Assembly: GCF_021183825.1 (NCBI RefSeq)
Contig: NZ_CP089211.1
Coordinates: 3,335,501-3,399,500 of the forward strand
Direction of reading: 5' to 3'
DNA from: Sinomicrobium kalidii
GTDB lineage: Bacteria > Bacteroidota > Bacteroidia > Flavobacteriales > Flavobacteriaceae
Length of the DNA: 64,000 nt
Translations under genes and position numbers: made by a program
In this document: piece by piece, positions 1-64,000 of the stretch
How the letters are laid out: every line of letters begins with the position of its first letter
Numbering within the stretch: the first letter of the stretch is position 1
The notes under the pieces: generated by a model
What the model was told of the DNA's origin: nothing
The model's input: the letters and a program-made list of their open reading frames with translations, nothing else
The model's database searches: none

Positions 1-299
1 GATCAAAAATCAGGATACTGCATATCACAGAAGAAGAACAGTTCAATGAAGTGCAGGTAAAGAACAGGAAAAAACTGGGAAGGCTGTTAAAAAATTTTAC
101 CTATACGCGTGAAGAGATCGTAAAATATAACAACATATCCAAAGTCATTGCCCGGTATTCCGAAAACAGGGCTATCGGTATGGTGGCCATGATAAACAAT
201 AAACACAGTTTCCCGGAAAAACTGTTCCGGGAACCCGTGATCAGAAATGTGGTCTTCAGGATAAAAGTCCCTTTTCTGGTGATGCCGGATATTACATGA
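1..299 (+). CDS. Universal stress protein, C-terminal part (5' end outside window)
   Basis: The reading frame is open from base 3 to the stop at 297-299, so the gene starts upstream of the window and this is only the last ~98 residues. The visible start (IRILHITEEEQ, residues from base 9 on) and the end (NKHSFPEKLFREPVIRNVVF...VPFLVMPD) match, position by position, the second half of the universal stress proteins at 422-1261 and 9156-10004, which have IRILHI and NRKHGFLYRLTEKPVVKG in the same places. These are tandem two-domain UspA proteins of about 280 residues; the visible piece is the end of domain 2. A GTG at 51 is an internal codon, not a credible start. It lies 95-120 bases upstream of the next usp gene, so the two are probably co-transcribed. 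Confidence 0.85.
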   Translation, partial: SKIRILHITEEEQFNEVQVKNRKKLGRLLKNFTYTREEIVKYNNISKVIARYSENRAIGMVAMINNKHSFPEKLFREPVIRNVVFRIKVPFLVMPDIT

Positions 300-421
300 G
301 CTTACCAAAAGATATACAGAGATCAGAAATGAGATAAAGCGACGATGTTATGTCCCGTCTCCTGCCTGTGATGACAGGATAAATAAAAATACCTATGACT
401 AAATTAACTCAGACAGATCCG

Positions 422-1261
422 ATGAAACGAATATTAGTACCTACCGATTTTTCCGCCAATGCAAGAAATGCTGTTGACTATGCTGTTCAACTGTTCAAAG
501 ATGAGGCGTGTGAATTTATACTGCTCCATACCTTTGGCGCCGGAAATACCACCAATATGATGGTTTTACAGGCTTCCAACCCCGCGTACGAGGCGGCACT
601 CGTAAGATCACAAAAAGGATTGAAAGAGCTTTTCGATATATTGAGTTCTTCGGGAATAAACCGGGATCATGCCTTTGACATGGTTTCCAGGTACGGCCGC
701 CTGGCCGAAACGGTCAAAGAACTGATTAAAGAGCGGAATATCGGTATGATCGTCATGGGCACCCGGGGAGCGACCGGGGCAAAAGAAAGATGGTTTGGCA
801 GCAATACCGTTGCGGTCATGGAAAGCGTATTTAACTGCCCGATACTGGCGGTACCCGAATCTGCCGGGATAAAGATACCTAAGGGGATCGTATTTCCGTC
901 TTCTTTTAAAAATGCTTATAAAAGAAAAGACCTTGCTCCGTTATTGGAATTGGCGAAGAAACATCGATGTACCGTGAGAATACTGCACATCGGGGACAGA
1001 GAAGAACCGGATGAAGAACAACTGGATAACAAGGCCTGTCTTATGGTGAGGCTGGAGGGAATAAAAACCCATTATCACGCCCTGACCAATATAGATACGG
1101 AAACGGCCATCCATTGTTTTACGGAAAGCCGTGAAGATGTGGACATGATTGCCTTTATGAACCAAAAGCACAGTTTATTTAATACAATGCTAAGGAAACC
1201 TGTACTTAAAGGACTGGGGCACCATACGGGGGTCCCCCTGCTTGTTATGTATCGTTCGTAA
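422..1261 (+). CDS. Universal stress protein, tandem UspA domains
   Basis: A cytoplasmic UspA-family protein of 279 residues with two domains. Domain 1 starts MKRILVPTDFSANARNAVDYA and carries the typical IGMIVMGTRGATG...GSNTVAVMESVFNCPILAVP stretch, which contains the G-2x-G-9x-G(S/N) nucleotide-binding pattern. Domain 2 (from about residue 150) lacks that pattern and ends in the NQKHSLFNTMLRKPVLKGL motif seen in Bacteroidota Usps. An ATG at 395 would add nine residues; I chose 422 because the paralogue at 9156-10004 begins directly at the equivalent MKRILLPTDF. Usps of this type accumulate under growth arrest, oxygen limitation and other stresses. The gene is one of three usp copies in the first 10 kb, consistent with a stress regulon. 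Confidence 0.9.
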   Translation: MKRILVPTDFSANARNAVDYAVQLFKDEACEFILLHTFGAGNTTNMMVLQASNPAYEAALVRSQKGLKELFDILSSSGINRDHAFDMVSRYGRLAETVKELIKERNIGMIVMGTRGATGAKERWFGSNTVAVMESVFNCPILAVPESAGIKIPKGIVFPSSFKNAYKRKDLAPLLELAKKHRCTVRILHIGDREEPDEEQLDNKACLMVRLEGIKTHYHALTNIDTETAIHCFTESREDVDMIAFMNQKHSLFNTMLRKPVLKGLGHHTGVPLLVMYRS

Positions 1262-1346
1262 ATTTATTAACCGGGTATTAATGCGTAAATTTATAGATGC
1301 TTCCGGAGCCCGGGGCCAAAGGGTGTAATCTTAAAATCAAAGACTT

Positions 1347-1760
1347 ATGAAAAATATCGGTATTTGGATGGATCGGAGAAAGGCCCATCTCGTCACCGTG
1401 GAAAAGGGGGATGAAAAAATAGAAACGGTGATCTCAAAGATAGAAGCCTACCGGCCTGTGGGCGGATCGCGTTCTAAAACGCGTTGGGGCCCCCAGGATG
1501 TGGTACAGGACAGCAAATATACGGAAAGGAGGAAACACCAGATGAAAAGATATTTTGAAGTCCTGGCAGCAAAGATCAAGGATGCGGAGGCCATAGCTAT
1601 TTACGGTCCCGGAGCCGTCGGGTTTAAGTTTGCCGAATACCTGGAGAAAGACCATAAATCTTTAAGGGAAAAAGTAAAATGTGTGGAAAAGGCAGACAGC
1701 ATGACAGCAAACCAGGTAAAGGCGCTGGTACGGGATTTTTTTGTTTCCGGCAGCCTTTAG
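1347..1760 (+). CDS. Small eRF1-domain-like protein, probable translation-linked stress factor
   Basis: A 137-residue soluble protein with no signal peptide. The N-terminus (MKNIGIWMDRRKAHLV) and the later AEAIAIYGPGAVGFKFAEYL segment resemble the small bacterial proteins related to the archaeo-eukaryotic release factor (eRF1/Pelota) fold, which are often found beside universal stress proteins and hibernation factors. A basic central segment (residues ~40-65, several K/R, R-R-K-H) could contact RNA. This assignment rests on pattern recognition; a catalytic GGQ motif is absent, so it would not be a peptide-release enzyme. It sits 85 bases after a usp gene and 40 bases before the next gene, so it is probably in the same operon. 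A role in ribosome binding during stress is an inference. Confidence 0.6.
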   Translation: MKNIGIWMDRRKAHLVTVEKGDEKIETVISKIEAYRPVGGSRSKTRWGPQDVVQDSKYTERRKHQMKRYFEVLAAKIKDAEAIAIYGPGAVGFKFAEYLEKDHKSLREKVKCVEKADSMTANQVKALVRDFFVSGSL

Positions 1761-1800
1761 TGATGCGTAAGGAAATGCTGTTGCCACCCGATTTAAAAAT

Positions 1801-2655
1801 ATGAGTAATACCCATCTGTTAAAAATCACGAAGGCCTCGGGAGAGCAGGCCGATTTTTCTTATGAGAAGCTCCGCACCTCCCTGAAACACACCGGGGCGG
1901 GAGATCGGCTTATCGAACATATTATCCGGACGGTTCACGATGAGCTTTACCCCGGCATTTCCACCCGGGAAATATACAACCGGGCTTTTGCCATACTACG
2001 GAAAGACACCCCGGTATTTGCTTCAAAGTACAAACTCAAAAAGGCAATTTACGAACTGGGGCCGTCCGGTTTTCCCTTTGAGAGGTTTATAGGAGCGGTT
2101 TTGCAGTATTCGGGGTATAAAAATGAAATAGGAAAGGTGATCCCGGGAACCTGTGTGCATCATGAAATTGATGTCTTTGCACGGAAAAACGGGACAGTAA
2201 CCCTGGTAGAGTGTAAATTCCACGGTGATCAAGGCAGAAAATGCGATGTTAAGATCCCCCTCTATATTCATTCCAGGTTCCTGGACATAAACAGCGCCTG
2301 GAAGGCGCATGCCGAAAACAATTTGACAGGGTCATGGTTGGTGACCAATACCCGTTTTACGTCCGACGCCCTGAAATACGGCCGGTGTGCCGGGCTTTAT
2401 TTGCTGAGCTGGGACCATCCTGAAGAAAACAGCCTGAAAGACCGGATAGACCGCCTCGGGTTGCATCCCGTCACATCTTCCACTTTAATGACAAAGCGGG
2501 AAAAACAGTTTTTGCTGGATAAGGGTATTGTCCTTTGCAGGGATTTGCACAAAGAATCCTTTATGCTCGATCATATCGGTGTTTCCGAAAAGCGGAAGAA
2601 AAATATACTCCGGGAGATCTGTGAATTGTGCCATGTAAATCGCATCGCGGAATGA
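1801..2655 (+). CDS. ATP-cone domain fused to Mrr-like PD-(D/E)XK nuclease
   Basis: 284 residues. Residues ~5-90 match the ATP-cone, the nucleotide-sensing domain best known from ribonucleotide reductases and NrdR: ITKASGEQADFSYEKLRTSL followed by an all-helical part. Then KKAIYELGPSGFPFERFIGA leads into a restriction-endonuclease-like core with I-D124 and E137-C-K139, the PD-(D/E)XK catalytic pattern (HEIDVFARKNGTVTLVECKF region). The C-terminal ~50 residues (LLDKGIVLCRDLHKES...GVSEKRKKNILREI) look like a helix-hairpin-helix DNA-binding unit. The expected activity is nucleotide-regulated DNA cleavage or repair; the fusion is recognisable but I know of no settled function. Its stop overlaps the next start (ATGA, 2652-2655), which ties it translationally to a beta-CASP nuclease. 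Confidence 0.75.
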   Translation: MSNTHLLKITKASGEQADFSYEKLRTSLKHTGAGDRLIEHIIRTVHDELYPGISTREIYNRAFAILRKDTPVFASKYKLKKAIYELGPSGFPFERFIGAVLQYSGYKNEIGKVIPGTCVHHEIDVFARKNGTVTLVECKFHGDQGRKCDVKIPLYIHSRFLDINSAWKAHAENNLTGSWLVTNTRFTSDALKYGRCAGLYLLSWDHPEENSLKDRIDRLGLHPVTSSTLMTKREKQFLLDKGIVLCRDLHKESFMLDHIGVSEKRKKNILREICELCHVNRIAE

Positions 2656-4025
2656 AAAAAGAGGTTAAAATACATTTCCTGGGAGCCGCCGGGACTGTTA
2701 CGGGCTCCAAATTCCTGGTAGAGACTTCAGACCTGAAGTTTCTGATAGACTGCGGATTGTTCCAGGGCGCCAAGGCATGGCGGGAACTGAACTGGCAGGA
2801 GCTGGAGTTTGACGTGGCGGAGCTGGATTTTGTGCTCCTGACTCATGGCCACCTCGATCATGTAGGGTATTTGCCCAGGCTGGTAAAACAGGGGTTTAGA
2901 GGCAAGATATACGGTACTGCACCTACATTGGCCATAACCCGGATCATATTAAAAGACAGTGCCAAAATACAGGAGGAAGATGCCGAACTGGCCAATAAAG
3001 AAGGGTTTTCCAGGCACCACCCGGCCCTGCCGTTATATACGGAGGATGATGTGGAAAAGACCCTGCAATACCTCGAAGCACAACCCCGTGACCACTGGAT
3101 ACATTTATCCGGGGATATTGCTGTGCGATTCCGGTATAACGGTCATATTTTGGGAGCGACGTTTATAGAAACGGACATCTATGGCAAACGCTTTGTGTTT
3201 TCCGGGGATATCGGCAGGCCAGGCGACCTGCTTTTGTTTGATCCCGACAAACCGGATAAGGCCGATTATCTCTTTATAGAGACCACCTATGGCGACCGCG
3301 TCCATTCCGGGGAAGATGCACGGGAGATACTTGCCTCCATGATCGGGGAAACCATACACAAAAGAGGGAACCTGATTATCCCGAGCTTTGCCGTGGAGCG
3401 AACACAGGTGCTGATCGTCCTGTTATGGGAGCTGTATAGAAAAAATAAGATACCCCGTATCCCGGTGGTCATAGACAGTCCGATGGGAGAAGAGGTCCTG
3501 CGGGTTTTTCTGCAGTACCCGGACTGGCATAAGGTAAGCCGGGATGAATTCAGGGCGATATTAAACTTTGTGAAAATTGTCGATTCTTACCGGGAAACCT
3601 GGAATGTCATCGACAATACCCAGCCCAAAATAGTGATTGCCGGGAGTGGTATGGTCACCGGGGGAAGGGTACTGACCTATTTAAAACAGCTTATCGATGA
3701 GGAAAGTACTACTGTACTCCTGGTAGGCTTCCAGGCCGAAGGGACCAGGGGAAGGGACCTTAAGGAAGGGGCGAAGGAGATCAGGTTTTTCGGCAAATAT
3801 TATCCTGTGCGTGCCCGGATCGAATGCCTGGACGCTCTTTCGGCTCATGCAGATCAAAAAGAATTACTAAATTGGTTGTCCGGAATTGAAGGAAAGCCGG
3901 AAAAAGTTTTTCTCATCCACGGGGAGCCTGAAAGCGCACGGGTTTTCGGGGAGAAAATTAAAGAGGTATATTCCTGGGATTCCTGTATCCCGGAACACAA
4001 TGATGTTATAAGATTATTACTTTAA
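2652..4025 (+). CDS. Beta-CASP metallo-beta-lactamase RNase
   Basis: A 457-residue cytoplasmic MBL-fold enzyme. The zinc motif HGHLDH (about residues 65-70) is followed by further metal ligands (HILGA near residue 165, FSGDIG near 188) and the beta-CASP insert with the late motif region ...VIAGSGMVTGGR...ALSAHADQKELL and IHGEPESA. This is the layout of the CPSF73/YsiF-like exoribonucleases and RNA-processing endonucleases in bacteria. A frame-extending ATG at 2628 lies inside the preceding gene; ATG 2652 gives MKKEVKIHFLGAAGTVTGS, the standard family N-terminus. The 4-bp ATGA overlap with the ATP-cone nuclease gene and the 13-base gap to the cardiolipin synthase gene indicate one operon. A role in RNA turnover under stress is inferred from context. 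Confidence 0.9.
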   Translation: MKKEVKIHFLGAAGTVTGSKFLVETSDLKFLIDCGLFQGAKAWRELNWQELEFDVAELDFVLLTHGHLDHVGYLPRLVKQGFRGKIYGTAPTLAITRIILKDSAKIQEEDAELANKEGFSRHHPALPLYTEDDVEKTLQYLEAQPRDHWIHLSGDIAVRFRYNGHILGATFIETDIYGKRFVFSGDIGRPGDLLLFDPDKPDKADYLFIETTYGDRVHSGEDAREILASMIGETIHKRGNLIIPSFAVERTQVLIVLLWELYRKNKIPRIPVVIDSPMGEEVLRVFLQYPDWHKVSRDEFRAILNFVKIVDSYRETWNVIDNTQPKIVIAGSGMVTGGRVLTYLKQLIDEESTTVLLVGFQAEGTRGRDLKEGAKEIRFFGKYYPVRARIECLDALSAHADQKELLNWLSGIEGKPEKVFLIHGEPESARVFGEKIKEVYSWDSCIPEHNDVIRLLL

Positions 4026-4038
4026 TACCTGTTGGTCA

Positions 4039-5460
4039 ATGGCAACGGTAATTTTTGTCTTCTATATCATAATTACCCTGGCAGCCCTGGTAACCCTCAT
4101 CCTTTTCGGGTCCCGGCCGTCAAAATCGTTTAGCTGGTTGCTGGTGATTATAATCCTGCCTTTCGCGGGAGTGCTTTTGTATGCACTTTTCGGGATAAAC
4201 CGGAGAAAGATCAAGTTCTTCAAGCTCAAGAAGGTGGACAAAATGAGGGCTTATACATTATTCCACACCGAAGATATTGTCCCGCCCTCTGTAAAATTCT
4301 CATCCGAACGCTATAAAAAGATCGCTAACCTGATCGCAAACAGTACGGGGTCTTTTCCTGTTACAGGGAACAGGGTGACGGTCCTGGATGACGGTTTAAA
4401 GACTTTTGAAGCTATTTTTGAGGCCCTGGCCGGGGCAGAAAAATTTATCCATATCCAGTTCTATATTTTTGAAGACGGGGAACTGATGGAAAGGCTTTAC
4501 CGCTTGTTTGAAAAAAAGATAAAAGAGGGAGTGGAAATACGGGTGATCTATGATGCCATAGGCAGTTTTTCCCTGGGCAGAAAACATATAAACCGTTTCA
4601 GAAAGATCGGGGTAAAGATCTATTCTACCATGCCCCTGCGGTTGGGGAGTATTCTCTTTACCATAAATTACAGGAACCACCGGAAGATCATTGTTATTGA
4701 CGGAAAAACAGGGTTTACCGGGGGCGTCAATATTTCCGACAAATACATCAGACCTTCCGGAAAATTGGGGATATGGGACGATATGCACCTCTGCCTCCGG
4801 GGCCCCGTTACGGAAAGCCTGCACCGGGTGTTTGTAAAGGATTATTACTTTGCCGGTAAGGGGGAAGACCTGTGGAAGCAGGAGTATTTTCCCAAAAACG
4901 GGGCAGAAGGAAACACTACGGTACAGATCGTTGCCGGGGGACCGGATTCCGATTATTCTTCGATCATGTATCAGTATGCCATGCTGATAAACCAGGCCGA
5001 AAGGTATATCTGTATAGCGAATCCCTACTTTATTCCCAGCAATACAATCCTGGAAAGTTTAAAAATGGCAGCCCTGAGCGGAGTGGAGGTAAGGCTTTTG
5101 GTCCCGAAAAAATCGGATGGCTCCCTCGTGAAGTACAGCATGTTCTCTTATTTTGAGGAATTGCTGTCTGCCGGAGTTCGGATTTTCGAACATCCCGTAA
5201 AGTTTTTACACAGCAAAATGATCATCATTGACGATGAAATGGCTTCTGTAGGTTCGGGAAATTTTGACAACCGCAGTTTTGACCAGAATTTTGAGGTCAA
5301 TACCCTGATCTTCGATAAAAGCATCGCAATGACCCTCAGGGAAGATTTTGACCGGGACTGTTCCAATGCCGATAAGCTGGATTTAGATGAATTCCGGAAA
5401 AGACCGCTTATCTATAAACTGCTGGAAGGTATGGCCAGGATATTCAGTCCATTGTTATAG
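4039..5460 (+). CDS. cls: Cardiolipin synthase, phospholipase D family
   Basis: 473 residues. Two N-terminal membrane segments (residues ~3-22 and ~33-52) are followed by two PLD catalytic HKD motifs: HRKIIVIDGKTGFTGGVN near residue 214 and HSKMIIIDDEMASVGSGNFD near residue 393. This is the standard architecture of membrane-bound bacterial cardiolipin synthases, which join two phosphatidylglycerols (or related lipids) into cardiolipin and glycerol. It starts 13 bases after the beta-CASP gene and is the last gene of the rightward stress operon; the pfkA group converges on it from the other side. A small hairpin (5505-5519, GCCTT/AAGGC) separates the two stop codons. Cardiolipin synthase genes are frequently stress-induced, which would fit the neighbourhood. 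Confidence 0.92.
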   Translation: MATVIFVFYIIITLAALVTLILFGSRPSKSFSWLLVIIILPFAGVLLYALFGINRRKIKFFKLKKVDKMRAYTLFHTEDIVPPSVKFSSERYKKIANLIANSTGSFPVTGNRVTVLDDGLKTFEAIFEALAGAEKFIHIQFYIFEDGELMERLYRLFEKKIKEGVEIRVIYDAIGSFSLGRKHINRFRKIGVKIYSTMPLRLGSILFTINYRNHRKIIVIDGKTGFTGGVNISDKYIRPSGKLGIWDDMHLCLRGPVTESLHRVFVKDYYFAGKGEDLWKQEYFPKNGAEGNTTVQIVAGGPDSDYSSIMYQYAMLINQAERYICIANPYFIPSNTILESLKMAALSGVEVRLLVPKKSDGSLVKYSMFSYFEELLSAGVRIFEHPVKFLHSKMIIIDDEMASVGSGNFDNRSFDQNFEVNTLIFDKSIAMTLREDFDRDCSNADKLDLDEFRKRPLIYKLLEGMARIFSPLL

Positions 5461-5526
5461 CGGCCTTTTTAGCACTACAAATAATTGATTGTGTATGTGA
5501 ATAGCCTTTTCGGAAGGCAGGGGCTC

Positions 5527-6501
5527 TTATGTTGTTAATATCTCCAGGAATTTCAGCGCATCTTTATCCATATTCATACTTCTGTTTTTTACATCCGCAA
5601 GCGGGGTTACGGAAATATCATTTTTTATGATACCTACCATACGGTTCTTTTCTCCCTTTAACAAATTTTCAACGGCTGCAACTCCGAGCCTGGCTGCCAG
5701 GATCCTGTCAAAAGCCGTAGGGGAACCTCCCCGCTGAATATGGCCCAGAACGGATATCCTGACATCTCTTCTCGCTGCATATTTTCTGACCTTTTCTGCA
5801 ATGATCAGTGCACCACCGCTTTCATCGCCTTCTGCCACGACAATGATAAGCGAGTTTTTTTTCCTGTTATGGTCTTTGGTAAAACTGTTTTTCAGATATT
5901 CCAGGTCTGCCGGGGTTTCCGGAATGAGAATGCCATCTGCTCCCGATGCAAGGCCGGTACCATAGGCAATATAACCTGCATTTCTTCCCATGACCTCTAC
6001 AATAAAAATACGGTTGTGGGATTCTGCGGTGTCCCGTATCTTGTCTATAGCCTCCATGGCGGTGTTTATGGCGGTATCATATCCTATGCAGTAGTCGGTC
6101 CCGGAAATATCGTTATCTATGGTTTTCGGGATCCCCATAAAAGGGATGTCTTTGTATTCCTCAGAAAAAATACGGCCTCCCTGCAAAGAACCGTCACCGC
6201 CGATAAGGATCACCGCATCTATTCCCGCTTCATTTAATTGGCGGTATGCTGTTTTACGTCCTTCTTCTGTTTTAAAACGGTCGCTCCGGGACGATTTTAA
6301 AATGGTCCCGCCAAGATGAATGATATGGTTTACCGAAGGGACATCCATGACGGTAAAATCTCCGTTGATCATACCGTCAAACCCGCCTTTGATCCCCAGG
6401 GTGTTTATGTTGTAGTAGGAAGCGGCTTTTACTATGGCCCTGATACAGGCATTTAAACCCGGAACATCTCCTCCTGAAGTCAGTATGGCTATTTTATTCA
6501 T
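5527..6501 (-). CDS. pfkA: 6-phosphofructokinase
   Basis: 324 residues, normal length for a short PfkA. Motifs in order: TSGGDVPGLN near residue 9, IGGDGSLQGG at ~100-109, PKTIDND at 125-131 (catalytic Asp), and VMGRNAGYIA near 170 for fructose-6-phosphate binding. It phosphorylates fructose 6-phosphate in glycolysis. The glycine of GGDG is the ATP-type residue, while the lysine of PKTIDND is the residue usually associated with PPi-dependent enzymes; this mixed pair occurs in some ATP-dependent PFKs, so the phosphoryl donor is not certain. The start ATG overlaps the stop of the 88-residue orphan by 4 bp (ATGA), placing it at the distal end of the hpf-usp-ftsH operon. It is probably a stress- or oxygen-limitation-linked isozyme. 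Confidence 0.92.
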   Translation of the reverse strand: MNKIAILTSGGDVPGLNACIRAIVKAASYYNINTLGIKGGFDGMINGDFTVMDVPSVNHIIHLGGTILKSSRSDRFKTEEGRKTAYRQLNEAGIDAVILIGGDGSLQGGRIFSEEYKDIPFMGIPKTIDNDISGTDYCIGYDTAINTAMEAIDKIRDTAESHNRIFIVEVMGRNAGYIAYGTGLASGADGILIPETPADLEYLKNSFTKDHNRKKNSLIIVVAEGDESGGALIIAEKVRKYAARRDVRISVLGHIQRGGSPTAFDRILAARLGVAAVENLLKGEKNRMVGIIKNDISVTPLADVKNRSMNMDKDALKFLEILTT

Positions 6502-6764
6502 GCCTTGTTCTTTTGATGGTTGTTTCTGTAATGGTATAACAACTGTTTTAAGTCATCCAAATATCGGGAAAAAGTTTCATCGTCCAGTTTCGGGTGTTCG
6601 ATATATGGGATCGTAACCAGGTTTTCGTCCAGGAACGGGGAGAGTTCGGGATATTCTTCTTCGATTTTCGTTAAAAGCGTATAAATTTCGTTTTGAAATT
6701 TGTCAGGGTGTAACATGACAATGGTTTTAGTATTGTTAATAAGGAAGGGTTTACGGAGAGGCAT
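6498..6764 (-). CDS. Small orphan protein between ftsH and pfkA
   Basis: 88 residues, no recognised domain. The sequence is rich in charged and aromatic residues (HPDKFQNEIYTLLTKIEEEYPEL) and looks mostly helical and cytoplasmic. Both ends are embedded in the operon: the first 14 bases overlap the end of ftsH and the stop overlaps the pfkA start by 4 bp, which strongly suggests that it is genuine and translated. A GAGG sits just upstream of the ATG at 6764; an alternative ATG at 6716 would give MLHPDKFQ and remove the ftsH overlap. I cannot assign a function; close coupling to FtsH and PfkA suggests an accessory or regulatory role under stress, which is inference only. Confidence 0.7.
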   Translation of the reverse strand: MPLRKPFLINNTKTIVMLHPDKFQNEIYTLLTKIEEEYPELSPFLDENLVTIPYIEHPKLDDETFSRYLDDLKQLLYHYRNNHQKNKA

Positions 6765-8688
6765 GATCCTCGCTTTTCTTTCTTGCCCCGAGTATTTTCT
6801 CTACATCCGGCCTGAGAAGGGTCTCTTTTCGGATCAGTGCTTTTGCAAGGGCGTGTAGCTGGTCCTGGTGGTCCAGGAGAATCTGAATGGTTTTGTCATA
6901 AGCATCATCTATGATCTGCTGTGCCTCGGAATCGATCTTTTGTGCGGTTCTCTCGCTATACGACCGGTAGAGGGATTGTTCCGTTCTCCCCGTGGAATCG
7001 TAAAAGCTGATATTTCTGAGAGTAGTGCCAAGCCCGTAATTAACTACCATATTATAGGCCTGTTTGGTCGCCTTTTCCAGGTCGTCCAGGGCATTGGAGG
7101 ATACTTCTTCAAATATGAGTTCTTCGGCAGCACGTCCTCCGAGGGCAGTGCATATCGCATCAAAGAATTCCGACCGGGTGATGATCTGGCGCTCTTCGGG
7201 AATGTACCATGCAGCACCCAGTGATCTTCCTCTCGGAATGATGGATACTTTAAGTACGGGATGGGCGTGTTCCAGGTACCAGCTTGCGGTGACATGGCCG
7301 GCTTCGTGGTAGGCAATCCTTCGCTTTTCTTCGGGGGTAATGATCTTGCTTTTCTTTTCCAGTCCGCCGATCACGCGGTCTATGGCATCCATAAAGTCCT
7401 GTTTACCCACTACTTGTTTTTCCCTGCGGGCAGCGATGAGAGCGGCTTCGTTACAAATATTGGCAATGTCGGCTCCCGAAAACCCCGGGGTTTGTGCGGC
7501 CAGTGCGGCCGTGTTGACATCTCCGGATAGTTGCAGGGGTTTTATGTGTACCGAAAAAATAGCTTCCCGTTCTTTGAGGTTAGGAAGCTCCAGGTGAATA
7601 TGCCTGTCAAACCTTCCCGGTCGCAACAGGGCCGGATCGAGGACGTCTCCCCGGTTGGTAGCGGCGAGAACAATGACCCCGGCGTCCGTATCGAAACCGT
7701 CCAGCTCGGCCAATAGCTGGTTCAGTGTGCTTTCCCGTTCGTCATTGGCCTGGAAAGCATGCGTTTTGCCGCGGGCACGGCCCACGGTGTCGATTTCGTC
7801 GATAAATATGATGCAGGGGGCCTTTGCTTTGGCTTTTTGAAAGAGGTCTCTCATTCTTGAGGCCCCTACGCCTACGAACATCTCTACAAATTCGGAACCG
7901 GACAACGAAAAGAAGGGAACCCCGGCTTCACCGGCAATGGCTTTGGCCAGGAGTGTTTTTCCGGTCCCGGGCGGCCCTACGAGCAAAACCCCTTTGGGCA
8001 TTTTGGCCCCTAACCGTTTGTATTTGTCCGGGGATTTCAGGAAGGTGATCAGTTCGTATATTTCCTCCTTGGCTTCCTCCATACCTGCCACATCTTTAAA
8101 TGTAATCTTACTTTTTGCTCCCTTTTCAATGACCCGGGCATTGGACTGGCCGAAATTGAATATCGAAGTTCCTTTTCCTTTCATCCCGGGCATGCTTCTC
8201 CGTAACAGGAACATCCAGAAAAGGATCAGAAAACCGATAGGTAACAAGAACAGAAAGTTCTGCCACCAGTTTTCGCGTGTGCTGTAGGTTACCGTTACAT
8301 GATCCGTTCCCGGCAGGTTTTCCTGGGCTTTCTCCAGTTCCGCATGAAATATTTCCACGGAACCTATGTTAAAGTAAAAGTGAGGTCCCGGAACCGGTTC
8401 GTCATTCAGTACACCCCTGGGGATATTTTTATAAAGAGGCTTGTCCAGGCTTTCTTCCCTGATATATATTTCCACACGGGCATTGTTAACAACGGTCAGC
8501 CTGGCTACGTCTTTCGGGATGAGCATTTCTTCTTCAAACTGTTTCCAGGTGGTTTCCTGTATCGTGTTTTGTCCCTTGAAAAACCAAAGCCAGATCAATA
8601 CCATAAACAGGATCATATATATCCATGACATACCGGGACGGGATATGCGGAAAGGTTTTTGCGGGTCTGGAGATGGCCGGGTTGACAT
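6751..8688 (-). CDS. ftsH: ATP-dependent zinc metalloprotease FtsH
   Basis: 645 residues. Two membrane segments (residues ~19-38, [18 protein letters not shown], and ~138-162) enclose a ~100-residue periplasmic part. The AAA+ module has Walker A GPPGTGKT near residue 240, Walker B IIFIDEID, and the second region of homology [20 protein letters not shown]. The zinc motif HEAGH lies near residue 461, followed by the downstream Asp ligand region ([10 protein letters not shown]). FtsH extracts and degrades membrane proteins and selected cytosolic regulators. It is probably an accessory FtsH rather than the main copy, because it sits in a stress operon with hpf, usp and pfkA; this cannot be proved from one window. 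The gene follows the Met-rich lipoprotein gene by 10 bases. Confidence 0.95.
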
Positions 8689-8698
8689 AAGTTTTTAA

Positions 8699-9121
8699 TC
8701 AGTGCGTGTTCTTATGGTCTTTATCGCTTTCGGGTGAACAATCACACATATTGCAGATTACGGTGCGCATGTGTTCATCGTTCATCATCATAAAGCTCAT
8801 ATTTTCACAAAAGACACTGTCTTTACGCATCATATCAATGAGGTGTTGCATGGTGCCTTTTGCTGCTTCCTGGTTGCTATCCAGCATATTGCGGATCATT
8901 TTGTAATCGTTTTCCAAAAGGTGCACGGCATGTTTGTTCCTGGTGATATGCTGTATCATTTCACCGGTCATTTCCCGGTCATTACAAATCGCGGTCATGA
9001 TCTCATTTCGCCGCACGGGGTCTTTAAGCAACTCCCCGGTGGTCGGGACCTGCACCCGGGAACATCCGGCCATGATAAAAAACAGGACCAGGCCTGTCGG
9101 TAATATATTGTTGAATTTCAT
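8699..9121 (-). CDS. Met/Cys/His-rich lipoprotein
   Basis: 140 residues from ATG 9121. The N-terminus is a clear lipoprotein signal (MKFNNILPTGLVLFFIMAGC, lipobox IMAGC), so the mature protein is lipid-anchored. An upstream in-frame ATG at 9175 overlaps the usp gene and would bury the signal, so I rejected it. The mature part is unusually rich in methionine, histidine and cysteine (MTGEMIQHITRN, MSFMMMNDEHM, and the C-terminal CNMCDC...DKDHKNTH), a composition typical of copper- or other soft-metal-binding proteins, although no named domain is recognised. Helices dominate. It lies between a usp gene and ftsH in the same direction with short gaps, so it may guard the envelope against metal or redox stress; that is inference. 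Confidence 0.7.
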   Translation of the reverse strand: MKFNNILPTGLVLFFIMAGCSRVQVPTTGELLKDPVRRNEIMTAICNDREMTGEMIQHITRNKHAVHLLENDYKMIRNMLDSNQEAAKGTMQHLIDMMRKDSVFCENMSFMMMNDEHMRTVICNMCDCSPESDKDHKNTH

Positions 9122-9155
9122 GTGTATATTTTTATTTGTTTTTTTACGGTGTGGG

Positions 9156-10004
9156 TTATGAGCGATTTTGGACATGCATCACCATGATCGGCGTACTTGT
9201 ATAAAAACTGATCCCTTTTACCACCGGCTTTTCCGTTAACCTGTACAAAAAACCGTGTTTCCTGTTCACCAGTGCAATAAGATCGGCATTACGGCTTTCG
9301 GTAAAACAGCTTATTCCGACGGCGGGATCAATGTTGGTCAGGGAATGAAAGGAGTATTTTGCTCCGTCCAGGTTTTCTTCCAATAGCCTTCTGTTCTCTA
9401 TTTGGGTTTCCGTAAGTTGTTCGTTTTCCTTGATGTGTAATATCCGGATCATCGGCTTAAATTCCTTTGCTATACTTAATAAAGGGGATATTTCACTTTT
9501 CTTATAAGGGACTTCATAGGAAGTAGGAAAAATGATCTCCCTGTATCCCATAAATTCGGCCTGTGAAGGTATGGCCAGGACCGGGCAGGCCGTAACTTTT
9601 TCCATGACGGTCACGGCATTGCTCCCGTAATTTATTCCCCTGGCATTTTTAGCACCTTTGGTTCCCATAACTATCATGTCGATACCTTTTTCTTCTACCA
9701 GGTGATTTATGGCATCGAGAAGAAAATTATTTTTGGAAAGGCCTTCGAATGAATGTTTTGGGTTTTTGGCAAAGATCAACCGGCGTACGGTGTCTTTTAA
9801 ATTTTTCCGGCTTTCGTTAAAGGCGGCATCGTAAGCGGGGTTTCCGGGCTCGGGATACATGATGTTGGTCGTGGAATAACCGTAAACCTTAAACACATTC
9901 AACACGTAAAACATGCATTCTTCGTGTTTATACAGCTCCGTAGCGTAGGCCATGGCGTTCTGCGCGTGGTCTGAGAAGTCTGTGGGAAGGAGGATTCGTT
10001 TCAT
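9156..10004 (-). CDS. Universal stress protein, tandem UspA domains
   Basis: 282 residues, starting MKRILLPTDFSDHAQNAMAYA. Domain 1 has the MIVMGTKGAKNARGINYGSNAVTVMEKVTACPVLAIP nucleotide-binding region (G-2x-G-9x-G-S/N pattern partly kept). Domain 2 has IRILHIKENEQL and ends NRKHGFLYRLTEKPVVKGI. It is the closest relative of the usp at 422-1261 and of the partial one at 1-299, so the cluster holds at least three related copies, on both strands. It is preceded by hpf (gap 30 bases), and the two are probably the first genes of the leftward operon. Function: cytoplasmic stress survival; biochemical activity unknown. Confidence 0.92.
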   Translation of the reverse strand: MKRILLPTDFSDHAQNAMAYATELYKHEECMFYVLNVFKVYGYSTTNIMYPEPGNPAYDAAFNESRKNLKDTVRRLIFAKNPKHSFEGLSKNNFLLDAINHLVEEKGIDMIVMGTKGAKNARGINYGSNAVTVMEKVTACPVLAIPSQAEFMGYREIIFPTSYEVPYKKSEISPLLSIAKEFKPMIRILHIKENEQLTETQIENRRLLEENLDGAKYSFHSLTNIDPAVGISCFTESRNADLIALVNRKHGFLYRLTEKPVVKGISFYTSTPIMVMHVQNRS

Positions 10005-10034
10005 GATATTTGTTTTTAACAGTTGGACATCCCG

Positions 10035-10334
10035 TCAATGAGTACTCATCTGGTGTTTTCTTTTGTTGAGTTGTTTTCTAATGCTGCCTAATGTTTCTGC
10101 TAATGAAGCCTCAAAGGATGTTTCATCAGAGGAAGCAAATATCCCGGGCCCCGGTACGCTGAGCCGGATATCACAAATCTTGCCCTTGCCGTCGGAGGAC
10201 GGGTCTTGTTTAAAAAACACATCGGCTTTAATCACCCAGTCATATTTTTTGGTGATGGAGTGTAGTTTTTTTACGGTGAGCGCTTCAATGCTTTTGTCGG
10301 TGCTCAGTTTTACAAAATGGACGTCGGTTTTCAT
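10035..10334 (-). CDS. hpf: Short ribosome hibernation promoting factor (HPF/RaiA family)
   Basis: 99 residues, the length of the short HPF/YfiA group. It shows the beta-alpha-beta-beta-beta-alpha pattern of the family: HFVKLSTDKSIEALTVKKLHSITKKY, then VIKADVFFKQDP and ICDIRLSVPGPGIFASSDETSFEASLAETLGSIRKQLNKRKHQ. Such proteins bind the 30S decoding region in stationary or starved cells and silence or dimerise ribosomes. The canonical basic face is only partly conserved, and this version may be the Usp-associated variant rather than the main long HPF. It is the promoter-proximal gene of the leftward hpf-usp-lipoprotein-ftsH-orphan-pfkA group. The upstream ~230 bases carry a perfect hairpin (10384-10409). 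Confidence 0.85.
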   Translation of the reverse strand: MKTDVHFVKLSTDKSIEALTVKKLHSITKKYDWVIKADVFFKQDPSSDGKGKICDIRLSVPGPGIFASSDETSFEASLAETLGSIRKQLNKRKHQMSTH

Positions 10335-10383
10335 CTTTAGGTGTTGTTTTATTGAAAGGTGTTCAAATTATTCCCTGATTCCT

Positions 10384-10415
10384 GTTTCCCGGTATAAAAC
10401 CCGGGAAACTTTTTC
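10384..10415 (+). terminator. GC-rich hairpin followed by T-run upstream of hpf
   Basis: GTTTCCCGG (10384-10392) pairs perfectly with CCGGGAAAC (10401-10409) around a TATAAAAC loop, and a T-run follows on the plus strand (10410-10415). It therefore has the form of an intrinsic terminator for rightward transcription, although no rightward gene lies before it. It may instead insulate hpf, or act in the hpf leader if the leftward promoter is further upstream. Confidence 0.5.
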
Positions 10416-10559
10416 CTTCCGTAAAGAAAAGGATCGGGAACGGGTTAAGAAATGATGAATATCATGTGATTGGGAGTGAGGGAGAAATAAATTCGGTTTA
10501 TCCTGTGTAAAAAGAAATGTGTGAGAGGCAACTACGAAAAATTGTATGTATTACGTTTC

Positions 10560-10613
10560 TGGTACGGAACTGGACTCGAACCAGGGACCTTCGGGTTATG
10601 AACCAGATGCTCT
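10560..10613 (-). pseudogene. Decayed 3' half of a tRNA-Met gene, probable integration scar
   Basis: Read on the minus strand, bases 10613 to 10560 give the anticodon arm with loop TTCATAA (anticodon CAT), a short variable loop, and the T arm GGTTCGAGTCC, followed by an acceptor-like tail ending in CCA. The D arm and 5' acceptor strand are missing: the match stops at AGAGCATC and turns into AT-rich sequence. The anticodon and T stems each contain a mismatch. A tRNA 3' half without its 5' half is the usual footprint of tyrosine-recombinase integration at a tRNA gene. No integrase is present nearby. Confidence 0.65.
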
Positions 10614-10693
10614 TTAATTAATTCTTTAGAATTGTATCTATTTGAATTCAAATGATTAAATCTACAATATAGAAAGCCAGAAAAGCCGTTATA

Positions 10694-10713
10694 GGTGTCC
10701 TAATCGGTGTCCT
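10694..10713. repeat. Direct repeat GGTGTCCTA at island edge
   Basis: GGTGTCCTA occurs at 10694-10702 and GGTGTCCTA again from 10706, 12 bases apart, just inside the tRNA-Met remnant and before the small HTH-like gene. Short direct repeats of this kind next to a tRNA scar resemble integrase arm-binding sites, but this is a weak inference. Confidence 0.35.
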
Positions 10714-10723
10714 ATTTGAAAAA

Positions 10724-10960
10724 ATGAGATGTAAAATACTGATTTTAAAGGGTGTGTGGAATAAATTCAAATTGCTAAACAGTTTCGAGGAGATCCAGGG
10801 CAAGACAGGGATAGAGAAACAACGATTAACTGATATCTATTTCAATACCGGTGCGCCTGAGCCTTATGAATTTCTGCTTATCGAAGAAGCCGTGGGAAAG
10901 GAACCCGGTGAAATGATGAAAGTGTATGTTGAAGAATATCCTGTGAAGAAAAGTAAGTAA
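10724..10960 (+). CDS. Small helix-turn-helix-like protein in the tRNA-linked island
   Basis: 78 residues. The central part SFEEIQGKTGIEKQRLTDIY followed by PYEFLLIEEAVGKEPGEMM resembles the small XRE-like proteins of Bacteroidota mobile elements, in which a helix-turn-helix is followed by a helix that ends ...KEPGEL. I see no other domain and no partner gene. It lies directly after the tRNA-Met remnant, where an excision or integration control protein would be expected, but no integrase accompanies it. It may be a leftover of a decayed element. The 240 bases after it contain no gene that I can support. Confidence 0.45.
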   Translation: MRCKILILKGVWNKFKLLNSFEEIQGKTGIEKQRLTDIYFNTGAPEPYEFLLIEEAVGKEPGEMMKVYVEEYPVKKSK

Positions 10961-11202
10961 AGGCCGCAAACCGTATTATTTTCGACTTATAAAGAAAATC
11001 CCGACTCAGGTTTTAGCCGAGGCGAAAGAGAAAGTTAGATAGCTAGTGAGAATCGAGCCGGTTTAAGCAACAGGAAAAAAGTAAACAATGATATTATAGT
11101 GGCTGTCAAACCCTTTTTATGAAAGAAATTTTTGCTAAAATACTGGTAAACACATCTTTTTTGGGTATTATTTAATAAATTTGGTGTATAATACAGTACG
11201 TT

Positions 11203-11436
11203 ATGGACACCTCAATAGATTTAAGAAACAGGATTAAAAAATATATAGAGCATGCGGATGAGCGAATTCTCAAAATCTTTAATGCCATTATAGAAACTGA
11301 AACAGAAGAGCCTGGTTTAACACCTTCTCATAAGGAAATCATAGATATACGCTTAAAGCACCACAGGGAAAACCCTACTGACGGGAAGGACTGGGACGAT
11401 ATCAAGGCTTCCTTAAAGCAACAGTATGGCTTATAA
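11203..11436 (+). CDS. Antitoxin of a ParE/RelE-type pair
   Basis: 77 residues, acidic and helical. The C-terminal half (LTPSHKEIIDIRLKHHRENP...GKDWDDIKASL) matches the addiction-module component family, whose members end in a helix that wraps the toxin. The first half is less conserved and would form the dimerisation or DNA-binding part. It overlaps the downstream toxin gene by 11 bases, the standard arrangement of a type II toxin-antitoxin operon in which the antitoxin is translated first. A TAAATTTG box at 11176-11183 could be the -7 element of a Bacteroidota promoter, but no well-spaced TTG is present. Confidence 0.8.
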   Translation: MDTSIDLRNRIKKYIEHADERILKIFNAIIETETEEPGLTPSHKEIIDIRLKHHRENPTDGKDWDDIKASLKQQYGL

Positions 11437-11722
11437 GTTAATTGTTAAAACATTAGCTGAAAAAGATATCGTTGAAGCTATAGCATGGTATGCAGAACAG
11501 GCCGAACATCTTCCCAAAGCATTTATAAAAGAACTTGATAAGGGTATTGAAGATCTTAAGGCAAACCCGAAACATTACCAAAGGCGGTATAAACAAATTA
11601 GAATTTCTTTTCTACAAAGGTTTCCTTACGGCATATATTATACCATAGAAAACGATACTGTTTTTGTTCATGCGGTATTACATAGCAAAAGAAACCCGGA
11701 AACAGGAATACAAAGGGTTTGA
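11426..11722 (+). CDS. ParE/RelE family toxin
   Basis: 98 residues. The fold signature of the RelE/ParE superfamily is clear: an N-terminal strand (YKLIVKTLAEKDIVEAIAWY), a helical hairpin (AFIKELDKGIEDLKANPKHY), and C-terminal strands QIRISFLQRFPYGIYYTIEN and DTVFVHAVLHSKRNPE. Members of this group either cleave mRNA on the ribosome or poison DNA gyrase; the lack of the RelE catalytic tyrosine/arginine set and the general look favour the ParE side, but this cannot be settled here. It is translationally coupled to the antitoxin and probably stabilises the small island that begins at the tRNA-Met remnant. Confidence 0.85.
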   Translation: MAYKLIVKTLAEKDIVEAIAWYAEQAEHLPKAFIKELDKGIEDLKANPKHYQRRYKQIRISFLQRFPYGIYYTIENDTVFVHAVLHSKRNPETGIQRV

Positions 11723-11892
11723 TCTCTTAACCGGCTGGTCTCCCCAACTGGCCCTCGTTTGAGCACCGTGAAAACGGGGGGCTATTGTACAAAAGCGTTT
11801 ACTTCGATAAACTCAGCACGGGTGTAATGCTTAGAGGAACCTGCAATTGGTGGTCATAGTCATTATCGCCTTTATGGCATCCGGAAGAGCTC

Positions 11893-11919
11893 CCGGTAAT
11901 GGGAACTACCGGTTTTTTT
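11893..11919 (+). terminator. Intrinsic terminator
   Basis: CCGGTA (11893-11898) pairs with TACCGG (11907-11912) around ATGGGAAC, followed by seven T (11913-11919). It is a classic rho-independent terminator for rightward transcription and ends the toxin-antitoxin operon, 170 bases downstream of the toxin stop. Confidence 0.75.
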
Positions 11920-11974
11920 ATTCCCGGACAAGCCTGAATAACCCCGTTTAAGGGATTGTGTTTACACCGAACCG

Positions 11975-12520
11975 AATCCCTTACGCCGCAAACATAACCC
12001 TGTTCGCCACTCAAGCAGTTGTGTATGCTGCATAAACAACCCTGTACGCGGTAAACTTAATTGTGTATGCGGCATACTTAATCCCTTATGCCGCAAACAT
12101 AACCCTGTTCGCCGCTCAAGCAGTTGTGTATGCTGCATAAGCAACCCGGTACGCGGTGAACTTAATTGTGTATGCGGCGTACTTAATCCCTTGCGCCGTG
12201 AACATAACCCTGTTCGCCGCTTGCGCCATTGTGTATGCCGCATAAGTAACCCTGTATGCGGTAAACTTAGTTGTGTATGCGGCATACTTGATCCCTTACG
12301 CCGCAAACATAACCCTGTATGCTGCTTAGGCAATTGTGTATGCCGCATAAGTAACCCTGTACGCGGTGCACTTAATTGTGTATGCGGCATACTTGATCCC
12401 TTATGCCGCAAACATAACCCTGTTCACCGCTCAAGCAGTTGTGTATGCCGCATAAGTAACCCTCTACGCGGTGAACTTAATTGTATATGCAGCGTACTTA
12501 GTCCCTTCCGGCGTAAACAG
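11975..12520. repeat. Array of 26 x 21-bp near-palindromic units in five 105-bp higher-order repeats
   Basis: The 546 bases divide exactly into 26 units of 21 bp. Five unit types occur in fixed order: P (AATCCCTTAYGCCGCAAACAT), A (AACCCTGTTCGCCGCTCAAGC, variable), B (AGTTGTGTATGCTGCATAAGC), C (AACCCTGTACGCGGTGAACTT) and D (AATTGTGTATGCGGCATACTT), giving a period of 105 bp with phase markers at 11995, 12100, 12205, 12310 and 12415. Many units contain an odd palindrome such as GTATGCGGCATAC or TATGCCGCATA. Since 21 bp is two helical turns, the palindromes all face the same side of the helix. Frames are open on both strands as 7-residue repeats, but starts and family features are lacking. Not a CRISPR: units touch each other without spacers. 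Confidence 0.9.
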
Positions 12521-12568
12521 GGTTGTGTTTATGGGTGTTTTGCGGTTGTATTATTTATAAATCACATC

Positions 12569-12762
12569 TTAGTATATGACAAAAGTTCAAATATACTATT
12601 GTTTTGATCTATGACTGATCCGGGTTGCGGGTTGCCGGTTTTTAACTGTTGAAACCTGAAACTGGAACCCGGTAACCGGTTTATTAACATTTTTAAAGTC
12701 CTGTGTCATACGTGATACGGTCTTACATCTTACCCGATAAATTTTTGTCATGTACTAAAAAA
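12569..12762. repeat. Intergenic element bounded by inverted repeats (copy 1)
   Basis: TTAGTATATGACAAAA (12569-12584) at the left and TTTTGTCATGTACTAA (12743-12758) at the right form an inverted repeat with one mismatch, followed by A-run. The same ends occur at 22946, 29459 and 41050 with unrelated interiors. The right arm supplies the last two codons and stop of the gene at 12755-13516, so it may also act as the transcript end of that gene. Confidence 0.65.
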
Positions 12763-13516
12763 TCACATAATTCACTTTATCAACCCCGGTATTTCCGCTT
12801 TCGGGGTTATAGGCATAAACAATCAATTCGTAATTTCCTGCCGAGTCTACAGCTATATTTCCCTCAAACAGGTTGGTTTCGGTCAGGGATAGATTGATGT
12901 CTTTAATATGTTCTCCGTCTTTTTTAAGAATACCCTTAACTTCCATATCCCCGGAATCCCATAGTCCTCCTTTGTTTATAACGCATCCGCACATCATGAC
13001 AATATTGGCTTTAACCTGAATAGGAGTATCTTTTACGGTATTTAAAGAAATATACTGATGGGTTCTGGGTTTTAAAATATCAATGATAAATCCCGGAATT
13101 TCCAGGATAATGCCGTCGCCCAGGATATGCTTGCCCGGGATGAGCCATAATTCGGTACTTGCCTTGACCCGGGCCTGTTTATTATTGAAAGGAGATAGTA
13201 CTTCTATATTGACAAATGTCGGTTCATCAATATTAATTGTAGCCAGGAATTTGGCTGTTTGCTCATCTGTTATTGAAGCTCCCCTTCGTTTCGGAGTGTT
13301 CATTATCAGGTCGGTATTCCCCGTACTGCCGCTGGTTTTCCCTTCAGCTAAAATCCTGTTATTGGTTTTATCCCTTATTATTACATGAGCACCTCCCAAA
13401 GAGCTGCCTATAAATTTGGCATCTTTTGCTTTAACCCTTACGGTTATTTTGGTCTCGGTGGCTAAGGCCGTTATACCGGAAAACAACAGAAGGATAAGAA
13501 GAATGGATTTTTTCAT
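12755..13516 (-). CDS. Secreted protein of unknown function, predicted beta-rich
   Basis: 253 residues. A signal peptide is clear (MKKSILLILLLFSGITALA, cleavage near ALA-TET). The mature protein is rich in beta-strand patterns: ITVRVKAKDAKFIGSSLGGAHVIIRD, an NTGKT-like region with NTDLIMNTPKRRG, a middle part with ELWLIPGKHILGDGIILEIP, and a C-terminal Ig-like stretch (ILKKDGEHIKDINLSLTETN...YELIVYAYNPESGNTG). Two cysteines form a C-G-C motif (MMCGCVINKG). I do not recognise a family. The stop codon lies inside the inverted-repeat element at 12569-12762. It is followed downstream on the same strand by nothing for 1 kb; upstream is the ECF sigma gene, in the same direction with a 66-base gap, so both may be on one transcript. 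Confidence 0.65.
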   Translation of the reverse strand: MKKSILLILLLFSGITALATETKITVRVKAKDAKFIGSSLGGAHVIIRDKTNNRILAEGKTSGSTGNTDLIMNTPKRRGASITDEQTAKFLATINIDEPTFVNIEVLSPFNNKQARVKASTELWLIPGKHILGDGIILEIPGFIIDILKPRTHQYISLNTVKDTPIQVKANIVMMCGCVINKGGLWDSGDMEVKGILKKDGEHIKDINLSLTETNLFEGNIAVDSAGNYELIVYAYNPESGNTGVDKVNYVIF

Positions 13517-13582
13517 GATTATTTGATTTTAAATAGTGTTGTTTAAACATTTTGCACAAGAAATCGCCAGGTTAAAAAATGG

Positions 13583-14188
13583 TTATTTATTTACGGAATA
13601 TCCTTTTTTATCCAAACTGTATAATAGAAGGAATAACGTATAGAAACCGTTTTTAAGACTTTTCCGCAGGGTCTTAAAGGCCTTGCCGATCTGGTTTTCT
13701 ACGGTATTGATGGAAATGCCCAGGTATTCTGCGATTTCAATATTGGTAAGGCCGTTCTTCTTGCTTAGCAGAAATATTTCCCTGCACTTCGGGGGAAGGT
13801 CCTGGATGATGTCGAAAACCTGTTTTATGAGTTTTTCATTTCTTTCGGAACCCTCAGACTCCACAATGGCATTGAGGTGTTCCACATAGCGTTTCTCCAC
13901 GTTCAGTAAGGTGATTTTTTTTCTGTATTGATCGATGTACTCATTGTAAACGGATTTGTATAAAAAACTCTTCAGGGATGTCCGGATGGTCAGTAAGTCC
14001 CTTTTCTTCCACAACCTGATAAAAACATTCTGGACGATGTCTTCCGCCGCCAGGGGATCATTGGCAAGACTGTTTGCATATACGCATAAGCTGCGGTAAT
14101 ACCTGTTCATGAGGTATTCGTATGCTTTTTCATCCCCCTGTTTTAATAGAGAGATCAGCTTATCATTATCATTTAGACCTGTGTTCAA
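13583..14188 (-). CDS. ECF-type RNA polymerase sigma factor (locus 1)
   Basis: 201 residues with both sigma regions. Region 2: YYRSLCVYANSLANDPLAAEDIVQNVFIRLW; region 4: LPPKCREIFLLSKKNGLTNIEIAEYLGISINTVENQIGKAFKTLRKSL, a helix-turn-helix for -35 recognition. This is the Bacteroidota SusC/SusD-associated (FecI-like) sigma group. It reads away from the SusC gene at 14648, as in most such loci. Normally a FecR anti-sigma gene would follow on the opposite strand; here it is absent and the only FecR of this locus is at 23272-24438, 9 kb away. The sigma is expected to be freed when the SusC N-terminal signalling domain contacts FecR, then to switch on its own regulon. Confidence 0.93.
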   Translation of the reverse strand: MNTGLNDNDKLISLLKQGDEKAYEYLMNRYYRSLCVYANSLANDPLAAEDIVQNVFIRLWKKRDLLTIRTSLKSFLYKSVYNEYIDQYRKKITLLNVEKRYVEHLNAIVESEGSERNEKLIKQVFDIIQDLPPKCREIFLLSKKNGLTNIEIAEYLGISINTVENQIGKAFKTLRKSLKNGFYTLFLLLYSLDKKGYSVNK

Positions 14189-14277
14189 ACCCTGGGATAT
14201 TTAGTGAAAGATTGAGTAAATGATGTTGGGATCTGGAGGGATTGTGGAAATTTATTGTCAATATTAAGAAAAATTTA

Positions 14278-14329
14278 TTAAAACGTAGTGGTATTGTAAA
14301 TCGGTTTCGTCACAATAACAAAGAAAATA
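14278..14329 (+). promoter_or_regulatory. Duplicated ECF-promoter-like element, copy A (FecR missing behind it)
   Basis: The ~52-base segment containing CGTAGTGGTATTGTAAATCG and GTTTCGTCACAATAAC matches 23216-23267 with only about four differences. In the second place it sits immediately before the FecR ATG. The corresponding position before FecR of locus 2 (33319-33350) has GCGTAGGGGTTTTTTAAAAC and TTTGTGTCTT, a related layout. A promoter recognised by the cognate ECF sigma is the simplest reading. Here no FecR follows. Confidence 0.55.
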
Positions 14330-14423
14330 AAATCAGAAGTAGATTTCCGGTAGAAAACAAAACACGTGCTATTAATTAAAAGAACACATATTTCGTAGAA
14401 ATTACCAAACCTATTTAAATACT

Positions 14424-14552
14424 ATGACCATAGACGTTTTAGAACTGTTAAAAAAGGACTGGATAAAAAAGGAAGCTTCTTATCCCAGGTTCTCCTATGA
14501 AGATATCATTAAAATAATCCGGAAGCGGCCGTCTTTCGATATACCAATGTAA
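14424..14552 (+). pseudogene. 42-residue truncated membrane-protein remnant
   Basis: ATG 14424 opens MTIDVLELLKKDWIKKEASYP followed by RFSYEDIIKIIRKRPSFDIPM and a stop. The start strongly resembles the N-terminal part of a Flavobacteriaceae small membrane protein (LLKKDWKK...YEDIYKIIHKKSSS pattern) which normally continues with transmembrane helices. Here it ends abruptly where the susC leader begins, so I read it as a decapitated copy rather than a functional peptide. It occupies the space where FecR would be expected between the ECF sigma and SusC. Confidence 0.45.
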
Positions 14553-14647
14553 AAAGGAATAAAGCCGACATCTTTCCACGGGCGTTGCTTTATTTCTTCG
14601 AATTCGATCTGATTAAAATAAAATTTAACTAACCAAACCAGAAGTTT
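14551..14647 (+). promoter_or_regulatory. SusC leader element, copy A, with conserved hairpin
   Basis: This ~97-base stretch ends in AACTAACCAAACCAGAAGTTT just before the susC ATG and is about 85% identical to 24437-24534. Within it the invariant ACATCTTTCCACGGGCG is flanked by complementary arms: AAAGC/GCTTT here, AAGCTA/TAGCTT in the second copy. The arms differ in sequence but can still pair, which suggests that a structured 5' leader controls susC translation or transcript stability. Confidence 0.5.
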
Positions 14648-17600
14648 ATGAAAAACAAATGGACGAAGGAGGTACTCCTGTACGGGAGACAATTCTTAAC
14701 AGTTATCATGAAAACGTTTATATTCTGTTACTGTGTAGTGGCATTCGGCCTGGGATCTTACCACGGATTTTCACAGGATGCCAGGATAAAGATCGATACG
14801 GATAAAACCATATCCGTAGAACAGATTTTCAACCTGATAGAAAATCAGACAGATTACAGGTTTATCTACCGGCACGATCTCGTTAGGAATGCACCCCCGG
14901 TCAGGATCAGCAAGGGCGTGATCAGGGCAAGCGATTTACTTCATATGGGGTTGGAGCCCATAAATTATTCTTACGATTTTTTTAATAACACCATCATTGT
15001 AAAGCGGAAAGAAAGCATTTCCGGAACTCGTGTGGTACCCCAGAGCATTCAGGTTGAGGGGGTGGTTACCGGTAAAGACGGGGAACCGATCGGGGGAGTT
15101 ACGGTATATGTCAGTAACGTCGAACCCAGCGGGCAACGTTCTGCCCCTTCCGACTTTATAATAAGAGGAACGACAACGGACTTTGACGGTCATTTTTCAT
15201 TAGCCGCCGAACCCGGATACTTTCTTGTGGTAACCGCTCTCGGGTATGAGATGACCTACCGGAAAATCAATGCAGACCAAACGGAGTATAATATTACTTT
15301 AAAAGAGAAAGTGAATGCTCTTGAGGAGGTATTGGTCGTTGGTTATGGAACCACTAAAAAGAAAGACCTTACGGGCTCCGTCGGTTCGATCGATTCCGAA
15401 GATATTCAGCAACTGCAATCACAAACCGTGGACCAGGCCCTGGTGGGAAAGATCACCGGGGTTCATGTTTCCTCCCAGTCCGGCGGGCCGGGGAGTGGTG
15501 CCATAGTGCATATAAGGGGCCTGAGCCAGCTCATCGGGGATAACCAGCCGCTTTATGTTGTAGACGGGGTACCTATTGTCATGAACCCGCGCTTTGGTGA
15601 TGTAGGGAGTATTGGCGTTTTTGGTGACCGTGAAAACCCTTTATTGTCTATAAATCCGGATGATGTAGAACGTGTGGATGTATTAAAAGATGCGTCCTCA
15701 GCAGCCATATACGGTTCCAGGGCGGCCAACGGTGTAGTCCTGATTACCACCAAACGGGGCAAACGCAACCGGAAACCAAAACTTGATTTCTCATACAGGG
15801 CAACGGTACAAAACCCGTTAAACACCTATGATATTCTCAACACAGATCAGTACAGGGCATTCCTTACCGAACACGGTAGGGACGGTGAGGTAGACTTCGG
15901 TAATGCCGATACCGACTGGCAGGATAAGACCATTAATAATAACGCTTTATGGAACCGGTACAGCCTGAGCATGTCGGGAGGTACTCCCGATGTGAACTAC
16001 CTGGTGTCAGGAAATATAACGGACCAGGAAGGCCTTATGGCTGGGAACAAATTTACCAGGTATTCCTTCTCAAGCAGTATCGATGCCGATATTACCGAAC
16101 GGGTAAAAACAGGCTTTAATATGAGTTATAATTACTCGGTGAACAGGCAATCCGGGCTTGCAAGCTTGGCTACCGGTGGATTTTTCCGGCCGGACCTGCC
16201 CGTGTTTAATGAAGACGGTTCGTATTCCACCACCCCGGATGGCAGTTATGGCTTTACGATCAGGAACCCGTTGGGGGACCAGGCCAAAATGAGGATCAGG
16301 GCAGTTTCCCAGAATGTCGTGGGGAATATCTACGGAGAATACAAGATTATTGATGGATTGAGATTCAGGTCGCAACTAAGCGTAAACCTGAGCAACGACA
16401 GAAATTCCACCTTCAGTCCGTCTTTTACCCAGGCGGCCATGTTTTCGGCATTTTTTAGCGGTATCGAGGGCGCTACATTGAGCGTACAGCACAATGCCGG
16501 GGTCAATACTTCCTGGGCCAACACATTGAATTATAACAAAACGCTGGAAGGAGGTCATACCATAGATGCCGTAGCCGGGGTCTCCTGGGACCACTCAAAA
16601 CTGGAATTGGAATCCCAGGAATATGCCGATTTTCCCGACGACGACGTCCTGACCGATATCAGGTCGGCCAACGAGTTTATCAGTGCAAGCAGCGATGTGT
16701 TTGAAACCGCGTTAAACTCCTTTTTCGGAAGGGTGAATTATAACTACAAAGACCGCTACCTGGCTACCTTTACGGGACGTTATGACGGCTCCGTAAAATT
16801 TGGCCCGGATAATCAATGGGGATTTTTTCCTTCAGGAGCCCTGGCCTGGAATGTTCATAATGAAGCATTCCTGAAGAACAGTGTTTTCTTAAACCAACTG
16901 AAACTACGTGCGAGTTTAGGGCGTACCGGCTCCGATAATTTACCGGCATTTTCCTACCTGGCCTATTACCGGTCGCTCGGGAACAACGATTCCAGGTATG
17001 ACGATATCAACGGGATTGTTGTTGAAGGGGTTCCCAATTCCGCGATCCGGTGGGAACAGACAGATCAACTGGACCTGGGGCTGGAGTTCGGCCTGTTCAA
17101 CAACAGGCTTTACGGGGAAGTGGTATATTTTGAGAAAAACACCAGTGATATTATTCTCATGGTCCCCATATCCGCCCAGACCGGATCCTCCCGCTGGAAT
17201 GCCAATATTGCCGATGTCACCAACAAGGGATGGGAGATCGGCATTGGCGGGGATATTGTAAGGTCACCGGAATTCAGGTGGAATTCCTCTTTTAATATCT
17301 CTTTTATAAAGAATAAAGTAACGGCTTTGCATGGAGGATCCACAACGGCTTTCGGCAGTGCAGGAATCATTGAGGGAGAACCCATGGGGGTTACCGTGGG
17401 ATACGATGTGGTGGGAATTGCACAAACCCGGGGAGACATCGACGAACTGAATGCAGGTGCTCCCGGCGGTGTATATTACAGCGGCCTGGTACAACCCGGG
17501 GATTATATTTACCGGGATGTAACCGGGGACGGACAGATCACCAATGACGACCGTGTTACTTTGGGAGATATTAACCCCGACTTTTTCGGGGGGTGGAACA

Positions 17601-18085
17601 ATACCCTGAGCTATAAAAACTTTGATTTTATCTTCAACTTTAATTTTGTCAAAGGCGTTGACAGGGTCTGGGTCCGTGGAGCAAATCAGTTTGCTTTTAT
17701 AAACCCCTACAATAATGTAACTACACATGTATACGATACCTGGACCCCCGATAACCCTACGGCCCAATATGCCCGGATGATGTCTGCTACCCACGGGACC
17801 TCCGTACCGACGAGCAGGAATGTCAAGGATGCCTCCTATATCAAGCTGAGGTCCGCATCGCTGGCCTATAACATTCCCAAAAAATGGCTGGATAAAACCG
17901 GGATCAGTTATGCGCAACTTTCATTAAGCGGAAACAATTTGTTTGTCATATCAGATTACCCCGGGATTGACCCCGAAAGTGTGGACTCTCAACGTGGAGG
18001 TTCTACAGTAGATTTAACAAGGGATGGAGGCCTTGCTTATCCACAGGTGCGGACCTTTACGTTTGGAGTTAAATTAGGTTTATAA
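14648..18085 (+). CDS. SusC/RagA family TonB-dependent outer membrane receptor (locus 1)
   Basis: 1145 residues. A long N-terminal stretch with a hydrophobic segment (MKTFIFCYCVVAFGLGSYHG) precedes an STN/secretin signalling domain (ISVEQIFNLIENQTDYRFIYRHD), a carboxypeptidase-D-like regulatory domain (VEGVVTGKDGEPIGGVTVYVS...FDGHFSLAAEPGYFLVV), and the plug (GKITGVHVSSQSGGPGSGAI, PLYVVDGVPI, VDVLKDASSAAIYGSRAANG). The remaining ~850 residues form the barrel, ending in an aromatic-rich strand (VRTFTFGVKLGL). It imports an unknown ligand with its SusD partner, 15 bases downstream. The STN domain implies surface signalling to a FecR/ECF pair; the ECF is adjacent and the FecR is displaced to 23272. 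The ligand is likely a peptide rather than a glycan, since no glycoside hydrolase is near. Confidence 0.95.
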   Translation: MKNKWTKEVLLYGRQFLTVIMKTFIFCYCVVAFGLGSYHGFSQDARIKIDTDKTISVEQIFNLIENQTDYRFIYRHDLVRNAPPVRISKGVIRASDLLHMGLEPINYSYDFFNNTIIVKRKESISGTRVVPQSIQVEGVVTGKDGEPIGGVTVYVSNVEPSGQRSAPSDFIIRGTTTDFDGHFSLAAEPGYFLVVTALGYEMTYRKINADQTEYNITLKEKVNALEEVLVVGYGTTKKKDLTGSVGSIDSEDIQQLQSQTVDQALVGKITGVHVSSQSGGPGSGAIVHIRGLSQLIGDNQPLYVVDGVPIVMNPRFGDVGSIGVFGDRENPLLSINPDDVERVDVLKDASSAAIYGSRAANGVVLITTKRGKRNRKPKLDFSYRATVQNPLNTYDILNTDQYRAFLTEHGRDGEVDFGNADTDWQDKTINNNALWNRYSLSMSGGTPDVNYLVSGNITDQEGLMAGNKFTRYSFSSSIDADITERVKTGFNMSYNYSVNRQSGLASLATGGFFRPDLPVFNEDGSYSTTPDGSYGFTIRNPLGDQAKMRIRAVSQNVVGNIYGEYKIIDGLRFRSQLSVNLSNDRNSTFSPSFTQAAMFSAFFSGIEGATLSVQHNAGVNTSWANTLNYNKTLEGGHTIDAVAGVSWDHSKLELESQEYADFPDDDVLTDIRSANEFISASSDVFETALNSFFGRVNYNYKDRYLATFTGRYDGSVKFGPDNQWGFFPSGALAWNVHNEAFLKNSVFLNQLKLRASLGRTGSDNLPAFSYLAYYRSLGNNDSRYDDINGIVVEGVPNSAIRWEQTDQLDLGLEFGLFNNRLYGEVVYFEKNTSDIILMVPISAQTGSSRWNANIADVTNKGWEIGIGGDIVRSPEFRWNSSFNISFIKNKVTALHGGSTTAFGSAGIIEGEPMGVTVGYDVVGIAQTRGDIDELNAGAPGGVYYSGLVQPGDYIYRDVTGDGQITNDDRVTLGDINPDFFGGWNNTLSYKNFDFIFNFNFVKGVDRVWVRGANQFAFINPYNNVTTHVYDTWTPDNPTAQYARMMSATHGTSVPTSRNVKDASYIKLRSASLAYNIPKKWLDKTGISYAQLSLSGNNLFVISDYPGIDPESVDSQRGGSTVDLTRDGGLAYPQVRTFTFGVKLGL

Positions 18086-18100
18086 TCAGTTTAAAAATCG

Positions 18101-19594
18101 TTGAAAATGAAAATCAATAAAAATATATATGTCTGTATGGTGAGTTTACTTTTGATAAGCTTATCATCATGTGAACTGGCCAGGGACTTGGATGATTTTG
18201 AACCCAATTACGCATTGGATGCGGATGCAGCTATAGTAGACGAAGCAAGTGCAGAACTGGCCCTGGCCGGTGTGTATTCCGGTTTTCGCCAGCGAAGTGT
18301 AGGGGCGGGTAACCCCGAAATCTATTATATCCCTTCCCTGATGAGCGGTTTAATGCTGAACAGTTCGTTTTATACGAACCAGGAGATGCTGGGGTATGTG
18401 AATAATGCCCCCATCCCCATGAATGCTTCTACGGGACTGGGAGCGTATTCCGGGATGTACGATATTGTGAACCGCTGTAACTGGCTTATAGAAAAGGTCT
18501 CCCTGCTTTCGGATACCGATTTTGATACACCCGGGCGCCGGGCGGAAATACTGGGTGAGACCAAAGCAGTGCGGGCCACGGCAAATTTTTACCTGCTACG
18601 GCTTTTCGGACAGTTTTATGATACGGATTCCAAATACGGGATTACGCTGAGGTTGGACCCTGCCCGTTCCAATGAAGCGCTCCCCCGGAATACTGTGGCG
18701 GAGGTTTACGATGCCCTTATTGCCGATCTGGACGACGCCATTGCCAATGCCCCGGATTTGCGGGCCAAATATTATACCAATAAAACCTATGCCAGGGCTT
18801 TAAAGGCCAAAGTGATGCTGTATAAGGGCGATTATGTGGCTGCGGCAACACTGGCCGGGGAAGTCATGCACAATTCGGGAGGAAGTTTTGACCTGGCCCC
18901 GGATTATGCCGGGATTTTTGCCGATCATACAAGTCCGGCCCTGTTTGAAAGCCCGGAAGTGCTCTTCGGCTCAAAAGGCGAACCCCAGGCAGGACTCGGA
19001 ATAGGGAATTTTATGGGGTTCTGGGGAGTCGCCAATCCCGCATTTAAAACCTTTGGGGAACAGTGGATAAGCGTTGACGGTCAGAATATCACCCATGACG
19101 GTGACAGGATCGCTCAAACCACCCGGGAAGATGATCTTAATGGACTACTCCTCTCCGATAAATATCGTAACCGGGACCTGGTGGGAGAAAATTACGAAAT
19201 GATCTATCACCTGAGGATGGCCGAAGTTTACCTGGTCTATGCCGAAGCCCATGCCAGGAGCAATAATAGTGTCACCCCCGAAGCCCTGGAAGCCCTGAAT
19301 GCTGTTAGAACCAGGGCCGGCGCCACAACTACCGGGGAAGATGGTTTCGAAACCTATCCTGCTTCCATTTCTTTGGAACAATTCCTGGAGGCTATTCGCA
19401 TAGAAAAATATATAGAACTGGCCATGGAGACCGGCGAAGAGTGGTTTGACCTGGTACGCTACCATTTTATTGATGGCTTTGATGTTACTTTGGTAAAACC
19501 TACAGCTACGGACCCTGACAAGTATATTTTGCCGATTGACGGGGTGACCATCGAAGCCGGGAACAATGTCGTGGAACAAAATCCCGGGTATTGA
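18101..19594 (+). CDS. SusD/RagB family surface lipoprotein (locus 1)
   Basis: 497 residues. A lipoprotein signal ends in ISLSSC (lipobox; MVSLLLISLSSC), followed by ELARDLDDFEP. The body shows SusD-type TPR-like helices (NRCNWLIEKV, ARALKAKVMLYKGDYVAAATLAGEVM) and the conserved C-terminal parts MAEVYLVYAEAHAR, LNAVRTRAGA, AIRIEKYIELAMETGEEWFDLVRY. It would act as the lid that captures ligand above the SusC barrel. The gene starts 15 bases after susC and is expected to be co-transcribed. Divergence from locus 2 SusD (38436-39842) is large, so the two systems probably take different ligands. Confidence 0.95.
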   Translation: MKMKINKNIYVCMVSLLLISLSSCELARDLDDFEPNYALDADAAIVDEASAELALAGVYSGFRQRSVGAGNPEIYYIPSLMSGLMLNSSFYTNQEMLGYVNNAPIPMNASTGLGAYSGMYDIVNRCNWLIEKVSLLSDTDFDTPGRRAEILGETKAVRATANFYLLRLFGQFYDTDSKYGITLRLDPARSNEALPRNTVAEVYDALIADLDDAIANAPDLRAKYYTNKTYARALKAKVMLYKGDYVAAATLAGEVMHNSGGSFDLAPDYAGIFADHTSPALFESPEVLFGSKGEPQAGLGIGNFMGFWGVANPAFKTFGEQWISVDGQNITHDGDRIAQTTREDDLNGLLLSDKYRNRDLVGENYEMIYHLRMAEVYLVYAEAHARSNNSVTPEALEALNAVRTRAGATTTGEDGFETYPASISLEQFLEAIRIEKYIELAMETGEEWFDLVRYHFIDGFDVTLVKPTATDPDKYILPIDGVTIEAGNNVVEQNPGY

Positions 19595-19629
19595 TACTGT
19601 ATCCCTATAAAGTTTAATGATAAAAAAGA

Positions 19630-21138
19630 ATGAAAGTAAAACATATTATTTTAAGCATAAGTTGCCTGTTGTTTGCCTTTTCGGGATATCCCCAGGTGAA
19701 TAAAGAGGACATCAGGGTGTTATTTGTAGGATTTGATCCGCAAATGCCTATGCCCGGGGATATAGAGAACAACTCCAAAATAAATGGCGGAATGACCCCG
19801 GAACGTTTCAGGGAAGATTATCAAACAAGGTTTCCCGCCTTTGAAAACTATCTGAAGAGCTATTTTACGGAAGTGCAGACGGTGGATGCCCGTAATTATA
19901 AGGTGGAAATGTCCGGTAACTACGATGTTACCATTTTCGACCAGGTTATAAAGCCGTGGAAGGAAGAAACCCGGGAAACAGGCAAAGACGGCAAAATGAA
20001 GTATGAACCTGCCAAATATTTAACCGAAGACTTTGATCATGCAACAATTTTTATAGGTCATACGTCACCGGTTATGGGGCAAAGTGTAGGTACAAAGTTA
20101 GACTGGTTGTGCTTATGTTTAGATGCCGATGCCCATCATTTAAAGACAGAGCACGCCATATTTAAAGGCCCTTTTCCTGTAGCATTGACTTTTGAAACAA
20201 AACCTACTCCCGAAGGTATATATCATTATCCCTCCGGAAAAAACATACCAAAAGAGATTCCTATGTGGCGTGTGCAAAAAGAAGGTTATTTAGAGAGTAA
20301 AGGGTATAGAGTAGGAATGGTATCCAGAGGAGATGGGTTTTTGGATTCCCCTGATGCTGAATATATTTCAAGTGGTGTGAATACAAAAGATGTCGGCGCT
20401 GTTGCTATTGGCCGCCATGCCAATTTCTTTATGTGGGGATTTTCCGGCTCACCGGATTATATGACTGAAGAGGCTAAACAGGTGTTCGCCAATGCTGTGG
20501 TCTATATGAAACAGTTCAAGGGACAAAAACCGATTGCCAGAAAATACAACGACCGCATTGCTACTAAAGATTATATAGATAATATTATAGGCAGGTTAAA
20601 TAAAGAATCTTTTGAAGATACAAAGACCTACTACGAGCAGCTTAACCGGCAAATGGCAGAAACCGTCAGGAAACTGGAAGAAAAGAAAAACAAGGGTGAG
20701 ACACTTACGGAAATGGAGGAGATGGTATTGAAAGCACAATCAAAACCAATGCCTATACCCGATTGGGAACAATACGTACAACAAATTTCAAGAGAATTTT
20801 TCAGACCGGAATATGTAAATAATGTCGGGGCTTTAAAACAGTTTTTAAGAGAGAACAGAAAGTACATGTTTTCTGAACCTGACGGATTTTATGCATTACA
20901 AATTGATGAGGATTTAAAAAAATTGGGAATCGGTAATGATGAAAAATCGATGTTTCCGGTATGTATTGAACTCTTGAAAGACGATAGTAAATCTGAAATG
21001 GCCAGGCGTGTCCTTAAACGATATACAGGTATGGAGAAAACCCGAAAAGAGTGGGGGCAATGGTTTGAAGAAAACAGGGATAAGCTGTTTTTTACCGAGA
21101 CCGGGGGCTATAAATGGTTAATAAATACAATAAAATGA
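19630..21138 (+). CDS. Secreted ThuA/class I glutamine-amidotransferase-like protein
   Basis: 502 residues with a signal peptide (MKVKHIILSISCLLFAFSGYPQ). The N-terminal half resembles the ThuA/class I GATase-like fold: IRVLFVGFDPQ as first strand, FENYLKSYFTEVQTV, YDVTIFDQVI, then WGFSGSPDYMTEEAKQVFANAVVYMKQF, close to the ending seen in ThuA-like proteins. The C-terminal half is helical with long charged coils (residues ~320-370) and closes with KEWGQWFEENRDKLFFTETGGYKWLIN, the WxxWxxxNRxxLFF-GGYK tail found in related secreted proteins of Bacteroidota and Planctomycetes. No catalytic Cys is evident. It is in the susCD operon (35-base gap) and overlaps the next gene by 4 bp (ATGA), so its task is periplasmic or surface handling of the imported ligand. 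Confidence 0.55.
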   Translation: MKVKHIILSISCLLFAFSGYPQVNKEDIRVLFVGFDPQMPMPGDIENNSKINGGMTPERFREDYQTRFPAFENYLKSYFTEVQTVDARNYKVEMSGNYDVTIFDQVIKPWKEETRETGKDGKMKYEPAKYLTEDFDHATIFIGHTSPVMGQSVGTKLDWLCLCLDADAHHLKTEHAIFKGPFPVALTFETKPTPEGIYHYPSGKNIPKEIPMWRVQKEGYLESKGYRVGMVSRGDGFLDSPDAEYISSGVNTKDVGAVAIGRHANFFMWGFSGSPDYMTEEAKQVFANAVVYMKQFKGQKPIARKYNDRIATKDYIDNIIGRLNKESFEDTKTYYEQLNRQMAETVRKLEEKKNKGETLTEMEEMVLKAQSKPMPIPDWEQYVQQISREFFRPEYVNNVGALKQFLRENRKYMFSEPDGFYALQIDEDLKKLGIGNDEKSMFPVCIELLKDDSKSEMARRVLKRYTGMEKTRKEWGQWFEENRDKLFFTETGGYKWLINTIK

Positions 21139-21653
21139 GAAAAATCATTAAGGTTAGTTTTATTACGGTTTGTCTCTTTATTACCTCTTTAACTTTTTCT
21201 CAAAACAGAATTGATGCCGGTTTTAAGCAGGTAGTAAGTGAAGCATCTGATAAACTATGGGTAAGTCAACCGGATATGTCTGATCCTGTTACAGTAAATG
21301 CGGAATTAGTGTGGAGTAATAACAGAGAACAACTTGCCGTTGTGATGAAGGTCCGGGTTTTGGAGAACTGGCATATTTATGCCTACGTACCCGGTTCCCA
21401 ACCCTACATTACTACCGAGTTGAAGCTGTCCGTTCCCGATGGGGTAACCCCGGTGGACAAATGGGAAAAACCAGGTGCATACCCATCTGCGGACGGCGTC
21501 TATATTTATGAAGGAAGCCTGGTTTTCGTGCATTATTTTTCTGTTGACAAACCGGTAAAGGAAAAGCAGATAGAGACAGGGCTTTATTACCAGACCTGTG
21601 ATTTGAAACAATGTTTACCTCCCCAAACAAAAATGAGGAAGTTGACACTATAG
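21135..21653 (+). CDS. Stand-alone DsbD N-terminal domain protein (nDsbD), periplasmic
   Basis: 172 residues with a signal peptide (MRKIIKVSFITVCLFITSLTFS). The mature part matches the immunoglobulin-like alpha domain of DsbD: ELVWSNNREQLAVVMKVRVLENWHIYAYVPGSQPY, GSLVFVHYFSVDKP, and the redox pair YYQTCDLKQCLPPQTK (Cys-5x-Cys), which is the site that in DsbD receives electrons from the membrane part and passes them to periplasmic thioredoxin-like partners. Here the domain is a separate gene without any membrane or C-terminal Trx domain. ATG 21135 overlaps the previous stop (ATGA); the longer reading from 21114 would bury the signal. It is upstream of a TlpA gene and could serve as a soluble electron shuttle. 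Confidence 0.85.
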   Translation: MRKIIKVSFITVCLFITSLTFSQNRIDAGFKQVVSEASDKLWVSQPDMSDPVTVNAELVWSNNREQLAVVMKVRVLENWHIYAYVPGSQPYITTELKLSVPDGVTPVDKWEKPGAYPSADGVYIYEGSLVFVHYFSVDKPVKEKQIETGLYYQTCDLKQCLPPQTKMRKLTL

Positions 21654-21689
21654 AACACCCGAAACATCAATATTAAAGAATCAGAGACC

Positions 21690-22925
21690 ATGAATTGTGT
21701 TATACGTATTTTAAGCATAGTGATCCCGGCATTCCTTTTAGGGTGTAATCCGGAAAAAGAAAAACTCCCTGAAAATACGTTCCGTATAAAGGGGCATATT
21801 AAAGGGGTTGAAAACGGAACGGTAAAAATAACCTCCCGGGACATGGAAACAAGGAATTCAATAACATTTGATTCTGCGCAGATCACAGGCGGAAGCTTCA
21901 CACTCGAAGGACCATTGACCTCTCCGAGGGAATTAAACCTGATGATCCCGAAGGGAGGAGTAACCTATTACGCCGGTATTATGAGCGATAAAAGCGTTAT
22001 GGAGCTCCGACTGGACACCGCCGGTTACGAAAGAAAAATGAATAATTATGTAAGCCTGACCCCCGAGGTGAGAGGTTCTGCTTTTCACGAGGAATACAGA
22101 TCGTATGAGGCCCTTATTAAACCGTTTAGAGATAGGATTTCCGTAATATCCGAATCCTATAATAAACTGAACGAACTGTATATTGCTGCCCGGAAAAAAG
22201 AAGATAAAGAAGCAGCTGATAAATACAAGGAGGAATTAGAGGAGTTAAAACTGAAAATGGAGCCTTTTCGGGAACAAATGGATTCTGTTACGGATAAATA
22301 TATTGCCGGTCATCCCGGAAGTTATGTTTCGGCATATTTAATGTCCATGAAGGTAGCAGGCTATGGGCTGGAAAAGTCGACCGTTATTTATGATCAAATG
22401 CCTCCTGAAATACAAGGTGGATTTTATGGGACTTCCGTAAAAAAACAGCTTGAAAAACTCAAAAAGGCATCACCCGGAGCGGAAGCCGCACTGTTTACTG
22501 CGACCGATATTAACGGGGAAGAATTAAAGTTGGAAGATTACAGGGGACAGTATGTTTTACTCGATTTCTGGGCAAGCTGGTGCGTACCATGCCGTAAAGG
22601 AAATCCCCATCTTTTAAAAATCTATGAAAAATACCGGGGCAAAGGTTTTGAAATTATCGGTATTTCGGATGATGATAGCAATCCGGAGGCCTGGCATAAA
22701 GCCGTGGAGGAAGACGGAATAGGTGTGTGGAAACATGTGCTGAGAGGTTTGAAAGTGGACAGGTCCGAAGGATATAAAGTATTGGATAAAGGAATAAGCG
22801 AAAATTATGATATCCATTTTTTACCTACCAAAATCCTCATAGATCCGAAAGGGATCATTATAGGCAGGTACGGGAGTGAGGAAGAACCCCTGGATGCCAA
22901 ACTGGAGGAGGTATTCGGGGAATAA
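21690..22925 (+). CDS. TlpA-family disulfide reductase lipoprotein, WCVPC (TlpA-1)
   Basis: 411 residues. A lipoprotein signal (IVIPAFLLGC) is followed by a DUF4369 domain (FRIKGHIKGVENGTVKITSRD...GGSFTLEGPL) and a helical spacer (residues ~115-240). The C-terminal thioredoxin domain has W-C-V-P-C around residues 297-301 (DFWASWCVPCRK), then cis-Pro region FLPTKILIDPKG. Such proteins are anchored in the envelope and reduce disulfides in periplasmic or surface substrates, taking electrons from DsbD. It ends the susC-susD-ThuA-nDsbD-TlpA group; a 346-base gap then leads to the FecR gene. Confidence 0.92.
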   Translation: MNCVIRILSIVIPAFLLGCNPEKEKLPENTFRIKGHIKGVENGTVKITSRDMETRNSITFDSAQITGGSFTLEGPLTSPRELNLMIPKGGVTYYAGIMSDKSVMELRLDTAGYERKMNNYVSLTPEVRGSAFHEEYRSYEALIKPFRDRISVISESYNKLNELYIAARKKEDKEAADKYKEELEELKLKMEPFREQMDSVTDKYIAGHPGSYVSAYLMSMKVAGYGLEKSTVIYDQMPPEIQGGFYGTSVKKQLEKLKKASPGAEAALFTATDINGEELKLEDYRGQYVLLDFWASWCVPCRKGNPHLLKIYEKYRGKGFEIIGISDDDSNPEAWHKAVEEDGIGVWKHVLRGLKVDRSEGYKVLDKGISENYDIHFLPTKILIDPKGIIIGRYGSEEEPLDAKLEEVFGE

Positions 22926-22945
22926 ATCATAATGTTAAATATGAC

Positions 22946-23093
22946 TTAGTATAACAAAAACTCTAAATCGGACTTAGGACTTCAGGACATAAGACGTAAG
23001 ATCAATGTAATCGAGCTTTAAAACATTAAGTCCCTATGTCATAAGTCCTGCAGTCGTACGTCATAATCATTTTTTTGTCATGTACTAAAAAAA
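22946..23093. repeat. Intergenic inverted-repeat element (copy 2)
   Basis: Left end TTAGTATAACAAAAA (22946-22960, a 2-base deletion relative to the other copies), right end TTTTTTGTCATGTACTAAAAAA (from 23071). The interior repeats GACTTAGGACTT / GGACATAAGACG type words that also appear between 34530 and 34625. It fills most of the 346-base gap between TlpA-1 and FecR; nothing coding is visible in it. Confidence 0.6.
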
Positions 23094-23215
23094 TATAAAC
23101 AGGGATGGAATCCGGATGAGTTAACCGGGGTTATTTGGAGCCTGGTACGGGAATGACTACATAACATTCCCGTGCCTTTGGAAAAACGAAATCATGATTT
23201 AAAGAAAAAAAGTAG

Positions 23216-23267
23216 TAAAACGTAGTGGTATTGCAAATCGGTTTCGTCACAGTAACAAAGAAGATAG
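23216..23267 (+). promoter_or_regulatory. Duplicated ECF-promoter-like element, copy B, in front of FecR
   Basis: GTAAAACGTAGTGGTATTGC continuing into GGTTTCGTCACAGTAAC and ending four bases before the FecR ATG at 23272. It is nearly the same as 14278-14329, which lies after the locus 1 sigma gene. The position directly upstream of FecR suits a sigma-dependent autoregulated promoter. Confidence 0.55.
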
Positions 23268-23271
23268 GAAA

Positions 23272-24438
23272 ATGATTCCCAAAGCCTTAGAGGACTTAAT
23301 TGTAAAATTTGTAACCCGATCCATTACTTCCGGGGAACTGGAGCTGTTGGAAAAATACCTGGAAAACCCTGCCAACGACAAGGTTTTCAGGACCTATATA
23401 GAACTCAATCACGCCCTGGACGATCTTATGAATGACTATGATCCTAATGAAGCCAAGAAAAAATTACTTTCCATGATCAGGGAAGAGAAGAATTATACAA
23501 AACGCAGGAGCCGTTTGGTTTATTTGAAATATGCTGCTGCTGCCGCTATCCTGCTATTGGTCTCCCTGCCATTTGTTTTTAATGACAGCATTTCTGATAA
23601 GCCTGTAACGAATGATATGGACGGGCTTACCGAAATTCCCCCGGGAGAAGACAAAGCCGTATTGACCCTGGAAGACGGCAGGAATATTGTTTTGGAAAAA
23701 GGGAAGAAGTACACTACGGAAAAAATAAAAAGTGATGGTAAAAGCCTGGTATATGAGGAAGCTTCCCCGGCTGCGGAAGAGGAAGTGGCTTTTAACTACC
23801 TGACCGTGCCCAGAGGAGGACAGTTTTTTATACAGCTTCCGGACAGTACGGGAGTATGGCTTAACTCGGAGTCCAGGCTGAAATACCCGGTACATTTTAC
23901 AAAAAACCGGCCACGGGAAGTGGAACTGGTATATGGAGAAGCCTATTTTGATGTTTCGTCCGCTACCAAACACGATAACATGTCTTTCAAAGTAAAGACA
24001 CAGGGACAGATGGTTGAAGTACTTGGAACGGAATTTAATGTAAAGGCCTACCGGGATGAGCGCCGGATATCTACTACGCTGGTAGAAGGCCGGGTAACTG
24101 TGGGGAGCGGGAACTCGAAAAGGACGCTATCTCCCGGACAGCAGTCTGAAGTAAAGGACGGAGAAAAAAATATAGAAGTGAATGAGGTAAACGTGGCGAT
24201 GGCGATCGCCTGGAAGAACGGCCTGTTTATGTTCGATAAAATGCCTTTGAAAGAAATGATGAGAACCCTGTCGAGATGGTATGATCTCGAAGTGAAGTTT
24301 GAAAACGAAAAGAAAAAAGAAATGGTTTTTTCCGGATTTTTAAACCGTTCTGAAAACGTAAATGAACTTTTAAAGAACATAGAACGAACCGGGGAAGTAA
24401 AATTCCTGATAGAAAGAAAAACAGTGGTGATAAAATAA
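23272..24438 (+). CDS. FecR-family anti-sigma factor (displaced partner of locus 1)
   Basis: 388 residues. A short cytoplasmic sigma-binding region (LEDLIVKFVTRSITSGELELLEKYL) comes first, then one membrane helix (LKYAAAAAILLLVSLPFVF, about 85-105), the periplasmic FecR domain (TVPRGGQFFIQLPDSTGVWLNSESRLKYP...GEAYFDV...VEVLGTEFNVKAY...VEGRVTV) and a C-terminal DUF4974 (FDKMPLKEMMRTLSRWYDLEVKFE). It senses the SusC STN domain in the periplasm and holds an ECF sigma. Its usual neighbours are missing: there is no sigma gene beside it, and downstream only a susC leader and a 13-codon susC stub. The closest unpaired sigma is at 13583-14188. Confidence 0.93.
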   Translation: MIPKALEDLIVKFVTRSITSGELELLEKYLENPANDKVFRTYIELNHALDDLMNDYDPNEAKKKLLSMIREEKNYTKRRSRLVYLKYAAAAAILLLVSLPFVFNDSISDKPVTNDMDGLTEIPPGEDKAVLTLEDGRNIVLEKGKKYTTEKIKSDGKSLVYEEASPAAEEEVAFNYLTVPRGGQFFIQLPDSTGVWLNSESRLKYPVHFTKNRPREVELVYGEAYFDVSSATKHDNMSFKVKTQGQMVEVLGTEFNVKAYRDERRISTTLVEGRVTVGSGNSKRTLSPGQQSEVKDGEKNIEVNEVNVAMAIAWKNGLFMFDKMPLKEMMRTLSRWYDLEVKFENEKKKEMVFSGFLNRSENVNELLKNIERTGEVKFLIERKTVVIK

Positions 24439-24534
24439 AAAAAGGAACAAAGCTAACATCTTTCCACGGGCGTAGCTTCATTCCTCTGAATTCGATCAAT
24501 TAAAGTAAACTTTAACTAACCAAACTACAAATTT
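24437..24534 (+). promoter_or_regulatory. SusC leader element, copy B, with no intact SusC behind it
   Basis: AAAAAGGAACAAAGCTAACA then ACATCTTTCCACGGGCG and on to TTAACTAACCAAACTACAAA ahead of an ATG. It matches 14551-14647 closely, including the hairpin arms AAGCTA/TAGCTT around the invariant loop. Leaders ending in AACTAACCAAACT are typical in front of Flavobacteria susC genes. Confidence 0.5.
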
Positions 24535-24576
24535 ATGAAAATATATTCGGTTTGTATAAATTACTTCAATAAGTAA
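24535..24576 (+). pseudogene. Vestigial susC start (13 codons, then stop)
   Basis: ATG 24535 gives MKIYSVCINYFNK and a TAA at 24574-24576. It occupies exactly the position, relative to the duplicated leader, that the full susC start (14648) has in the other copy. No barrel sequence follows. The best explanation is a deleted susC/susD pair after FecR; a leader peptide is possible but less likely. Confidence 0.4.
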
Positions 24577-25069
24577 GTGTCCTCTTACTGTCTATTCTGT
24601 AATTTCTGTTTGATTTTAGTGGAGTTTGTTTGATAAACATTGTATGGTGGTCTTTTAGAACTGTTATGTACTGAAATGTATTGAATGACCGCATTTAGTG
24701 ATAATGGCCTGTCACCTCGAGAACTAACATTTTGGCAACCGCATAAATTGAGGTGACGGTTAAAAGCGTCATCGCCAGCGAAGCGTCGGCGATCTCCCGG
24801 CTGGTATGCGCCTACCTGTTGCTGAGCCTGTCGAAGAATTGGAGGTATGTTGCTGGCCTCCGTGAGATTGCCACTCCCATATCCATCGGGATCGCAAAAA
24901 CGCTTTTTTGCGATGTGTAGGGGGCTCCTCTAACACGTCATGGGTAGCGAAGTCGAGAGGTTATTGGGGTTAATATTCTGAAAATAAGGGCTCGACCTGA
25001 TAGTAAAACATTGCGCTATGACTAATTATGGATAATCAGAAATGTAAAATACAACATAAAAATGGAGAT
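24577..25069. repeat. Gene-free composite region with palindromes
   Basis: No gene in this ~490-base stretch. It holds several inverted sequences: CACCTCGAG (24715-24723) facing GAGGTGACGG (24751 on), a GC-rich block GCGTCATCGCCAGCGAAGCG continuing TCGGCGATCT, the word TGCTGAGCCTGTCGAAG common in Bacteroidota intergenic repeats, and CGCAAAAACG/CTTTTTTGCG (24895-24919). This looks like accumulated intergenic repeat elements at a rearrangement site. Confidence 0.5.
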
Positions 25070-26155
25070 ATGAAACAATTATTTATAATGGCAATATCCA
25101 TAGCATTGTGCTGGGGATGTGCACAGAAAGCTTCGGAAAAGAATAATAAGGCCCGGGTGTCAGCCAATATCGAAGGACTGGAGGATATGGAAATTTTTAT
25201 TTCGTACAGGCAGAAAGGAGATCGTAAAACCGATACCATACAGGTAAGGGACGGTCAGTTTACCTGGGAGGCGGAAATGCCGGAACCTCAGAAAGTATCT
25301 ATCATGTTTCCCAACCGTTATTCCGGGTTCTTCGCAGAAAAAGGAAATATTCAGATAAGCGGAAAGGCCGATGCCCTGCATAAACTGGATGTTACGGGTT
25401 CTGAATTACAGGCAGAAGCGGATAAATATTACGAAACATTAAAAGACCTGACCGACCGGGAATCGGTGATATTCGGGCAATACAGGGATGCCGGTGACGA
25501 GGAAAAACGTAACTTGGAAAAAAGGCTTGGCGATATTCGTAGTGAAAAAAGGAAAAGAGGAAAGGTCTACATTGAAAAGCATCCCGAAAGTATTTTTAGC
25601 CTGAACCTGGTATCGGATAGAGCAACGATGGGCGCTTATGAAGAAATAAAACCACTTTATGACCTGTTGGATAATTCAGTTCTTGGTTCAGATATGGGTA
25701 AGCGTCTTACCGAACGATTGGAGGTGCTGAAACGAAGTGCTATAGGTGAAACCATACTGGATTTTACACAAAATGATGTTGAAGGCAATCCCGTGAGTTA
25801 TGCCGACTTTAGAGGTCAATATGTATTTATCGATTTTTGGGCCAGCTGGTGTGGACCGTGCCGGGCAGAAAACCCGAATGTACTAAAGGCTTACAACGAA
25901 TATAAGGACAAGAACTTTACGGTCCTCGGAGTGTCCCTGGATGATGATGAAGCAAGGTGGAAAAAAGCTATAGAAGAAGACAGTCTTCCCTGGGTTCAGG
26001 TGTCCGACCTGAAAGGTTTTGATAACGTGATCTCCGGTTATTACGGTATTCGTGGAATTCCCAGTACACTACTGGTCGATCCGGAAGGAAAGATCATTGC
26101 CAAAGACCTGCGGGGTGACGAACTTCACCAAAAGCTGGCTGAAGTACTCCCTTAA
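25070..26155 (+). CDS. TlpA-family disulfide reductase lipoprotein, WCGPC (TlpA-2)
   Basis: 361 residues from ATG 25070. The signal MKQLFIMAISIALCWGC has a lipobox ending in cysteine; an upstream ATG (25028) would add 14 unlikely residues. A DUF4369-like N-terminal part (RVSANIEGLEDMEIFISYRQK...DGQFTWEAEMPEP) leads through a helical middle to a thioredoxin fold with the classic WCGPC (residues 260-264), which is the most reducing-type motif of the five TlpA proteins here. Later motifs: GVSLDDDEARWKKAIEED and GIPSTLLVDPEG (cis-Pro). It is followed 20 bases later by TlpA-3, so two related reductases with different active-site dipeptides are produced together. Confidence 0.92.
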   Translation: MKQLFIMAISIALCWGCAQKASEKNNKARVSANIEGLEDMEIFISYRQKGDRKTDTIQVRDGQFTWEAEMPEPQKVSIMFPNRYSGFFAEKGNIQISGKADALHKLDVTGSELQAEADKYYETLKDLTDRESVIFGQYRDAGDEEKRNLEKRLGDIRSEKRKRGKVYIEKHPESIFSLNLVSDRATMGAYEEIKPLYDLLDNSVLGSDMGKRLTERLEVLKRSAIGETILDFTQNDVEGNPVSYADFRGQYVFIDFWASWCGPCRAENPNVLKAYNEYKDKNFTVLGVSLDDDEARWKKAIEEDSLPWVQVSDLKGFDNVISGYYGIRGIPSTLLVDPEGKIIAKDLRGDELHQKLAEVLP

Positions 26156-26174
26156 AAACAATAAAAATAAACAG

Positions 26175-27359
26175 ATGAAAGCAATTTATAAAATAATGTG
26201 CTGGCCCTTGCTGCTTTGTTCGGTCGTGGGATGTACGGAGAAACAAAACAGCGGATACCTGGTTAAAGGTACTGTAAAAGGAGGAGAAGACGGTATGATA
26301 AAAATGATTACCCATGATTATATAACAAGAACTTCCGATGTCATTGACAGTACATATATGAAGAACGGGAAGTTTGAGTTCAGCGGAGAAATAAATAGTC
26401 CGGATTTGGTCACCCTGAATTTTGGCGAAAAGCATTTTGTCGGTTTTTTTCTCGAAAACAGTGCCATAGAGATGGAAATAGACCCGGTCAGTAAAGAAGG
26501 TGGTATGTCATCTCCTGCGGAGACCGTGGTAAAAGGTGCTGAACTTCACGATAACTATACTGCCATCACTAATGAGATCGAATCGGTAAGAAATGACGAA
26601 AAATATAAAGAACTGACAGATCTGGGAAAGGCTTATAACGATGCAGCCAGGAATGGTGAAAAGGAAAAGGCTAAAAAGATTTATGAACAACTGGAATCCC
26701 TGCAGGATTTAAGTGATGAAATGCAAAGCAGGATTTTGTCAAAAAAGATCGGGTTTTTAAAACAAAACAATGCCTCGCCCGTAGCCCCTGTCCTGTTGGG
26801 GTTTGATTTTTCGGAAAGAAACCTCTCGTTTGAAGAAATGACAGTGATCATGGACACTTTGCAGGGAGAAGCCACCAATACAAAAATGTACCGGTACTTT
26901 GCCCGCGAATACGAGTCGATCAAAAGAACACGCCCGGGTGCCAAAGCGCCGGAGTTTACGCTTAAAACCCCGGAGAGTGAAGATTTTTCCCTGTCGGACA
27001 TAAAGGATAAATACGTGCTGCTCGACTTCTGGGCCAGCTGGTGTAAACCCTGCCGGGCGTCTTACCCGCACTTAAAGGAATTATACGCAACGTATAAGGA
27101 TGACGGATTTGAAGTTCTGGCCGTATCTACGGACAGCGATCACGATGCCTGGAAAAAAGCCATTGAGGAAGATGAAACACCCTGGATTCACGTAGTGGAT
27201 ACTTTCTCAAAGAAGGGGTTTCCGTCCGATATCTCCACGCTTTATGCCGTTCCCTTTTTACCCACTACTTATTTACTGGATAAGGAAGGCCGGATTATCG
27301 CCAAAAACCTTCACGAAGAGGAACTGGACAAAAAACTGGAAGAAATATTCGGGAAATAG
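26175..27359 (+). CDS. TlpA-family disulfide reductase lipoprotein, WCKPC (TlpA-3)
   Basis: 394 residues from ATG 26175; the frame is open further upstream but only inside the previous gene. Lipoprotein signal MKAIYKIMCWPLLLCSVVGC, DUF4369 domain (YLVKGTVKGGEDGMIKMITHD...NGKFEFSGEINSPD), charged helical middle, thioredoxin domain with WCKPC at residues 289-293 (DFWASWCKPCRASYPHLKELY) and cis-Pro region VPFLPTTYLLDKEG. WCKPC is not rare in Bacteroidota TlpA proteins. The leader word AATAAACAGATG before its start is shared with the SusD gene at 38436. The adjacent dsbD gene (67 bases on) is the probable electron source. Confidence 0.92.
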   Translation: MKAIYKIMCWPLLLCSVVGCTEKQNSGYLVKGTVKGGEDGMIKMITHDYITRTSDVIDSTYMKNGKFEFSGEINSPDLVTLNFGEKHFVGFFLENSAIEMEIDPVSKEGGMSSPAETVVKGAELHDNYTAITNEIESVRNDEKYKELTDLGKAYNDAARNGEKEKAKKIYEQLESLQDLSDEMQSRILSKKIGFLKQNNASPVAPVLLGFDFSERNLSFEEMTVIMDTLQGEATNTKMYRYFAREYESIKRTRPGAKAPEFTLKTPESEDFSLSDIKDKYVLLDFWASWCKPCRASYPHLKELYATYKDDGFEVLAVSTDSDHDAWKKAIEEDETPWIHVVDTFSKKGFPSDISTLYAVPFLPTTYLLDKEGRIIAKNLHEEELDKKLEEIFGK

Positions 27360-27426
27360 CAATGTATTCCTGCCGGCAGGAAGTTCTCTGCCTCAATGTG
27401 ATGATATATTAAAAGCGTAATGTATA

Positions 27427-29379
27427 ATGAAGAATATTGCCATATATTTTGTTTTTCTGTTCAGTTTCATAGTGTGCCGGGGACAGGTTGCAGAGCCCGT
27501 AAGGTGGCAGGCCCGGGCAGAAAAGCTTTCCGAAACCGAATATAATTTAATTTTCAACGCATCCATAGAACCCCATTGGCATTTGTATTCCCAAAACCTG
27601 CCTGAAGGCGGAGCGTTGCCCACGGTATTTACATTTGAAAATGCCGGGGAGGACTTTGAATTGGTGGGAGAAACAAAGGAAAGTGAACCGGTTACCGAAC
27701 ATGACCCGGTTTTTGATATGGAACTTTCGTTCTTCGATATGAAAGCTACGTTCACCCAAAAGATAAAACTCCTTAAACCTGATATAAATGCTGTTCGGGC
27801 ACATGTAGAATTCCAGGCCTGTGACGACAAGAGCTGTATCTTTTCCGATGCCGGCCTGGCCTTTTCACTGGATGGAGGAAAGGCAGAAATAAAACAGCTG
27901 GAAGTAGATGAGAAGAGTGCAATGTTGTCTGAAAAATTAAAACTGGACCTGAAAAACCAGGGACTCCTGAAAGGGGAAGACCAGGGGCAGGGAGGAGGGA
28001 ACAGCCTGGCCGGAATTTTTATCCTGGGTTTCCTGGGTGGCCTCCTGGCCTTACTGACGCCCTGTGTATTCCCGATGATCCCGCTTACGGTGTCTTTTTT
28101 TACCAAGCAGTCCGGGACACGTAAAAAAGGGATTTCCAATGCCGTACTCTACGGGGTGTTTATCGTGGTGATCTATATGCTGCTGAGCATACCGTTCCAC
28201 TTCCTCGATTCCATTGACCCGGAAATACTCAATACGATTTCCACGAACGTTTGGCTGAACATCGCCTTCTTTGTTATTTTCGTATTCTTTGCCTTCTCCT
28301 TTTTCGGCTATTACGAACTCACTCTGCCCAGTTCCTGGGGGAATAAGATGGATTCGGCTTCGGGTACGGGCGGGGTGATCGGTATCTTTTTTATGGCGCT
28401 TACACTGGCTATCGTATCTTTTTCCTGTACAGGCCCGATCCTGGGGTCTTTACTGGTGGGATCGCTTACGGCCGAAGGCGGGGCCGCCCAGCTTACTGCG
28501 GGGATCACAGGTTTTGGTTTTGCCCTGGCCCTGCCTTTTGGCCTGTTTGCACTGTTCCCGAACTGGCTGAATTCCTTACCGAGATCGGGAGGCTGGATGA
28601 CTACGGTAAAGGTAATGCTCGGTTTCCTGGAACTGGCGCTGGCCTTTAAGTTTTTGTCCAATGCCGATCTTGTACAACACTGGGGGATCCTGAAAAGGGA
28701 GATCTTTATCGGTATCTGGATCGTGATCTTTGCCCTGATGGCGTTTTATCTTTTCGGAAAAATAAAATTTCCGCATGACGGGCCGTTGAAAAAATTAGGT
28801 TTTATCCGTATGGCATCGGGTGTACTGGTCACTGCTTTTGTCATTTACCTGATCCCCGGAATATGGGGAGCTAACCTGAAACTGCTCAGCGGTTTCCCGC
28901 CGCCCATGTTCTACAGTGTAAAGCAACAGGAGAGCGATTGTCCCCTGGGCCTGAACTGTTTCAAGGACTTTGACGAAGGACTGGAATACGCCAAAGCACA
29001 TAACAAACCCATATTGCTGGATTTCACGGGCTGGGCCTGTGTGAACTGTCGTAAAATGGAAGAGAACGTATGGAGTGTACCGAAAGTTTATGAACAGCTC
29101 CGGGACAACTATGTACTGATTTCGCTTTATGTAGATGACCGTAAGGAACTCCCGGAAAACAAGCAGTTCAATTACCAACTGGAATCGGGTCGCGTAAAGA
29201 AGATCCGCACCATAGGGGAGAAGTGGGCTACCTTCCAGGCCATAAACTTTCATACGGCATCGCAACCCTATTATATTATTATAACCCCCGATATGGAGTT
29301 GTTGGGGCCATCGCAGCAATACACCGATGCCGAAACCTATTACGACTGGCTGAAAAAAGGAACGACAGCCGTAAAATAA
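27427..29379 (+). CDS. dsbD: Thiol:disulfide interchange protein DsbD (locus 1)
   Basis: 650 residues in three parts. A signal peptide (MKNIAIYFVFLFSFIVCRG) precedes the periplasmic alpha domain (WHLYSQNLPEGGALPTVFTF; redox pair AC-D-D-K-S-C near residues 137-142). The membrane core has eight or so helices with the paired cysteines in LLTPCVFPMIPLTVSFF and VSFSCTGPILG, which receive electrons from cytosolic thioredoxin. The C-terminal thioredoxin-like gamma domain has CVNC (FTGWACVNCRKMEENVW). All residues needed for electron transfer are visible. It carries reducing power across the inner membrane to the TlpA proteins encoded before it. A second dsbD (45240) serves locus 2. Confidence 0.95.
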   Translation: MKNIAIYFVFLFSFIVCRGQVAEPVRWQARAEKLSETEYNLIFNASIEPHWHLYSQNLPEGGALPTVFTFENAGEDFELVGETKESEPVTEHDPVFDMELSFFDMKATFTQKIKLLKPDINAVRAHVEFQACDDKSCIFSDAGLAFSLDGGKAEIKQLEVDEKSAMLSEKLKLDLKNQGLLKGEDQGQGGGNSLAGIFILGFLGGLLALLTPCVFPMIPLTVSFFTKQSGTRKKGISNAVLYGVFIVVIYMLLSIPFHFLDSIDPEILNTISTNVWLNIAFFVIFVFFAFSFFGYYELTLPSSWGNKMDSASGTGGVIGIFFMALTLAIVSFSCTGPILGSLLVGSLTAEGGAAQLTAGITGFGFALALPFGLFALFPNWLNSLPRSGGWMTTVKVMLGFLELALAFKFLSNADLVQHWGILKREIFIGIWIVIFALMAFYLFGKIKFPHDGPLKKLGFIRMASGVLVTAFVIYLIPGIWGANLKLLSGFPPPMFYSVKQQESDCPLGLNCFKDFDEGLEYAKAHNKPILLDFTGWACVNCRKMEENVWSVPKVYEQLRDNYVLISLYVDDRKELPENKQFNYQLESGRVKKIRTIGEKWATFQAINFHTASQPYYIIITPDMELLGPSQQYTDAETYYDWLKKGTTAVK

Positions 29380-29457
29380 ATTTTAACATAAAATGATGGG
29401 ACGTTCAGGGGGGATTAAGGGTATTACTCTAATGGAACGTATTTAAGTAAACACATC

Positions 29458-29615
29458 TTTAGTACATGACAAAATTGGATCTGGATGGATTTTCCTCGAT
29501 TTTTTACCCCATCCCTAAAGGGTGAATCGAGGAAAATCGGGTTCCCTTTAGGGTTAGGGTCAAACTGATTTCCCGATAAATCTGCATAAAACAAATTTTG
29601 TCATGTACTAAAAAA
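29458..29615. repeat. Intergenic inverted-repeat element (copy 3, perfect ends)
   Basis: TTAGTACATGACAAAATT (29459-29476) and AATTTTGTCATGTACTAA (29594-29611) are an 18/18 perfect inverted repeat. Inside it, ATTTTCCTCGATT (29489-29501) pairs with AATCGAGGAAAAT (29525-29537) around a CCCTAAAGGGT loop, so the whole unit can form a branched structure. It fills the 325-base gap between dsbD and the M16 gene. Confidence 0.7.
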
Positions 29616-29704
29616 CGCATCATTAAACAGTTTCGGGAAAAAACAACAAAATTCTCCCACCCGTTCAGGTAATTTTTGAGTCTTAATATTAAAAAAAACG
29701 TCAT

Positions 29705-32491
29705 ATGAAACTATTAAAAACCATAAGTTTACTATGGCTGACCGTAGTCAGCCTGAACGCCCAGACGAAAAAGGAAGTCCCTTTCGATGCGTCTATCCGT
29801 CATGGTGTTCTGCCCAACGGGCTGACCTATTACATCAAACACAACGAAGAACCCAAAGAAAGGGCCTCCTTCTATTTTGCCCAGAACGTAGGATCTGTCC
29901 TGGAAAAGGAATCGCAACGGGGACTGGCCCATTTTCTCGAACATATGGCCTTTAACGGCCTGGAACACTTTCCGGAAAAAGGCATGCTGGAATACCTTGA
30001 GAAGAACGGAATAAAGTTCGGTTCGGAGATCAATGCCTATACTTCCTTCGATCAGACGGTTTACAATATCAGCAAGGTTCCGGTCACCAATAAAAAACTG
30101 CTCGATTCCACCCTGCTGGTACTGCACGACTGGTCGGGCTCCCTTTCCCTGACGGAGAAGGAGATCGATGCCGAAAGAGGGGTGATCAATGAAGAGTGGC
30201 GAACGCGGAACACCCCCGGTTTCCGGGTCTCGGAAAAGGTATGGACCGAAGGGGTAATGAAGGGGGCTGTGTATGCCGAACGCATGCCCATCGGGCTGAT
30301 GTCCGTAGTCAACAATTTTAAATACGACGAACTCCGGGACTATTACAAACGGTGGTACCGTCCGGACCAGCAGGCGGTTATTGTGGTCGGGGATATCGAT
30401 GTGGATGTTATGGAGGCGAAGATCAAAAAGGTCTTTTCATCCATTCCCCTGAAAAAAGGGCTGCCTGAACGAAAGGACTTTGATATCACCCTGGACGGGG
30501 GAATTACCTTTATCGAGTCCCTGGATAAGGAAGTGGGCACTACCGGTGTTGAATTTATAATAAGGAACAAGGCCAAAGATTTAAAAGGATATCCATACCT
30601 GGATGATAAGTTGATAAAGGATGTGGTTTCGTATATCCTGAATAACCGGTATAAGGAACAGACCGTTGAGAAAACCTGCCCTGCCTTATCGGTGAACTAT
30701 GCCTATTCAAACTTTGTAAGGCCGCTTGATATTCTGGGCCTGTACATTCAGCCCAAAACAGATAAAGAACTGGAGAGTTTCGAATTTGCTTTGACCGAGC
30801 TTCTGCGTTTTGTACGGTACGGAGCCACGGAAAGCGAACTCGAAAGGGCAAAACTGTCTATCAAAAACAGCAAATTGTCCTATTTAAAGAATAAAGACAA
30901 GATCGGCAGTGACGCCTATGCCCAGCAGATTTACCAGCATTTCTTTACCCAAACCCCTTTGCCGGATGTAAACTGGGATGTGAATTACACGGTCGACCGC
31001 CTGGAGACCATCACCAACGCGGATATCCTGGAATATATGGCCGGTGTTTACAAGGAGGAAGATATCGTCATGGCCATCAAGGGATCTTCCGAAAAAGCCC
31101 ATCCGAACAAAGACAAATTCGTAAAAGTGTTTAAAGCCGTCAATGCCCGTGACCTGGCCCCGTACACAGACGACACAGACAATACCCCTTTAATAGCAAC
31201 AGCTCTTAAGGAAGAGCCTGTAATAAAGACTTCGGAGATAAGCGGGCTCGATGCCCGGAAATACAAGCTGGCCAATGGGGCACGGGTCGTTATTTTCCCG
31301 ACTCCGTATGATAAGGACAAGATCTATATGAAAGCCTATAGCCCCGGGGGAAGCTCCCTGCTCGATAAAGACCTTCTGCCTTCTGCGGATGTAGCCACCT
31401 ATGTGGCCTCTGAATCAGGACTTGGGGCATTCGATAAGATCGCACTGGACAAAAAACTGGCCGGTACGGACACCTCCCTGGAACTTAACATCAGTGAATT
31501 GTCAGAAACCCTGTCCGGGAACAGTACGAAATCCGATATCGAGGTGTTGTTCCAAAAGATATACCTGAGTTTCGAAGCCCCCAGGTTTGAAGAAGAAGCC
31601 TATGATCTGGCCATGGAACGCTTTGCCAAGAACCTTGAACGCAAACAGAAATATAAAAAGAGCATCTTACAGGATTCCGTATCCCTGGCCCTGACGGCCC
31701 ATCATGAAAGGACCCTGGTGTTCAACCGTGAATTCCTGGACCGGATTGCACTGGAGAACATAAAAACGGCCTATACCGACCGGTTCCGGGATATCGATGA
31801 CTTCACCTTTGTATTTGTGGGGGACATCGATGAAAAGCAACTGTTAAAGCTGGCCCAAAAATATATCGGTAACATAAAACCGGAAAACAGGACCGAACGG
31901 TATGTGGATCATGATTATAAACCCGCAAAAGGAAAGACTGTAGTAAAAGTGGTTGAAGCCATGGAAACCCCGCAGGCCACGGTGAGCATTGTTTTTAAGG
32001 GAGATATGGCCTACAATTTTAAAAACAGGCTAAAGGTTAATATGGCAGGGCAGTTGTTGCAGAAGCGTTGCCACGATGTGATCCGGGAGGAAGAAGGCGG
32101 AAGTTATGGCGTAGGGGCCCGGGCGTCGTTAAACGATATCCCGAAGGCGGAATACTCCATGTCAGTAGGTTTCGATTGTAACCCCGGTATGGTGGATAAG
32201 CTGGTACAGGTGGTCTATGACCAGGCAGGCCAACTTTCGGAAACCGTGGATGTCGATGATTTCAGGGAGGTCAGGGAATCGATGATCAAAGCCCGTAAGG
32301 AAGCGGTGGATAATAATGAGTACTGGATGAATGTTTTAACCTCCAATGTTTTTTACGGGAGGCAGATCCATACCCTTGAGGAGTATATTGAGGCTGTAAA
32401 CGGTATAAGCCCGGATGATATCAAGGAGACCGCCCGTACCCTGTTGGACAATGCCGATATCGTTGAAGGGGTGCTGGTACCCGGGACCTGA
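29705..32491 (+). CDS. M16 (pitrilysin/insulinase-type) zinc peptidase, secreted (locus 1)
   Basis: 928 residues. A signal peptide (MKLLKTISLLWLTVVSLNAQ) directs it to the periplasm. The N-terminal M16 half has the inverted zinc motif H76-F-L-E79-H80 (GLAHFLEHMAFNG) and the downstream glutamate in GVINEEWRTR. A second M16 half (from ~residue 480) lacks the motif, as normal: the two halves enclose a chamber that cleaves short peptides. This substrate class (unfolded oligopeptides) fits a system that imports a peptide and opens its disulfides. It lies at the end of locus 1, followed by the conserved structured element at 32549-32698. Confidence 0.94.
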   Translation: MKLLKTISLLWLTVVSLNAQTKKEVPFDASIRHGVLPNGLTYYIKHNEEPKERASFYFAQNVGSVLEKESQRGLAHFLEHMAFNGLEHFPEKGMLEYLEKNGIKFGSEINAYTSFDQTVYNISKVPVTNKKLLDSTLLVLHDWSGSLSLTEKEIDAERGVINEEWRTRNTPGFRVSEKVWTEGVMKGAVYAERMPIGLMSVVNNFKYDELRDYYKRWYRPDQQAVIVVGDIDVDVMEAKIKKVFSSIPLKKGLPERKDFDITLDGGITFIESLDKEVGTTGVEFIIRNKAKDLKGYPYLDDKLIKDVVSYILNNRYKEQTVEKTCPALSVNYAYSNFVRPLDILGLYIQPKTDKELESFEFALTELLRFVRYGATESELERAKLSIKNSKLSYLKNKDKIGSDAYAQQIYQHFFTQTPLPDVNWDVNYTVDRLETITNADILEYMAGVYKEEDIVMAIKGSSEKAHPNKDKFVKVFKAVNARDLAPYTDDTDNTPLIATALKEEPVIKTSEISGLDARKYKLANGARVVIFPTPYDKDKIYMKAYSPGGSSLLDKDLLPSADVATYVASESGLGAFDKIALDKKLAGTDTSLELNISELSETLSGNSTKSDIEVLFQKIYLSFEAPRFEEEAYDLAMERFAKNLERKQKYKKSILQDSVSLALTAHHERTLVFNREFLDRIALENIKTAYTDRFRDIDDFTFVFVGDIDEKQLLKLAQKYIGNIKPENRTERYVDHDYKPAKGKTVVKVVEAMETPQATVSIVFKGDMAYNFKNRLKVNMAGQLLQKRCHDVIREEEGGSYGVGARASLNDIPKAEYSMSVGFDCNPGMVDKLVQVVYDQAGQLSETVDVDDFREVRESMIKARKEAVDNNEYWMNVLTSNVFYGRQIHTLEEYIEAVNGISPDDIKETARTLLDNADIVEGVLVPGT

Positions 32492-32548
32492 TGGGTTGAA
32501 ACCTTGCGGGCTGAAGTAGAAACGGGACCTAACATCAGGATAAATTTT

Positions 32549-32698
32549 CAGTTTTTGTTAGTATCAGGGTAAAACTGATGTCATCAGAAGAAACTTTACT
32601 CAACTTTTGTTCTCATGTCATTTTATCAAAGGTTGATTATTTGAGTTAGCTACAGGTTTCTTTTGAATAAACACGGGGTGGATAAAGCCCCGTGTTTT
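32549..32698 (+). ncRNA. Conserved ~140-nt structured intergenic element, copy 1, with terminator
   Basis: Aligned with 49811-49949, most positions agree. It contains hairpin CAGTTTT/AAAACTG (32549-32555/32571-32577), a long stem TCAGAAGAAAC/GTTTCTTTTGA (32584-32594/32656-32666; one G-U pair where copy 2 has a Watson-Crick pair), an inner stem ACTCAA/TTGAGT, and an intrinsic terminator AAACACGGGG/CCCCGTGTTT (32669-32678/32688-32697). It may be a processed 3' UTR, a small RNA or a structured bidirectional terminator; it also ends the convergent sigma gene. Confidence 0.6.
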
Positions 32699-32701
32699 GA
32701 A

Positions 32702-33244
32702 TTAATGGTCTGGCGATATGCCTCTTAGTTTCTGATATGCCCTGGATATCTGGTTTTCCACGGTCTTTACGGAGATATTTAATTTGTAGGCTATATCCCT
32801 GTACTTCATGCCCTCGAATTTATGCAGGGTAAAGACCTCTTTACACCTCGGAGGCAGGCTGTCAATAGCTTTTCGAAGGGTTTCATAATTTCCAGGGGCC
32901 TCTTTTTGCTGTGTCTCATCTTCCAGGAAACTTTCCAGGTAGATATGATCGGAAAGCGAAACAGTGTTCTTATCTCTCCGAAGACTATTGATAAACCTGT
33001 TATGGCAGGAGCGAAAGAGATAGCTTTTCACGGACGAGTTTATGGCAAGTGACTGGTGTTGTTCCCATATTTTCACAAAAGTACCCTGGACGATATCTTC
33101 AGCTTTGGCCCTGTCGTTACACAGACTGAAGACATAACGTACCAGGTCGTCGTACAGCACTTCAAAAATAAACTTAAAGGCCTCTTCATTTCCCGATTGA
33201 AGAGCGTTTATTAATTCGGTGTTGTTTTCAAGGGAATACTTCAT
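32702..33244 (-). CDS. ECF-type RNA polymerase sigma factor (locus 2)
   Basis: 180 residues. Region 2: FSLCNDRAKAEDIVQGTFVKIWEQ; region 4: LPPRCKEVFTLHKFEGMKYRDIAYKLNISVKTVENQISRAYQKLRG. It is the Bacteroidota FecI-like type. Orientation is opposite to the FecR gene at 33377, with ~130 bases between the starts, the usual arrangement of these regulators. The stop lies directly against the terminator hairpin of the M16 operon, which probably ends both convergent transcripts. It is only distantly similar to the locus 1 sigma, which supports separate promoters and ligands. Confidence 0.94.
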   Translation of the reverse strand: MKYSLENNTELINALQSGNEEAFKFIFEVLYDDLVRYVFSLCNDRAKAEDIVQGTFVKIWEQHQSLAINSSVKSYLFRSCHNRFINSLRRDKNTVSLSDHIYLESFLEDETQQKEAPGNYETLRKAIDSLPPRCKEVFTLHKFEGMKYRDIAYKLNISVKTVENQISRAYQKLRGISPDH

Positions 33245-33317
33245 TAACGGTTGAGTAAATCATTATTTAAAGGAAATATAATTTTGTTTTAACAAAAATG
33301 AAAAAAAAATGTGAATC

Positions 33318-33350
33318 CGGCGTAGGGGTTTTTTAAAACCTTTGTGTCTT
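33318..33350 (+). promoter_or_regulatory. Possible ECF-type promoter in front of FecR
   Basis: GCGTAGGGGTTTTTTAAAAC followed by CTTTGTGTCTTGTAG ends 27 bases before the FecR ATG. It aligns loosely with CGTAGTGGTATTGTAAATCG...GTTTCGTCACAATA of the locus 1 elements. A GTAGKGGT block with a second block ~17 bases on would suit an ECF sigma. Confidence 0.4.
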
Positions 33351-33376
33351 GTAGTAAAAAGCCCCTGTCACATATT

Positions 33377-34525
33377 ATGGAAAAAGATCGATTTCAATAT
33401 TTATTGCAAAAGTATTTCTCCGGGGATATATCGGAGAAAGAACACTATGAACTGGACGAGCTGTTAAAGGACGAGTCCTATGCCAGGGAGTTTAAATCCT
33501 ATGCCCGGTTAAATAAACGTATTTCGGAATTGTCCTATAAACCAACTCCTCCGGAGGAAAAGAAAGCGATCCTTGATAAAATGGCGGGACATTCCGGGAC
33601 GAAAAGAAAAGTATATACGCTTCCTGTATTTTTTAAATATGCGGCAGCCGTTGTTGTCTTACTGGGACTTGGTTTTATAATGATGAACCAATGGTCAAAT
33701 ACTCCGGACCAGTTGATTGTAGAAGACAATCCGGTGATACTTCAGCTGTCGGATACCTTGATAAAATCTTTACAGGAAACAGACTATGCCATGATAAGCA
33801 CTATGAAGGATGTTGAAGTGGAACAAACCGGGGACACGATAAAATATAGGGCTACCGGAGAGGAAGGTGCCCTGGCCTACAATGAAATAAACGTCCCGAA
33901 AGGAAAAACGGCGGTTTTGATTTTAAGCGACGAAAGCCGCGTCACCCTCAATGCAGGAACATGGTTGAAATTCCCCCGGAATACCGGGGTTGCGAGGACC
34001 AGGGAGGTTTATATTAAAGGAGAAGCCTATTTTGATGTGGCGAGAGATACCTCCAGGCCATTTGTGGTGCATGCCGATGATGTCAATGTCCGGGTGTTGG
34101 GTACACATTTTAATGTCAGTAATTATGATTCCGGTACCACCGTCAATACGGTTCTGGTGGAAGGGAAAGTGGCACTGTATGGAACTGCCGACCGCTATAA
34201 CGGGGAGTCCCTGGTCATTCACCCCGGAACAATGGCTGTTTTTGACAAAACGGGAGAATCCATAGCTACCCGTACGGTGGATACTTCGTCATATACGTCG
34301 TGGATACAGGGGGAGCTGATCTTTGAAGGAGCGTATTTTTCATCGATTGTAAACAGCCTGGAACGAAAGTTTAATGTGGAAATAGAAAACCGGAACAGCG
34401 GACTGGAAAAAGAGAAGTTCACCGCAAAATTCAAAGAGGAATCCATTGAGCAGATCCTGAGGTCATTCCAGCAAAGTTATCCTTTTGAATACACGATCAA
34501 AAAGAATAAAATAATCATTAATTGA
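33377..34525 (+). CDS. FecR-family anti-sigma factor (locus 2)
   Basis: 382 residues from ATG 33377 (MEKDRFQYLLQKYFSGDISEKEHYELDELL); the frame runs back to a TTG at 33344 that I consider unlikely as a start. One membrane helix (FKYAAAVVVLLGLGFIMMNQW) separates the cytoplasmic sigma-binding part from the periplasmic FecR domain (NVPKGKTAVLILSDESRVTLNAGTWLKFPRN...GEAYFDV...VRVLGTHFNV...VEGKVALYG) and a C-terminal DUF4974 (FEGAYFSSIVNSLERKFNVEIEN). It holds the sigma factor from the divergent gene and receives the signal from the STN domain of SusC at 34762. Confidence 0.94.
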   Translation: MEKDRFQYLLQKYFSGDISEKEHYELDELLKDESYAREFKSYARLNKRISELSYKPTPPEEKKAILDKMAGHSGTKRKVYTLPVFFKYAAAVVVLLGLGFIMMNQWSNTPDQLIVEDNPVILQLSDTLIKSLQETDYAMISTMKDVEVEQTGDTIKYRATGEEGALAYNEINVPKGKTAVLILSDESRVTLNAGTWLKFPRNTGVARTREVYIKGEAYFDVARDTSRPFVVHADDVNVRVLGTHFNVSNYDSGTTVNTVLVEGKVALYGTADRYNGESLVIHPGTMAVFDKTGESIATRTVDTSSYTSWIQGELIFEGAYFSSIVNSLERKFNVEIENRNSGLEKEKFTAKFKEESIEQILRSFQQSYPFEYTIKKNKIIIN

Positions 34526-34529
34526 CCTG

Positions 34530-34625
34530 AGACAACAGGACATACATACGATATAAGACTTGTAATTCCGGACCTCCTGTTTTTTCGGCATGTCGTAAGT
34601 CCTAAGTCCAAAATTAGTCAATAAC
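34530..34625. repeat. Palindromic low-complexity spacer
   Basis: Words of the type GGACATACATACGATATAAG, CATGTCGTAAGTCCTAAGTCC and ACAGGACATAC are arranged as loose inverted repeats and resemble the interior of the 22946-23093 element (GGACTTAGGACTTCAGGACATAAG). No gene is visible between FecR and susC (34526-34761). Confidence 0.4.
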
Positions 34626-34761
34626 GTTAATCAAATAATTTATACATGAAAACCTAAAAGTACACACGGACCTTGAACAAAAAAATCGGAAAATGAGGCA
34701 ACATTTCCCGATTTGTGTTCATTGATTTACAGAAATAAACCAACTAATTCAAAACAAAAGT

Positions 34762-37700
34762 ATGAAAAAACTCATGAATTCAATGAGGCAGGGTTCTTTT
34801 GCCTTAAAATTTGACCTGAAAATGAGACTTGCACTATTACTTCTTTTCATTTCCCTATTCCGGATTCAGGCAAGTTCATATTCACAGAACATTAAAATTT
34901 CTGTCGACCTGGAGCAAGTAACGGTAGGTAAATTTTTCAACACCGTCGAATCCATGACCTCCTACCGGTTTTTGTACAATCACAGGGATGTGAACCTTGA
35001 CCGGAAGATCAATGTTTACGCCTGGAAAGAACCTTTGTACAAGGTGTTGAACAGGGTGTTTAAAGACACGAATATTTCCCATAGGGTGGTCGGTCACCAG
35101 ATCGTACTCAACACGTTTATCTTAAAACCCGTTAAACCGGATGGCAAGGACGACCTGCAGGAGAAGCTGATCTCCGGGAGGGTTATGGATAAAAATGGCA
35201 TGCCTTTGCTCGGCGTGACGGTATTGATCAAGGGAACGCAGCAGGGGACTTCGACAGATGAAGAAGGACATTTTGAAATTATAGCCGAAGAGGGCGATGT
35301 GCTGGTCTTCAGTTATATCGGGTTTTCGAAGCGGGAAATATCTGTAGGAGAAGAACAGGAGTTCAATGTAAGGCTAACCGAACAAGCTAATGAACTGGGC
35401 GAGATCACGGTTACGGGATACCAGACCATTTCGAGCGAACGCACAACGGGAGCTTTCTCCAAACTGAAGACGGATGATTTTAAATCGCAACGTTTAAATA
35501 GTCTGGATGCCGTACTGGAAGGCCGGATCGTCGGGTATCAGGATGGGGTGATCCGGGGGGTAACCTCCATGAACGGATTAACAACACCCTTGTATGTCAT
35601 AGACGGATTTCCTGTTGAAAAGACCAGGTATGATGGAATTTATGGCCTGGAGGAAAATCTTCCGGATCTGAATATTGAAGATATTGAAAGTATAACCGTT
35701 CTTAAAGATGCTGCCGCAGCGTCCATTTATGGTGCGCGTGCTGCTAATGGTGTTGTTGTGATTACAACTAAAAAAGCCAAAGCAGGAGAAACCAACATTT
35801 CCTTTTCCAGCAATTTGACGCTCTCCCCTTATAAATATTACACAGGCAATCTGACCAACTCGGCTGATATTATCGGGTTGGAGCAGGAGTGGGCCAACGG
35901 CAATCCCAACTTACAGGCTACGAACGGAAGTACCGCATCGTATGCCTCCTCTCTGCTGGATAATGCGGTGTATACCAGCCAGGGGATGCAAACAATCTTA
36001 AACTATTATGCGGGTAATATTTCAGAAAACGAATTGAACAATACCTTAACCCGGCTGGGAGCCTCCGGATTTCAATATTATGACGACCTGGACCGATATG
36101 CCAAACGGGATCAGTATTACCAGCAATATAACCTGAGTTTCGGCAGGGCTACCGAAAAGAACAGTTTCAATGCCTCCGTAACCTATAAGGATAATAAGTT
36201 CGAGGATCGTTATTCGGAAGATAATTCCCTGGGGATCAATTTGAGGAATTCCACTGAAATTACGGATTGGCTGACCATGGATGTCGGAACATACATCTTT
36301 TTCAACAATGCGGATGAACAGGCCTACGATGCCTTAAACCCGGGTTTTGTATACCAGCCGTACAACAGGCTGGTCAATGAAGACGGAACTTCGTTTACAT
36401 CTACTGCGGCATCCCGGTATAATGTGTCAACCCTTCAGTCCCTGGATACCTATAATATGTATAACATGGATATTACGCCCATGGATGAACTGGGAAGAAA
36501 TATAAGGGAACGCAAAAACTTTTCGAACAGGACCTATGCCAAGTTCAATGTCAAATTAAGCGATGCTTTTTCTTATAATGCCATGTTCCAGTACGAATAT
36601 GGTGTGGAGCGTATAAATCAGCTCAAAGATAAAAATTCTTATGAAGTCAGGTCGCGGGTCAATAGCCTGGTCACCATTTCACCTGCGAATAAGGCCGTGT
36701 ATAATTTGCCTTACGGAGATATCTCTTTCCGCAGCAATCAGTATTCCAATGCCTACAATTTCCGACAGCAATTGAATTTTGATAAGCTGTTTAATGATGT
36801 TCACGATATAAGTATCATCGCCGGGACGGAAATGCGGCATTCCAAACTGGAATACAGCAATCAAACCCGTTATGGGTATGACTCTCAAACCTTGTCTTTC
36901 ACACCGGTAAACCAGGCCGACCTGCTGCAGGTCTATGGTTCGGTTTTAGGAGGGTCTATGACTCAAAACGATTTTTCGGCCGAAAGGGAATTGCTCAACC
37001 GTTACGTCTCCGTGTACGGGAATGCCGGGTATACCTACGATTCGCGATACACCCTGACGGGAAGCCTGCGCTGGGACCGTTCCAACCTGTGGGGAACGGA
37101 CAACAAGTACCAGAACAAACCCACATGGTCTGCCGGGGCGGGCTGGAATGTACACAACGAGGCCTTTTTTAAACCTTCGTGGGTAAACATGCTCAAACTC
37201 CGGTTTTCTTATGGTATCGGGGGGAATGTGGCCAAAGACTCGGCACCGTATTTAACGGCAAGTTACAGGTCCAACAATAACGTAGGGGGTATACAGGGAA
37301 GCATAAGTTCCCGGCCGAACCCGGAATTGTCCTGGGAAAAGACCACCACAACCAACATAGGGATTGATTTCTCTTTGTTCAGTAACCGGTTGAACGGAAC
37401 GGTCGACCTGTATCATAAAAAGGGAGAAGACCTGCTGGCCAACAGCAATGGCGTTCCGACGGAAGGTTGGGGATACGATACCTATACCCTTAACAACGGC
37501 GAAATGACCAACCGCGGTATAGAGGTCAGCCTTGACGGCCGTATTCTGAAAACACCGGATTTCTCATGGGATGCCGGTATCCTGTATGCCTACAATAAAA
37601 ATAAGGTGACCTATGTCAATGTAGAAGCCCCGGTGTATTTCCTGCAACTGGATTATCCTTCGGCCTATCCCAGGGTGGGGAAGAACTTTAATTCCATATA

Positions 37701-38328
37701 CGGGTACAAATGGGCGGGACTGAGCAATACGGGCCTGCCGCAGGTGTATGATGCATCGGGGACTGCCGTATCTCATAACCCGGCCGATCTGGAGGCCATT
37801 GAAGATTACGGTACAACCGTACCCGTTCAGAGCGGATCTTTCAGGACATCGGTAGCGTATAAGGACTTTTCGCTTTCAGCCCTTTTTATCTACGAACTGG
37901 GTCATAAGATCAGGAATACGTTTTTACCCATGTTCAATAACAGTTACTCTGGTGCAACAGGAGGCTATATTACCAATATAGGAACGGTAAACAAGCGCAT
38001 CAGGGACCGCTGGTTAAACCCCGGGGACGAGGCGCATACGGATGTGCCCCGTGTGGTCTACGAATACGATCCGGATTATAGTTACGACCTGCAATCCATT
38101 TATTCTGATGCAGACATCAATATCCTGGATGCCTCGAACCTGCGGCTGAGCAATGTGTCGTTGGCGTATCAGACGTCCGAACTGGCTTCTAAACTGGGTA
38201 TAGAGAATATTCGCATCAATTTTAATGTGGAAAATGTTTTTACCATGGCCAAAAGCAGGGATGTAAAGTACCTGTTGAATGGGTACCGGACTCCGAATTT
38301 TGTGCTTGGATTTAATGTGAATCTCTGA
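34762..38328 (+). CDS. SusC/RagA family TonB-dependent outer membrane receptor (locus 2)
   Basis: 1188 residues. Hydrophobic N-terminus (MRLALLLLFISLFRIQASSYSQ), STN domain (ISVDLEQVTVGKFFNTVESM...YRFLYNHRDVNLDRKINVYAW), carboxypeptidase-D-like domain (ISGRVMDKNGMPLLGVTVLIKGTQQGTSTDEEGHFEI), plug (RLNSLDAVLEGRIVGYQDGV, PLYVIDGFPVE, SITVLKDAAAASIYGARAANG), and a barrel ending FVLGFNVNL. The STN domain and the adjacent sigma/FecR genes make a complete surface-signalling set, unlike locus 1. The SusD partner follows after 107 bases. No carbohydrate enzyme is nearby, so the cargo is probably peptide-like. Confidence 0.95.
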   Translation: MKKLMNSMRQGSFALKFDLKMRLALLLLFISLFRIQASSYSQNIKISVDLEQVTVGKFFNTVESMTSYRFLYNHRDVNLDRKINVYAWKEPLYKVLNRVFKDTNISHRVVGHQIVLNTFILKPVKPDGKDDLQEKLISGRVMDKNGMPLLGVTVLIKGTQQGTSTDEEGHFEIIAEEGDVLVFSYIGFSKREISVGEEQEFNVRLTEQANELGEITVTGYQTISSERTTGAFSKLKTDDFKSQRLNSLDAVLEGRIVGYQDGVIRGVTSMNGLTTPLYVIDGFPVEKTRYDGIYGLEENLPDLNIEDIESITVLKDAAAASIYGARAANGVVVITTKKAKAGETNISFSSNLTLSPYKYYTGNLTNSADIIGLEQEWANGNPNLQATNGSTASYASSLLDNAVYTSQGMQTILNYYAGNISENELNNTLTRLGASGFQYYDDLDRYAKRDQYYQQYNLSFGRATEKNSFNASVTYKDNKFEDRYSEDNSLGINLRNSTEITDWLTMDVGTYIFFNNADEQAYDALNPGFVYQPYNRLVNEDGTSFTSTAASRYNVSTLQSLDTYNMYNMDITPMDELGRNIRERKNFSNRTYAKFNVKLSDAFSYNAMFQYEYGVERINQLKDKNSYEVRSRVNSLVTISPANKAVYNLPYGDISFRSNQYSNAYNFRQQLNFDKLFNDVHDISIIAGTEMRHSKLEYSNQTRYGYDSQTLSFTPVNQADLLQVYGSVLGGSMTQNDFSAERELLNRYVSVYGNAGYTYDSRYTLTGSLRWDRSNLWGTDNKYQNKPTWSAGAGWNVHNEAFFKPSWVNMLKLRFSYGIGGNVAKDSAPYLTASYRSNNNVGGIQGSISSRPNPELSWEKTTTTNIGIDFSLFSNRLNGTVDLYHKKGEDLLANSNGVPTEGWGYDTYTLNNGEMTNRGIEVSLDGRILKTPDFSWDAGILYAYNKNKVTYVNVEAPVYFLQLDYPSAYPRVGKNFNSIYGYKWAGLSNTGLPQVYDASGTAVSHNPADLEAIEDYGTTVPVQSGSFRTSVAYKDFSLSALFIYELGHKIRNTFLPMFNNSYSGATGGYITNIGTVNKRIRDRWLNPGDEAHTDVPRVVYEYDPDYSYDLQSIYSDADINILDASNLRLSNVSLAYQTSELASKLGIENIRINFNVENVFTMAKSRDVKYLLNGYRTPNFVLGFNVNL

Positions 38329-38435
38329 TTATTAAAAATAAACACATCGTTAGTTTGTACACTGAAGAATAAAAACAAGACGGATGACGGGTCACAGATG
38401 TGTTCTTCAGTCATCGGTCCAAAAAAAATAAACAG

Positions 38436-39842
38436 ATGAAAAAAATATATATCACCATACTGTGTCCTTTAATGCTGATCGTCGGGTTGACTTCCTGTGA
38501 CGATTATCTGGACGACATACCGAAAGGGTCTAAAATACCACGGACATTAGCCGATTTCGAGGCGCTGATACGGGATGAATACACGAACCATAGGGTGAAT
38601 GTAAACCAGGCCTTAAACCTGTTGAATGACAGGTATGTGACCGAAGCGACACTGTCTTTTTATCCCCTGGATAAAGCCAATTATCTCTGGGACGAATCTG
38701 CAGATCGCATCGCTTTGAACCGGGCAGATGAAGGAACGTATTACTCCGGTTATGCGGCAATCTCCACATTCAATTTAATTATTGAAAATGCCCTGGAGAC
38801 AACAGAAGCCACGGAAGCCGGGCAGCAGGAGCTGTGGGCACAGGCCAAGGTATTAAGGGCCATGTGCTATTTTAACCTGGCTAATTATTATGCCGATACT
38901 TATCAGGCCACTACCGCATCGGAAAAGCTGTCCGTTCCCGTAATTACCAGCGCGGATATCAATGCTCCCAGCGAACAGGTGAGTATTCAGGAGTTATATG
39001 ATTTTATCCTGAAAGATATGGAAGACGCCCTGCCCGGTTTGCCCGAGGGGTCCTCAACCGCATTGCACCCGAACCTGGGGACAGGTTATGCCTTTCTGGC
39101 GCGGGTGTATTTGCAAATGGGCAATTACGAACAGGCATTGAATTATGCCGATAAGGCCCTGGAGGAAAATAACAGCTTATACGACTGGAGAGCGTATTAC
39201 AACGACAATAAATCGGTTATAGAAGACCCGGATGCTTATATAAGTACGCCTTCACCGATGGGATTCGATTATGTCGAAAACTATAATTATCGCCATGGAG
39301 CCCTTTCCAGGATCACAACTGAGAATAACATCCCGGTAGAACGGGCACCACGATTTGAAGAAGGGGACGCCCGTTTTTTATCGCGCTGGAAGATCAGGAC
39401 TGTGGGCGCAGAGACGTTTTATAACTCCACATTGTCAGGTTATTTCAATTACGGCGGTATGACCACTGTTGAGGTTTACCTGATAAAAGCCGAATGTCTG
39501 GCACGTCAGGGCAGCATAGACGATGCCATGGCAGTATTAAACCGGGTGCGTAAAACCCGGATCTTACCTGATGTTTACCAGGATTTAACCGCAGCAAACG
39601 AAGCAGAGGCCATGGAGGCCATTCTAAGAACCAAAAAAAACGAACTTATTTTAACCATAGTTCCGTTTTGCGATGCCAGGCGTTTAAATACGGAAGGTGT
39701 ATATACCACCGGTTTTACTAAAGAATATAAAGGTGAAACATATACGCTGACCCCGGATTCCCATTTATGGACCATGCCGTTCCCCCAGGGGGCTACCGAT
39801 AATCCCGGGAATGGGACTATAACCCAAAATGTGGATAAATAG
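38436..39842 (+). CDS. SusD/RagB family surface lipoprotein (locus 2)
   Basis: 468 residues from ATG 38436; lipoprotein signal MKKIYITILCPLMLIVGLTSC, then DDYLDDIPKGSKIP, the classic beginning of SusD proteins. Helical repeat segments (AQAKVLRAMCYFNLANYYAD, LGTGYAFLARVYLQMGNYEQALNYADKAL) and the C-terminal MTTVEVYLIKAECLARQG and LNRVRKTRI follow. The in-frame ATG at 38400 is rejected because it would displace the signal. The gene ends 8 bases before TlpA-4, so the reductases are translated from the same message as the importer. Confidence 0.95.
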   Translation: MKKIYITILCPLMLIVGLTSCDDYLDDIPKGSKIPRTLADFEALIRDEYTNHRVNVNQALNLLNDRYVTEATLSFYPLDKANYLWDESADRIALNRADEGTYYSGYAAISTFNLIIENALETTEATEAGQQELWAQAKVLRAMCYFNLANYYADTYQATTASEKLSVPVITSADINAPSEQVSIQELYDFILKDMEDALPGLPEGSSTALHPNLGTGYAFLARVYLQMGNYEQALNYADKALEENNSLYDWRAYYNDNKSVIEDPDAYISTPSPMGFDYVENYNYRHGALSRITTENNIPVERAPRFEEGDARFLSRWKIRTVGAETFYNSTLSGYFNYGGMTTVEVYLIKAECLARQGSIDDAMAVLNRVRKTRILPDVYQDLTAANEAEAMEAILRTKKNELILTIVPFCDARRLNTEGVYTTGFTKEYKGETYTLTPDSHLWTMPFPQGATDNPGNGTITQNVDK

Positions 39843-39850
39843 ATCAAGCA

Positions 39851-41041
39851 ATGAAACGAATTATCAATAGAATATTAGGAGTTTGTTTAATTATAGGAAT
39901 AGCTTCCTGTAAATCGGATACCCAAAAAAAATTAAGTCCGGATAGGTATGAATTAAATGCGATAGTTAATGGTGTTGAGGACGGTATGGTCGTAAAACTT
40001 GTACCTGGCGCAACGCATACAAGCGAATCGCCGATCGCAGAAACAAGGGTTACTAATGGAGCGTTTATGTTTACAGGGAAATTAGAAGAACCCCGGTTTT
40101 TTTATATCGTTTTTGGAGAGAATAAAGGAATGATTCCTGCTCTTCTTGAAGACTCGAGAATAAAACTAACGGCAACGGCTACTATTCCGGATAAGGAAAG
40201 TGATAGAATTGTGTTTGATAGTGTACATATAAGCGGTTCTGAGTCTAATGATTATTTTAAGGAACAGACCGCATTTAAGGCCGAATTAAATGCCGATTAT
40301 GAAGCATACCATAAAGGGTATGAGGAGCTTAGTATGTTATTAGGCAAAGCCAGAGGAGAAAATGACAAAAAATTAATGGATTCTTTAGTGAATACTTCAG
40401 AATATAAAGAATTTGATAGAAAAGAAAAGGCATTTTTTGATAAGGTAGAAAGAAAGTCAAAGGATTTAATATTAAGTCATAAAGATTCTTGGTGGGGACC
40501 ATTTTTTATGTTGATTCAGTATACTTACTTCACTCCTGAACAAGAACCCATATATGCACAATTTTCTAAAGAAGCCAAACAAAGCTACTATGGACAATTA
40601 GTGAACGAAGAAGTAAACCCAAAAGGTTTAACCGGAGAAAAGATTTCAAATTTTAGTTTAAAGGATAAAGATGGGCAATCTACGGATTTGAACACCATCC
40701 TTTCAGAAAAGAAGTATGTCTTAATCGATTTTTGGGCAAGCTGGTGTGCCCCGTGCCGTAAAGAAATCCCGAATCTTAAAAAAGCCCACAAAGATTTTTC
40801 AAAAAAAGGATTTGAAATTTTGAGCATTTCAATTGATGAAAAGCAAAATGCCTGGTTAAAGGCTCTTGAGGAAGAAAATATGCAATGGCCTAATCTTTTT
40901 GATGATGATAAGGTCAGTAAGACTTTTAAGGTAAAAGCCATACCGGCCACTTTTCTGGTTGATGAAAATGGTTTTGTAGTCGCTGAAAATTTGAGAGGGG
41001 AAGCTTTAGATGAAAAGTTAGCGGAATTATTTAAAGAGTGA
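39851..41041 (+). CDS. TlpA-family disulfide reductase lipoprotein, WCAPC (TlpA-4), AT-rich
   Basis: 396 residues. Lipoprotein signal (RILGVCLIIGIASC), DUF4369 (YELNAIVNGVEDGMVVKLVPG...GAFMFTGKLEEPRFFYIVFGE), long charged helical middle (residues ~130-225), thioredoxin domain with WCAPC at 298-302 and cis-Pro region IPATFLVDENG. Base composition differs from its neighbours: at 40381-40440 I count 14 G/C of 60, against 32 of 60 at 41941-42000 in the sister gene TlpA-5. That points to separate origin or a replaced copy inside the operon. The function is the same as for the other TlpAs: envelope disulfide reduction. Confidence 0.92.
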   Translation: MKRIINRILGVCLIIGIASCKSDTQKKLSPDRYELNAIVNGVEDGMVVKLVPGATHTSESPIAETRVTNGAFMFTGKLEEPRFFYIVFGENKGMIPALLEDSRIKLTATATIPDKESDRIVFDSVHISGSESNDYFKEQTAFKAELNADYEAYHKGYEELSMLLGKARGENDKKLMDSLVNTSEYKEFDRKEKAFFDKVERKSKDLILSHKDSWWGPFFMLIQYTYFTPEQEPIYAQFSKEAKQSYYGQLVNEEVNPKGLTGEKISNFSLKDKDGQSTDLNTILSEKKYVLIDFWASWCAPCRKEIPNLKKAHKDFSKKGFEILSISIDEKQNAWLKALEEENMQWPNLFDDDKVSKTFKVKAIPATFLVDENGFVVAENLRGEALDEKLAELFKE

Positions 41042-41049
41042 ATATCAAA

Positions 41050-41128
41050 TTAGTATATGACAAAATATGTCTTCATAGATTTTGCCGCGAAAATCAGGCG
41101 AGATTGAATTTAGTCATATGCTAAAAAA
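41050..41128. repeat. Intergenic inverted-repeat element (copy 4, short)
   Basis: TTAGTATATGACAAAAT (41050-41066) and ATTTAGTCATATGCTAA (41108-41124) form an inverted repeat with two mismatches, followed by A-run. The interior is only ~41 bases. It lies between TlpA-4 and TlpA-5. Confidence 0.65.
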
Positions 41129-41204
41129 GATCCATAAATTAAAAGATTACCCCGGGCAGGGAATTTTTTCGAATTATTTACATAGCAATAAAATTATATA
41201 AAAT

Positions 41205-42335
41205 ATGAAAGCAACAAGATGGGGCATATTGTGCTTCGGCATCGCTTTTTGGGTATCGTGTGCAGAAAAGAAAGAACACAAAGGATATGCAGTTACAGGA
41301 AATATAGAAGGACTTGATAATGGAACTGTATACCTGGAACCGGTTGGAGAAGCAGGGAAACCGGATTCTTCCCTTGTCGAAAACGGCGGATTCAGTTTTA
41401 ACGGCGTACTGGAAGAACCGCTCCGGTACAGGTTAAAGGTGAAGGGAGGAGAAGATCGGGGTATGACCTTTATCCTTAGTAATGATATTATTGAAATCGA
41501 GGCTGAAAAGGATTCGCTGTTCAGGGGAAAAATTACGGGAGCTTCAGTAGAAGAGGTGTACCGTAGTTATTACGAAAATGAATTTCAGGAACTCCGGGAA
41601 ATGGCCGGGCCTGTTTACAGATTATCGGATTCCATCACGCAGCAGGGCAAAGTGGAAATGACCCCGGAGCAAAGGGCCGTGATGGATAAAAAATGGGATG
41701 AGTTAGATAAAAAATCAGCTTCGATAACTACGGACTTCATACGGAAACATACTAATTCCGTTGCCTCGGCATTGATTATTCAGGAAAGATATATTACCTA
41801 CCCGAATTTAGAAATGGCCGACAAATTATATAACAGCCTGAGCCCGGAAGTTCAGGAATCCCATTATGGGAAGCAACTGCATGCTTCACTGGCTACAATG
41901 AAGAAAACGGCCGTCGGGAATAAAGCCCCGGACTTTACCCAACCCGACCGGGAAGGGAACAGGGTCAGCCTTTCGGATTTCAGGGGACAATATGTTTTCC
42001 TGGACTTCTGGGCAAGCTGGTGTGCCCCCTGCAGGAAGGAGAATCCCAATGTCCTGGAGGCTTACAAAAAATACCACGAGGCAGGCCTGGAGATTGTGGC
42101 TGTATCCCTGGACGACAAGAAAGACAAGTGGGAAAAAGCCATTGAAGAAGACGGGTTGACCTGGCTTCACCTTTCCGATCTTAAGGGATTTAAGAACGAG
42201 GCGGCCCAGGAGTATGGAGTCCAGGCCATACCTCAGAATTTTCTAATCGATCCGCAGGGGCAGATTATCGGTAAAAATTTGAGGGGAGAAGGCTTACAGG
42301 AAAAGTTAAAGGAAGTTTTTGAACCGGTCAATTGA
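41205..42335 (+). CDS. TlpA-family disulfide reductase lipoprotein, WCAPC (TlpA-5)
   Basis: 376 residues. Lipoprotein signal (WGILCFGIAFWVSC), DUF4369 (YAVTGNIEGLDNGTVYLEPVGE...NGGFSFNGVLEEPLRYRL), helical middle, then the thioredoxin domain with FLDFWASWCAPCRKENP (WCAPC at 272-276), AVSLDDKKDKWEKAIEEDG and cis-Pro AIPQNFLIDPQG. It is more similar to TlpA-2 (25070) in the thioredoxin part than to its neighbour TlpA-4 (shared SLDD...AIEEDxL...LSDLKGF), which suggests that the two loci exchanged or duplicated gene pairs. Downstream is the M16 gene (158-base gap). Confidence 0.92.
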   Translation: MKATRWGILCFGIAFWVSCAEKKEHKGYAVTGNIEGLDNGTVYLEPVGEAGKPDSSLVENGGFSFNGVLEEPLRYRLKVKGGEDRGMTFILSNDIIEIEAEKDSLFRGKITGASVEEVYRSYYENEFQELREMAGPVYRLSDSITQQGKVEMTPEQRAVMDKKWDELDKKSASITTDFIRKHTNSVASALIIQERYITYPNLEMADKLYNSLSPEVQESHYGKQLHASLATMKKTAVGNKAPDFTQPDREGNRVSLSDFRGQYVFLDFWASWCAPCRKENPNVLEAYKKYHEAGLEIVAVSLDDKKDKWEKAIEEDGLTWLHLSDLKGFKNEAAQEYGVQAIPQNFLIDPQGQIIGKNLRGEGLQEKLKEVFEPVN

Positions 42336-42493
42336 CTAAAGACTGTGTTAAACAATACTAAAAGATCCTTTTTAATACAGAGGTAAAAAACAAATCAATC
42401 ATTTAAAAATAGGCAGACAAGGATTTCGCCGGATGTTTACCGGTGAACGGGAAACTTTTTGCATCATCTTATCACACTAAACAGAAAAATAAC

Positions 42494-45247
42494 ATGAAAA
42501 ACAATGTTTTGGGATTGCTTTGCTTTTTAATCATTGCAGTCGCTCCGGCCCAGGTTTCGGACAAATTCAAGAAGAACAAGGAGTTAGGGGGGATCGAGGA
42601 ATACGAATACCAGCCCAACGGCTTAAAGATACTGCTGTTACAGGACAACAGCACCCCGGTGGTGACCGTACAGGTCGTATATCACGTAGGTTCCACGAAC
42701 GAGGTCAGCGGGACCACCGGGGCCACGCATTTGCTCGAACATTTGATGTTCAAGGGGACACCGAAATTTAACAAGCGAAAGGGCACGGCCATTTTTCCCA
42801 CGCTACAGAACGTTGGCGCAAGAATGAATGCCACTACATGGTACGACCGTACCAATTATTATGAGACCATTCCCAGTGACCAGATCGAACTGGCTCTGGA
42901 AATAGAGGCCGACCGGATGCGGAATTCCCTTTTGCTTGAGGAGGACAAGGCAAGTGAGATGACCGTGGTGCGCAATGAATTCGAACGGGGAATGAACAGC
43001 CCCGCCCGCCTGTTGCAGAGCCAGATCTGGTCCGTGGCCTATATGGCAAGTCCTTACCATCATTCCACTATAGGCTGGAGATCGGATATAGAAAACGTAC
43101 CTATGGAAAAACTCCGGGAGTTTTACGACACCTATTACTGGCCCAACAATGCCACACTTACGGTGGTCGGGGATTTTCAAAAGGACGAGGTGTTCCGGCT
43201 GGTGGATAAGTATTTCGGAAAGATCACGAGGTCCCCTCACGAGATCCCGCAGCCCTATACCACGGAACCGGAACAATTGGGCCCCCGTAAACTCGTGGTA
43301 AAAAGACCGGGGAAAGTCGGAATTGTGACCAGGGCCTATAAGATTCCCGGAAAACGTCACGAAGACTATCCTGCACTGGAAGTGTTATCCGATCTTTTGG
43401 CGGCAGGCCCTTCCTCCATTTTAAACAAGACCTATGTAGATACCGGGATCGCCCTGTACGCCAGGGCCGGGGCCAATGCTTTTAAAGATGCCGGGCTGTT
43501 TACGATCGATCTGGGAATAAATTCCGAAAAGGAACATGAGGACATTGATTCAAAATTAATAACGACTATAGACAGTATTAAGGCTCTTGATTTTAACCAG
43601 GATGATATCGACCGTATCCTGTCCAAAAAGGAAGCACAAAATATATTGTACAGGGATGGTTCCGGTGTAATTTCCTCCATGCTCAACGAAGCCATTGCCT
43701 CTGGTGATTGGACCGGTTATGTCACGGATATCGAAAAACTAAAGAAAGTGACCAGAGAAGATGTTAAAAGGGTAGCCCGAAAATACCTGGATATAAACCA
43801 GAGTACTACCGGATATTTTATTCCTGAAAACAGCGATCCGAAACAGGGAGGAAATCCCGGTTCGCAGGGGGAAGACAAAGGGTCAAAAATGTTTTTCAGG
43901 GATCCCGGCCTCGTCATGGGAACAGAAGCAGAAGTATCTCCCCGAAAAGAAGATGATCTCAAAGCTGTTGCGGGGATTAATTCCAAAATAAAAAGAAAGG
44001 AGGTGGCAGGTATTGATGTCATCAGCCTGAAAACCTCGGCCAAAGACTTCGTTTCGGTCAATGGCAGTCTTTCGATTGGCGATTATATGGAATCCGGGGA
44101 GAATGAGCTGATCCCCATGCTTACGGCTTACATGCTCAACAAGGGGACACAGCAAAAAAACAAGGTTGAATTTTCCCAGGCGCTTGAAAAGTTGGGGGTA
44201 CATATCTCCGCATCGGCTTCGGACCGGAATATCCATTTTTCCTTTAAATGCCTGAAAAAAGATATTCCCGAAGTGATAAGCCTGTTTTCGGAAGCATTGA
44301 AAATACCCTTGTTTGATAATAATGAATTTAACCTGTTGAAGGGGCAGCTTAAAGGCAATATGAGCGAACAGCTCAATGACCCGGGAAGGCAGGCCAGGAT
44401 CAAACTGTTACAGACCATTTATAAACCCGGTCACCCGAATTACGCCCGGTCTACCGAAGAAAGCCTGGAATTGCTCGACAAGGCCACGATAGAAGAAGTA
44501 AAAGCCTTTCACAAAAAATATTTCGGCACGGCCTCGTTCCGCCTGGTTGTGGTTGGGGATGTGGATGAAGAAAAAGTACACACGGCATTAAAAAATAATT
44601 TTTCCAACTGGAAGGGTGGAGTCCAGGAGGATCTGGACGTTGAAAAGACTGATGAGGTCATGGAGATAGCTTCCAGGAAAACAGAGAAAGTTTTTATTCC
44701 CGAAAAGAGCAGTGCCGAATTACTGATCGGTCAATATACCGGGCTGAATGAAAAAGATCCGGATTATATGGCGTTCTACCTGGCCAATTCAATCTTGGGG
44801 TCCGGCTTCTCGGGCAGGCTAATGGCCACGGTCAGGGACAATGAAGGCCTTACCTACGGCATAGGTTCCGGGCACAATGGTGATGCATTGACAGGAGGAT
44901 ACTGGACCGTCAATGGCACTTTTAACCCGGATTTGATGGATAAGGGATATGAATCCACCATGCGGGAAATCAATAAGTGGTATGCCGATGGAGTGACAAG
45001 GAAAGAGCTCGAAAATATAAAATCCTATCTCACGGGAAGCTATAAAGTAGGAATGTCAACGACAAGGAGTCTTGCCGGTACCCTCATGAATTTTGTCAAT
45101 AAGGGCTATGCACCCGAATATATTTACGAGTACCCTTCAAAAATTATGGAACCCGGTCTGGATGAGGTCAACAAAGCCATAAAAAAATACCTGGACCCTG
45201 AGAAACTGGTTATTGTAAAAGCCGGAACGTTGGGAAACAATGATTAA
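42494..45247 (+). CDS. M16 zinc peptidase, secreted (locus 2)
   Basis: 917 residues from ATG 42494; signal peptide MKNNVLGLLCFLIIAVAPAQV. The zinc motif H79-L-L-E82-H83 (ATHLLEHLMFKGT) is in the first M16 half, with the third ligand glutamate in MTVVRNEFERG about 75 residues later. The second half (from about residue 480) lacks the motif and carries the RY-like substrate-binding region (LTYGIGSGHNGDALTGGYWTV). It differs strongly from the locus 1 M16 peptidase (29705), so different peptides may be cut. The upstream in-frame ATG at 42443 is rejected because it hides the signal peptide. The gene overlaps dsbD by 8 bases. Confidence 0.94.
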   Translation: MKNNVLGLLCFLIIAVAPAQVSDKFKKNKELGGIEEYEYQPNGLKILLLQDNSTPVVTVQVVYHVGSTNEVSGTTGATHLLEHLMFKGTPKFNKRKGTAIFPTLQNVGARMNATTWYDRTNYYETIPSDQIELALEIEADRMRNSLLLEEDKASEMTVVRNEFERGMNSPARLLQSQIWSVAYMASPYHHSTIGWRSDIENVPMEKLREFYDTYYWPNNATLTVVGDFQKDEVFRLVDKYFGKITRSPHEIPQPYTTEPEQLGPRKLVVKRPGKVGIVTRAYKIPGKRHEDYPALEVLSDLLAAGPSSILNKTYVDTGIALYARAGANAFKDAGLFTIDLGINSEKEHEDIDSKLITTIDSIKALDFNQDDIDRILSKKEAQNILYRDGSGVISSMLNEAIASGDWTGYVTDIEKLKKVTREDVKRVARKYLDINQSTTGYFIPENSDPKQGGNPGSQGEDKGSKMFFRDPGLVMGTEAEVSPRKEDDLKAVAGINSKIKRKEVAGIDVISLKTSAKDFVSVNGSLSIGDYMESGENELIPMLTAYMLNKGTQQKNKVEFSQALEKLGVHISASASDRNIHFSFKCLKKDIPEVISLFSEALKIPLFDNNEFNLLKGQLKGNMSEQLNDPGRQARIKLLQTIYKPGHPNYARSTEESLELLDKATIEEVKAFHKKYFGTASFRLVVVGDVDEEKVHTALKNNFSNWKGGVQEDLDVEKTDEVMEIASRKTEKVFIPEKSSAELLIGQYTGLNEKDPDYMAFYLANSILGSGFSGRLMATVRDNEGLTYGIGSGHNGDALTGGYWTVNGTFNPDLMDKGYESTMREINKWYADGVTRKELENIKSYLTGSYKVGMSTTRSLAGTLMNFVNKGYAPEYIYEYPSKIMEPGLDEVNKAIKKYLDPEKLVIVKAGTLGNND

Positions 45248-47282
45248 CTCTATGAGAAAAACAAGGTTTTGCCGTATAAAACGTTTTGCCCTGTTGCTGG
45301 TGATCGGACTGGCAGGGATGTTAAATACCCAGGCACAAATTTACGACCCTGTAACGTGGACAACAGAAGTTGAAACCGTTTCAGAGCATGAATATATGCT
45401 GTGGATAAAAGCCTCCATAAAGCCCGGGTGGCACCTGTATTCCCAGGTTGTTCCCGAGGACGGCCCGGTAGCTACGGAATTTTCCTTTGAGGAATCCGGG
45501 GCATATCGTTTGGTCGGTAGTGTTGAGGAGGAAAAAGGCCATACGGTACACGATCCCGTATTTGATATGGAGATCACCTATTTCTCCGGTTCGGCTGCGT
45601 TTTCACAAAAGATTACTTCCAAAGGGAATGATGGTTTTACGATTGAGGGAGAAGTCACCTATATGGTCTGTGATGAACAGCGTTGTCTTCCGCCGGAAAC
45701 CAAAAAGTTGAGTTTTACCATTCCGGGAGAAAACGGGGCTGTCACCGCTGTCGAAACAAAGGAGAATGATATCGACAAAGAAAGAGTGACGGAAAGTGCT
45801 GATCCTGCCGACGTGTCGGGAAAAGGGGAGCACCGGGAAAGTCAAAAGGGACTTTTCACCATCTTTTTAATCGCTTTCCTTTCAGGGTTCGCCGCATTGC
45901 TGACGCCTTGTGTGTTCCCCATGATCCCCATGACGGTAAGTTTCTTTACCAAACAAAGCAAGACAAGGGCAGCCGGGATCAAAAATGCCGTTTTTTACGG
46001 GATTTCCATCGTGGTGATCTATGTGTTTTTAGGATCATTGGTCACGGCCGTTTTCGGAGCGGATTCCCTGAATGCGTTATCCACCAATGTTTGGTTTAAC
46101 GTGATCTTCTTTTTACTGCTGGTGGTATTTGCCGCCTCGTTCCTGGGAGCTTTTGAGATCGTACTGCCACACTCATGGGCCAATAAGGTGGACAGCCAGG
46201 CCAATAAAGGAGGGATCATCGGGATCTTGTTTATGGCCCTGGCCCTGGCCATTGTTTCATTTTCGTGTACAGGCCCTATTGTGGGCACTTTATTGGTGGA
46301 AGCTGCCAGTAAAGGCGGATTGGCCCCCGTCATCGGGATGCTGGGCTTCTCCCTGGCATTGGCCTTGCCATTTATGTTGTTTGCCATGTTCCCGGGATGG
46401 TTAAATTCCTTACCGCGATCGGGAGGATGGCTGAACTCGGTAAAAGTCGTTTTGGGATTTTTAGAGCTGGCCCTGGCCTTTAAATTTTTGTCGAATGCCG
46501 ACCTGGTATTGCAGTTACACTGGCTGGAAAGGGAAGTGTTTATTGCCGTCTGGATTGCCATTTTCGGTATGCTGGCCCTGTACCTCTTCGGGAAGATCAG
46601 CCTGCCCCACGATTCGCCCCTGAAACACATTTCAGTAGGTCGTTTGGGATTAGGATTGTTGGTCTTATCGTTTACCGTCTACCTGGTCCCCGGCCTTTGG
46701 GGAGCCCCGTTAAAACTTATCAGTGGTTTTCCGCCGCCCATGCATTACAGCGAATCCCCTTACGGGGTAGGTTATACCAAAAGCAGTGGAAGCGGTGCTT
46801 CACATACGGAATTGCCCGAAGGTGCACATTATGGCCCCCACGATATTGTGGCCTTCCTCGATTATGAGAAAGGGATGGCCTATGCCGGAAAGGTGGATAA
46901 ACCGGTGATGATCGATTTTACCGGCCATGCCTGTGTCAACTGCAGGAAGATGGAAGAGCGCGTATGGAGCGAAAGCGAAATATTAAACATCCTGAACAAT
47001 GAGATCGTGCTTATTTCCCTGTATGTCGACGATAAGCGGGAATTGCCTGAAAACGAGCAGTACGTATCTGAAACCACCGGAAAGGAGATCAAAACCATAG
47101 GGAATAAATGGAGTGATTTCCAGATCACCAGGTACAAGGCCAATGCACAACCGTATTACGTCCTGGTCAATCACGAAGGCAGGAACCTTAACGACCCTGC
47201 CGGGTATACACCGGAGGTGGATGAATACGCAGCCTGGCTGAACGAAGGAATTAAAAACTACACTAAAAACAAACAGCGATGA
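45240..47282 (+). CDS. dsbD: Thiol:disulfide interchange protein DsbD (locus 2)
   Basis: 680 residues (ATG 45240; ATG 45252 is an alternative). Alpha domain with the redox pair VCDEQRCLPPETK, a membrane core with LLTPCVFPMIPMTVSFF and VSFSCTGPIVGTLL, and a C-terminal thioredoxin domain with CVNC (FTGHACVNCRKMEERVW). Compared with the locus 1 DsbD it has a longer linker before the membrane part (KENDIDKERVTESADPADVS) and an insertion after the last helix (SESPYGVGYTKSSGSG). Overlap with the M16 gene by 8 bases shows tight co-expression of peptidase and electron donor. It is followed by the PLP enzyme and TrxB genes, which complete the electron path from NADPH. Confidence 0.95.
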   Translation: MINSMRKTRFCRIKRFALLLVIGLAGMLNTQAQIYDPVTWTTEVETVSEHEYMLWIKASIKPGWHLYSQVVPEDGPVATEFSFEESGAYRLVGSVEEEKGHTVHDPVFDMEITYFSGSAAFSQKITSKGNDGFTIEGEVTYMVCDEQRCLPPETKKLSFTIPGENGAVTAVETKENDIDKERVTESADPADVSGKGEHRESQKGLFTIFLIAFLSGFAALLTPCVFPMIPMTVSFFTKQSKTRAAGIKNAVFYGISIVVIYVFLGSLVTAVFGADSLNALSTNVWFNVIFFLLLVVFAASFLGAFEIVLPHSWANKVDSQANKGGIIGILFMALALAIVSFSCTGPIVGTLLVEAASKGGLAPVIGMLGFSLALALPFMLFAMFPGWLNSLPRSGGWLNSVKVVLGFLELALAFKFLSNADLVLQLHWLEREVFIAVWIAIFGMLALYLFGKISLPHDSPLKHISVGRLGLGLLVLSFTVYLVPGLWGAPLKLISGFPPPMHYSESPYGVGYTKSSGSGASHTELPEGAHYGPHDIVAFLDYEKGMAYAGKVDKPVMIDFTGHACVNCRKMEERVWSESEILNILNNEIVLISLYVDDKRELPENEQYVSETTGKEIKTIGNKWSDFQITRYKANAQPYYVLVNHEGRNLNDPAGYTPEVDEYAAWLNEGIKNYTKNKQR

Positions 47283-47353
47283 ATAGACTGAGTTTAATTG
47301 TTATGACCGCGGCGTTTAATCACTATAAAACAACTTAAATTGCCTTTAAAATT

Positions 47354-48805
47354 ATGGAAGTACACTTGGAAGAACATTTTAAGACTTTCCGGGATCATAC
47401 TATAGGAGATCAGAACGTTTTTCAATCGCCCTACGGGGAGCAGAAAGTATTGTATGCCGACTGGATTGCCACCGGAAGGTTATACGGTCCGATCGAGGAT
47501 AAAATAAAAGATAAGCTGGGTCCGTATCTGGCCAACACGCATTCCTTTTCCAGTGAAACAGGAAAGATCACAACAGAGATCTACAGGGATGCCCGGTCCA
47601 TTATCAGGAAGCATGTCAATGCCGGTGAGGATGATATTTTAATAACAACCGGTTCCGGGATGACCGGGGCCCTGTCCCGGCTGATCGGCATTCTGAAACT
47701 CCGGAAAGATCAGGTAAGATACGATACGGAAAGACCAGTGGTGTTTATCACCCATATGGAACATCATTCCCATCATGTGCCCTGGTTTGAAACCCATGCC
47801 GATGTTGTTATAGTCCCTCCCGGTGAAGATATGATGCCATGTCCAGAACAACTGGCGGAACAGGTGAAGCAATATGAGGGGCGCAAACTCAAAATAGGAG
47901 CCTTTACGGCATGCTCGAATGTTACGGGGCTAATTACCAATTATTCTGAACTGGCCCGGGTAATGCACCAGTATGGAGGCTACTGCTTTGTTGATTTTGC
48001 GGCCGCTGCACCCTATGTGGATATCCATGTGCACTCTGAAAATAAAGACGAGCGGTTGGATGCCGTTTCCTTTTCCCCGCACAAATTTCTGGGCGGGCCG
48101 GGTGCTTGTGGTATTCTGGTCTTTAATAAGGAGCTCTATCGGGTTTCAACTCCCGAGATCCCGGGCGGGGGAAACGTCAAATGGACAACGCCCTGGGGAG
48201 AGCACGCCTATTTTGATGCTATAGAGACCCGGGAAGACGCCGGAACTCCTGGCATTATACAAACGATCAGGGCTGCGCTGGCCATCAAATTAAAGGAACA
48301 GCTCGATCCGCAATTGATGGCAGAAAGAGAGCAGGAGTTGATGGACTGTTTTATGAACGAATTACACGGGGTAAGAGAAATTGAATTTTTAGGGAATACC
48401 CGGGCCAAAAAGATCGGGTGCATCTCCTTTAACATCAATGCAATGCACTACAATCTCGTGGTACGGCTGTTAAACGACCGCTTTGGTATCCAGGTCCGGG
48501 GCGGGTGGTCCTGTGCAAGTACGTACGCCCATTACCTGTTCGGACTGGACAAGGCTGTATCTGCCTCCATCATGGATCGGATCGATCAGGGAGATTTGAG
48601 CAATAAACCCGGTTGGGTACGTGTTTCCATGCACCCCACCATGGATTTTGATGAGATCCGGTACATCGCCGGGGCCATAAAAGAGATGATACGGAATAAG
48701 GACGAATGGCAAAAGGATTACAGGTACAATCCTTCGGATAATGAATTCGAATATATTCATGACATCCGTACGGATTCTGAAAAGGAAGAATTTTTTGAAC
48801 TATAG
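47354..48805 (+). CDS. Class V aminotransferase-fold PLP enzyme (cysteine desulfurase-like)
   Basis: 483 residues, cytoplasmic, no signal. The PLP lysine is K244 in FSPHKFLGGPGACGILVF, with the preceding FVDFAAAAPYVDI aspartate. A C-terminal RGGWSCASTYAHYL loop has a cysteine in the position where this subgroup (SufS/CsdA/isopenicillin-N-epimerase-like) often has one; whether it forms a persulfide cannot be told. Possible activities are cysteine desulfuration or lyase action on another amino acid. It fits the locus if imported peptides deliver cysteine. The gene lies 72 bases after dsbD and 33 bases before trxB, so the three are very likely co-transcribed. Confidence 0.85.
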   Translation: MEVHLEEHFKTFRDHTIGDQNVFQSPYGEQKVLYADWIATGRLYGPIEDKIKDKLGPYLANTHSFSSETGKITTEIYRDARSIIRKHVNAGEDDILITTGSGMTGALSRLIGILKLRKDQVRYDTERPVVFITHMEHHSHHVPWFETHADVVIVPPGEDMMPCPEQLAEQVKQYEGRKLKIGAFTACSNVTGLITNYSELARVMHQYGGYCFVDFAAAAPYVDIHVHSENKDERLDAVSFSPHKFLGGPGACGILVFNKELYRVSTPEIPGGGNVKWTTPWGEHAYFDAIETREDAGTPGIIQTIRAALAIKLKEQLDPQLMAEREQELMDCFMNELHGVREIEFLGNTRAKKIGCISFNINAMHYNLVVRLLNDRFGIQVRGGWSCASTYAHYLFGLDKAVSASIMDRIDQGDLSNKPGWVRVSMHPTMDFDEIRYIAGAIKEMIRNKDEWQKDYRYNPSDNEFEYIHDIRTDSEKEEFFEL

Positions 48806-48838
48806 TTTTTTTGATCGGACGGATTTAAATACTACAAT

Positions 48839-49792
48839 ATGAAAGAAAATATAAAGTGTCTTATCATCGGATCAGGGCCGGCGGGTTACACGGCGGCCAT
48901 TTATGCGGCCAGAGCGAATATGAACCCCGTTTTATATCAGGGAACCCAACCGGGCGGGCAATTGACCACAACCAATGATGTGGAAAATTTTCCGGGATAC
49001 CCGGAGGGCATAACAGGCCCGGAGATGATGATCCAATTACAGCAACAGGCCGAACGTTTCGGAACAGACATCAGGGACGGATGGGCCACGAAAGTTGATT
49101 TTACCGGCCCCGTTCATAAAGTATGGATCAATGATACCATAGAACTTCATTGTGAAACCGTAATTATTGCGACAGGAGCCTCGGCCAGATACCTGGGATT
49201 ACCTTCGGAACAAAAATATCTCCGGTCAGGAGGCGGTGTTTCGGCTTGCGCAGTGTGTGACGGTTTTTTCTATCGTAACCAGGAGGTGGTTATTGTGGGA
49301 GCAGGAGATTCGGCCTGTGAGGAAGCCCATTACCTTTCGAAATTATGCAGGAAAGTCACCATGCTGGTCAGACGTGATGAATTCCGGGCCTCGAACATTA
49401 TGGAAGCGAGGGTCCGCAAAACAAAAAACATTGAGATCCTGTTCAATACCGAAACAGAAGAGGTATTGGGAGACGGGCAACTGGTGACAGGAGTGCGTAT
49501 AAAAAACAATATCACCGGAAAAACCACAGACATCCCTGCCACCGGATTTTTCGTAGCCATAGGGCACCAACCGAACACGGATATCTTTAAAGGTCATCTC
49601 CAGCTGAACGAAACAGGATACATTATTAATACTCCGGGCACGGCACAGACCAGTGTGGAAGGTGTTTTTGTATGCGGAGATGCGGCCGATCACGTTTACC
49701 GGCAGGCTATTACCGCGGCCGGGACCGGGTGTATGGCCGCCCTTGAAGCCGAACGCTATTTGTCCTCGGTTGAGTTGAGTACAGTTGAATAA
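48839..49792 (+). CDS. trxB: Thioredoxin reductase
   Basis: 317 residues, normal length. FAD motif GSGPAGYTAAIYAA at the N-terminus, active site C137-A-V-C140 (SACAVCDGFFYR), NADPH motif GAGDSACEEAHYLSK, and the C-terminal FAD part GVFVCGDAADHVYRQAITAAGTG. It uses NADPH to reduce thioredoxin, the cytosolic donor for DsbD. Its position at the end of the dsbD-containing locus is the best sequence evidence that the operon is built to push electrons to the periplasm. Whether this is the only TrxB of the cell is unknown. The second copy of the structured 3' element follows 18 bases after the stop. Confidence 0.95.
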   Translation: MKENIKCLIIGSGPAGYTAAIYAARANMNPVLYQGTQPGGQLTTTNDVENFPGYPEGITGPEMMIQLQQQAERFGTDIRDGWATKVDFTGPVHKVWINDTIELHCETVIIATGASARYLGLPSEQKYLRSGGGVSACAVCDGFFYRNQEVVIVGAGDSACEEAHYLSKLCRKVTMLVRRDEFRASNIMEARVRKTKNIEILFNTETEEVLGDGQLVTGVRIKNNITGKTTDIPATGFFVAIGHQPNTDIFKGHLQLNETGYIINTPGTAQTSVEGVFVCGDAADHVYRQAITAAGTGCMAALEAERYLSSVELSTVE

Positions 49793-49810
49793 GAACACAT
49801 ACAGTATTTA

Positions 49811-49949
49811 ACTGTAAATTTTGTTAGTAGGGTTAAAACCTGATTGTCAAAAGAAACGTTACTAAACTTTTGTTCTCATGTAAGTTAGTATTTGAGTTGG
49901 CTACTGGTTTCTTTTGAATAAACACGGGGTGGATAAAGCCCCGTGTTTT
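49811..49949 (+). ncRNA. Conserved ~140-nt structured intergenic element, copy 2, with terminator
   Basis: Same order of parts as 32549-32698: TTTTGTTAGTA, stem TCAAAAGAAAC/GTTTCTTTTGA (49847-49857/49907-49917, perfect), ACTTTTGTTCTCATGT, TTTGAGTTGGCTACTGG, and the intrinsic terminator AAACACGGGG/CCCCGTGTTT (49920-49929/49939-49948) with TGGATAAAG loop. The first copy has G-U where this one has A-U in the long stem, and a nine-base insertion in the loop. It ends the trxB operon. Confidence 0.6.
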
Positions 49950-50527
49950 ACAAGCTTATTTAGGATCAGGATCAAAGGTTGTGGGTTTTTTCGCTTGTTG
50001 TAAGTTTCCCGTTTTGGTTTTGCCACGGATACACGAATGTTTTTCGGGTTGAATGTTGCAAATGAGGTTGTATTTTAGTTATTTGGTTATTCAGTTATTT
50101 AGGCATCACGTATGAACTGAATAACTCATTAACCTGTTAACCCGACAACAAGACTATAATGTTTTACACTATTCAAGGGCGGCTGCAGTAAATGACTCTC
50201 AATTGAGGTCAATACAAACACTGTAACAAAAAGGAACTATTTGATAGATCGCAAGTCGAACCTCTTATGTTCTGCTGTTTATGTCTGAACCCCAACAATG
50301 TCCACAACTTTTAGAACTGATCTCTTATTTATAGTATTGGATGAAAAATAAAAGTGTTTTAAGAGAAATATCGGGGTTTTTGTGTTTAGACTTTAACATA
50401 TCATACAGGGCTCTCATGGAGAATGAGAATTCAAGAGTTTTTTACAACTTTTGGGCTTGATTTGGTTTTGAAAGATAGTAAGTAAATATTCCCCCTGTTC
50501 CGTACAAAAGTAGCCCTGTTCGGAGCC
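49950..50527. other. Gene-free intergenic region
   Basis: No coding frame I can support in ~580 bases. The only structure is an 11-bp perfect hairpin, GTTATTCAGTT (50086-50096) with AACTGAATAAC (50115-50125). The rest is AT-rich spacer between the trxB operon and the tRNA operon. Confidence 0.6.
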
Positions 50528-50570
50528 CAAAAAATAAAAAACCCTGTAAAATCAATACTTTACAAGGTTT
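50528..50570 (-). terminator. Intrinsic terminator of the tRNA operon
   Basis: On the minus strand AACCTTGTAAA pairs with TTTACAGGGTT (50540-50569, one G-U pair) around GTATTGAT, followed by TTTTTATTTTTT. It begins a few bases after the 3' end of tRNA-Leu. Confidence 0.8.
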
Positions 50571-50576
50571 AAACTG

Positions 50577-50662
50577 TACTCGGAGCGGGACTTGAACCCG
50601 CACGAACATTGCTGTTCATTGGATTTTAAGTCCAACGTGTCTACCAATTCCACCATCCGAGC
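50577..50662 (-). tRNA. tRNA-Leu (anticodon TAA)
   Basis: The 86-base class II tRNA folds with acceptor GCTCGGA/TCCGAGT (first pair G-U), D arm, anticodon stem around CTTAAAA (anticodon TAA), a long variable arm (GAACAGCAATGTTC) and T arm CGGGTTCAAGTCCCG. The 3' CCA is not encoded: CA follows the discriminator A. Confidence 0.95.
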
Positions 50663-50753
50663 GTGAAATTAAATATTTCAACCAACTCCGGTGATTGAAC
50701 CCTTCGACTGTGTTCAGTACATGGGAGTTCAGGGGAAACTGGAGCCGAAACCG

Positions 50754-50826
50754 AGCGAAAAACGGGATTCGAACCCGCGACCTCCACCTTGGCAAGGTGG
50801 CGCTCTACCAACTGAGCTATTTTCGC
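50754..50826 (-). tRNA. tRNA-Gly (anticodon GCC)
   Basis: 73 bases. Acceptor GCGAAAA/TTTTCGC, D arm AGCTCAGTTGGTAGAGC, anticodon stem CCACC/GGTGG around TTGCCAA (anticodon GCC), T arm GCGGGTTCGAATCCCGT. The 3' CCA is not encoded. It precedes tRNA-Leu by ~90 bases in the same orientation. Confidence 0.96.
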
Positions 50827-50867
50827 ATTTTTTAAGAACGTGCCCGTTCAGGGCTTTATTGCGGATG

Positions 50868-50896
50868 CAAATTTAATGCTTTTCTGTAAATGGCAA
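50868..50896 (-). promoter_or_regulatory. Bacteroidota housekeeping promoter of the tRNA operon
   Basis: On the minus strand TTG (50896-50894) is followed by 18 bases and TAAATTTG (50875-50868), matching the TTG-N17-23-TAnnTTTG consensus of Bacteroidota. The start point would be ~35 bases before tRNA-Gly. Confidence 0.7.
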
Positions 50897-50999
50897 AGAA
50901 TTTTTTTGAAAAACAACGCTTTTTTGCCCCTGATAACACCTGCTGTTCCGGGAATATCTTGAAATTGAAATCATTATATCCTCTCCCCTGGATCGGGCG

Positions 51000-53606
51000 C
51001 TATTTGGACCTGGTGAGCATGCGTTTTATTTCGTTGAGTTTCATCAGTGCTTCCACCGGGGTAAGCGTATCGATATCCGTGTGGAGAATTTCTTCCTTGA
51101 TGTCTTCCAGCAGGGGGTCGTCCAGGTTGAAAAAACTCAGTTGCATATCGTTTTCAACCAATTTCAGGCTGTCTGAGAGCTCGTCTGCCGAATGCGATTT
51201 TTCCAGTTTTTTCAGGATTTTATTGGCTTTCTGGATCACCTGTTGCGGCATTCCCGCCATTTTGGCCACGTGGATACCGAAGCTGTGTTCACTGCCCCCC
51301 GAAACGAGTTTACGCAAAAACAACACCTTGTCTTTTAGTTCCTTGACCGAAACGTTGTAATTTTTTATCCGGGGAAAAGTTTCGGTCATTTCGTTGAGTT
51401 CGTGGTAATGTGTGGCAAATAGCGTTTTTGCCCGGGCGGGGTGTTCGTGTAGGTATTCGGATATGGCCCAGGCTATGGAAATACCGTCATAAGTGCTGGT
51501 GCCCCGGCCGATTTCGTCGAGCAGTACCAGGCTTCGTTCCGAGATATTGTTCAGGATGGAAGCGGTTTCGTTCATTTCCACCATAAAAGTGGATTCCCCC
51601 ATTGAAATATTGTCGCTGGCACCGACACGGGTGAAGATTTTATCGACGATCCCGATACGGGCTTCATCCGCAGGAACAAAACTTCCCATCTGGGCGAGGA
51701 GTACAATCAGCGCCGTTTGGCGGAGTATGGCCGATTTACCGCTCATATTGGGCCCGGTGATCATGATGACCTGCTGCTCTTCGCGGTCGAGGAAAACGTC
51801 ATTGGCAATGTAGGCCTCGCCTATCGGCAATTGTTTTTCGATGACCGGGTGCCGTCCGTTTTTGATGTCCAGCTCAAAAGAGTCATCGATCTGCGGACGG
51901 GTATAATTGTTTTCCCGGGCGAGTTGTGCAAAACCACTCAGACAGTCCAGCTGTGCCACCAGTGCGGCATTGGCCTGTACCGGGGAAATGAATTGCCTCA
52001 TCCATTCTACCAGTTGCGCAAACAGTTGCTGTTCCAGTAACAGTATTTTTTCTTCCGCGCCCAGTATTTTGGCTTCATATTCCTTGAGTTCTTCCGTAAT
52101 GTACCGTTCGGCATTGACCAGTGTCTGTTTTCTGGTCCATTCGGCGGGGACTTTGCTTTTGTGGGTGTTACGGACTTCAATGTAATAGCCGAAAACGTTG
52201 TTGGAATCTATTTTAAGGGAAGTGATACCGGTACGTTGCGACTCGCGTTCCAGCATCTGGTCCAGGTAATCTTTCCCCGAAAAGGCCAGCTTGCGCAATT
52301 CGTCCAGTTCTTCGGAGAACCCTTCGGCTATGGCATTGCACTTTTGTATGTTCACAGGCGCATCTTCCCGCAGGGTTTCCTTGATTTTGGAACGCAGGGT
52401 GTCACAAAGGTGTAATTTACCGCCCATATTTTTCAGGGCCTCTTCCGCACTGTCGGCCGCAAGTGCCTTTATCGGGACAATGGCTTCCAGCGAATTCTTG
52501 AGCTGGATCACTTCCCGCGGGTTGATCTTCCCGGTAGCCACCTTGGAAATTAGCCGCTCGATATCGCTGATCTGTTTGATCTGTCCGCGGATTTTCTGCA
52601 ATGCGGATTCTTCCCGGAGAAAATAGTTTACAACACCGTGGCGCTGCTTTATTTTTTCGCCGTGCTTTAACGGAAGGGCCAGCCAGCGTTTCAGCATACG
52701 TCCCCCCATGGGGGAAATGGTCTTGTCTATGACATCGATAAGTGTAACCGCGCTGGCTGCCGTTGAATGATAGAGTTCCAGGTTCCGGATGGTAAAACGA
52801 TCCATCCACACATACTCCTCTTCAGCGATGCGGTTGATCGACGTAATATGCTCCAACTGGTTATGCTGGGTTTCCGACAGGTAATGCAGTGCGGCCCCGG
52901 AAGCAATGATACCTTCGGCCAGGTGATCTATACCGAAGCCTTTCAGTGAACTGGTCCTGAAATGGTTGGTGAGGGTCTCATCGGCAAAATCTTCCTGGAA
53001 TACCCAGTCTTCCGTAAAAAAGGTATGAAGGTCATTGCCGAATGCCCCGAAAAAGTCCTGTTTGTTTTTCTTGGACACGAGGACTTCACTCGGATTAAAA
53101 TTACGTAACAGCTTATCGGCATACTCCGTATTTCCCTGTGAGGTTAAAAATTCCCCTGTGGAAATATCGAGAAAGGCAATACCGAGTTGTTTTTTGCCAA
53201 AGTGCAGGGCACAGAGAAAATTGTTGTCCTTGGCATGGAGGATATCGTCGTTAAGGGCTACTCCCGGGGTAATGAGTTCGGTAACGCCGCGTTTTACGAT
53301 TTTTTTGGTGAGTTTCGGGTCTTCGAGCTGATCACAGATAGCTACGCGTTCCCCGGCCTTCACCAGTTTGGGGAGGTAGGTGTTGAGGGAATGATGCGGG
53401 AACCCGGCCAGTTCGGTACGGTCTCCGCCGTTGTTCCGGTGGGTAAGCACAATGCCGAGTATCCTGGCCGCTTTTACGGCATCTTCGCCGAAGGTTTCAT
53501 AAAAGTCCCCCACACGAAACAAAAGCATAGCATCCGGATACTTGGCCTTGATCTGGTTGTACTGCTTCATTAAAGGCGTTTCCTTCTTACTTTTTGTAGC
53601 TGCCAA
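51000..53606 (-). CDS. mutS: DNA mismatch repair protein MutS
   Basis: About 868 residues. The mismatch-contact motif is in [34 protein letters not shown] (conserved F-x-E of F-Y-E), followed by connector, lever and clamp domains, and the ATPase with Walker A GPNMSGKS near residue 615, Walker [16 protein letters not shown] and [10 protein letters not shown]. The C-terminal helix-turn-helix dimerisation part is present. It recognises base mismatches with MutL. The start is uncertain: no ATG precedes PLMKQY, so TTG 53606 ([12 protein letters not shown]) is my choice over TTG 53630 and ATG 53570, because the family has about 10 residues before PLMKQY. Confidence 0.95.
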
Positions 53607-53675
53607 TGTTGTTTGTGGTTTAAGGTTCAATGTTTAAGGTTCCAGGTTACAAGTTGCAGGTTTGGTCATGCCTGT

Positions 53676-53763
53676 TACCCCTCAAGGGGGGAGCCATTCT
53701 TCATTTAAAAGGATATAAACCTCCCCCCTTAAGGGGGGCAGGGAGGGTGTCCCTCCGGGATAA
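53676..53763. repeat. Intergenic palindromes
   Basis: A perfect 16-bp palindrome, CCCCCCTTAAGGGGGG (53723-53738), follows a related CCCCTCAAGGGGGGAG inverted repeat (~53678-53693). Repeats of this kind (TCCCCCTTAAGGGGG) are common between genes in Flavobacteria. No gene lies in 53607-53930. Confidence 0.55.
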
Positions 53764-53869
53764 CTACCCGGATACCTTTTTTCAGGCCTTTTCCTAACAA
53801 GGGCGAATTTATGAATTATTTCATCCGTTTGAAATTTTTGTTTACAGGAAAAGCTGTTATCCGCAGGTT

Positions 53870-53898
53870 TTGTTTTGGACGGTAAAAGCTTAATTTTG
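53870..53898 (+). promoter_or_regulatory. Bacteroidota housekeeping promoter of the TrmH gene
   Basis: TTG at 53870-53872, an 18-base gap, then TAATTTTG (53891-53898), matching TTG-N17-23-TAnnTTTG. The start ATG of the methyltransferase lies 32 bases downstream, leaving a short leader. Confidence 0.6.
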
Positions 53899-53930
53899 TT
53901 CCGTACTCATCGAAAGGCAAAACAGGCAGT

Positions 53931-54470
53931 ATGCGAAAACTGAAGAACAGCGAACTGGAACGATTACGGGTGGAAGAGTTCAAACAAGCGGAAAAGACCC
54001 CTTTGATAATCGTCCTGGATAACATCAGGAGCCTTAATAATATAGGATCGGTATTCCGTACGGCCGATGCTTTCCTGGTGGAAAAAATATACCTGTGCGG
54101 TATTACGGCGACACCCCCGCACAAGGATATCCATAAAACCGCATTGGGGGCCACGGATAGCGTAGCGTGGACGTATGTAAAAGATACCCGGGACCTGGTG
54201 CATCAGCTAAAGGAAGAGGGCGTTATTACCGTGGCTGTGGAACAGGCGGAAAATGCAGGGATGCTCAATGATTTTACACCGGAACGGGAAAGGAAATACG
54301 CTGTCATTTTCGGTAACGAAGTAAAAGGAGTGAATCAGGACGTAGTCTCATCCTGTGACGAGGTTGTAGAGATACCACAATACGGAACCAAACATTCCCT
54401 GAATATCTCTGTGAGTGCAGGGGTAGTGATATGGGACTTTTTTAATAAGATCCGGTTTACAAACAAATAA
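53931..54470 (+). CDS. SpoU/TrmH-family RNA 2'-O-methyltransferase
   Basis: 179 residues, the short single-domain form. Motif 1 NNIGSVFRTADAF, motif 2 VIFGNEVKGVNQDVVSSCDEVVEIPQ and motif 3 YGTKHSLNISVSAGVVIWDFF form the knotted S-adenosylmethionine site. It methylates a ribose of tRNA or rRNA; the target cannot be chosen from the sequence. The pentapeptide-repeat gene starts on its last base (TAATG), so translation is coupled. Confidence 0.92.
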   Translation: MRKLKNSELERLRVEEFKQAEKTPLIIVLDNIRSLNNIGSVFRTADAFLVEKIYLCGITATPPHKDIHKTALGATDSVAWTYVKDTRDLVHQLKEEGVITVAVEQAENAGMLNDFTPERERKYAVIFGNEVKGVNQDVVSSCDEVVEIPQYGTKHSLNISVSAGVVIWDFFNKIRFTNK

Positions 54471-55042
54471 TGGATAACAGGATGATTTATGACCGGATTT
54501 TTGAGAAGACGGATTTTTCGGCAAACGGTCCGGACAAAGGGGAATATGAAAACTGTTTGTTTGTAAATTGCAGTTTTTCACGTGTTGATCTGTCCGGAAC
54601 CGATTTTTTCGAATGCCGTTTTTCCTATTGCGATTTCAGTATGGCAAAGCCGGTAAACACGGCATTTCGCGATGTGGTGTTCGAACATTGTAAACTTCTC
54701 GGTATTCCGTTCGATCGCAGTAACGGTATTTTGCTGTCTTTCCGTTTTGAAAATTGTAGCCTTGATTTTTCTTCTTTCTTCGGGATGAAGCTGAAGGCGA
54801 TGCATTTTAAAAACTGTAAGCTGGAAGGTGTGGATTTCAGGGAATGCGATCTGAAGGAAGCGGTTTTTGAGAATTGCGACCTCACCGGGGCGGTTTTTGA
54901 AAACACCGTTCTCGAACGTGCCGACTTCAGGACTGCATATAACTTTTCTATCGACCCGGAAATCAATCGTCTCCGGAAAGCCCGGTTTTCCATGCAGGGA
55001 GCTGCCGGATTACTGGAAAAATACGGTATTATCCTGGAGTAG
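54470..55042 (+). CDS. Pentapeptide-repeat protein (Qnr/McbG-like size)
   Basis: 190 residues. Repeats of the A(D/N)LXX/FxxC type run through most of the chain: FVNCSFSRVDLSGTDFFECR, FRFENCSLDFSSFFGMKLKA, FKNCKLEGVDFRECDLKEAV, FENCDLTGAVFENTVLERAD. This makes a right-handed quadrilateral beta-helix. The C-terminal tail (YNFSIDPEINRLRKARFSMQGAAGLLEKYGIIL) is the dimer-forming region of the Qnr/McbG group, which can mimic DNA and protect gyrase. Whether this copy acts on gyrase is unknown. Overlap of one base with the TrmH gene indicates coupling. Confidence 0.85.
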   Translation: MDNRMIYDRIFEKTDFSANGPDKGEYENCLFVNCSFSRVDLSGTDFFECRFSYCDFSMAKPVNTAFRDVVFEHCKLLGIPFDRSNGILLSFRFENCSLDFSSFFGMKLKAMHFKNCKLEGVDFRECDLKEAVFENCDLTGAVFENTVLERADFRTAYNFSIDPEINRLRKARFSMQGAAGLLEKYGIILE

Positions 55043-55048
55043 GACTTC

Positions 55049-55789
55049 CTATTTTTCCCCGGTATAAGCTTCGCTGTACTTCGACCATATTTCGTAGATC
55101 GGTTTCCCTTTTGAACTCTTGCCGCTGTGGTGCCATTTGCCGTCTTTCACTTCGTAGTTGAACTCCAGTGATGCGCCCACACGGCTGTTGTCGCGGGAAA
55201 AAAAGGTAATGTTCTCGGTGTATTTACCGTTCTTTGCAGTATAGGTGCCGCCCCCGGTGCCGTGGAACTCTTTGGTTGCGGAATTGAACGCTACCCATTG
55301 GAACCTTCCGCCACTGAGTATCTTTATGGTCCGGCGGTCGCCGGGGGTCATTTGATGTAGCTTGCCTTCGGAATTGGCCCTGCCGGTAATGACCCAATTG
55401 CCTGTAAGGTCATCCTTTTTGTCTGATATCCGCTTCCACGTTTCCGTATCCCCGTTTTTTTGTTGTAAAACCATTTTGTTTCCGGTTACGGTTGCCGAAT
55501 ATTCCTGTTTTTTGCCTGTTTTTTCCGGAGCAGCCGTATAAAAATCGGGGGTTTCCGTGTAGTGGTTGTCATTCAGGGTATATTCACCTCCGCCGGTATC
55601 GGTAAATCGGTTACCGTGCAGTTGCTTGCCCCCAAAGGCAAAGTAGCCGTCCTGGTATATTTTAATGTATTCCGTACCCTTTATTGCATCACCGTTTTTG
55701 TGGGTCATTTGCCAGGCGCCTTCTATATTTTGGGCAGTAGTAGCGGCCAGGAAAAAAAGAAACAGCATTGCGCATAATGTACTTCTCAT
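55049..55789 (-). CDS. Secreted lipocalin-like protein with duplicated domain
   Basis: 246 residues from ATG 55789. Signal peptide MRSTLCAMLFLFFLAATTAQ. The mature part has two similar halves, each starting with a G-x-W motif (IEGAWQMTHKNG and LTGNWVITGRAN) and carrying a GGG(E/T)YT(L/A)...YTE turn (GGGEYTLNDNHYTETPDF and GGGTYTAKNGKYTENITFF). This is the layout of a duplicated lipocalin/calycin-like beta-barrel found in Bacteroidota (DUF4488-like). The upstream frame as far as 56074 runs into the divergent HipA-like gene and is rejected. Function unknown; small hydrophobic-ligand binding is possible. It is transcribed alone, convergent with the pentapeptide gene. Confidence 0.7.
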   Translation of the reverse strand: MRSTLCAMLFLFFLAATTAQNIEGAWQMTHKNGDAIKGTEYIKIYQDGYFAFGGKQLHGNRFTDTGGGEYTLNDNHYTETPDFYTAAPEKTGKKQEYSATVTGNKMVLQQKNGDTETWKRISDKKDDLTGNWVITGRANSEGKLHQMTPGDRRTIKILSGGRFQWVAFNSATKEFHGTGGGTYTAKNGKYTENITFFSRDNSRVGASLEFNYEVKDGKWHHSGKSSKGKPIYEIWSKYSEAYTGEK

Positions 55790-55911
55790 GATTTCAGTTA
55801 TTTGGGATGAAGTATAAAGATACGTGTTTTTGTTGATACACAAAGGAACAGGCAAGGGGGCGAATTGTTTTTTCAAGGAACCGGTACTGCCGGGGCCCGG
55901 AAAGAATAAAC

Positions 55912-55919
55912 TATATTTG
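55912..55919 (+). promoter_or_regulatory. Possible -7 promoter box before the HipA-like gene
   Basis: TATATTTG (55912-55919) fits TAnnTTTG and lies 20 bases before the ATG at 55940. No TTG with the right spacing is seen. Confidence 0.35.
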
Positions 55920-55939
55920 TCTAAGAAAAGTAAGAACGG

Positions 55940-56731
55940 ATGACGCCTTTGGAGATCAGAAAAGTTACCGTAACCCGGTATATCACGCCTTTGCGGGAGG
56001 GAGGTTCCCTCCCCGCCCTGGCAGATGCCGACGACGGTTTTAAATATGTGGTAAAGTTCAGGGGAGCCGGACATGGTGTCAAGGCACTGATCGCCGAATT
56101 ACTGGGGAGCGAGATCGCCAGAAAACTGGGACTCAAAATTCCCGAGATTGTGTATGCCGAACTCGATGAGGCTTTCGGACGTACGGAGGGCGATGAAGAA
56201 ATCCAGGACCTGCTCCGTGCCAGTCAGGGACTCAACATAGGAATGCATTTTCTCTCCGGTGCCATTAATTTTGACCCGGTAGCCGTAGAAGTCGACGAGG
56301 AACTCGCCTCCAGGATTGTATGGCTGGATGCCTTTATTACAAACATAGACAGGACATTCCGAAATACCAATATGTTGCATTGGCACAAGGAAGTGTGGCT
56401 CATTGACAACGGGGCCTCATTTTATTTTCACCACTCGTGGAATAATTGGGAAAAACAGGCCAGGACCCCTTTTGCGTATATAAAAGATCATGTATTGTTG
56501 TCACAGGCAGGTATGCTGGATGAAGTAGACAGCGCATTCAGAAAGCAATTAACGGATGATGCGCTTAGGACGATCGTAGATTTAATCCCGGAGGAGTGGC
56601 TGGAATGGGAATATGTGGACCAAACACCGCAGCAGATCAGGGATGTTTATTTTAATTTTTTGACCACAAGACTGGCAAATTCAGGAATTTTTGTAAACGA
56701 AGCAAAGCATGCAAGAGAAGCGGTTATATGA
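55940..56731 (+). CDS. HipA-like kinase-fold protein
   Basis: 263 residues. It resembles the short HipA-like family kinases: N-terminal strands with FKYVVKFRGAGHGVKALIAELLGSEIARKLGLKIPEIVYAEL, then a C-terminal helical part with the catalytic-loop-like DAFITNIDRTFRNTNML (Asp and Asn near residues 134 and 144) and VWLIDNGASFYF (DNG, the metal-binding DFG-equivalent, near residue 156). The protein substrate is unknown. It overlaps the next gene (DUF3037) by 23 bases, and this pair recurs in many bacteria. It lacks the HipB-type partner, so it is not a standard HipAB module. Confidence 0.75.
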   Translation: MTPLEIRKVTVTRYITPLREGGSLPALADADDGFKYVVKFRGAGHGVKALIAELLGSEIARKLGLKIPEIVYAELDEAFGRTEGDEEIQDLLRASQGLNIGMHFLSGAINFDPVAVEVDEELASRIVWLDAFITNIDRTFRNTNMLHWHKEVWLIDNGASFYFHHSWNNWEKQARTPFAYIKDHVLLSQAGMLDEVDSAFRKQLTDDALRTIVDLIPEEWLEWEYVDQTPQQIRDVYFNFLTTRLANSGIFVNEAKHAREAVI

Positions 56732-57092
56732 ATATGCGGTAATAAGACTGGTGCCCAGGGTAGAGCGGGAAGAGTTTCTCAATACAGGCATTGTGCTCTT
56801 TTGTAAGGAAATGTCGTTCCTGAAGACACTGTACCGTATTGATGAAGGGAAATTGAAATTGTTTGCCTGCGAAACAGACAGGGAGCAACTGGAAGAAAAC
56901 CTGCAATCTTTTGACAAGATATGCCGTGGCAGTAAAGACGGCGGACCCATAGCCAGGCTCGACCTGCCTTCCCGTTTTCGCTGGCTTACGGCTGTGCGCA
57001 GTTCCATTATACAAACATCGAGGCCCCACCCCGGTTTTTGTACGGACCCGGATGTAACCCTGCATCAATTATTTGAAGAACTGGTGTTGTGA
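56709..57092 (+). CDS. DUF3037 protein, partner of the HipA-like kinase
   Basis: 127 residues. YEYAVIRLVPRVEREEFLNTGIVLFCKEMSFL at the start and SPIQTSxPHPGFCTDP-like ending (SSIIQTSRPHPGFCTDPDVTLHQLFEELV) are the signature of DUF3037, which is almost always encoded next to a HipA-like kinase. The 23-base overlap with the kinase gene supports a stable two-protein complex. It may be substrate, inhibitor or adaptor of the kinase; no biochemical role is known to me. Confidence 0.85.
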   Translation: MQEKRLYEYAVIRLVPRVEREEFLNTGIVLFCKEMSFLKTLYRIDEGKLKLFACETDREQLEENLQSFDKICRGSKDGGPIARLDLPSRFRWLTAVRSSIIQTSRPHPGFCTDPDVTLHQLFEELVL

Positions 57093-57111
57093 TACAAAGA
57101 CCCCGGGGCAT

Positions 57112-57140
57112 AAAAAAAGGGATTCAATTGCTTGAATCCC
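57112..57140 (-). terminator. Intrinsic terminator
   Basis: GGGATTCAA (57119-57127) pairs perfectly with TTGAATCCC (57132-57140); on the minus strand it is followed by TTTTTTTA. It ends the folK-dNK transcript, ~95 bases past its stop codon. Confidence 0.75.
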
Positions 57141-57234
57141 GGGGGTTGGATTATGAAAAAAAGTTAGTTAGTTTTATTAACGTCCACTAATTTAAAACAA
57201 CCTTTTTAAAATAAGCAAGGAAAAGTTAAAAAAA

Positions 57235-58377
57235 TTATAATTTCTGCATTTTGTCCTTGAAATGATGTATTTTATCGATAATGATTTTGTAGTCGTTCTT
57301 GTTTTGAACGAAATCCAGGTCCGAAATATCAAGAATTAATACGTTTTCATACTGGTGGGTCCTGATAAAGTCAAAATAACCCTTATTGATCTTTTCCAGG
57401 TAATTGTCGGGAATGTCCTGTTCGTACTTTCGCCCTCTTTTCCTGATATTTTGCAGCAGGCGCTCCGTATCCTGATAGAGATACACATAAATGTCCGGTT
57501 TTATCACCTCCTTGTACATAATATCGAACAGTTTCCGGTAGAGCCGGAATTCATCTTCCCCGAGGGTTACCCTGGCAAATATCAGTGATTTGAAGATGTC
57601 GTAATCGCTTACCATGAAGTTTTTGAAGAGGTCGGGCTGGGAAGTATCATCGGTAAACTGCTGGTACCGGTCGGCAAGGAAAGACATTTCCAGCGGAAAG
57701 GCATAGCGGTGCTGATCTTTATAAAATTTGGGCAAAAAAGGATTGTCCGCAAAGCGTTCCAGGATGAGCTTACCGTTAAAATCTTCCGCGATCATAGTGG
57801 CCAGGGAGGTCTTTCCCGAACCGATATTACCTTCAATGGCGATGTAATTAAACGAGGAAAAAGGGTTTTCCTTTTCGGCCTGCAGGCTGTGGCGGGTAAT
57901 AGTGATGTCACTTTTATCTGCACATGTTTCCAGCAACTGGCCTACGGTTTTTTTCAGTTCAGGATGTATTTTACCCGGAGCAATGTCCGCGAGAGGCTGC
58001 AATACAAACCTCCGGTCGGCGATCCGGGGATGTGGTATTATCAGTTCGTTTTGCCGGATAATCTCATCTTCATAAAACAAAATATCGATATCGATGGTCC
58101 TGGGGTGATATCCTTTTTCTTTTGTTCTTATCCTTCCCAGCATTTTCTCCGTATGCAGAATATGGTGAAGCAATTCCGGGGGTTGAAAATCCGTTTCAAC
58201 GGCGATACACGCATTCAGGAAGTCGTCACCGGTAAACCCCCAGGCGGGGGTCTGGTATACCCGTGAACAAGCCGCCACTTTCAGCCGATTGTCCTTCTCC
58301 AGGCGGGTAATGGCATTTTGCAGGTTTTGTATTTTATCTCCGAGATTGCTTCCTATGGACAGATATGCGCGTTTCAT
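57235..58377 (-). CDS. folK: Bifunctional HPPK (FolK)-deoxynucleoside kinase fusion
   Basis: 380 residues from ATG 58377 (MKRAYLSIGSNLGDKIQNLQ). Residues 1-150 are 6-hydroxymethyl-dihydropterin pyrophosphokinase, with GSNLGDK, the catalytic RTIDIDILFY and HPRIADRRFVLQPL; this makes a folate precursor. From about residue 170 a deoxynucleoside kinase follows, with Walker A IEGNIGSGKTSLA near 180, the lid region RKRGRKYEQDIPDNYL and the DR-like ...DRYQQF. The combination occurs in Bacteroidota and links folate synthesis to nucleotide salvage. An extension to 58485 would overlap the region before sppA and is not supported. Terminator at 57112-57140. Confidence 0.92.
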   Translation of the reverse strand: MKRAYLSIGSNLGDKIQNLQNAITRLEKDNRLKVAACSRVYQTPAWGFTGDDFLNACIAVETDFQPPELLHHILHTEKMLGRIRTKEKGYHPRTIDIDILFYEDEIIRQNELIIPHPRIADRRFVLQPLADIAPGKIHPELKKTVGQLLETCADKSDITITRHSLQAEKENPFSSFNYIAIEGNIGSGKTSLATMIAEDFNGKLILERFADNPFLPKFYKDQHRYAFPLEMSFLADRYQQFTDDTSQPDLFKNFMVSDYDIFKSLIFARVTLGEDEFRLYRKLFDIMYKEVIKPDIYVYLYQDTERLLQNIRKRGRKYEQDIPDNYLEKINKGYFDFIRTHQYENVLILDISDLDFVQNKNDYKIIIDKIHHFKDKMQKL

Positions 58378-58498
58378 TGTGCAAAATAAACAAAAGAAAC
58401 CAATATAAACGAATTCGGACAGCGGATAATCTACAATGAAAATCAGGGCAACGCTCAAAATCCCCGGAACTGAATCGTTATTCATAAATCGAAAAGAT

Positions 58499-58506
58499 TA
58501 TCTTTG
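58499..58506 (+). promoter_or_regulatory. Possible -7 promoter box before sppA
   Basis: TATCTTTG (58499-58506) fits TAnnTTTG; the sppA ATG lies 66 bases downstream. A proper TTG upstream element is missing, so the call is tentative. Confidence 0.4.
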
Positions 58507-58572
58507 TGAATCATGGTGGAAAAGTAATATGCACAGTACGTTTTATATCCACAACCAATACATAGTTAAGAA

Positions 58573-60336
58573 ATGAAGTTTTTAAGAAATTTATTAGCAT
58601 CCGTTCTGGGATGTCTTGTTGCTTTTGGGGTACTGTTTTGTATGCTCCTTATTTTTGTCGCCCTGGCCGGAAGCCAGGAAAATGTGATCACCGTATCCGA
58701 AAATTCGGTTTTGGAAATCGGTATTGACGAGCCCCTTAAAGATTATGGCGGCCGGTTTGATTTTACCGATTTCGGGATGAAATTCGAAGAATACGACGGT
58801 CTTAACCATATGCTGACAGCGATAAAAAAGGCGAAAACCGACGATAAGATCAGGGGAATAAGTATCAAGAGCAGTTATTTTCCCGCAGGAATGGCCCAGG
58901 TAAAAGCGATTCGTGATGCCATAGACGATTTTAAGACATCCGGTAAGTTTGTATACGCTTACGGGGATTTCTACGCACAACAGGATTATTACCTGGCTTC
59001 CGTGGCCGATTCGGTTTTTGTAAACCCGGTAGGGGATATAGAATTTAAGGGACTGGCTTCGGAGGTGTTGTTCTTCAAGGACCTTCAGGAAAAGTCGGGA
59101 GTGAAGCTGGAAGTCATACGGCACGGCAAGTACAAAAGTGCGGTAGAACCTTTTCTGGATAACAAAATGAGCCCGGAAAACCGGGAACAATTATCGGAAC
59201 TGCTGTATTCCGTATGGAATTCCATGCTGGACGATATTGCCGCCAGCAGAAGGGTACATCCTGATGCCCTCGATGTTATTGCAGACGACCTGGAAGCCAG
59301 GACTCCGGCAAAGGCACTGAAGGCGCAGTTGGTAGACCGTATAGCATATTTTGATGAGTATGAAGCCGCATTGAAAAAGGCTTGCGGCCTGGACGAAGAC
59401 AAGGATATCAAATTTGTCGGTACAGAAGCATATGCCGAGTATGTTGCGAAGAAAAATAAAAAGGCAGGAAAAGACAGGATCGCCGTGATATATGCCGAGG
59501 GCGATATCGTATATGGAGAAGGAAGCAAGGATTATGTAGGACAGGGGATCATTGTCCGCTCGCTCCGGGAAGCGAGGAAAGACGACAAGGTGAAAGCTAT
59601 CGTGTTGCGTGTCAATTCACCGGGAGGGAGTGCCCTGGCCTCGGATATTATCTGGCGGGAGGTGGAGATCACCAAAAAGAAAAAACCTGTCGTAGTTTCC
59701 ATGGGGAACCTGGCAGCCTCGGGCGGATATTATATCGCTACGGGGGCCGACAGGATATTTGCGGAATCCACTACCATCACCGGGTCTATCGGGGTTTTCG
59801 GGATGCTTCCCAATTTCAAACAACTGGCAGACCGGTGGGGCATTAATGCGGAACAGGTGGTTACCAACCGGCAGGCCCTCGGATACAGTGTTTTTGAACC
59901 CTTGTCTGAGGAATACCGCAAGGTTACCAAAGAAAGTATAGAAAACATTTACGATACTTTTGTAAGCCATGTGGCCGAAGGCAGGGATATGAGCGAGGAC
60001 GAGGTTGACCGTATTGCCCAGGGACGGGTATGGAGCGGCAGGGAAGCCCGGGAGATCGGTCTTGTTGATGAAATAGGCGGTCTCGGCGATGCCATAGGGT
60101 ATGCTGCGGAAACCGCCGGCATAGAAGAATATGCCGTGGAAGACTATCCGGTATACACGACCAGCATTGAAGATATTATGGATAAATTCATCGGGGTATC
60201 GCTTACCCGGAACAAGGAGCATATGCTGAAAGAAGAGCTGGGACGGGAAGCTTATGAGATCTTACAGAAAATAAAAGTATTGTCACAACAAAAAGGAGTT
60301 CAGGCCAGGCTTCCGTTTGAATTGATCATTCGTTAA
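58573..60336 (+). CDS. sppA: Signal peptide peptidase SppA, long (67K) type
   Basis: 587 residues, the long two-domain S49 peptidase form. One N-terminal membrane segment (LLASVLGCLVAFGVLFCMLLIFVALAG). The general base lysine is K188 in GKYKSAVEPF (first domain) and the nucleophile S383 in NLAASGGYYIATGADRIF (second domain), followed by ITGSIGVFG. Both domains share the fold, and the Ser/Lys dyad is split between them as in E. coli SppA. It degrades signal peptides left in the membrane. Upstream are the divergent folK-dNK gene and downstream the transporter gene, 201 bases away. Confidence 0.95.
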   Translation: MKFLRNLLASVLGCLVAFGVLFCMLLIFVALAGSQENVITVSENSVLEIGIDEPLKDYGGRFDFTDFGMKFEEYDGLNHMLTAIKKAKTDDKIRGISIKSSYFPAGMAQVKAIRDAIDDFKTSGKFVYAYGDFYAQQDYYLASVADSVFVNPVGDIEFKGLASEVLFFKDLQEKSGVKLEVIRHGKYKSAVEPFLDNKMSPENREQLSELLYSVWNSMLDDIAASRRVHPDALDVIADDLEARTPAKALKAQLVDRIAYFDEYEAALKKACGLDEDKDIKFVGTEAYAEYVAKKNKKAGKDRIAVIYAEGDIVYGEGSKDYVGQGIIVRSLREARKDDKVKAIVLRVNSPGGSALASDIIWREVEITKKKKPVVVSMGNLAASGGYYIATGADRIFAESTTITGSIGVFGMLPNFKQLADRWGINAEQVVTNRQALGYSVFEPLSEEYRKVTKESIENIYDTFVSHVAEGRDMSEDEVDRIAQGRVWSGREAREIGLVDEIGGLGDAIGYAAETAGIEEYAVEDYPVYTTSIEDIMDKFIGVSLTRNKEHMLKEELGREAYEILQKIKVLSQQKGVQARLPFELIIR

Positions 60337-60537
60337 GGAAATTTGTCAGCTGGTAAATGTGTCGATGTGTTTTGAGGGGAGTCGGAGTGTGATAATCCGA
60401 TGTCTTGGAATAACTACCGGATTTAACAGGAGCAAAGGCAGGAGGAAATACTTTCCCGACAATTTCAAAAACGAAAAATCTGAACAAACCCATTGTCGAA
60501 CCGGCACATTATCAAATGGACTAATTATCAAATTTTA

Positions 60538-61239
60538 ATGCAACACCAAAAAGCTGCATACCAGTTATATCTGTATCTCGCCGCATTGTTTATCACCTCC
60601 CTGGTGGTTTCGAACCTCATTTTTCAGAAGTTTTTCTATTGGTATCCTTTCGGGGAAGTCACTATTTTCGGGGCAGGAATATTTGAGATATCCGTGGGGA
60701 TACTGCCTTATCCCGTTACGTTTCTTATTACAGACCTTATCTCCGAAGTGTTCGGCCGGAAAAAGGCCAACCAGGTGGTTACGGCGGGGATCTTCGCTTC
60801 CTTTTTTTCACTGCTCATCATCTATGTTTCGGCGGCCGCGCCGGCTACGGACTGGTCTCCCATCGGTGATGAACTCTTCCGCACCGTTTTCGGCCGTACG
60901 GTACTGGCGGTACTGGCTTCCATGCTGGCTTACCTCGCGGCTCAGTACATCGATATCCATATTTATCACTTCTGGAAAAATTATACGAAAGGAAAGCACC
61001 TGTGGTTGCGGAACAACTTCTCCACTTTTTCCTCACAGCTTATAGATACCATGACGGTATTGCTGTTGTTGTGTTCCTTTAAGGTCATTGCCTGGGAACG
61101 CTTTACCGGATTGCTTATCGGAGGTGTGCTCTTTAAAATGTTAATAGCTTTGCTGGACACGCCGTTTTTGTATTTTTTTGTATATGTTATCCGGAAACGG
61201 TTTCACTTGGAGCGGGGGGAAGAAATCCAACTGCCGTAG
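60538..61239 (+). CDS. Queuosine precursor transporter, YhhQ/VUT family
   Basis: 233 residues with about six hydrophobic helices: YLYLAALFITSLVVSNLIFQ, FEISVGILPYPVTFLITDLI, VVTAGIFASFFSLLIIYVSA, TVLAVLASMLAYLAAQYIDI, and others. The motif ISEVFGRKKANQVV and the conserved FSTFSSQLIDTMTVLLLLCSFK belong to the YhhQ family, which imports queuosine precursors (preQ0/preQ1) for tRNA modification. ATG 60538 is used; an earlier in-frame codon at 60493 adds 15 hydrophilic residues without support. It is followed 80 bases on by an AsmA-like gene. Confidence 0.9.
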   Translation: MQHQKAAYQLYLYLAALFITSLVVSNLIFQKFFYWYPFGEVTIFGAGIFEISVGILPYPVTFLITDLISEVFGRKKANQVVTAGIFASFFSLLIIYVSAAAPATDWSPIGDELFRTVFGRTVLAVLASMLAYLAAQYIDIHIYHFWKNYTKGKHLWLRNNFSTFSSQLIDTMTVLLLLCSFKVIAWERFTGLLIGGVLFKMLIALLDTPFLYFFVYVIRKRFHLERGEEIQLP

Positions 61240-61318
61240 CCGTACGTATTTATATGTAGAGAGGTTCCGGGGGAATACGGAGATCCGTAAAGGCGTTAAA
61301 TAAAAAATCAAAATAGCA

Positions 61319-63976
61319 ATGAAAATCAAAAAAGGAATAAAAATAGCAGGGATTATCATCGGGGTTATTGTACTCCTGCTTGCCGTAACCCCGCTTTTGT
61401 TCAAAGACAAGATAACGGCGCTGGTCAAGGATAACATCAACAAAAATATAAATGCCACGGTAGATTTTGCCGATCTGGACATCAGTCTTCTGTCCGGTTT
61501 TCCGAAAGCCAGGGTTTCCCTCAATGAAATATCGGTCATAAACAAGGCCCCTTTTGAAGGGGATACCCTGTTCTATGCCGATGAAGTATCCGTAAAAATG
61601 GGGATTGCCGAACTTTTTAAGGGAAGCGGTATGGAGGTGAGCAGTTTTGCTGTGAACAAGGCCAATGTCAATATCCTGGTGAATGGCGAAGGGAAAGCAA
61701 ATTACGACATTGCAAAGGAAAGCGGGGAGACTGCGGAAAGCGAAACCGCAACGGGAGATAGTGAAGACTTCAGCTTTTCCGTACAGCAATATGAAATAAC
61801 CGACAGCCGCATTTCCTACCTGGATAAAGAAGGAAAGATGCAGTTTGTGCTGGAAGAGCTCAACCACTCCGGAAGCGGTGACCTTTCCCTGAGCAAGTCG
61901 GAACTCACCACAAAGACAGATGCCCTGGTCTCGTTTGTCATGGACAGCACGGCTTATGTGAATAAGAATAAGGTAAACCTGGAGGCCGTTCTGGGAATAG
62001 ACCTCGAAAACAACCGTTATACCTTTCTCGACAATACGCTGCTGCTCAATCAGCTTCCGCTGGTATTTGACGGGTATGTGCAGATCAATGATAACAACCA
62101 GGAGGTGGATGTGACCTTTAACACCCCATCTTCCGATTTCAGGAATTTCCTGGCCGTGATCCCGGAAGCCTATTCCAGCGATATTGAAAATGTAGAGACC
62201 ACCGGAAATTTTGAGGTGAAAGGAAAAGTAAAGGGTACCATTGACGATACGCATATTCCGGCTTTTGATATAAAAATAACCTCAAGCAATGCCTCTTTCA
62301 AATATCCCGACCTGCCCAAATCAGTCACCGATATCCGGCTGGCCACCAATCTGGTGAATGAAACGGGCCTGACAAAAGACACCTATGTGGATATAGAAAA
62401 ACTGTCTTTCCGGATAGACCAGGATGTGTTTAATGCCCGGGCGCGGCTCAACAATGTTACGGAAAACATGCACGTCAATGCCAGGATTGACGGAAAACTG
62501 AATCTGGCCAATCTGTCCAAAGCCTATCCGTTCCCCATGGAGGAAGAACTCAGCGGTATTCTCACGGCGGATATTACCACGGCCTTTGACATGGCTTCCA
62601 TTGAGCATAAAAAATACGGAAACACCAAAAATTCCGGGACACTGAACCTGACCGGGTTTACGTACGCTTCCGAAGAAATGGCCAACCCTGTAAGTATCAG
62701 CAAGGCCGATGTCACTTTTAATCCCGCTACGGTAAGCCTTAACAGGTTTGAGGCCAAAACGGGGCAGACCGACCTGAATGCCTCGGGGACCATCAACAAC
62801 CTGATGGGCTTTATGTTCAACAAGGAAAATATAGAAGGAAATTTTAACCTGTCGTCCGGCACCTTTGCGCTGAATGATTTTATGGTAGCTGACGGAGAAG
62901 GTGAGAGGGCTGCGGAAAACGGTGAGGAAAAAAATAAACCGGAAGCGAAAAACCCGGGAGGGGCACAGGAAAAAATAAAAATACCTTCGTTCCTGGACTG
63001 TACGGTAAATGCATCGGCCAATACCGTGATCTATGACGATCTTCAATTAAAAAACGTAAAAGGGACCCTCATCATCAGGGACGAAAAAGCTACGCTGAAA
63101 GACCTGAGATCGGATGTGTTCCAGGGACAACTGGCCATAAACGGGGACGTGTCGACCAAAGAGGAAACACCTACCTTTAACATGAACATGGATATCCGGA
63201 ATTTTGATATTTCGGAATCTTTCCGGGGGCTGGACATGCTGAAGGCCCTGACTCCCATAGCCGGAATATTACAGGGAAAACTGAATACCGACCTTTCCCT
63301 GTCAGGGAACCTGAACGATGACCTTACCCCGGTATTACTGTCCGTTTCAGGTAACGCCCTTGCCGAAGTGCTTACTTCCGGCATTGATTCCGAAAACTCC
63401 AAACTCCTGAGCGGACTGGCGGGAAATCTCAGTTTCCTGGATACCGATAAGCTGGACCTTAAAGATATCAAAACTTCACTGTCCTTCGATGACGGAAAGG
63501 TAAATGTGAAGCCCTTTCACATTAAATACAAGGACATTGATATCGAAGTAGCAGGCAGTCACGGCTTTGACAAAAGCCTGAATTACAATGCTACATTCAA
63601 CGTTCCGGCCAAGTACCTGGGCAAAGAAGCCAATAACCTCCTGGCGCAGCTCAGTGAACAGGAAAAGGAAGAAATGACCGTTCCGGTAACCGCTACAATA
63701 GGCGGGTCTTATACCAGCCCCTCCGTTTCCACAAACATGAAATCTGCCGTTGCGGGCCTTACGCAACAGATTGTGGCCAATCAAAAGGATAAGCTGGTGA
63801 ATAAGGGCAAGGATGCCGTTGGGGATGCACTGGGCAATCTGGTCGGGGGAAAAGATAAAAAGGACACTACCGCTACGGATTCAACCGCCACCAAAAAAGA
63901 GGACGATGTAAAAGAAGCGGCCAGGGATGTGCTGCAGGGACTTTTCGGAAAAAAGAAAAAAGACACTACTAATTAA
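61319..63976 (+). CDS. AsmA-like envelope protein
   Basis: 885 residues. A single N-terminal membrane anchor (GIKIAGIIIGVIVLLLAVTPLLF) precedes a long beta-rich region with AsmA/YhdP-type features: TVDFADLDISLLSGFPKARVSLNEISV at the start, repeated FEVKGKVKG, FNLSSGTFAL, LAINGDVSTKEETP, ITGSLSGNLN-like strands, and AGLTQQIVANQKDKLVNKGK near the end. The C-terminal tail is Lys/Asp-rich and low-complexity. Members of this group bridge the inner and outer membranes and are linked to lipid transport and outer membrane integrity. Coding ends 24 bases before the window edge. The 80-base spacing from the transporter gene allows co-transcription. Confidence 0.85.
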   Translation: MKIKKGIKIAGIIIGVIVLLLAVTPLLFKDKITALVKDNINKNINATVDFADLDISLLSGFPKARVSLNEISVINKAPFEGDTLFYADEVSVKMGIAELFKGSGMEVSSFAVNKANVNILVNGEGKANYDIAKESGETAESETATGDSEDFSFSVQQYEITDSRISYLDKEGKMQFVLEELNHSGSGDLSLSKSELTTKTDALVSFVMDSTAYVNKNKVNLEAVLGIDLENNRYTFLDNTLLLNQLPLVFDGYVQINDNNQEVDVTFNTPSSDFRNFLAVIPEAYSSDIENVETTGNFEVKGKVKGTIDDTHIPAFDIKITSSNASFKYPDLPKSVTDIRLATNLVNETGLTKDTYVDIEKLSFRIDQDVFNARARLNNVTENMHVNARIDGKLNLANLSKAYPFPMEEELSGILTADITTAFDMASIEHKKYGNTKNSGTLNLTGFTYASEEMANPVSISKADVTFNPATVSLNRFEAKTGQTDLNASGTINNLMGFMFNKENIEGNFNLSSGTFALNDFMVADGEGERAAENGEEKNKPEAKNPGGAQEKIKIPSFLDCTVNASANTVIYDDLQLKNVKGTLIIRDEKATLKDLRSDVFQGQLAINGDVSTKEETPTFNMNMDIRNFDISESFRGLDMLKALTPIAGILQGKLNTDLSLSGNLNDDLTPVLLSVSGNALAEVLTSGIDSENSKLLSGLAGNLSFLDTDKLDLKDIKTSLSFDDGKVNVKPFHIKYKDIDIEVAGSHGFDKSLNYNATFNVPAKYLGKEANNLLAQLSEQEKEEMTVPVTATIGGSYTSPSVSTNMKSAVAGLTQQIVANQKDKLVNKGKDAVGDALGNLVGGKDKKDTTATDSTATKKEDDVKEAARDVLQGLFGKKKKDTTN

Positions 63977-64000
63977 GGCTTGAAGTGCGAAGCACGAAGT

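Follow-up and report, generated by a model that had tools for sequence, protein, structure and literature searches.

SusCD systems are mostly read as importers of glycans, and no cargo has been assigned to many of the pairs; ECF/FecR pairs often govern iron uptake. The ligands of the SusCD pairs RagAB and Bt2261-64 are oligopeptides, as stated in the available part of PMC7782687. According to the available part of PMC6793856, FusC processes an imported protein, and Fus-type clusters combine a TonB receptor with FusC and sometimes with further redox proteins; the main text of that paper contains none of the terms “SusD”, “thioredoxin”, “disulfide” or “DsbD”.

The two loci considered here lie in a 64,000-nucleotide stretch of the Sinomicrobium kalidii chromosome (the window). 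Their features are given in the table. The reading that we favour, with somewhat less than even confidence, is that both loci take up a cargo of protein nature, probably with disulfide bonds, that would be reduced and cut in the periplasm.

Features of the two loci (positions in the window; bit scores refer to Pfam and NCBIfam models)
Feature	Position	Strand	Evidence or remark
ECF sigma factor, locus 1	13583..14188	-	PF04542 47.1, PF08281 47.1 bits; divergent
61-bp element 5' of SusC1	14269..14329	+	90% identity to 23206-23266
SusC1, TonB-dependent SusC/RagA receptor	14648..18085	+	TIGR04056 822.1 bits (cut-off 368.25)
SusD1, lipoprotein lid	18101..19594	+	PF07980 69.8, PF14322 56.3 bits
U502, secreted	19630..21138	+	502 aa; signal peptide by eye; unnamed family
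Stand-alone nDsbD-like domain	21114..21653	+	PF11412 29.7 bits (cut-off 25); listed ORF overlaps U502
TlpA1 lipoprotein	21690..22925	+	PF00578, PF14289; motif WCVPC
Copy of the 14269-14329 element	23206..23266	+	directly 5' of FecR1
FecR1, anti-sigma factor	23272..24438	+	PF04773 65.0, PF16344 72.0 bits
Copy of SusC1 upstream/start region	24439..24541	+	86% copy of 14551-14654
TlpA2 lipoprotein	25028..26155	+	domains and motif WCGPC; likely start near 25070
TlpA3 lipoprotein	about 26175..27359	+	domains and motif WCKPC; ORF listed from 26052
DsbD1, three domains	27427..29379	+	PF11412 33.8, PF02683 85.5, PF13899 42.6 bits
M16_1 peptidase, PqqL/FusC-like single chain	29705..32491	+	PF05193 146 bits; HFLEH
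ECF sigma factor, locus 2	32702..33244	-	
FecR2, anti-sigma factor	33344..34525	+	
SusC2, N-terminal STN-like stretch	34762..38328	+	TIGR04056 554.7 bits; PF07660 22.4 bits, below its cut-off
SusD2	38400..39842	+	PF14322 123 bits; likely start near 38436
TlpA4 lipoprotein	39851..41041	+	domains and motif WCAPC
TlpA5 lipoprotein	41205..42335	+	domains and motif WCAPC
M16_2 peptidase	42443..45247	+	PF05193 214.4 bits; HLLEH; likely start near 42494
DsbD2, three domains	45240..47282	+	PF11412 46.1, PF02683 88.7, PF13899 35.9 bits
PLP5, class V PLP enzyme, cysteine-desulfurase-like	47354..48805	+	PF00266 156.6 bits; no signal peptide by eye
TrxB, thioredoxin reductase	48839..49792	+	TIGR01292 376.4 bits (cut-off 343.45)

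The gene content proposed in the initial annotation was recovered in full by domain models and motifs: two SusC/SusD loci, two complete DsbD, two M16 peptidases, a lone nDsbD domain, a PLP enzyme, TrxB and five TlpAs with the expected motifs, the latter being called lipoproteins by eye. U502 was absent from that gene list. At the head of locus 1 stands a divergent ECF sigma gene, and its FecR gene lies in the middle of the locus. The 61-bp element and its copy are candidate regulatory regions, and the partial copy of the SusC1 start region behind FecR1 may be what remains of a second SusC start that was lost.

The two loci had also been called paralogous, which is a loose use of the word. Identity is 27% for SusC1/SusC2, 23% for SusD1/SusD2, 47% for DsbD1/DsbD2 and 27%, over 214 aa only, for M16_1/M16_2. 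That one locus arose from the other by simple duplication is rejected: since SusC, SusD and M16 diverge strongly between them, the loci are similar assemblies and not simple duplicates. A third locus of like composition (L008: ECF-FecR-SusC-SusD-TlpA-nDsbD-DsbD-TlpA-M16-PLP5-TrxB) lies about 0.9 Mb off in the same genome, and the components differ in subfamily from locus to locus.

We presume that each locus would act as an ECF/FecR-regulated uptake unit, with short disulfide-bonded peptides as the most likely cargo. SusC/SusD would carry the cargo into the periplasm, where the TlpA lipoproteins, if they are placed there, would reduce its disulfides and be recharged by DsbD, to which TrxB and thioredoxin in the cytosol would supply the electrons. 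The clam-shell M16 peptidase could then cut the opened chain (in sister loci another protease would do so as well or instead), and PLP5 would take sulfur off cysteine in the cytosol. U502 may also take part in the periplasm, as a partner of the nDsbD that is encoded beside it and would serve it. The order of import, reduction, cutting and desulfuration is the one that seems most plausible to us.

Both receptors exceed the cut-off of the SusC/RagA model TIGR04056, and SusD1 and SusD2 carry SusD/RagB domains above cut-off (see the table). Chains of RagA and BT_2264 match both SusC1 and SusC2, and RagB matches both SusDs, in no case as the top match. Among solved SusC structures, 8aa4_A comes nearest to SusC1; it is titled only “SusC homolog”, and we take it to be a glycan transporter. 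This resemblance fits another, unlikely reading, in which the loci import a glycan or other nutrient, TlpA and DsbD do no more than maintain the reduced or folded state of the transporter or of surface lipoproteins, and the protease serves quality control. It is further favoured by the relatives of SusC1 (10 of 397 family genomes, counting its own, have a match at E <= 1e-260): within the stretches examined around nine evaluable SusC1-type loci, TlpA is the sole near-constant companion of SusCD (8/9). It is also in line with the weak clustering in the organism's own genome, 34% of which lies no more than 15 kb from a SusD-like match (74 in all); within that distance are 3 of 5 full DsbD genes (P 0.22), 4 of 6 M16 places (P 0.11) and 7 of 11 DUF4369 genes over cut-off (P 0.04), so that in this genome taken by itself neither DsbD nor M16 clusters significantly with SusCD. 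Against glycan uptake stands the lack of the glycan-active enzymes that mark a polysaccharide utilisation locus: in line with the initial annotation, a scan of 30 window proteins, the main ORFs of both loci among them, gave no match to any glycoside hydrolase family. Proteases recur in these loci, moreover, and PLP5 and TrxB are hard to account for on that reading.

The association is clearer across genomes than in this genome alone. The co-occurrence of SusCD, TlpA, DsbD and M16, for which a search had been suggested, holds as recurrence in other genera; it does not hold as a constant presence of M16 and full DsbD beside orthologous SusCD (2/9 and 1/9 of the SusC1-type loci, within the stretches examined). 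SusCD with TlpA forms the nearly constant core in relatives, with DsbD, proteases, PLP5 and TrxB as recurring add-ons. The order SusD-TlpA-TlpA-M16-DsbD-PLP5 is conserved in two genomes of another genus (L078, which shows SusC too, and L075, which is cut within SusD), and a third genus has SusC-SusD-TlpA-M16-DsbD-three ABC genes-PLP5-TrxB (L138). A partnership of DsbD with M16 throughout the family is rejected, same-strand M16 being found in 4 of 69 DsbD loci; in one of the four (L178) it is a 700-aa ORF about 8 kb away.

Both peptidases have the HxxEH motif and the M16 domains. M16_1 matches the PDB chains 9ldy, PqqL 6ofs (2.4e-65) and FusC-type 6b03 (1.3e-45), and M16_2 matches 5euf, 4nnz and 3amj; we found no publication for entries 9LDY and 8YPT/8YPU. 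Judging by its sequence, M16_1 is a single-chain M16 peptidase of the FusC/PqqL type, PqqL and FusC being its nearest relatives among characterised chains. Outside the family, 21 of 29 M16_1-type loci were examined; SusC was present in only one of these 21, and BLAST found no SusD, TlpA or DsbD at them. Other proteases occur alongside M16 (an aspartyl protease in L106, an S9/S33-like hydrolase in L105), and a trypsin/PDZ protease stands in place of an absent M16 in L143 and L144, which are near-identical copies in one genome, the only one with a true replacement.

The kinship of M16_1 with PqqL and FusC also speaks for a Fus-like piracy of metalloproteins, as do the make-up of the Fus-type clusters cited above (again from part of PMC6793856) and the ECF/FecR pairs, a type of regulator that often governs iron uptake. 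A small metal or Fe-S protein would enter via SusCD, TlpA and DsbD would reduce its ligand cysteines or its metal, M16 would cut it and the desulfurase-like enzyme would handle the sulfur. We consider this quite improbable. The receptors are of the SusC/RagA type, and FecR-type regulators apart, no iron-uptake gene was seen among the 30 window proteins scanned. A ferredoxin is of about 10 kDa. It exceeds the total size limit of about 5 kDa suggested for SusCD transporters in the available part of PMC7782687. Least probable of all is defence, in which import, reduction and cutting would serve to destroy or sense cysteine-rich peptides with an antimicrobial or signalling role: nodule-specific cysteine-rich peptides are degraded by HrrP, an M16A peptidase (PMC12731061, available part), L138 holds ABC-2 exporter genes with DUF3526 and L104 holds ABC-like genes (by eye, from first residues), but the window proteins scanned include no ABC transporter match and no known immunity gene.

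All five TlpAs combine an AhpC-TSA/Redoxin domain, the WCxPC motif and DUF4369. The nDsbD, DsbD_TM and thioredoxin domains of both DsbDs all have their cysteines (the CX4C pair of the N-domain, two in the transmembrane domain and CVNC), and the lone nDsbD keeps the pair 162/167. U502 has no Pfam or NCBIfam match, and a PDB sequence search with it returned nothing under E 0.065. Its structure model (pLDDT 91.4) has a possibly ThuA/GATase1-like part at about 26-297; for U502, Foldseek gave no match at E <= 0.001. It has 976 homologues; C161 and C163 are invariant in an alignment of 55, and DsbD_N is fused in four homologues (P0051, P0090, P0108, P0110). In 295 genomes of the class only its own match was found at E <= 1e-40; U502 also occurs in L098, in many metagenomic proteins and in L025 (a Sinomicrobium MAG), there as a 647-aa ORF within a SusCD-TlpA-M16 locus.

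The firmest statistic of the analysis concerns PLP5: in 59 other Flavobacteriaceae genomes (the 60 genomes represent 60 genera), 12 of 29 PLP5 copies are near dsbD vs 0.18 expected under random placement with 18-kb windows and 3.3-Mb genomes, kinship being ignored. The remaining 17 lie away from DsbD. Counted from the other side, PLP5 is near DsbD in 12 of 69 DsbD loci and is the next gene downstream in 10. From the alignment to 8d8s_A, which shows the PLP lysine and the catalytic cysteine of SufS-like enzymes, PLP5 is to be classed as cysteine-desulfurase-like; Lys244, Cys387, His138 and Asp214 are kept in 53 of 53 distinct sequences (54 alignment rows), and the score against the SufS model TIGR01979 is 141.7 bits, below the cut-off of 475.1. 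The active-site variant (A217/W385 vs C217/C385) was ruled out as a marker of SusCD linkage because SusCD-linked loci occur in both groups.

More tentatively, the whole may constitute a dedicated line from the outer membrane to the cytosol for cystine-rich peptides in Bacteroidota: import by SusCD, and reductive unlocking by TlpA/DsbD together with U502, which would be a new redox protein of the periplasm served by nDsbD; the peptides would then be cut, and their cysteine desulfurated by an enzyme that is partnered with DsbD and draws on the same thioredoxin pool. If true, reduction coupled to import would add a new type of processing, and the cargo of some “orphan” SusCD loci could be predicted by rule. 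The DsbD-PLP5 operon pair offers a tangible starting point for linking thiol reduction in the periplasm to the metabolism of cysteine, a link of which full-text searches of one open-access library gave no description.

As to the known systems, PLP5 shares the family, the PLP lysine and the catalytic cysteine with the cysteine desulfurases SufS/CsdA; however, it has Cys or Ala at the position aligned to the SufS Gln and is often in an operon with dsbD. The loci share the SusC/RagA and SusD/RagB families with RagAB and Bt2261-64, for which the available part of PMC7782687 describes no TlpA/DsbD/M16 set. As in Fus and PqqL-YddB import (PMC6793856), a TonB receptor is accompanied by a single-chain PqqL/FusC-type M16; however, the receptor is SusCD and not FusA, and TlpA, DsbD, PLP5 and TrxB are added. 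The three-domain DsbD with its cysteine pairs and the WCxPC TlpA are those of the DsbD-TlpA periplasmic reducing relay, which is here associated with SusCD and with an enzyme that resembles cysteine desulfurases.

The window lies on a single 5.36-Mb contig. Searches with Pfam, NCBIfam and motifs recover all genes named in the initial annotation, and their catalytic motifs are as expected; none of the 30 window proteins scanned matches a glycoside hydrolase family. The two SusC/SusD clusters, loci 1 and 2, are listed in the table with the other features discussed. The best relatives of M16_1, the peptidase of locus 1, belong to six Sinomicrobium loci (73-80%). The secreted-looking protein adjoining ECF1 is without a Pfam match; it has a relative of 89% identity near an M16_1 gene of S. 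pectinilyticum (L022).

Gene order and positions of the features discussed (window coordinates unless stated otherwise)
Feature	Position	Content
Locus 1		ECF1(-), SusC1, SusD1, U502, nDsbD, TlpA1, FecR1, TlpA2, TlpA3, DsbD1, M16_1
Locus 2		ECF2(-), FecR2, SusC2, SusD2, TlpA4, TlpA5, M16_2, DsbD2, PLP5, TrxB
Protein beside ECF1	12755-13516	253 aa
Duplicated upstream and SusC-start sequences	14269-14329/23206-23266 and 14551-14654/24439-24541	flank mid-locus FecR1
M16_1 near-identity to L008	29685-32492 / L008 13682-16491	DNA 99.75% identical
Spacer	32545-32702	3' of M16_1
Third locus, S. kalidii (L008)	4.297-4.315 Mb	ECF-FecR-SusC-SusD-TlpA-nDsbD-DsbD-TlpA-M16-PLP5-TrxB
Further locus, S. kalidii (L012)		ECF-nDsbD-FecR-SusC-SusD-M16
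Further DsbD, S. kalidii (L010)	4133427-4135385 in contig	83% identical to DsbD1

Judged from the S. kalidii genome by itself, clustering with SusD is statistically weak. The genome has 74 SusD-like matches (69 above cut-off), and 15 kb on either side of a SusD covers 34% of its length; this distance takes in three of the five full DsbD genes (P 0.22), four of the six M16 places (P 0.11) and seven of the 11 DUF4369 genes over cut-off (P 0.04). At L010, the 16-kb stretch inspected has the DsbD but nothing that matches SusCD.

The initial annotation treated SusCD, TlpA, DsbD and M16 as one set; we searched 397 family genomes for the orthologous SusCD pairs (for SusC1, E <= 1e-260 and two candidates per genome) and read their neighbours. 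SusC1 occurs in 10 of them including our own, with 10 matches outside it; L096/L117, where the contig stops after SusD, was excluded, which left nine loci evaluated within the stretches fetched. TlpA follows SusCD in eight of the nine (the exception is L101), M16 is present in two (L094, L098), and full DsbD (L097), nDsbD (L098) and PLP5 (L097) in one each. SusC2 occurs in four genomes, again including our own; TlpA follows in all three of the other loci, DsbD in two (L078, L114), and M16 with PLP5 in one (L078). An additional SusC2-type locus with M16, DsbD and PLP5 (L075) was found via PLP5. Since TlpA follows the SusC1 and SusC2 orthologues nearly always, and M16, DsbD and PLP5 are not constant companions, the core is SusCD-TlpA and the other components are optional.

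The firmest statistic of this study is the pairing of DsbD with PLP5, a cysteine-desulfurase-like class V PLP enzyme, and it is independent of SusCD. We sampled 60 family genomes, one per genus, and kept every non-own DsbD_TM match whose ORF was at least 440 aa long, 69 in all. About 9 kb on either flank, less near contig ends, was annotated by BLAST. Counting genes on the DsbD strand, PLP5 is found in 12 of the 69 loci (13 if two contig-end fragments, L181, are counted), SusC in 10, TlpA (300 aa or longer) in eight, SusD in six, M16 in four and TrxB in one. The SusC counted for L143 is part of the adjoining locus L144; the SusD of L143 itself lies within the annotated stretch. TlpA is accompanied by SusC or SusD in L138, L143, L144, L145 and L202, and only L138 among the 69 adds M16, PLP5 and TrxB. 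In 10 of these 12 loci PLP5 follows DsbD directly (considering ORFs of at least 120 aa), at a gap of 20-246 bases. Across the 59 non-own genomes sampled there are 29 PLP5 copies, distributed over 28 genomes; 12 of the copies lie beside DsbD, and 0.18 would be expected with random placement. We observed dsbD directly followed by a class V PLP gene in six Flavobacteriaceae genera (L137, L149, L160, L174, L184, L187), with neither SusC nor SusD detected there by BLAST. At four loci of other family genomes (L076, L079, L080, L082) a TlpA gene is directly upstream of PLP5, and DsbD was not found.

The best NCBIfam match of PLP5 is SufS, at 141.7 bits and below the cut-off of 475.1; its closest PDB chains are cysteine desulfurases, and its nearest named relative is from Sinomicrobium (88%). 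Lys244, Cys387, His138, Asp214 and Arg382 are invariant across the 53 distinct PLP5 sequences from the loci collected, and the residue that lines up with a functional Gln of SufS is Cys or Ala. PLP5 should be cytosolic, because no signal peptide is seen.

Of 149 genomes searched in the class, 31, own included, have an M16_1-type match. Among the four non-own family loci, DsbD adjoins M16 in three (L105-L107) and SusCD is nearby in three (L104-L106). Outside the family, 21 of the 29 matches were fetched and annotated by BLAST: SusC (L113) and TrxB (L108) appear once each, a stray ECF match three times (L109, L120, L132), and SusD, TlpA and DsbD in none. A further 13 loci (L029-L041), most of them from MAGs whose titles name Bacteroidales or other phyla, include two with SusC (L031, L035). 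L035, titled Lachnospiraceae, reads ECF-FecR-SusC-SusD-M16-TlpA and is likely a mis-binned Bacteroidota contig. Because SusC and the other partners are scarce outside the family, with exceptions such as L031 and L035, the association is mainly, not wholly, a Flavobacteriaceae feature within the loci examined.

The proteases of the sister loci favour a cargo of protein or peptide. L138 and L197 have M16 as their protease (the SusC visible in L197 lies on the opposite strand). L144 encodes a trypsin/PDZ protease between its TlpA and DsbD genes, and M16 was not found there; a protein 99.5% identical to this protease is present in L143 of the same genome. The aspartyl protease of L106 and the S9/S33-like hydrolase of L105 lie beside M16, not in its place, and no protease was identified among the scanned ORFs of L145, L173 and L202. 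This is thin evidence for the replacement of M16 by another protease. ABC-2 exporter genes were noticed inside the SusCD-M16 loci L138 (DUF3526, Pfam) and L104 (by eye); they may be a sign of a peptide that has an exporter of its own.

The M16 proteins of locus 1 and L008 are 100% identical, and the near-identity spans almost exactly the gene, with differing neighbours; we presume a recent gene conversion or replacement. PLP5-TrxB follows M16_1 in S. oceani (L027), and locus 1 is without both. They were probably lost from it, because the spacer matches post-TrxB sequence in L008 and L027. The duplicated sequences suggest that locus 1 arose when two tandem SusCD loci merged, with one fecR and one susCD lost.

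Thioredoxin-fold proteins of the periplasm receive electrons from cytosolic thioredoxin through DsbD; the substrates that M16 enzymes enclose are unfolded. The assembly is real and recurring, and its function is inferred: cargo would enter through SusCD, its disulfides would be reduced via DsbD and TlpA, and M16 would then cut it. FusC is a precedent for an imported protein that an M16 enzyme then cuts (PMC6793856), HrrP for an M16 enzyme that cuts cysteine-rich peptides (PMC12731061), and a size limit of about 5 kDa, suggested for SusCD (PMC7782687), suits small disulfide-rich peptides. PMC10434189 mentions SusD, TlpA and FecR; this gene set was not seen described in the search results of one open-access library, which lacks most subscription papers. 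The DsbD-PLP5 pairing is new and well supported, and the assembly belongs to TonB-dependent, protease-associated import, as a variant with this pairing.
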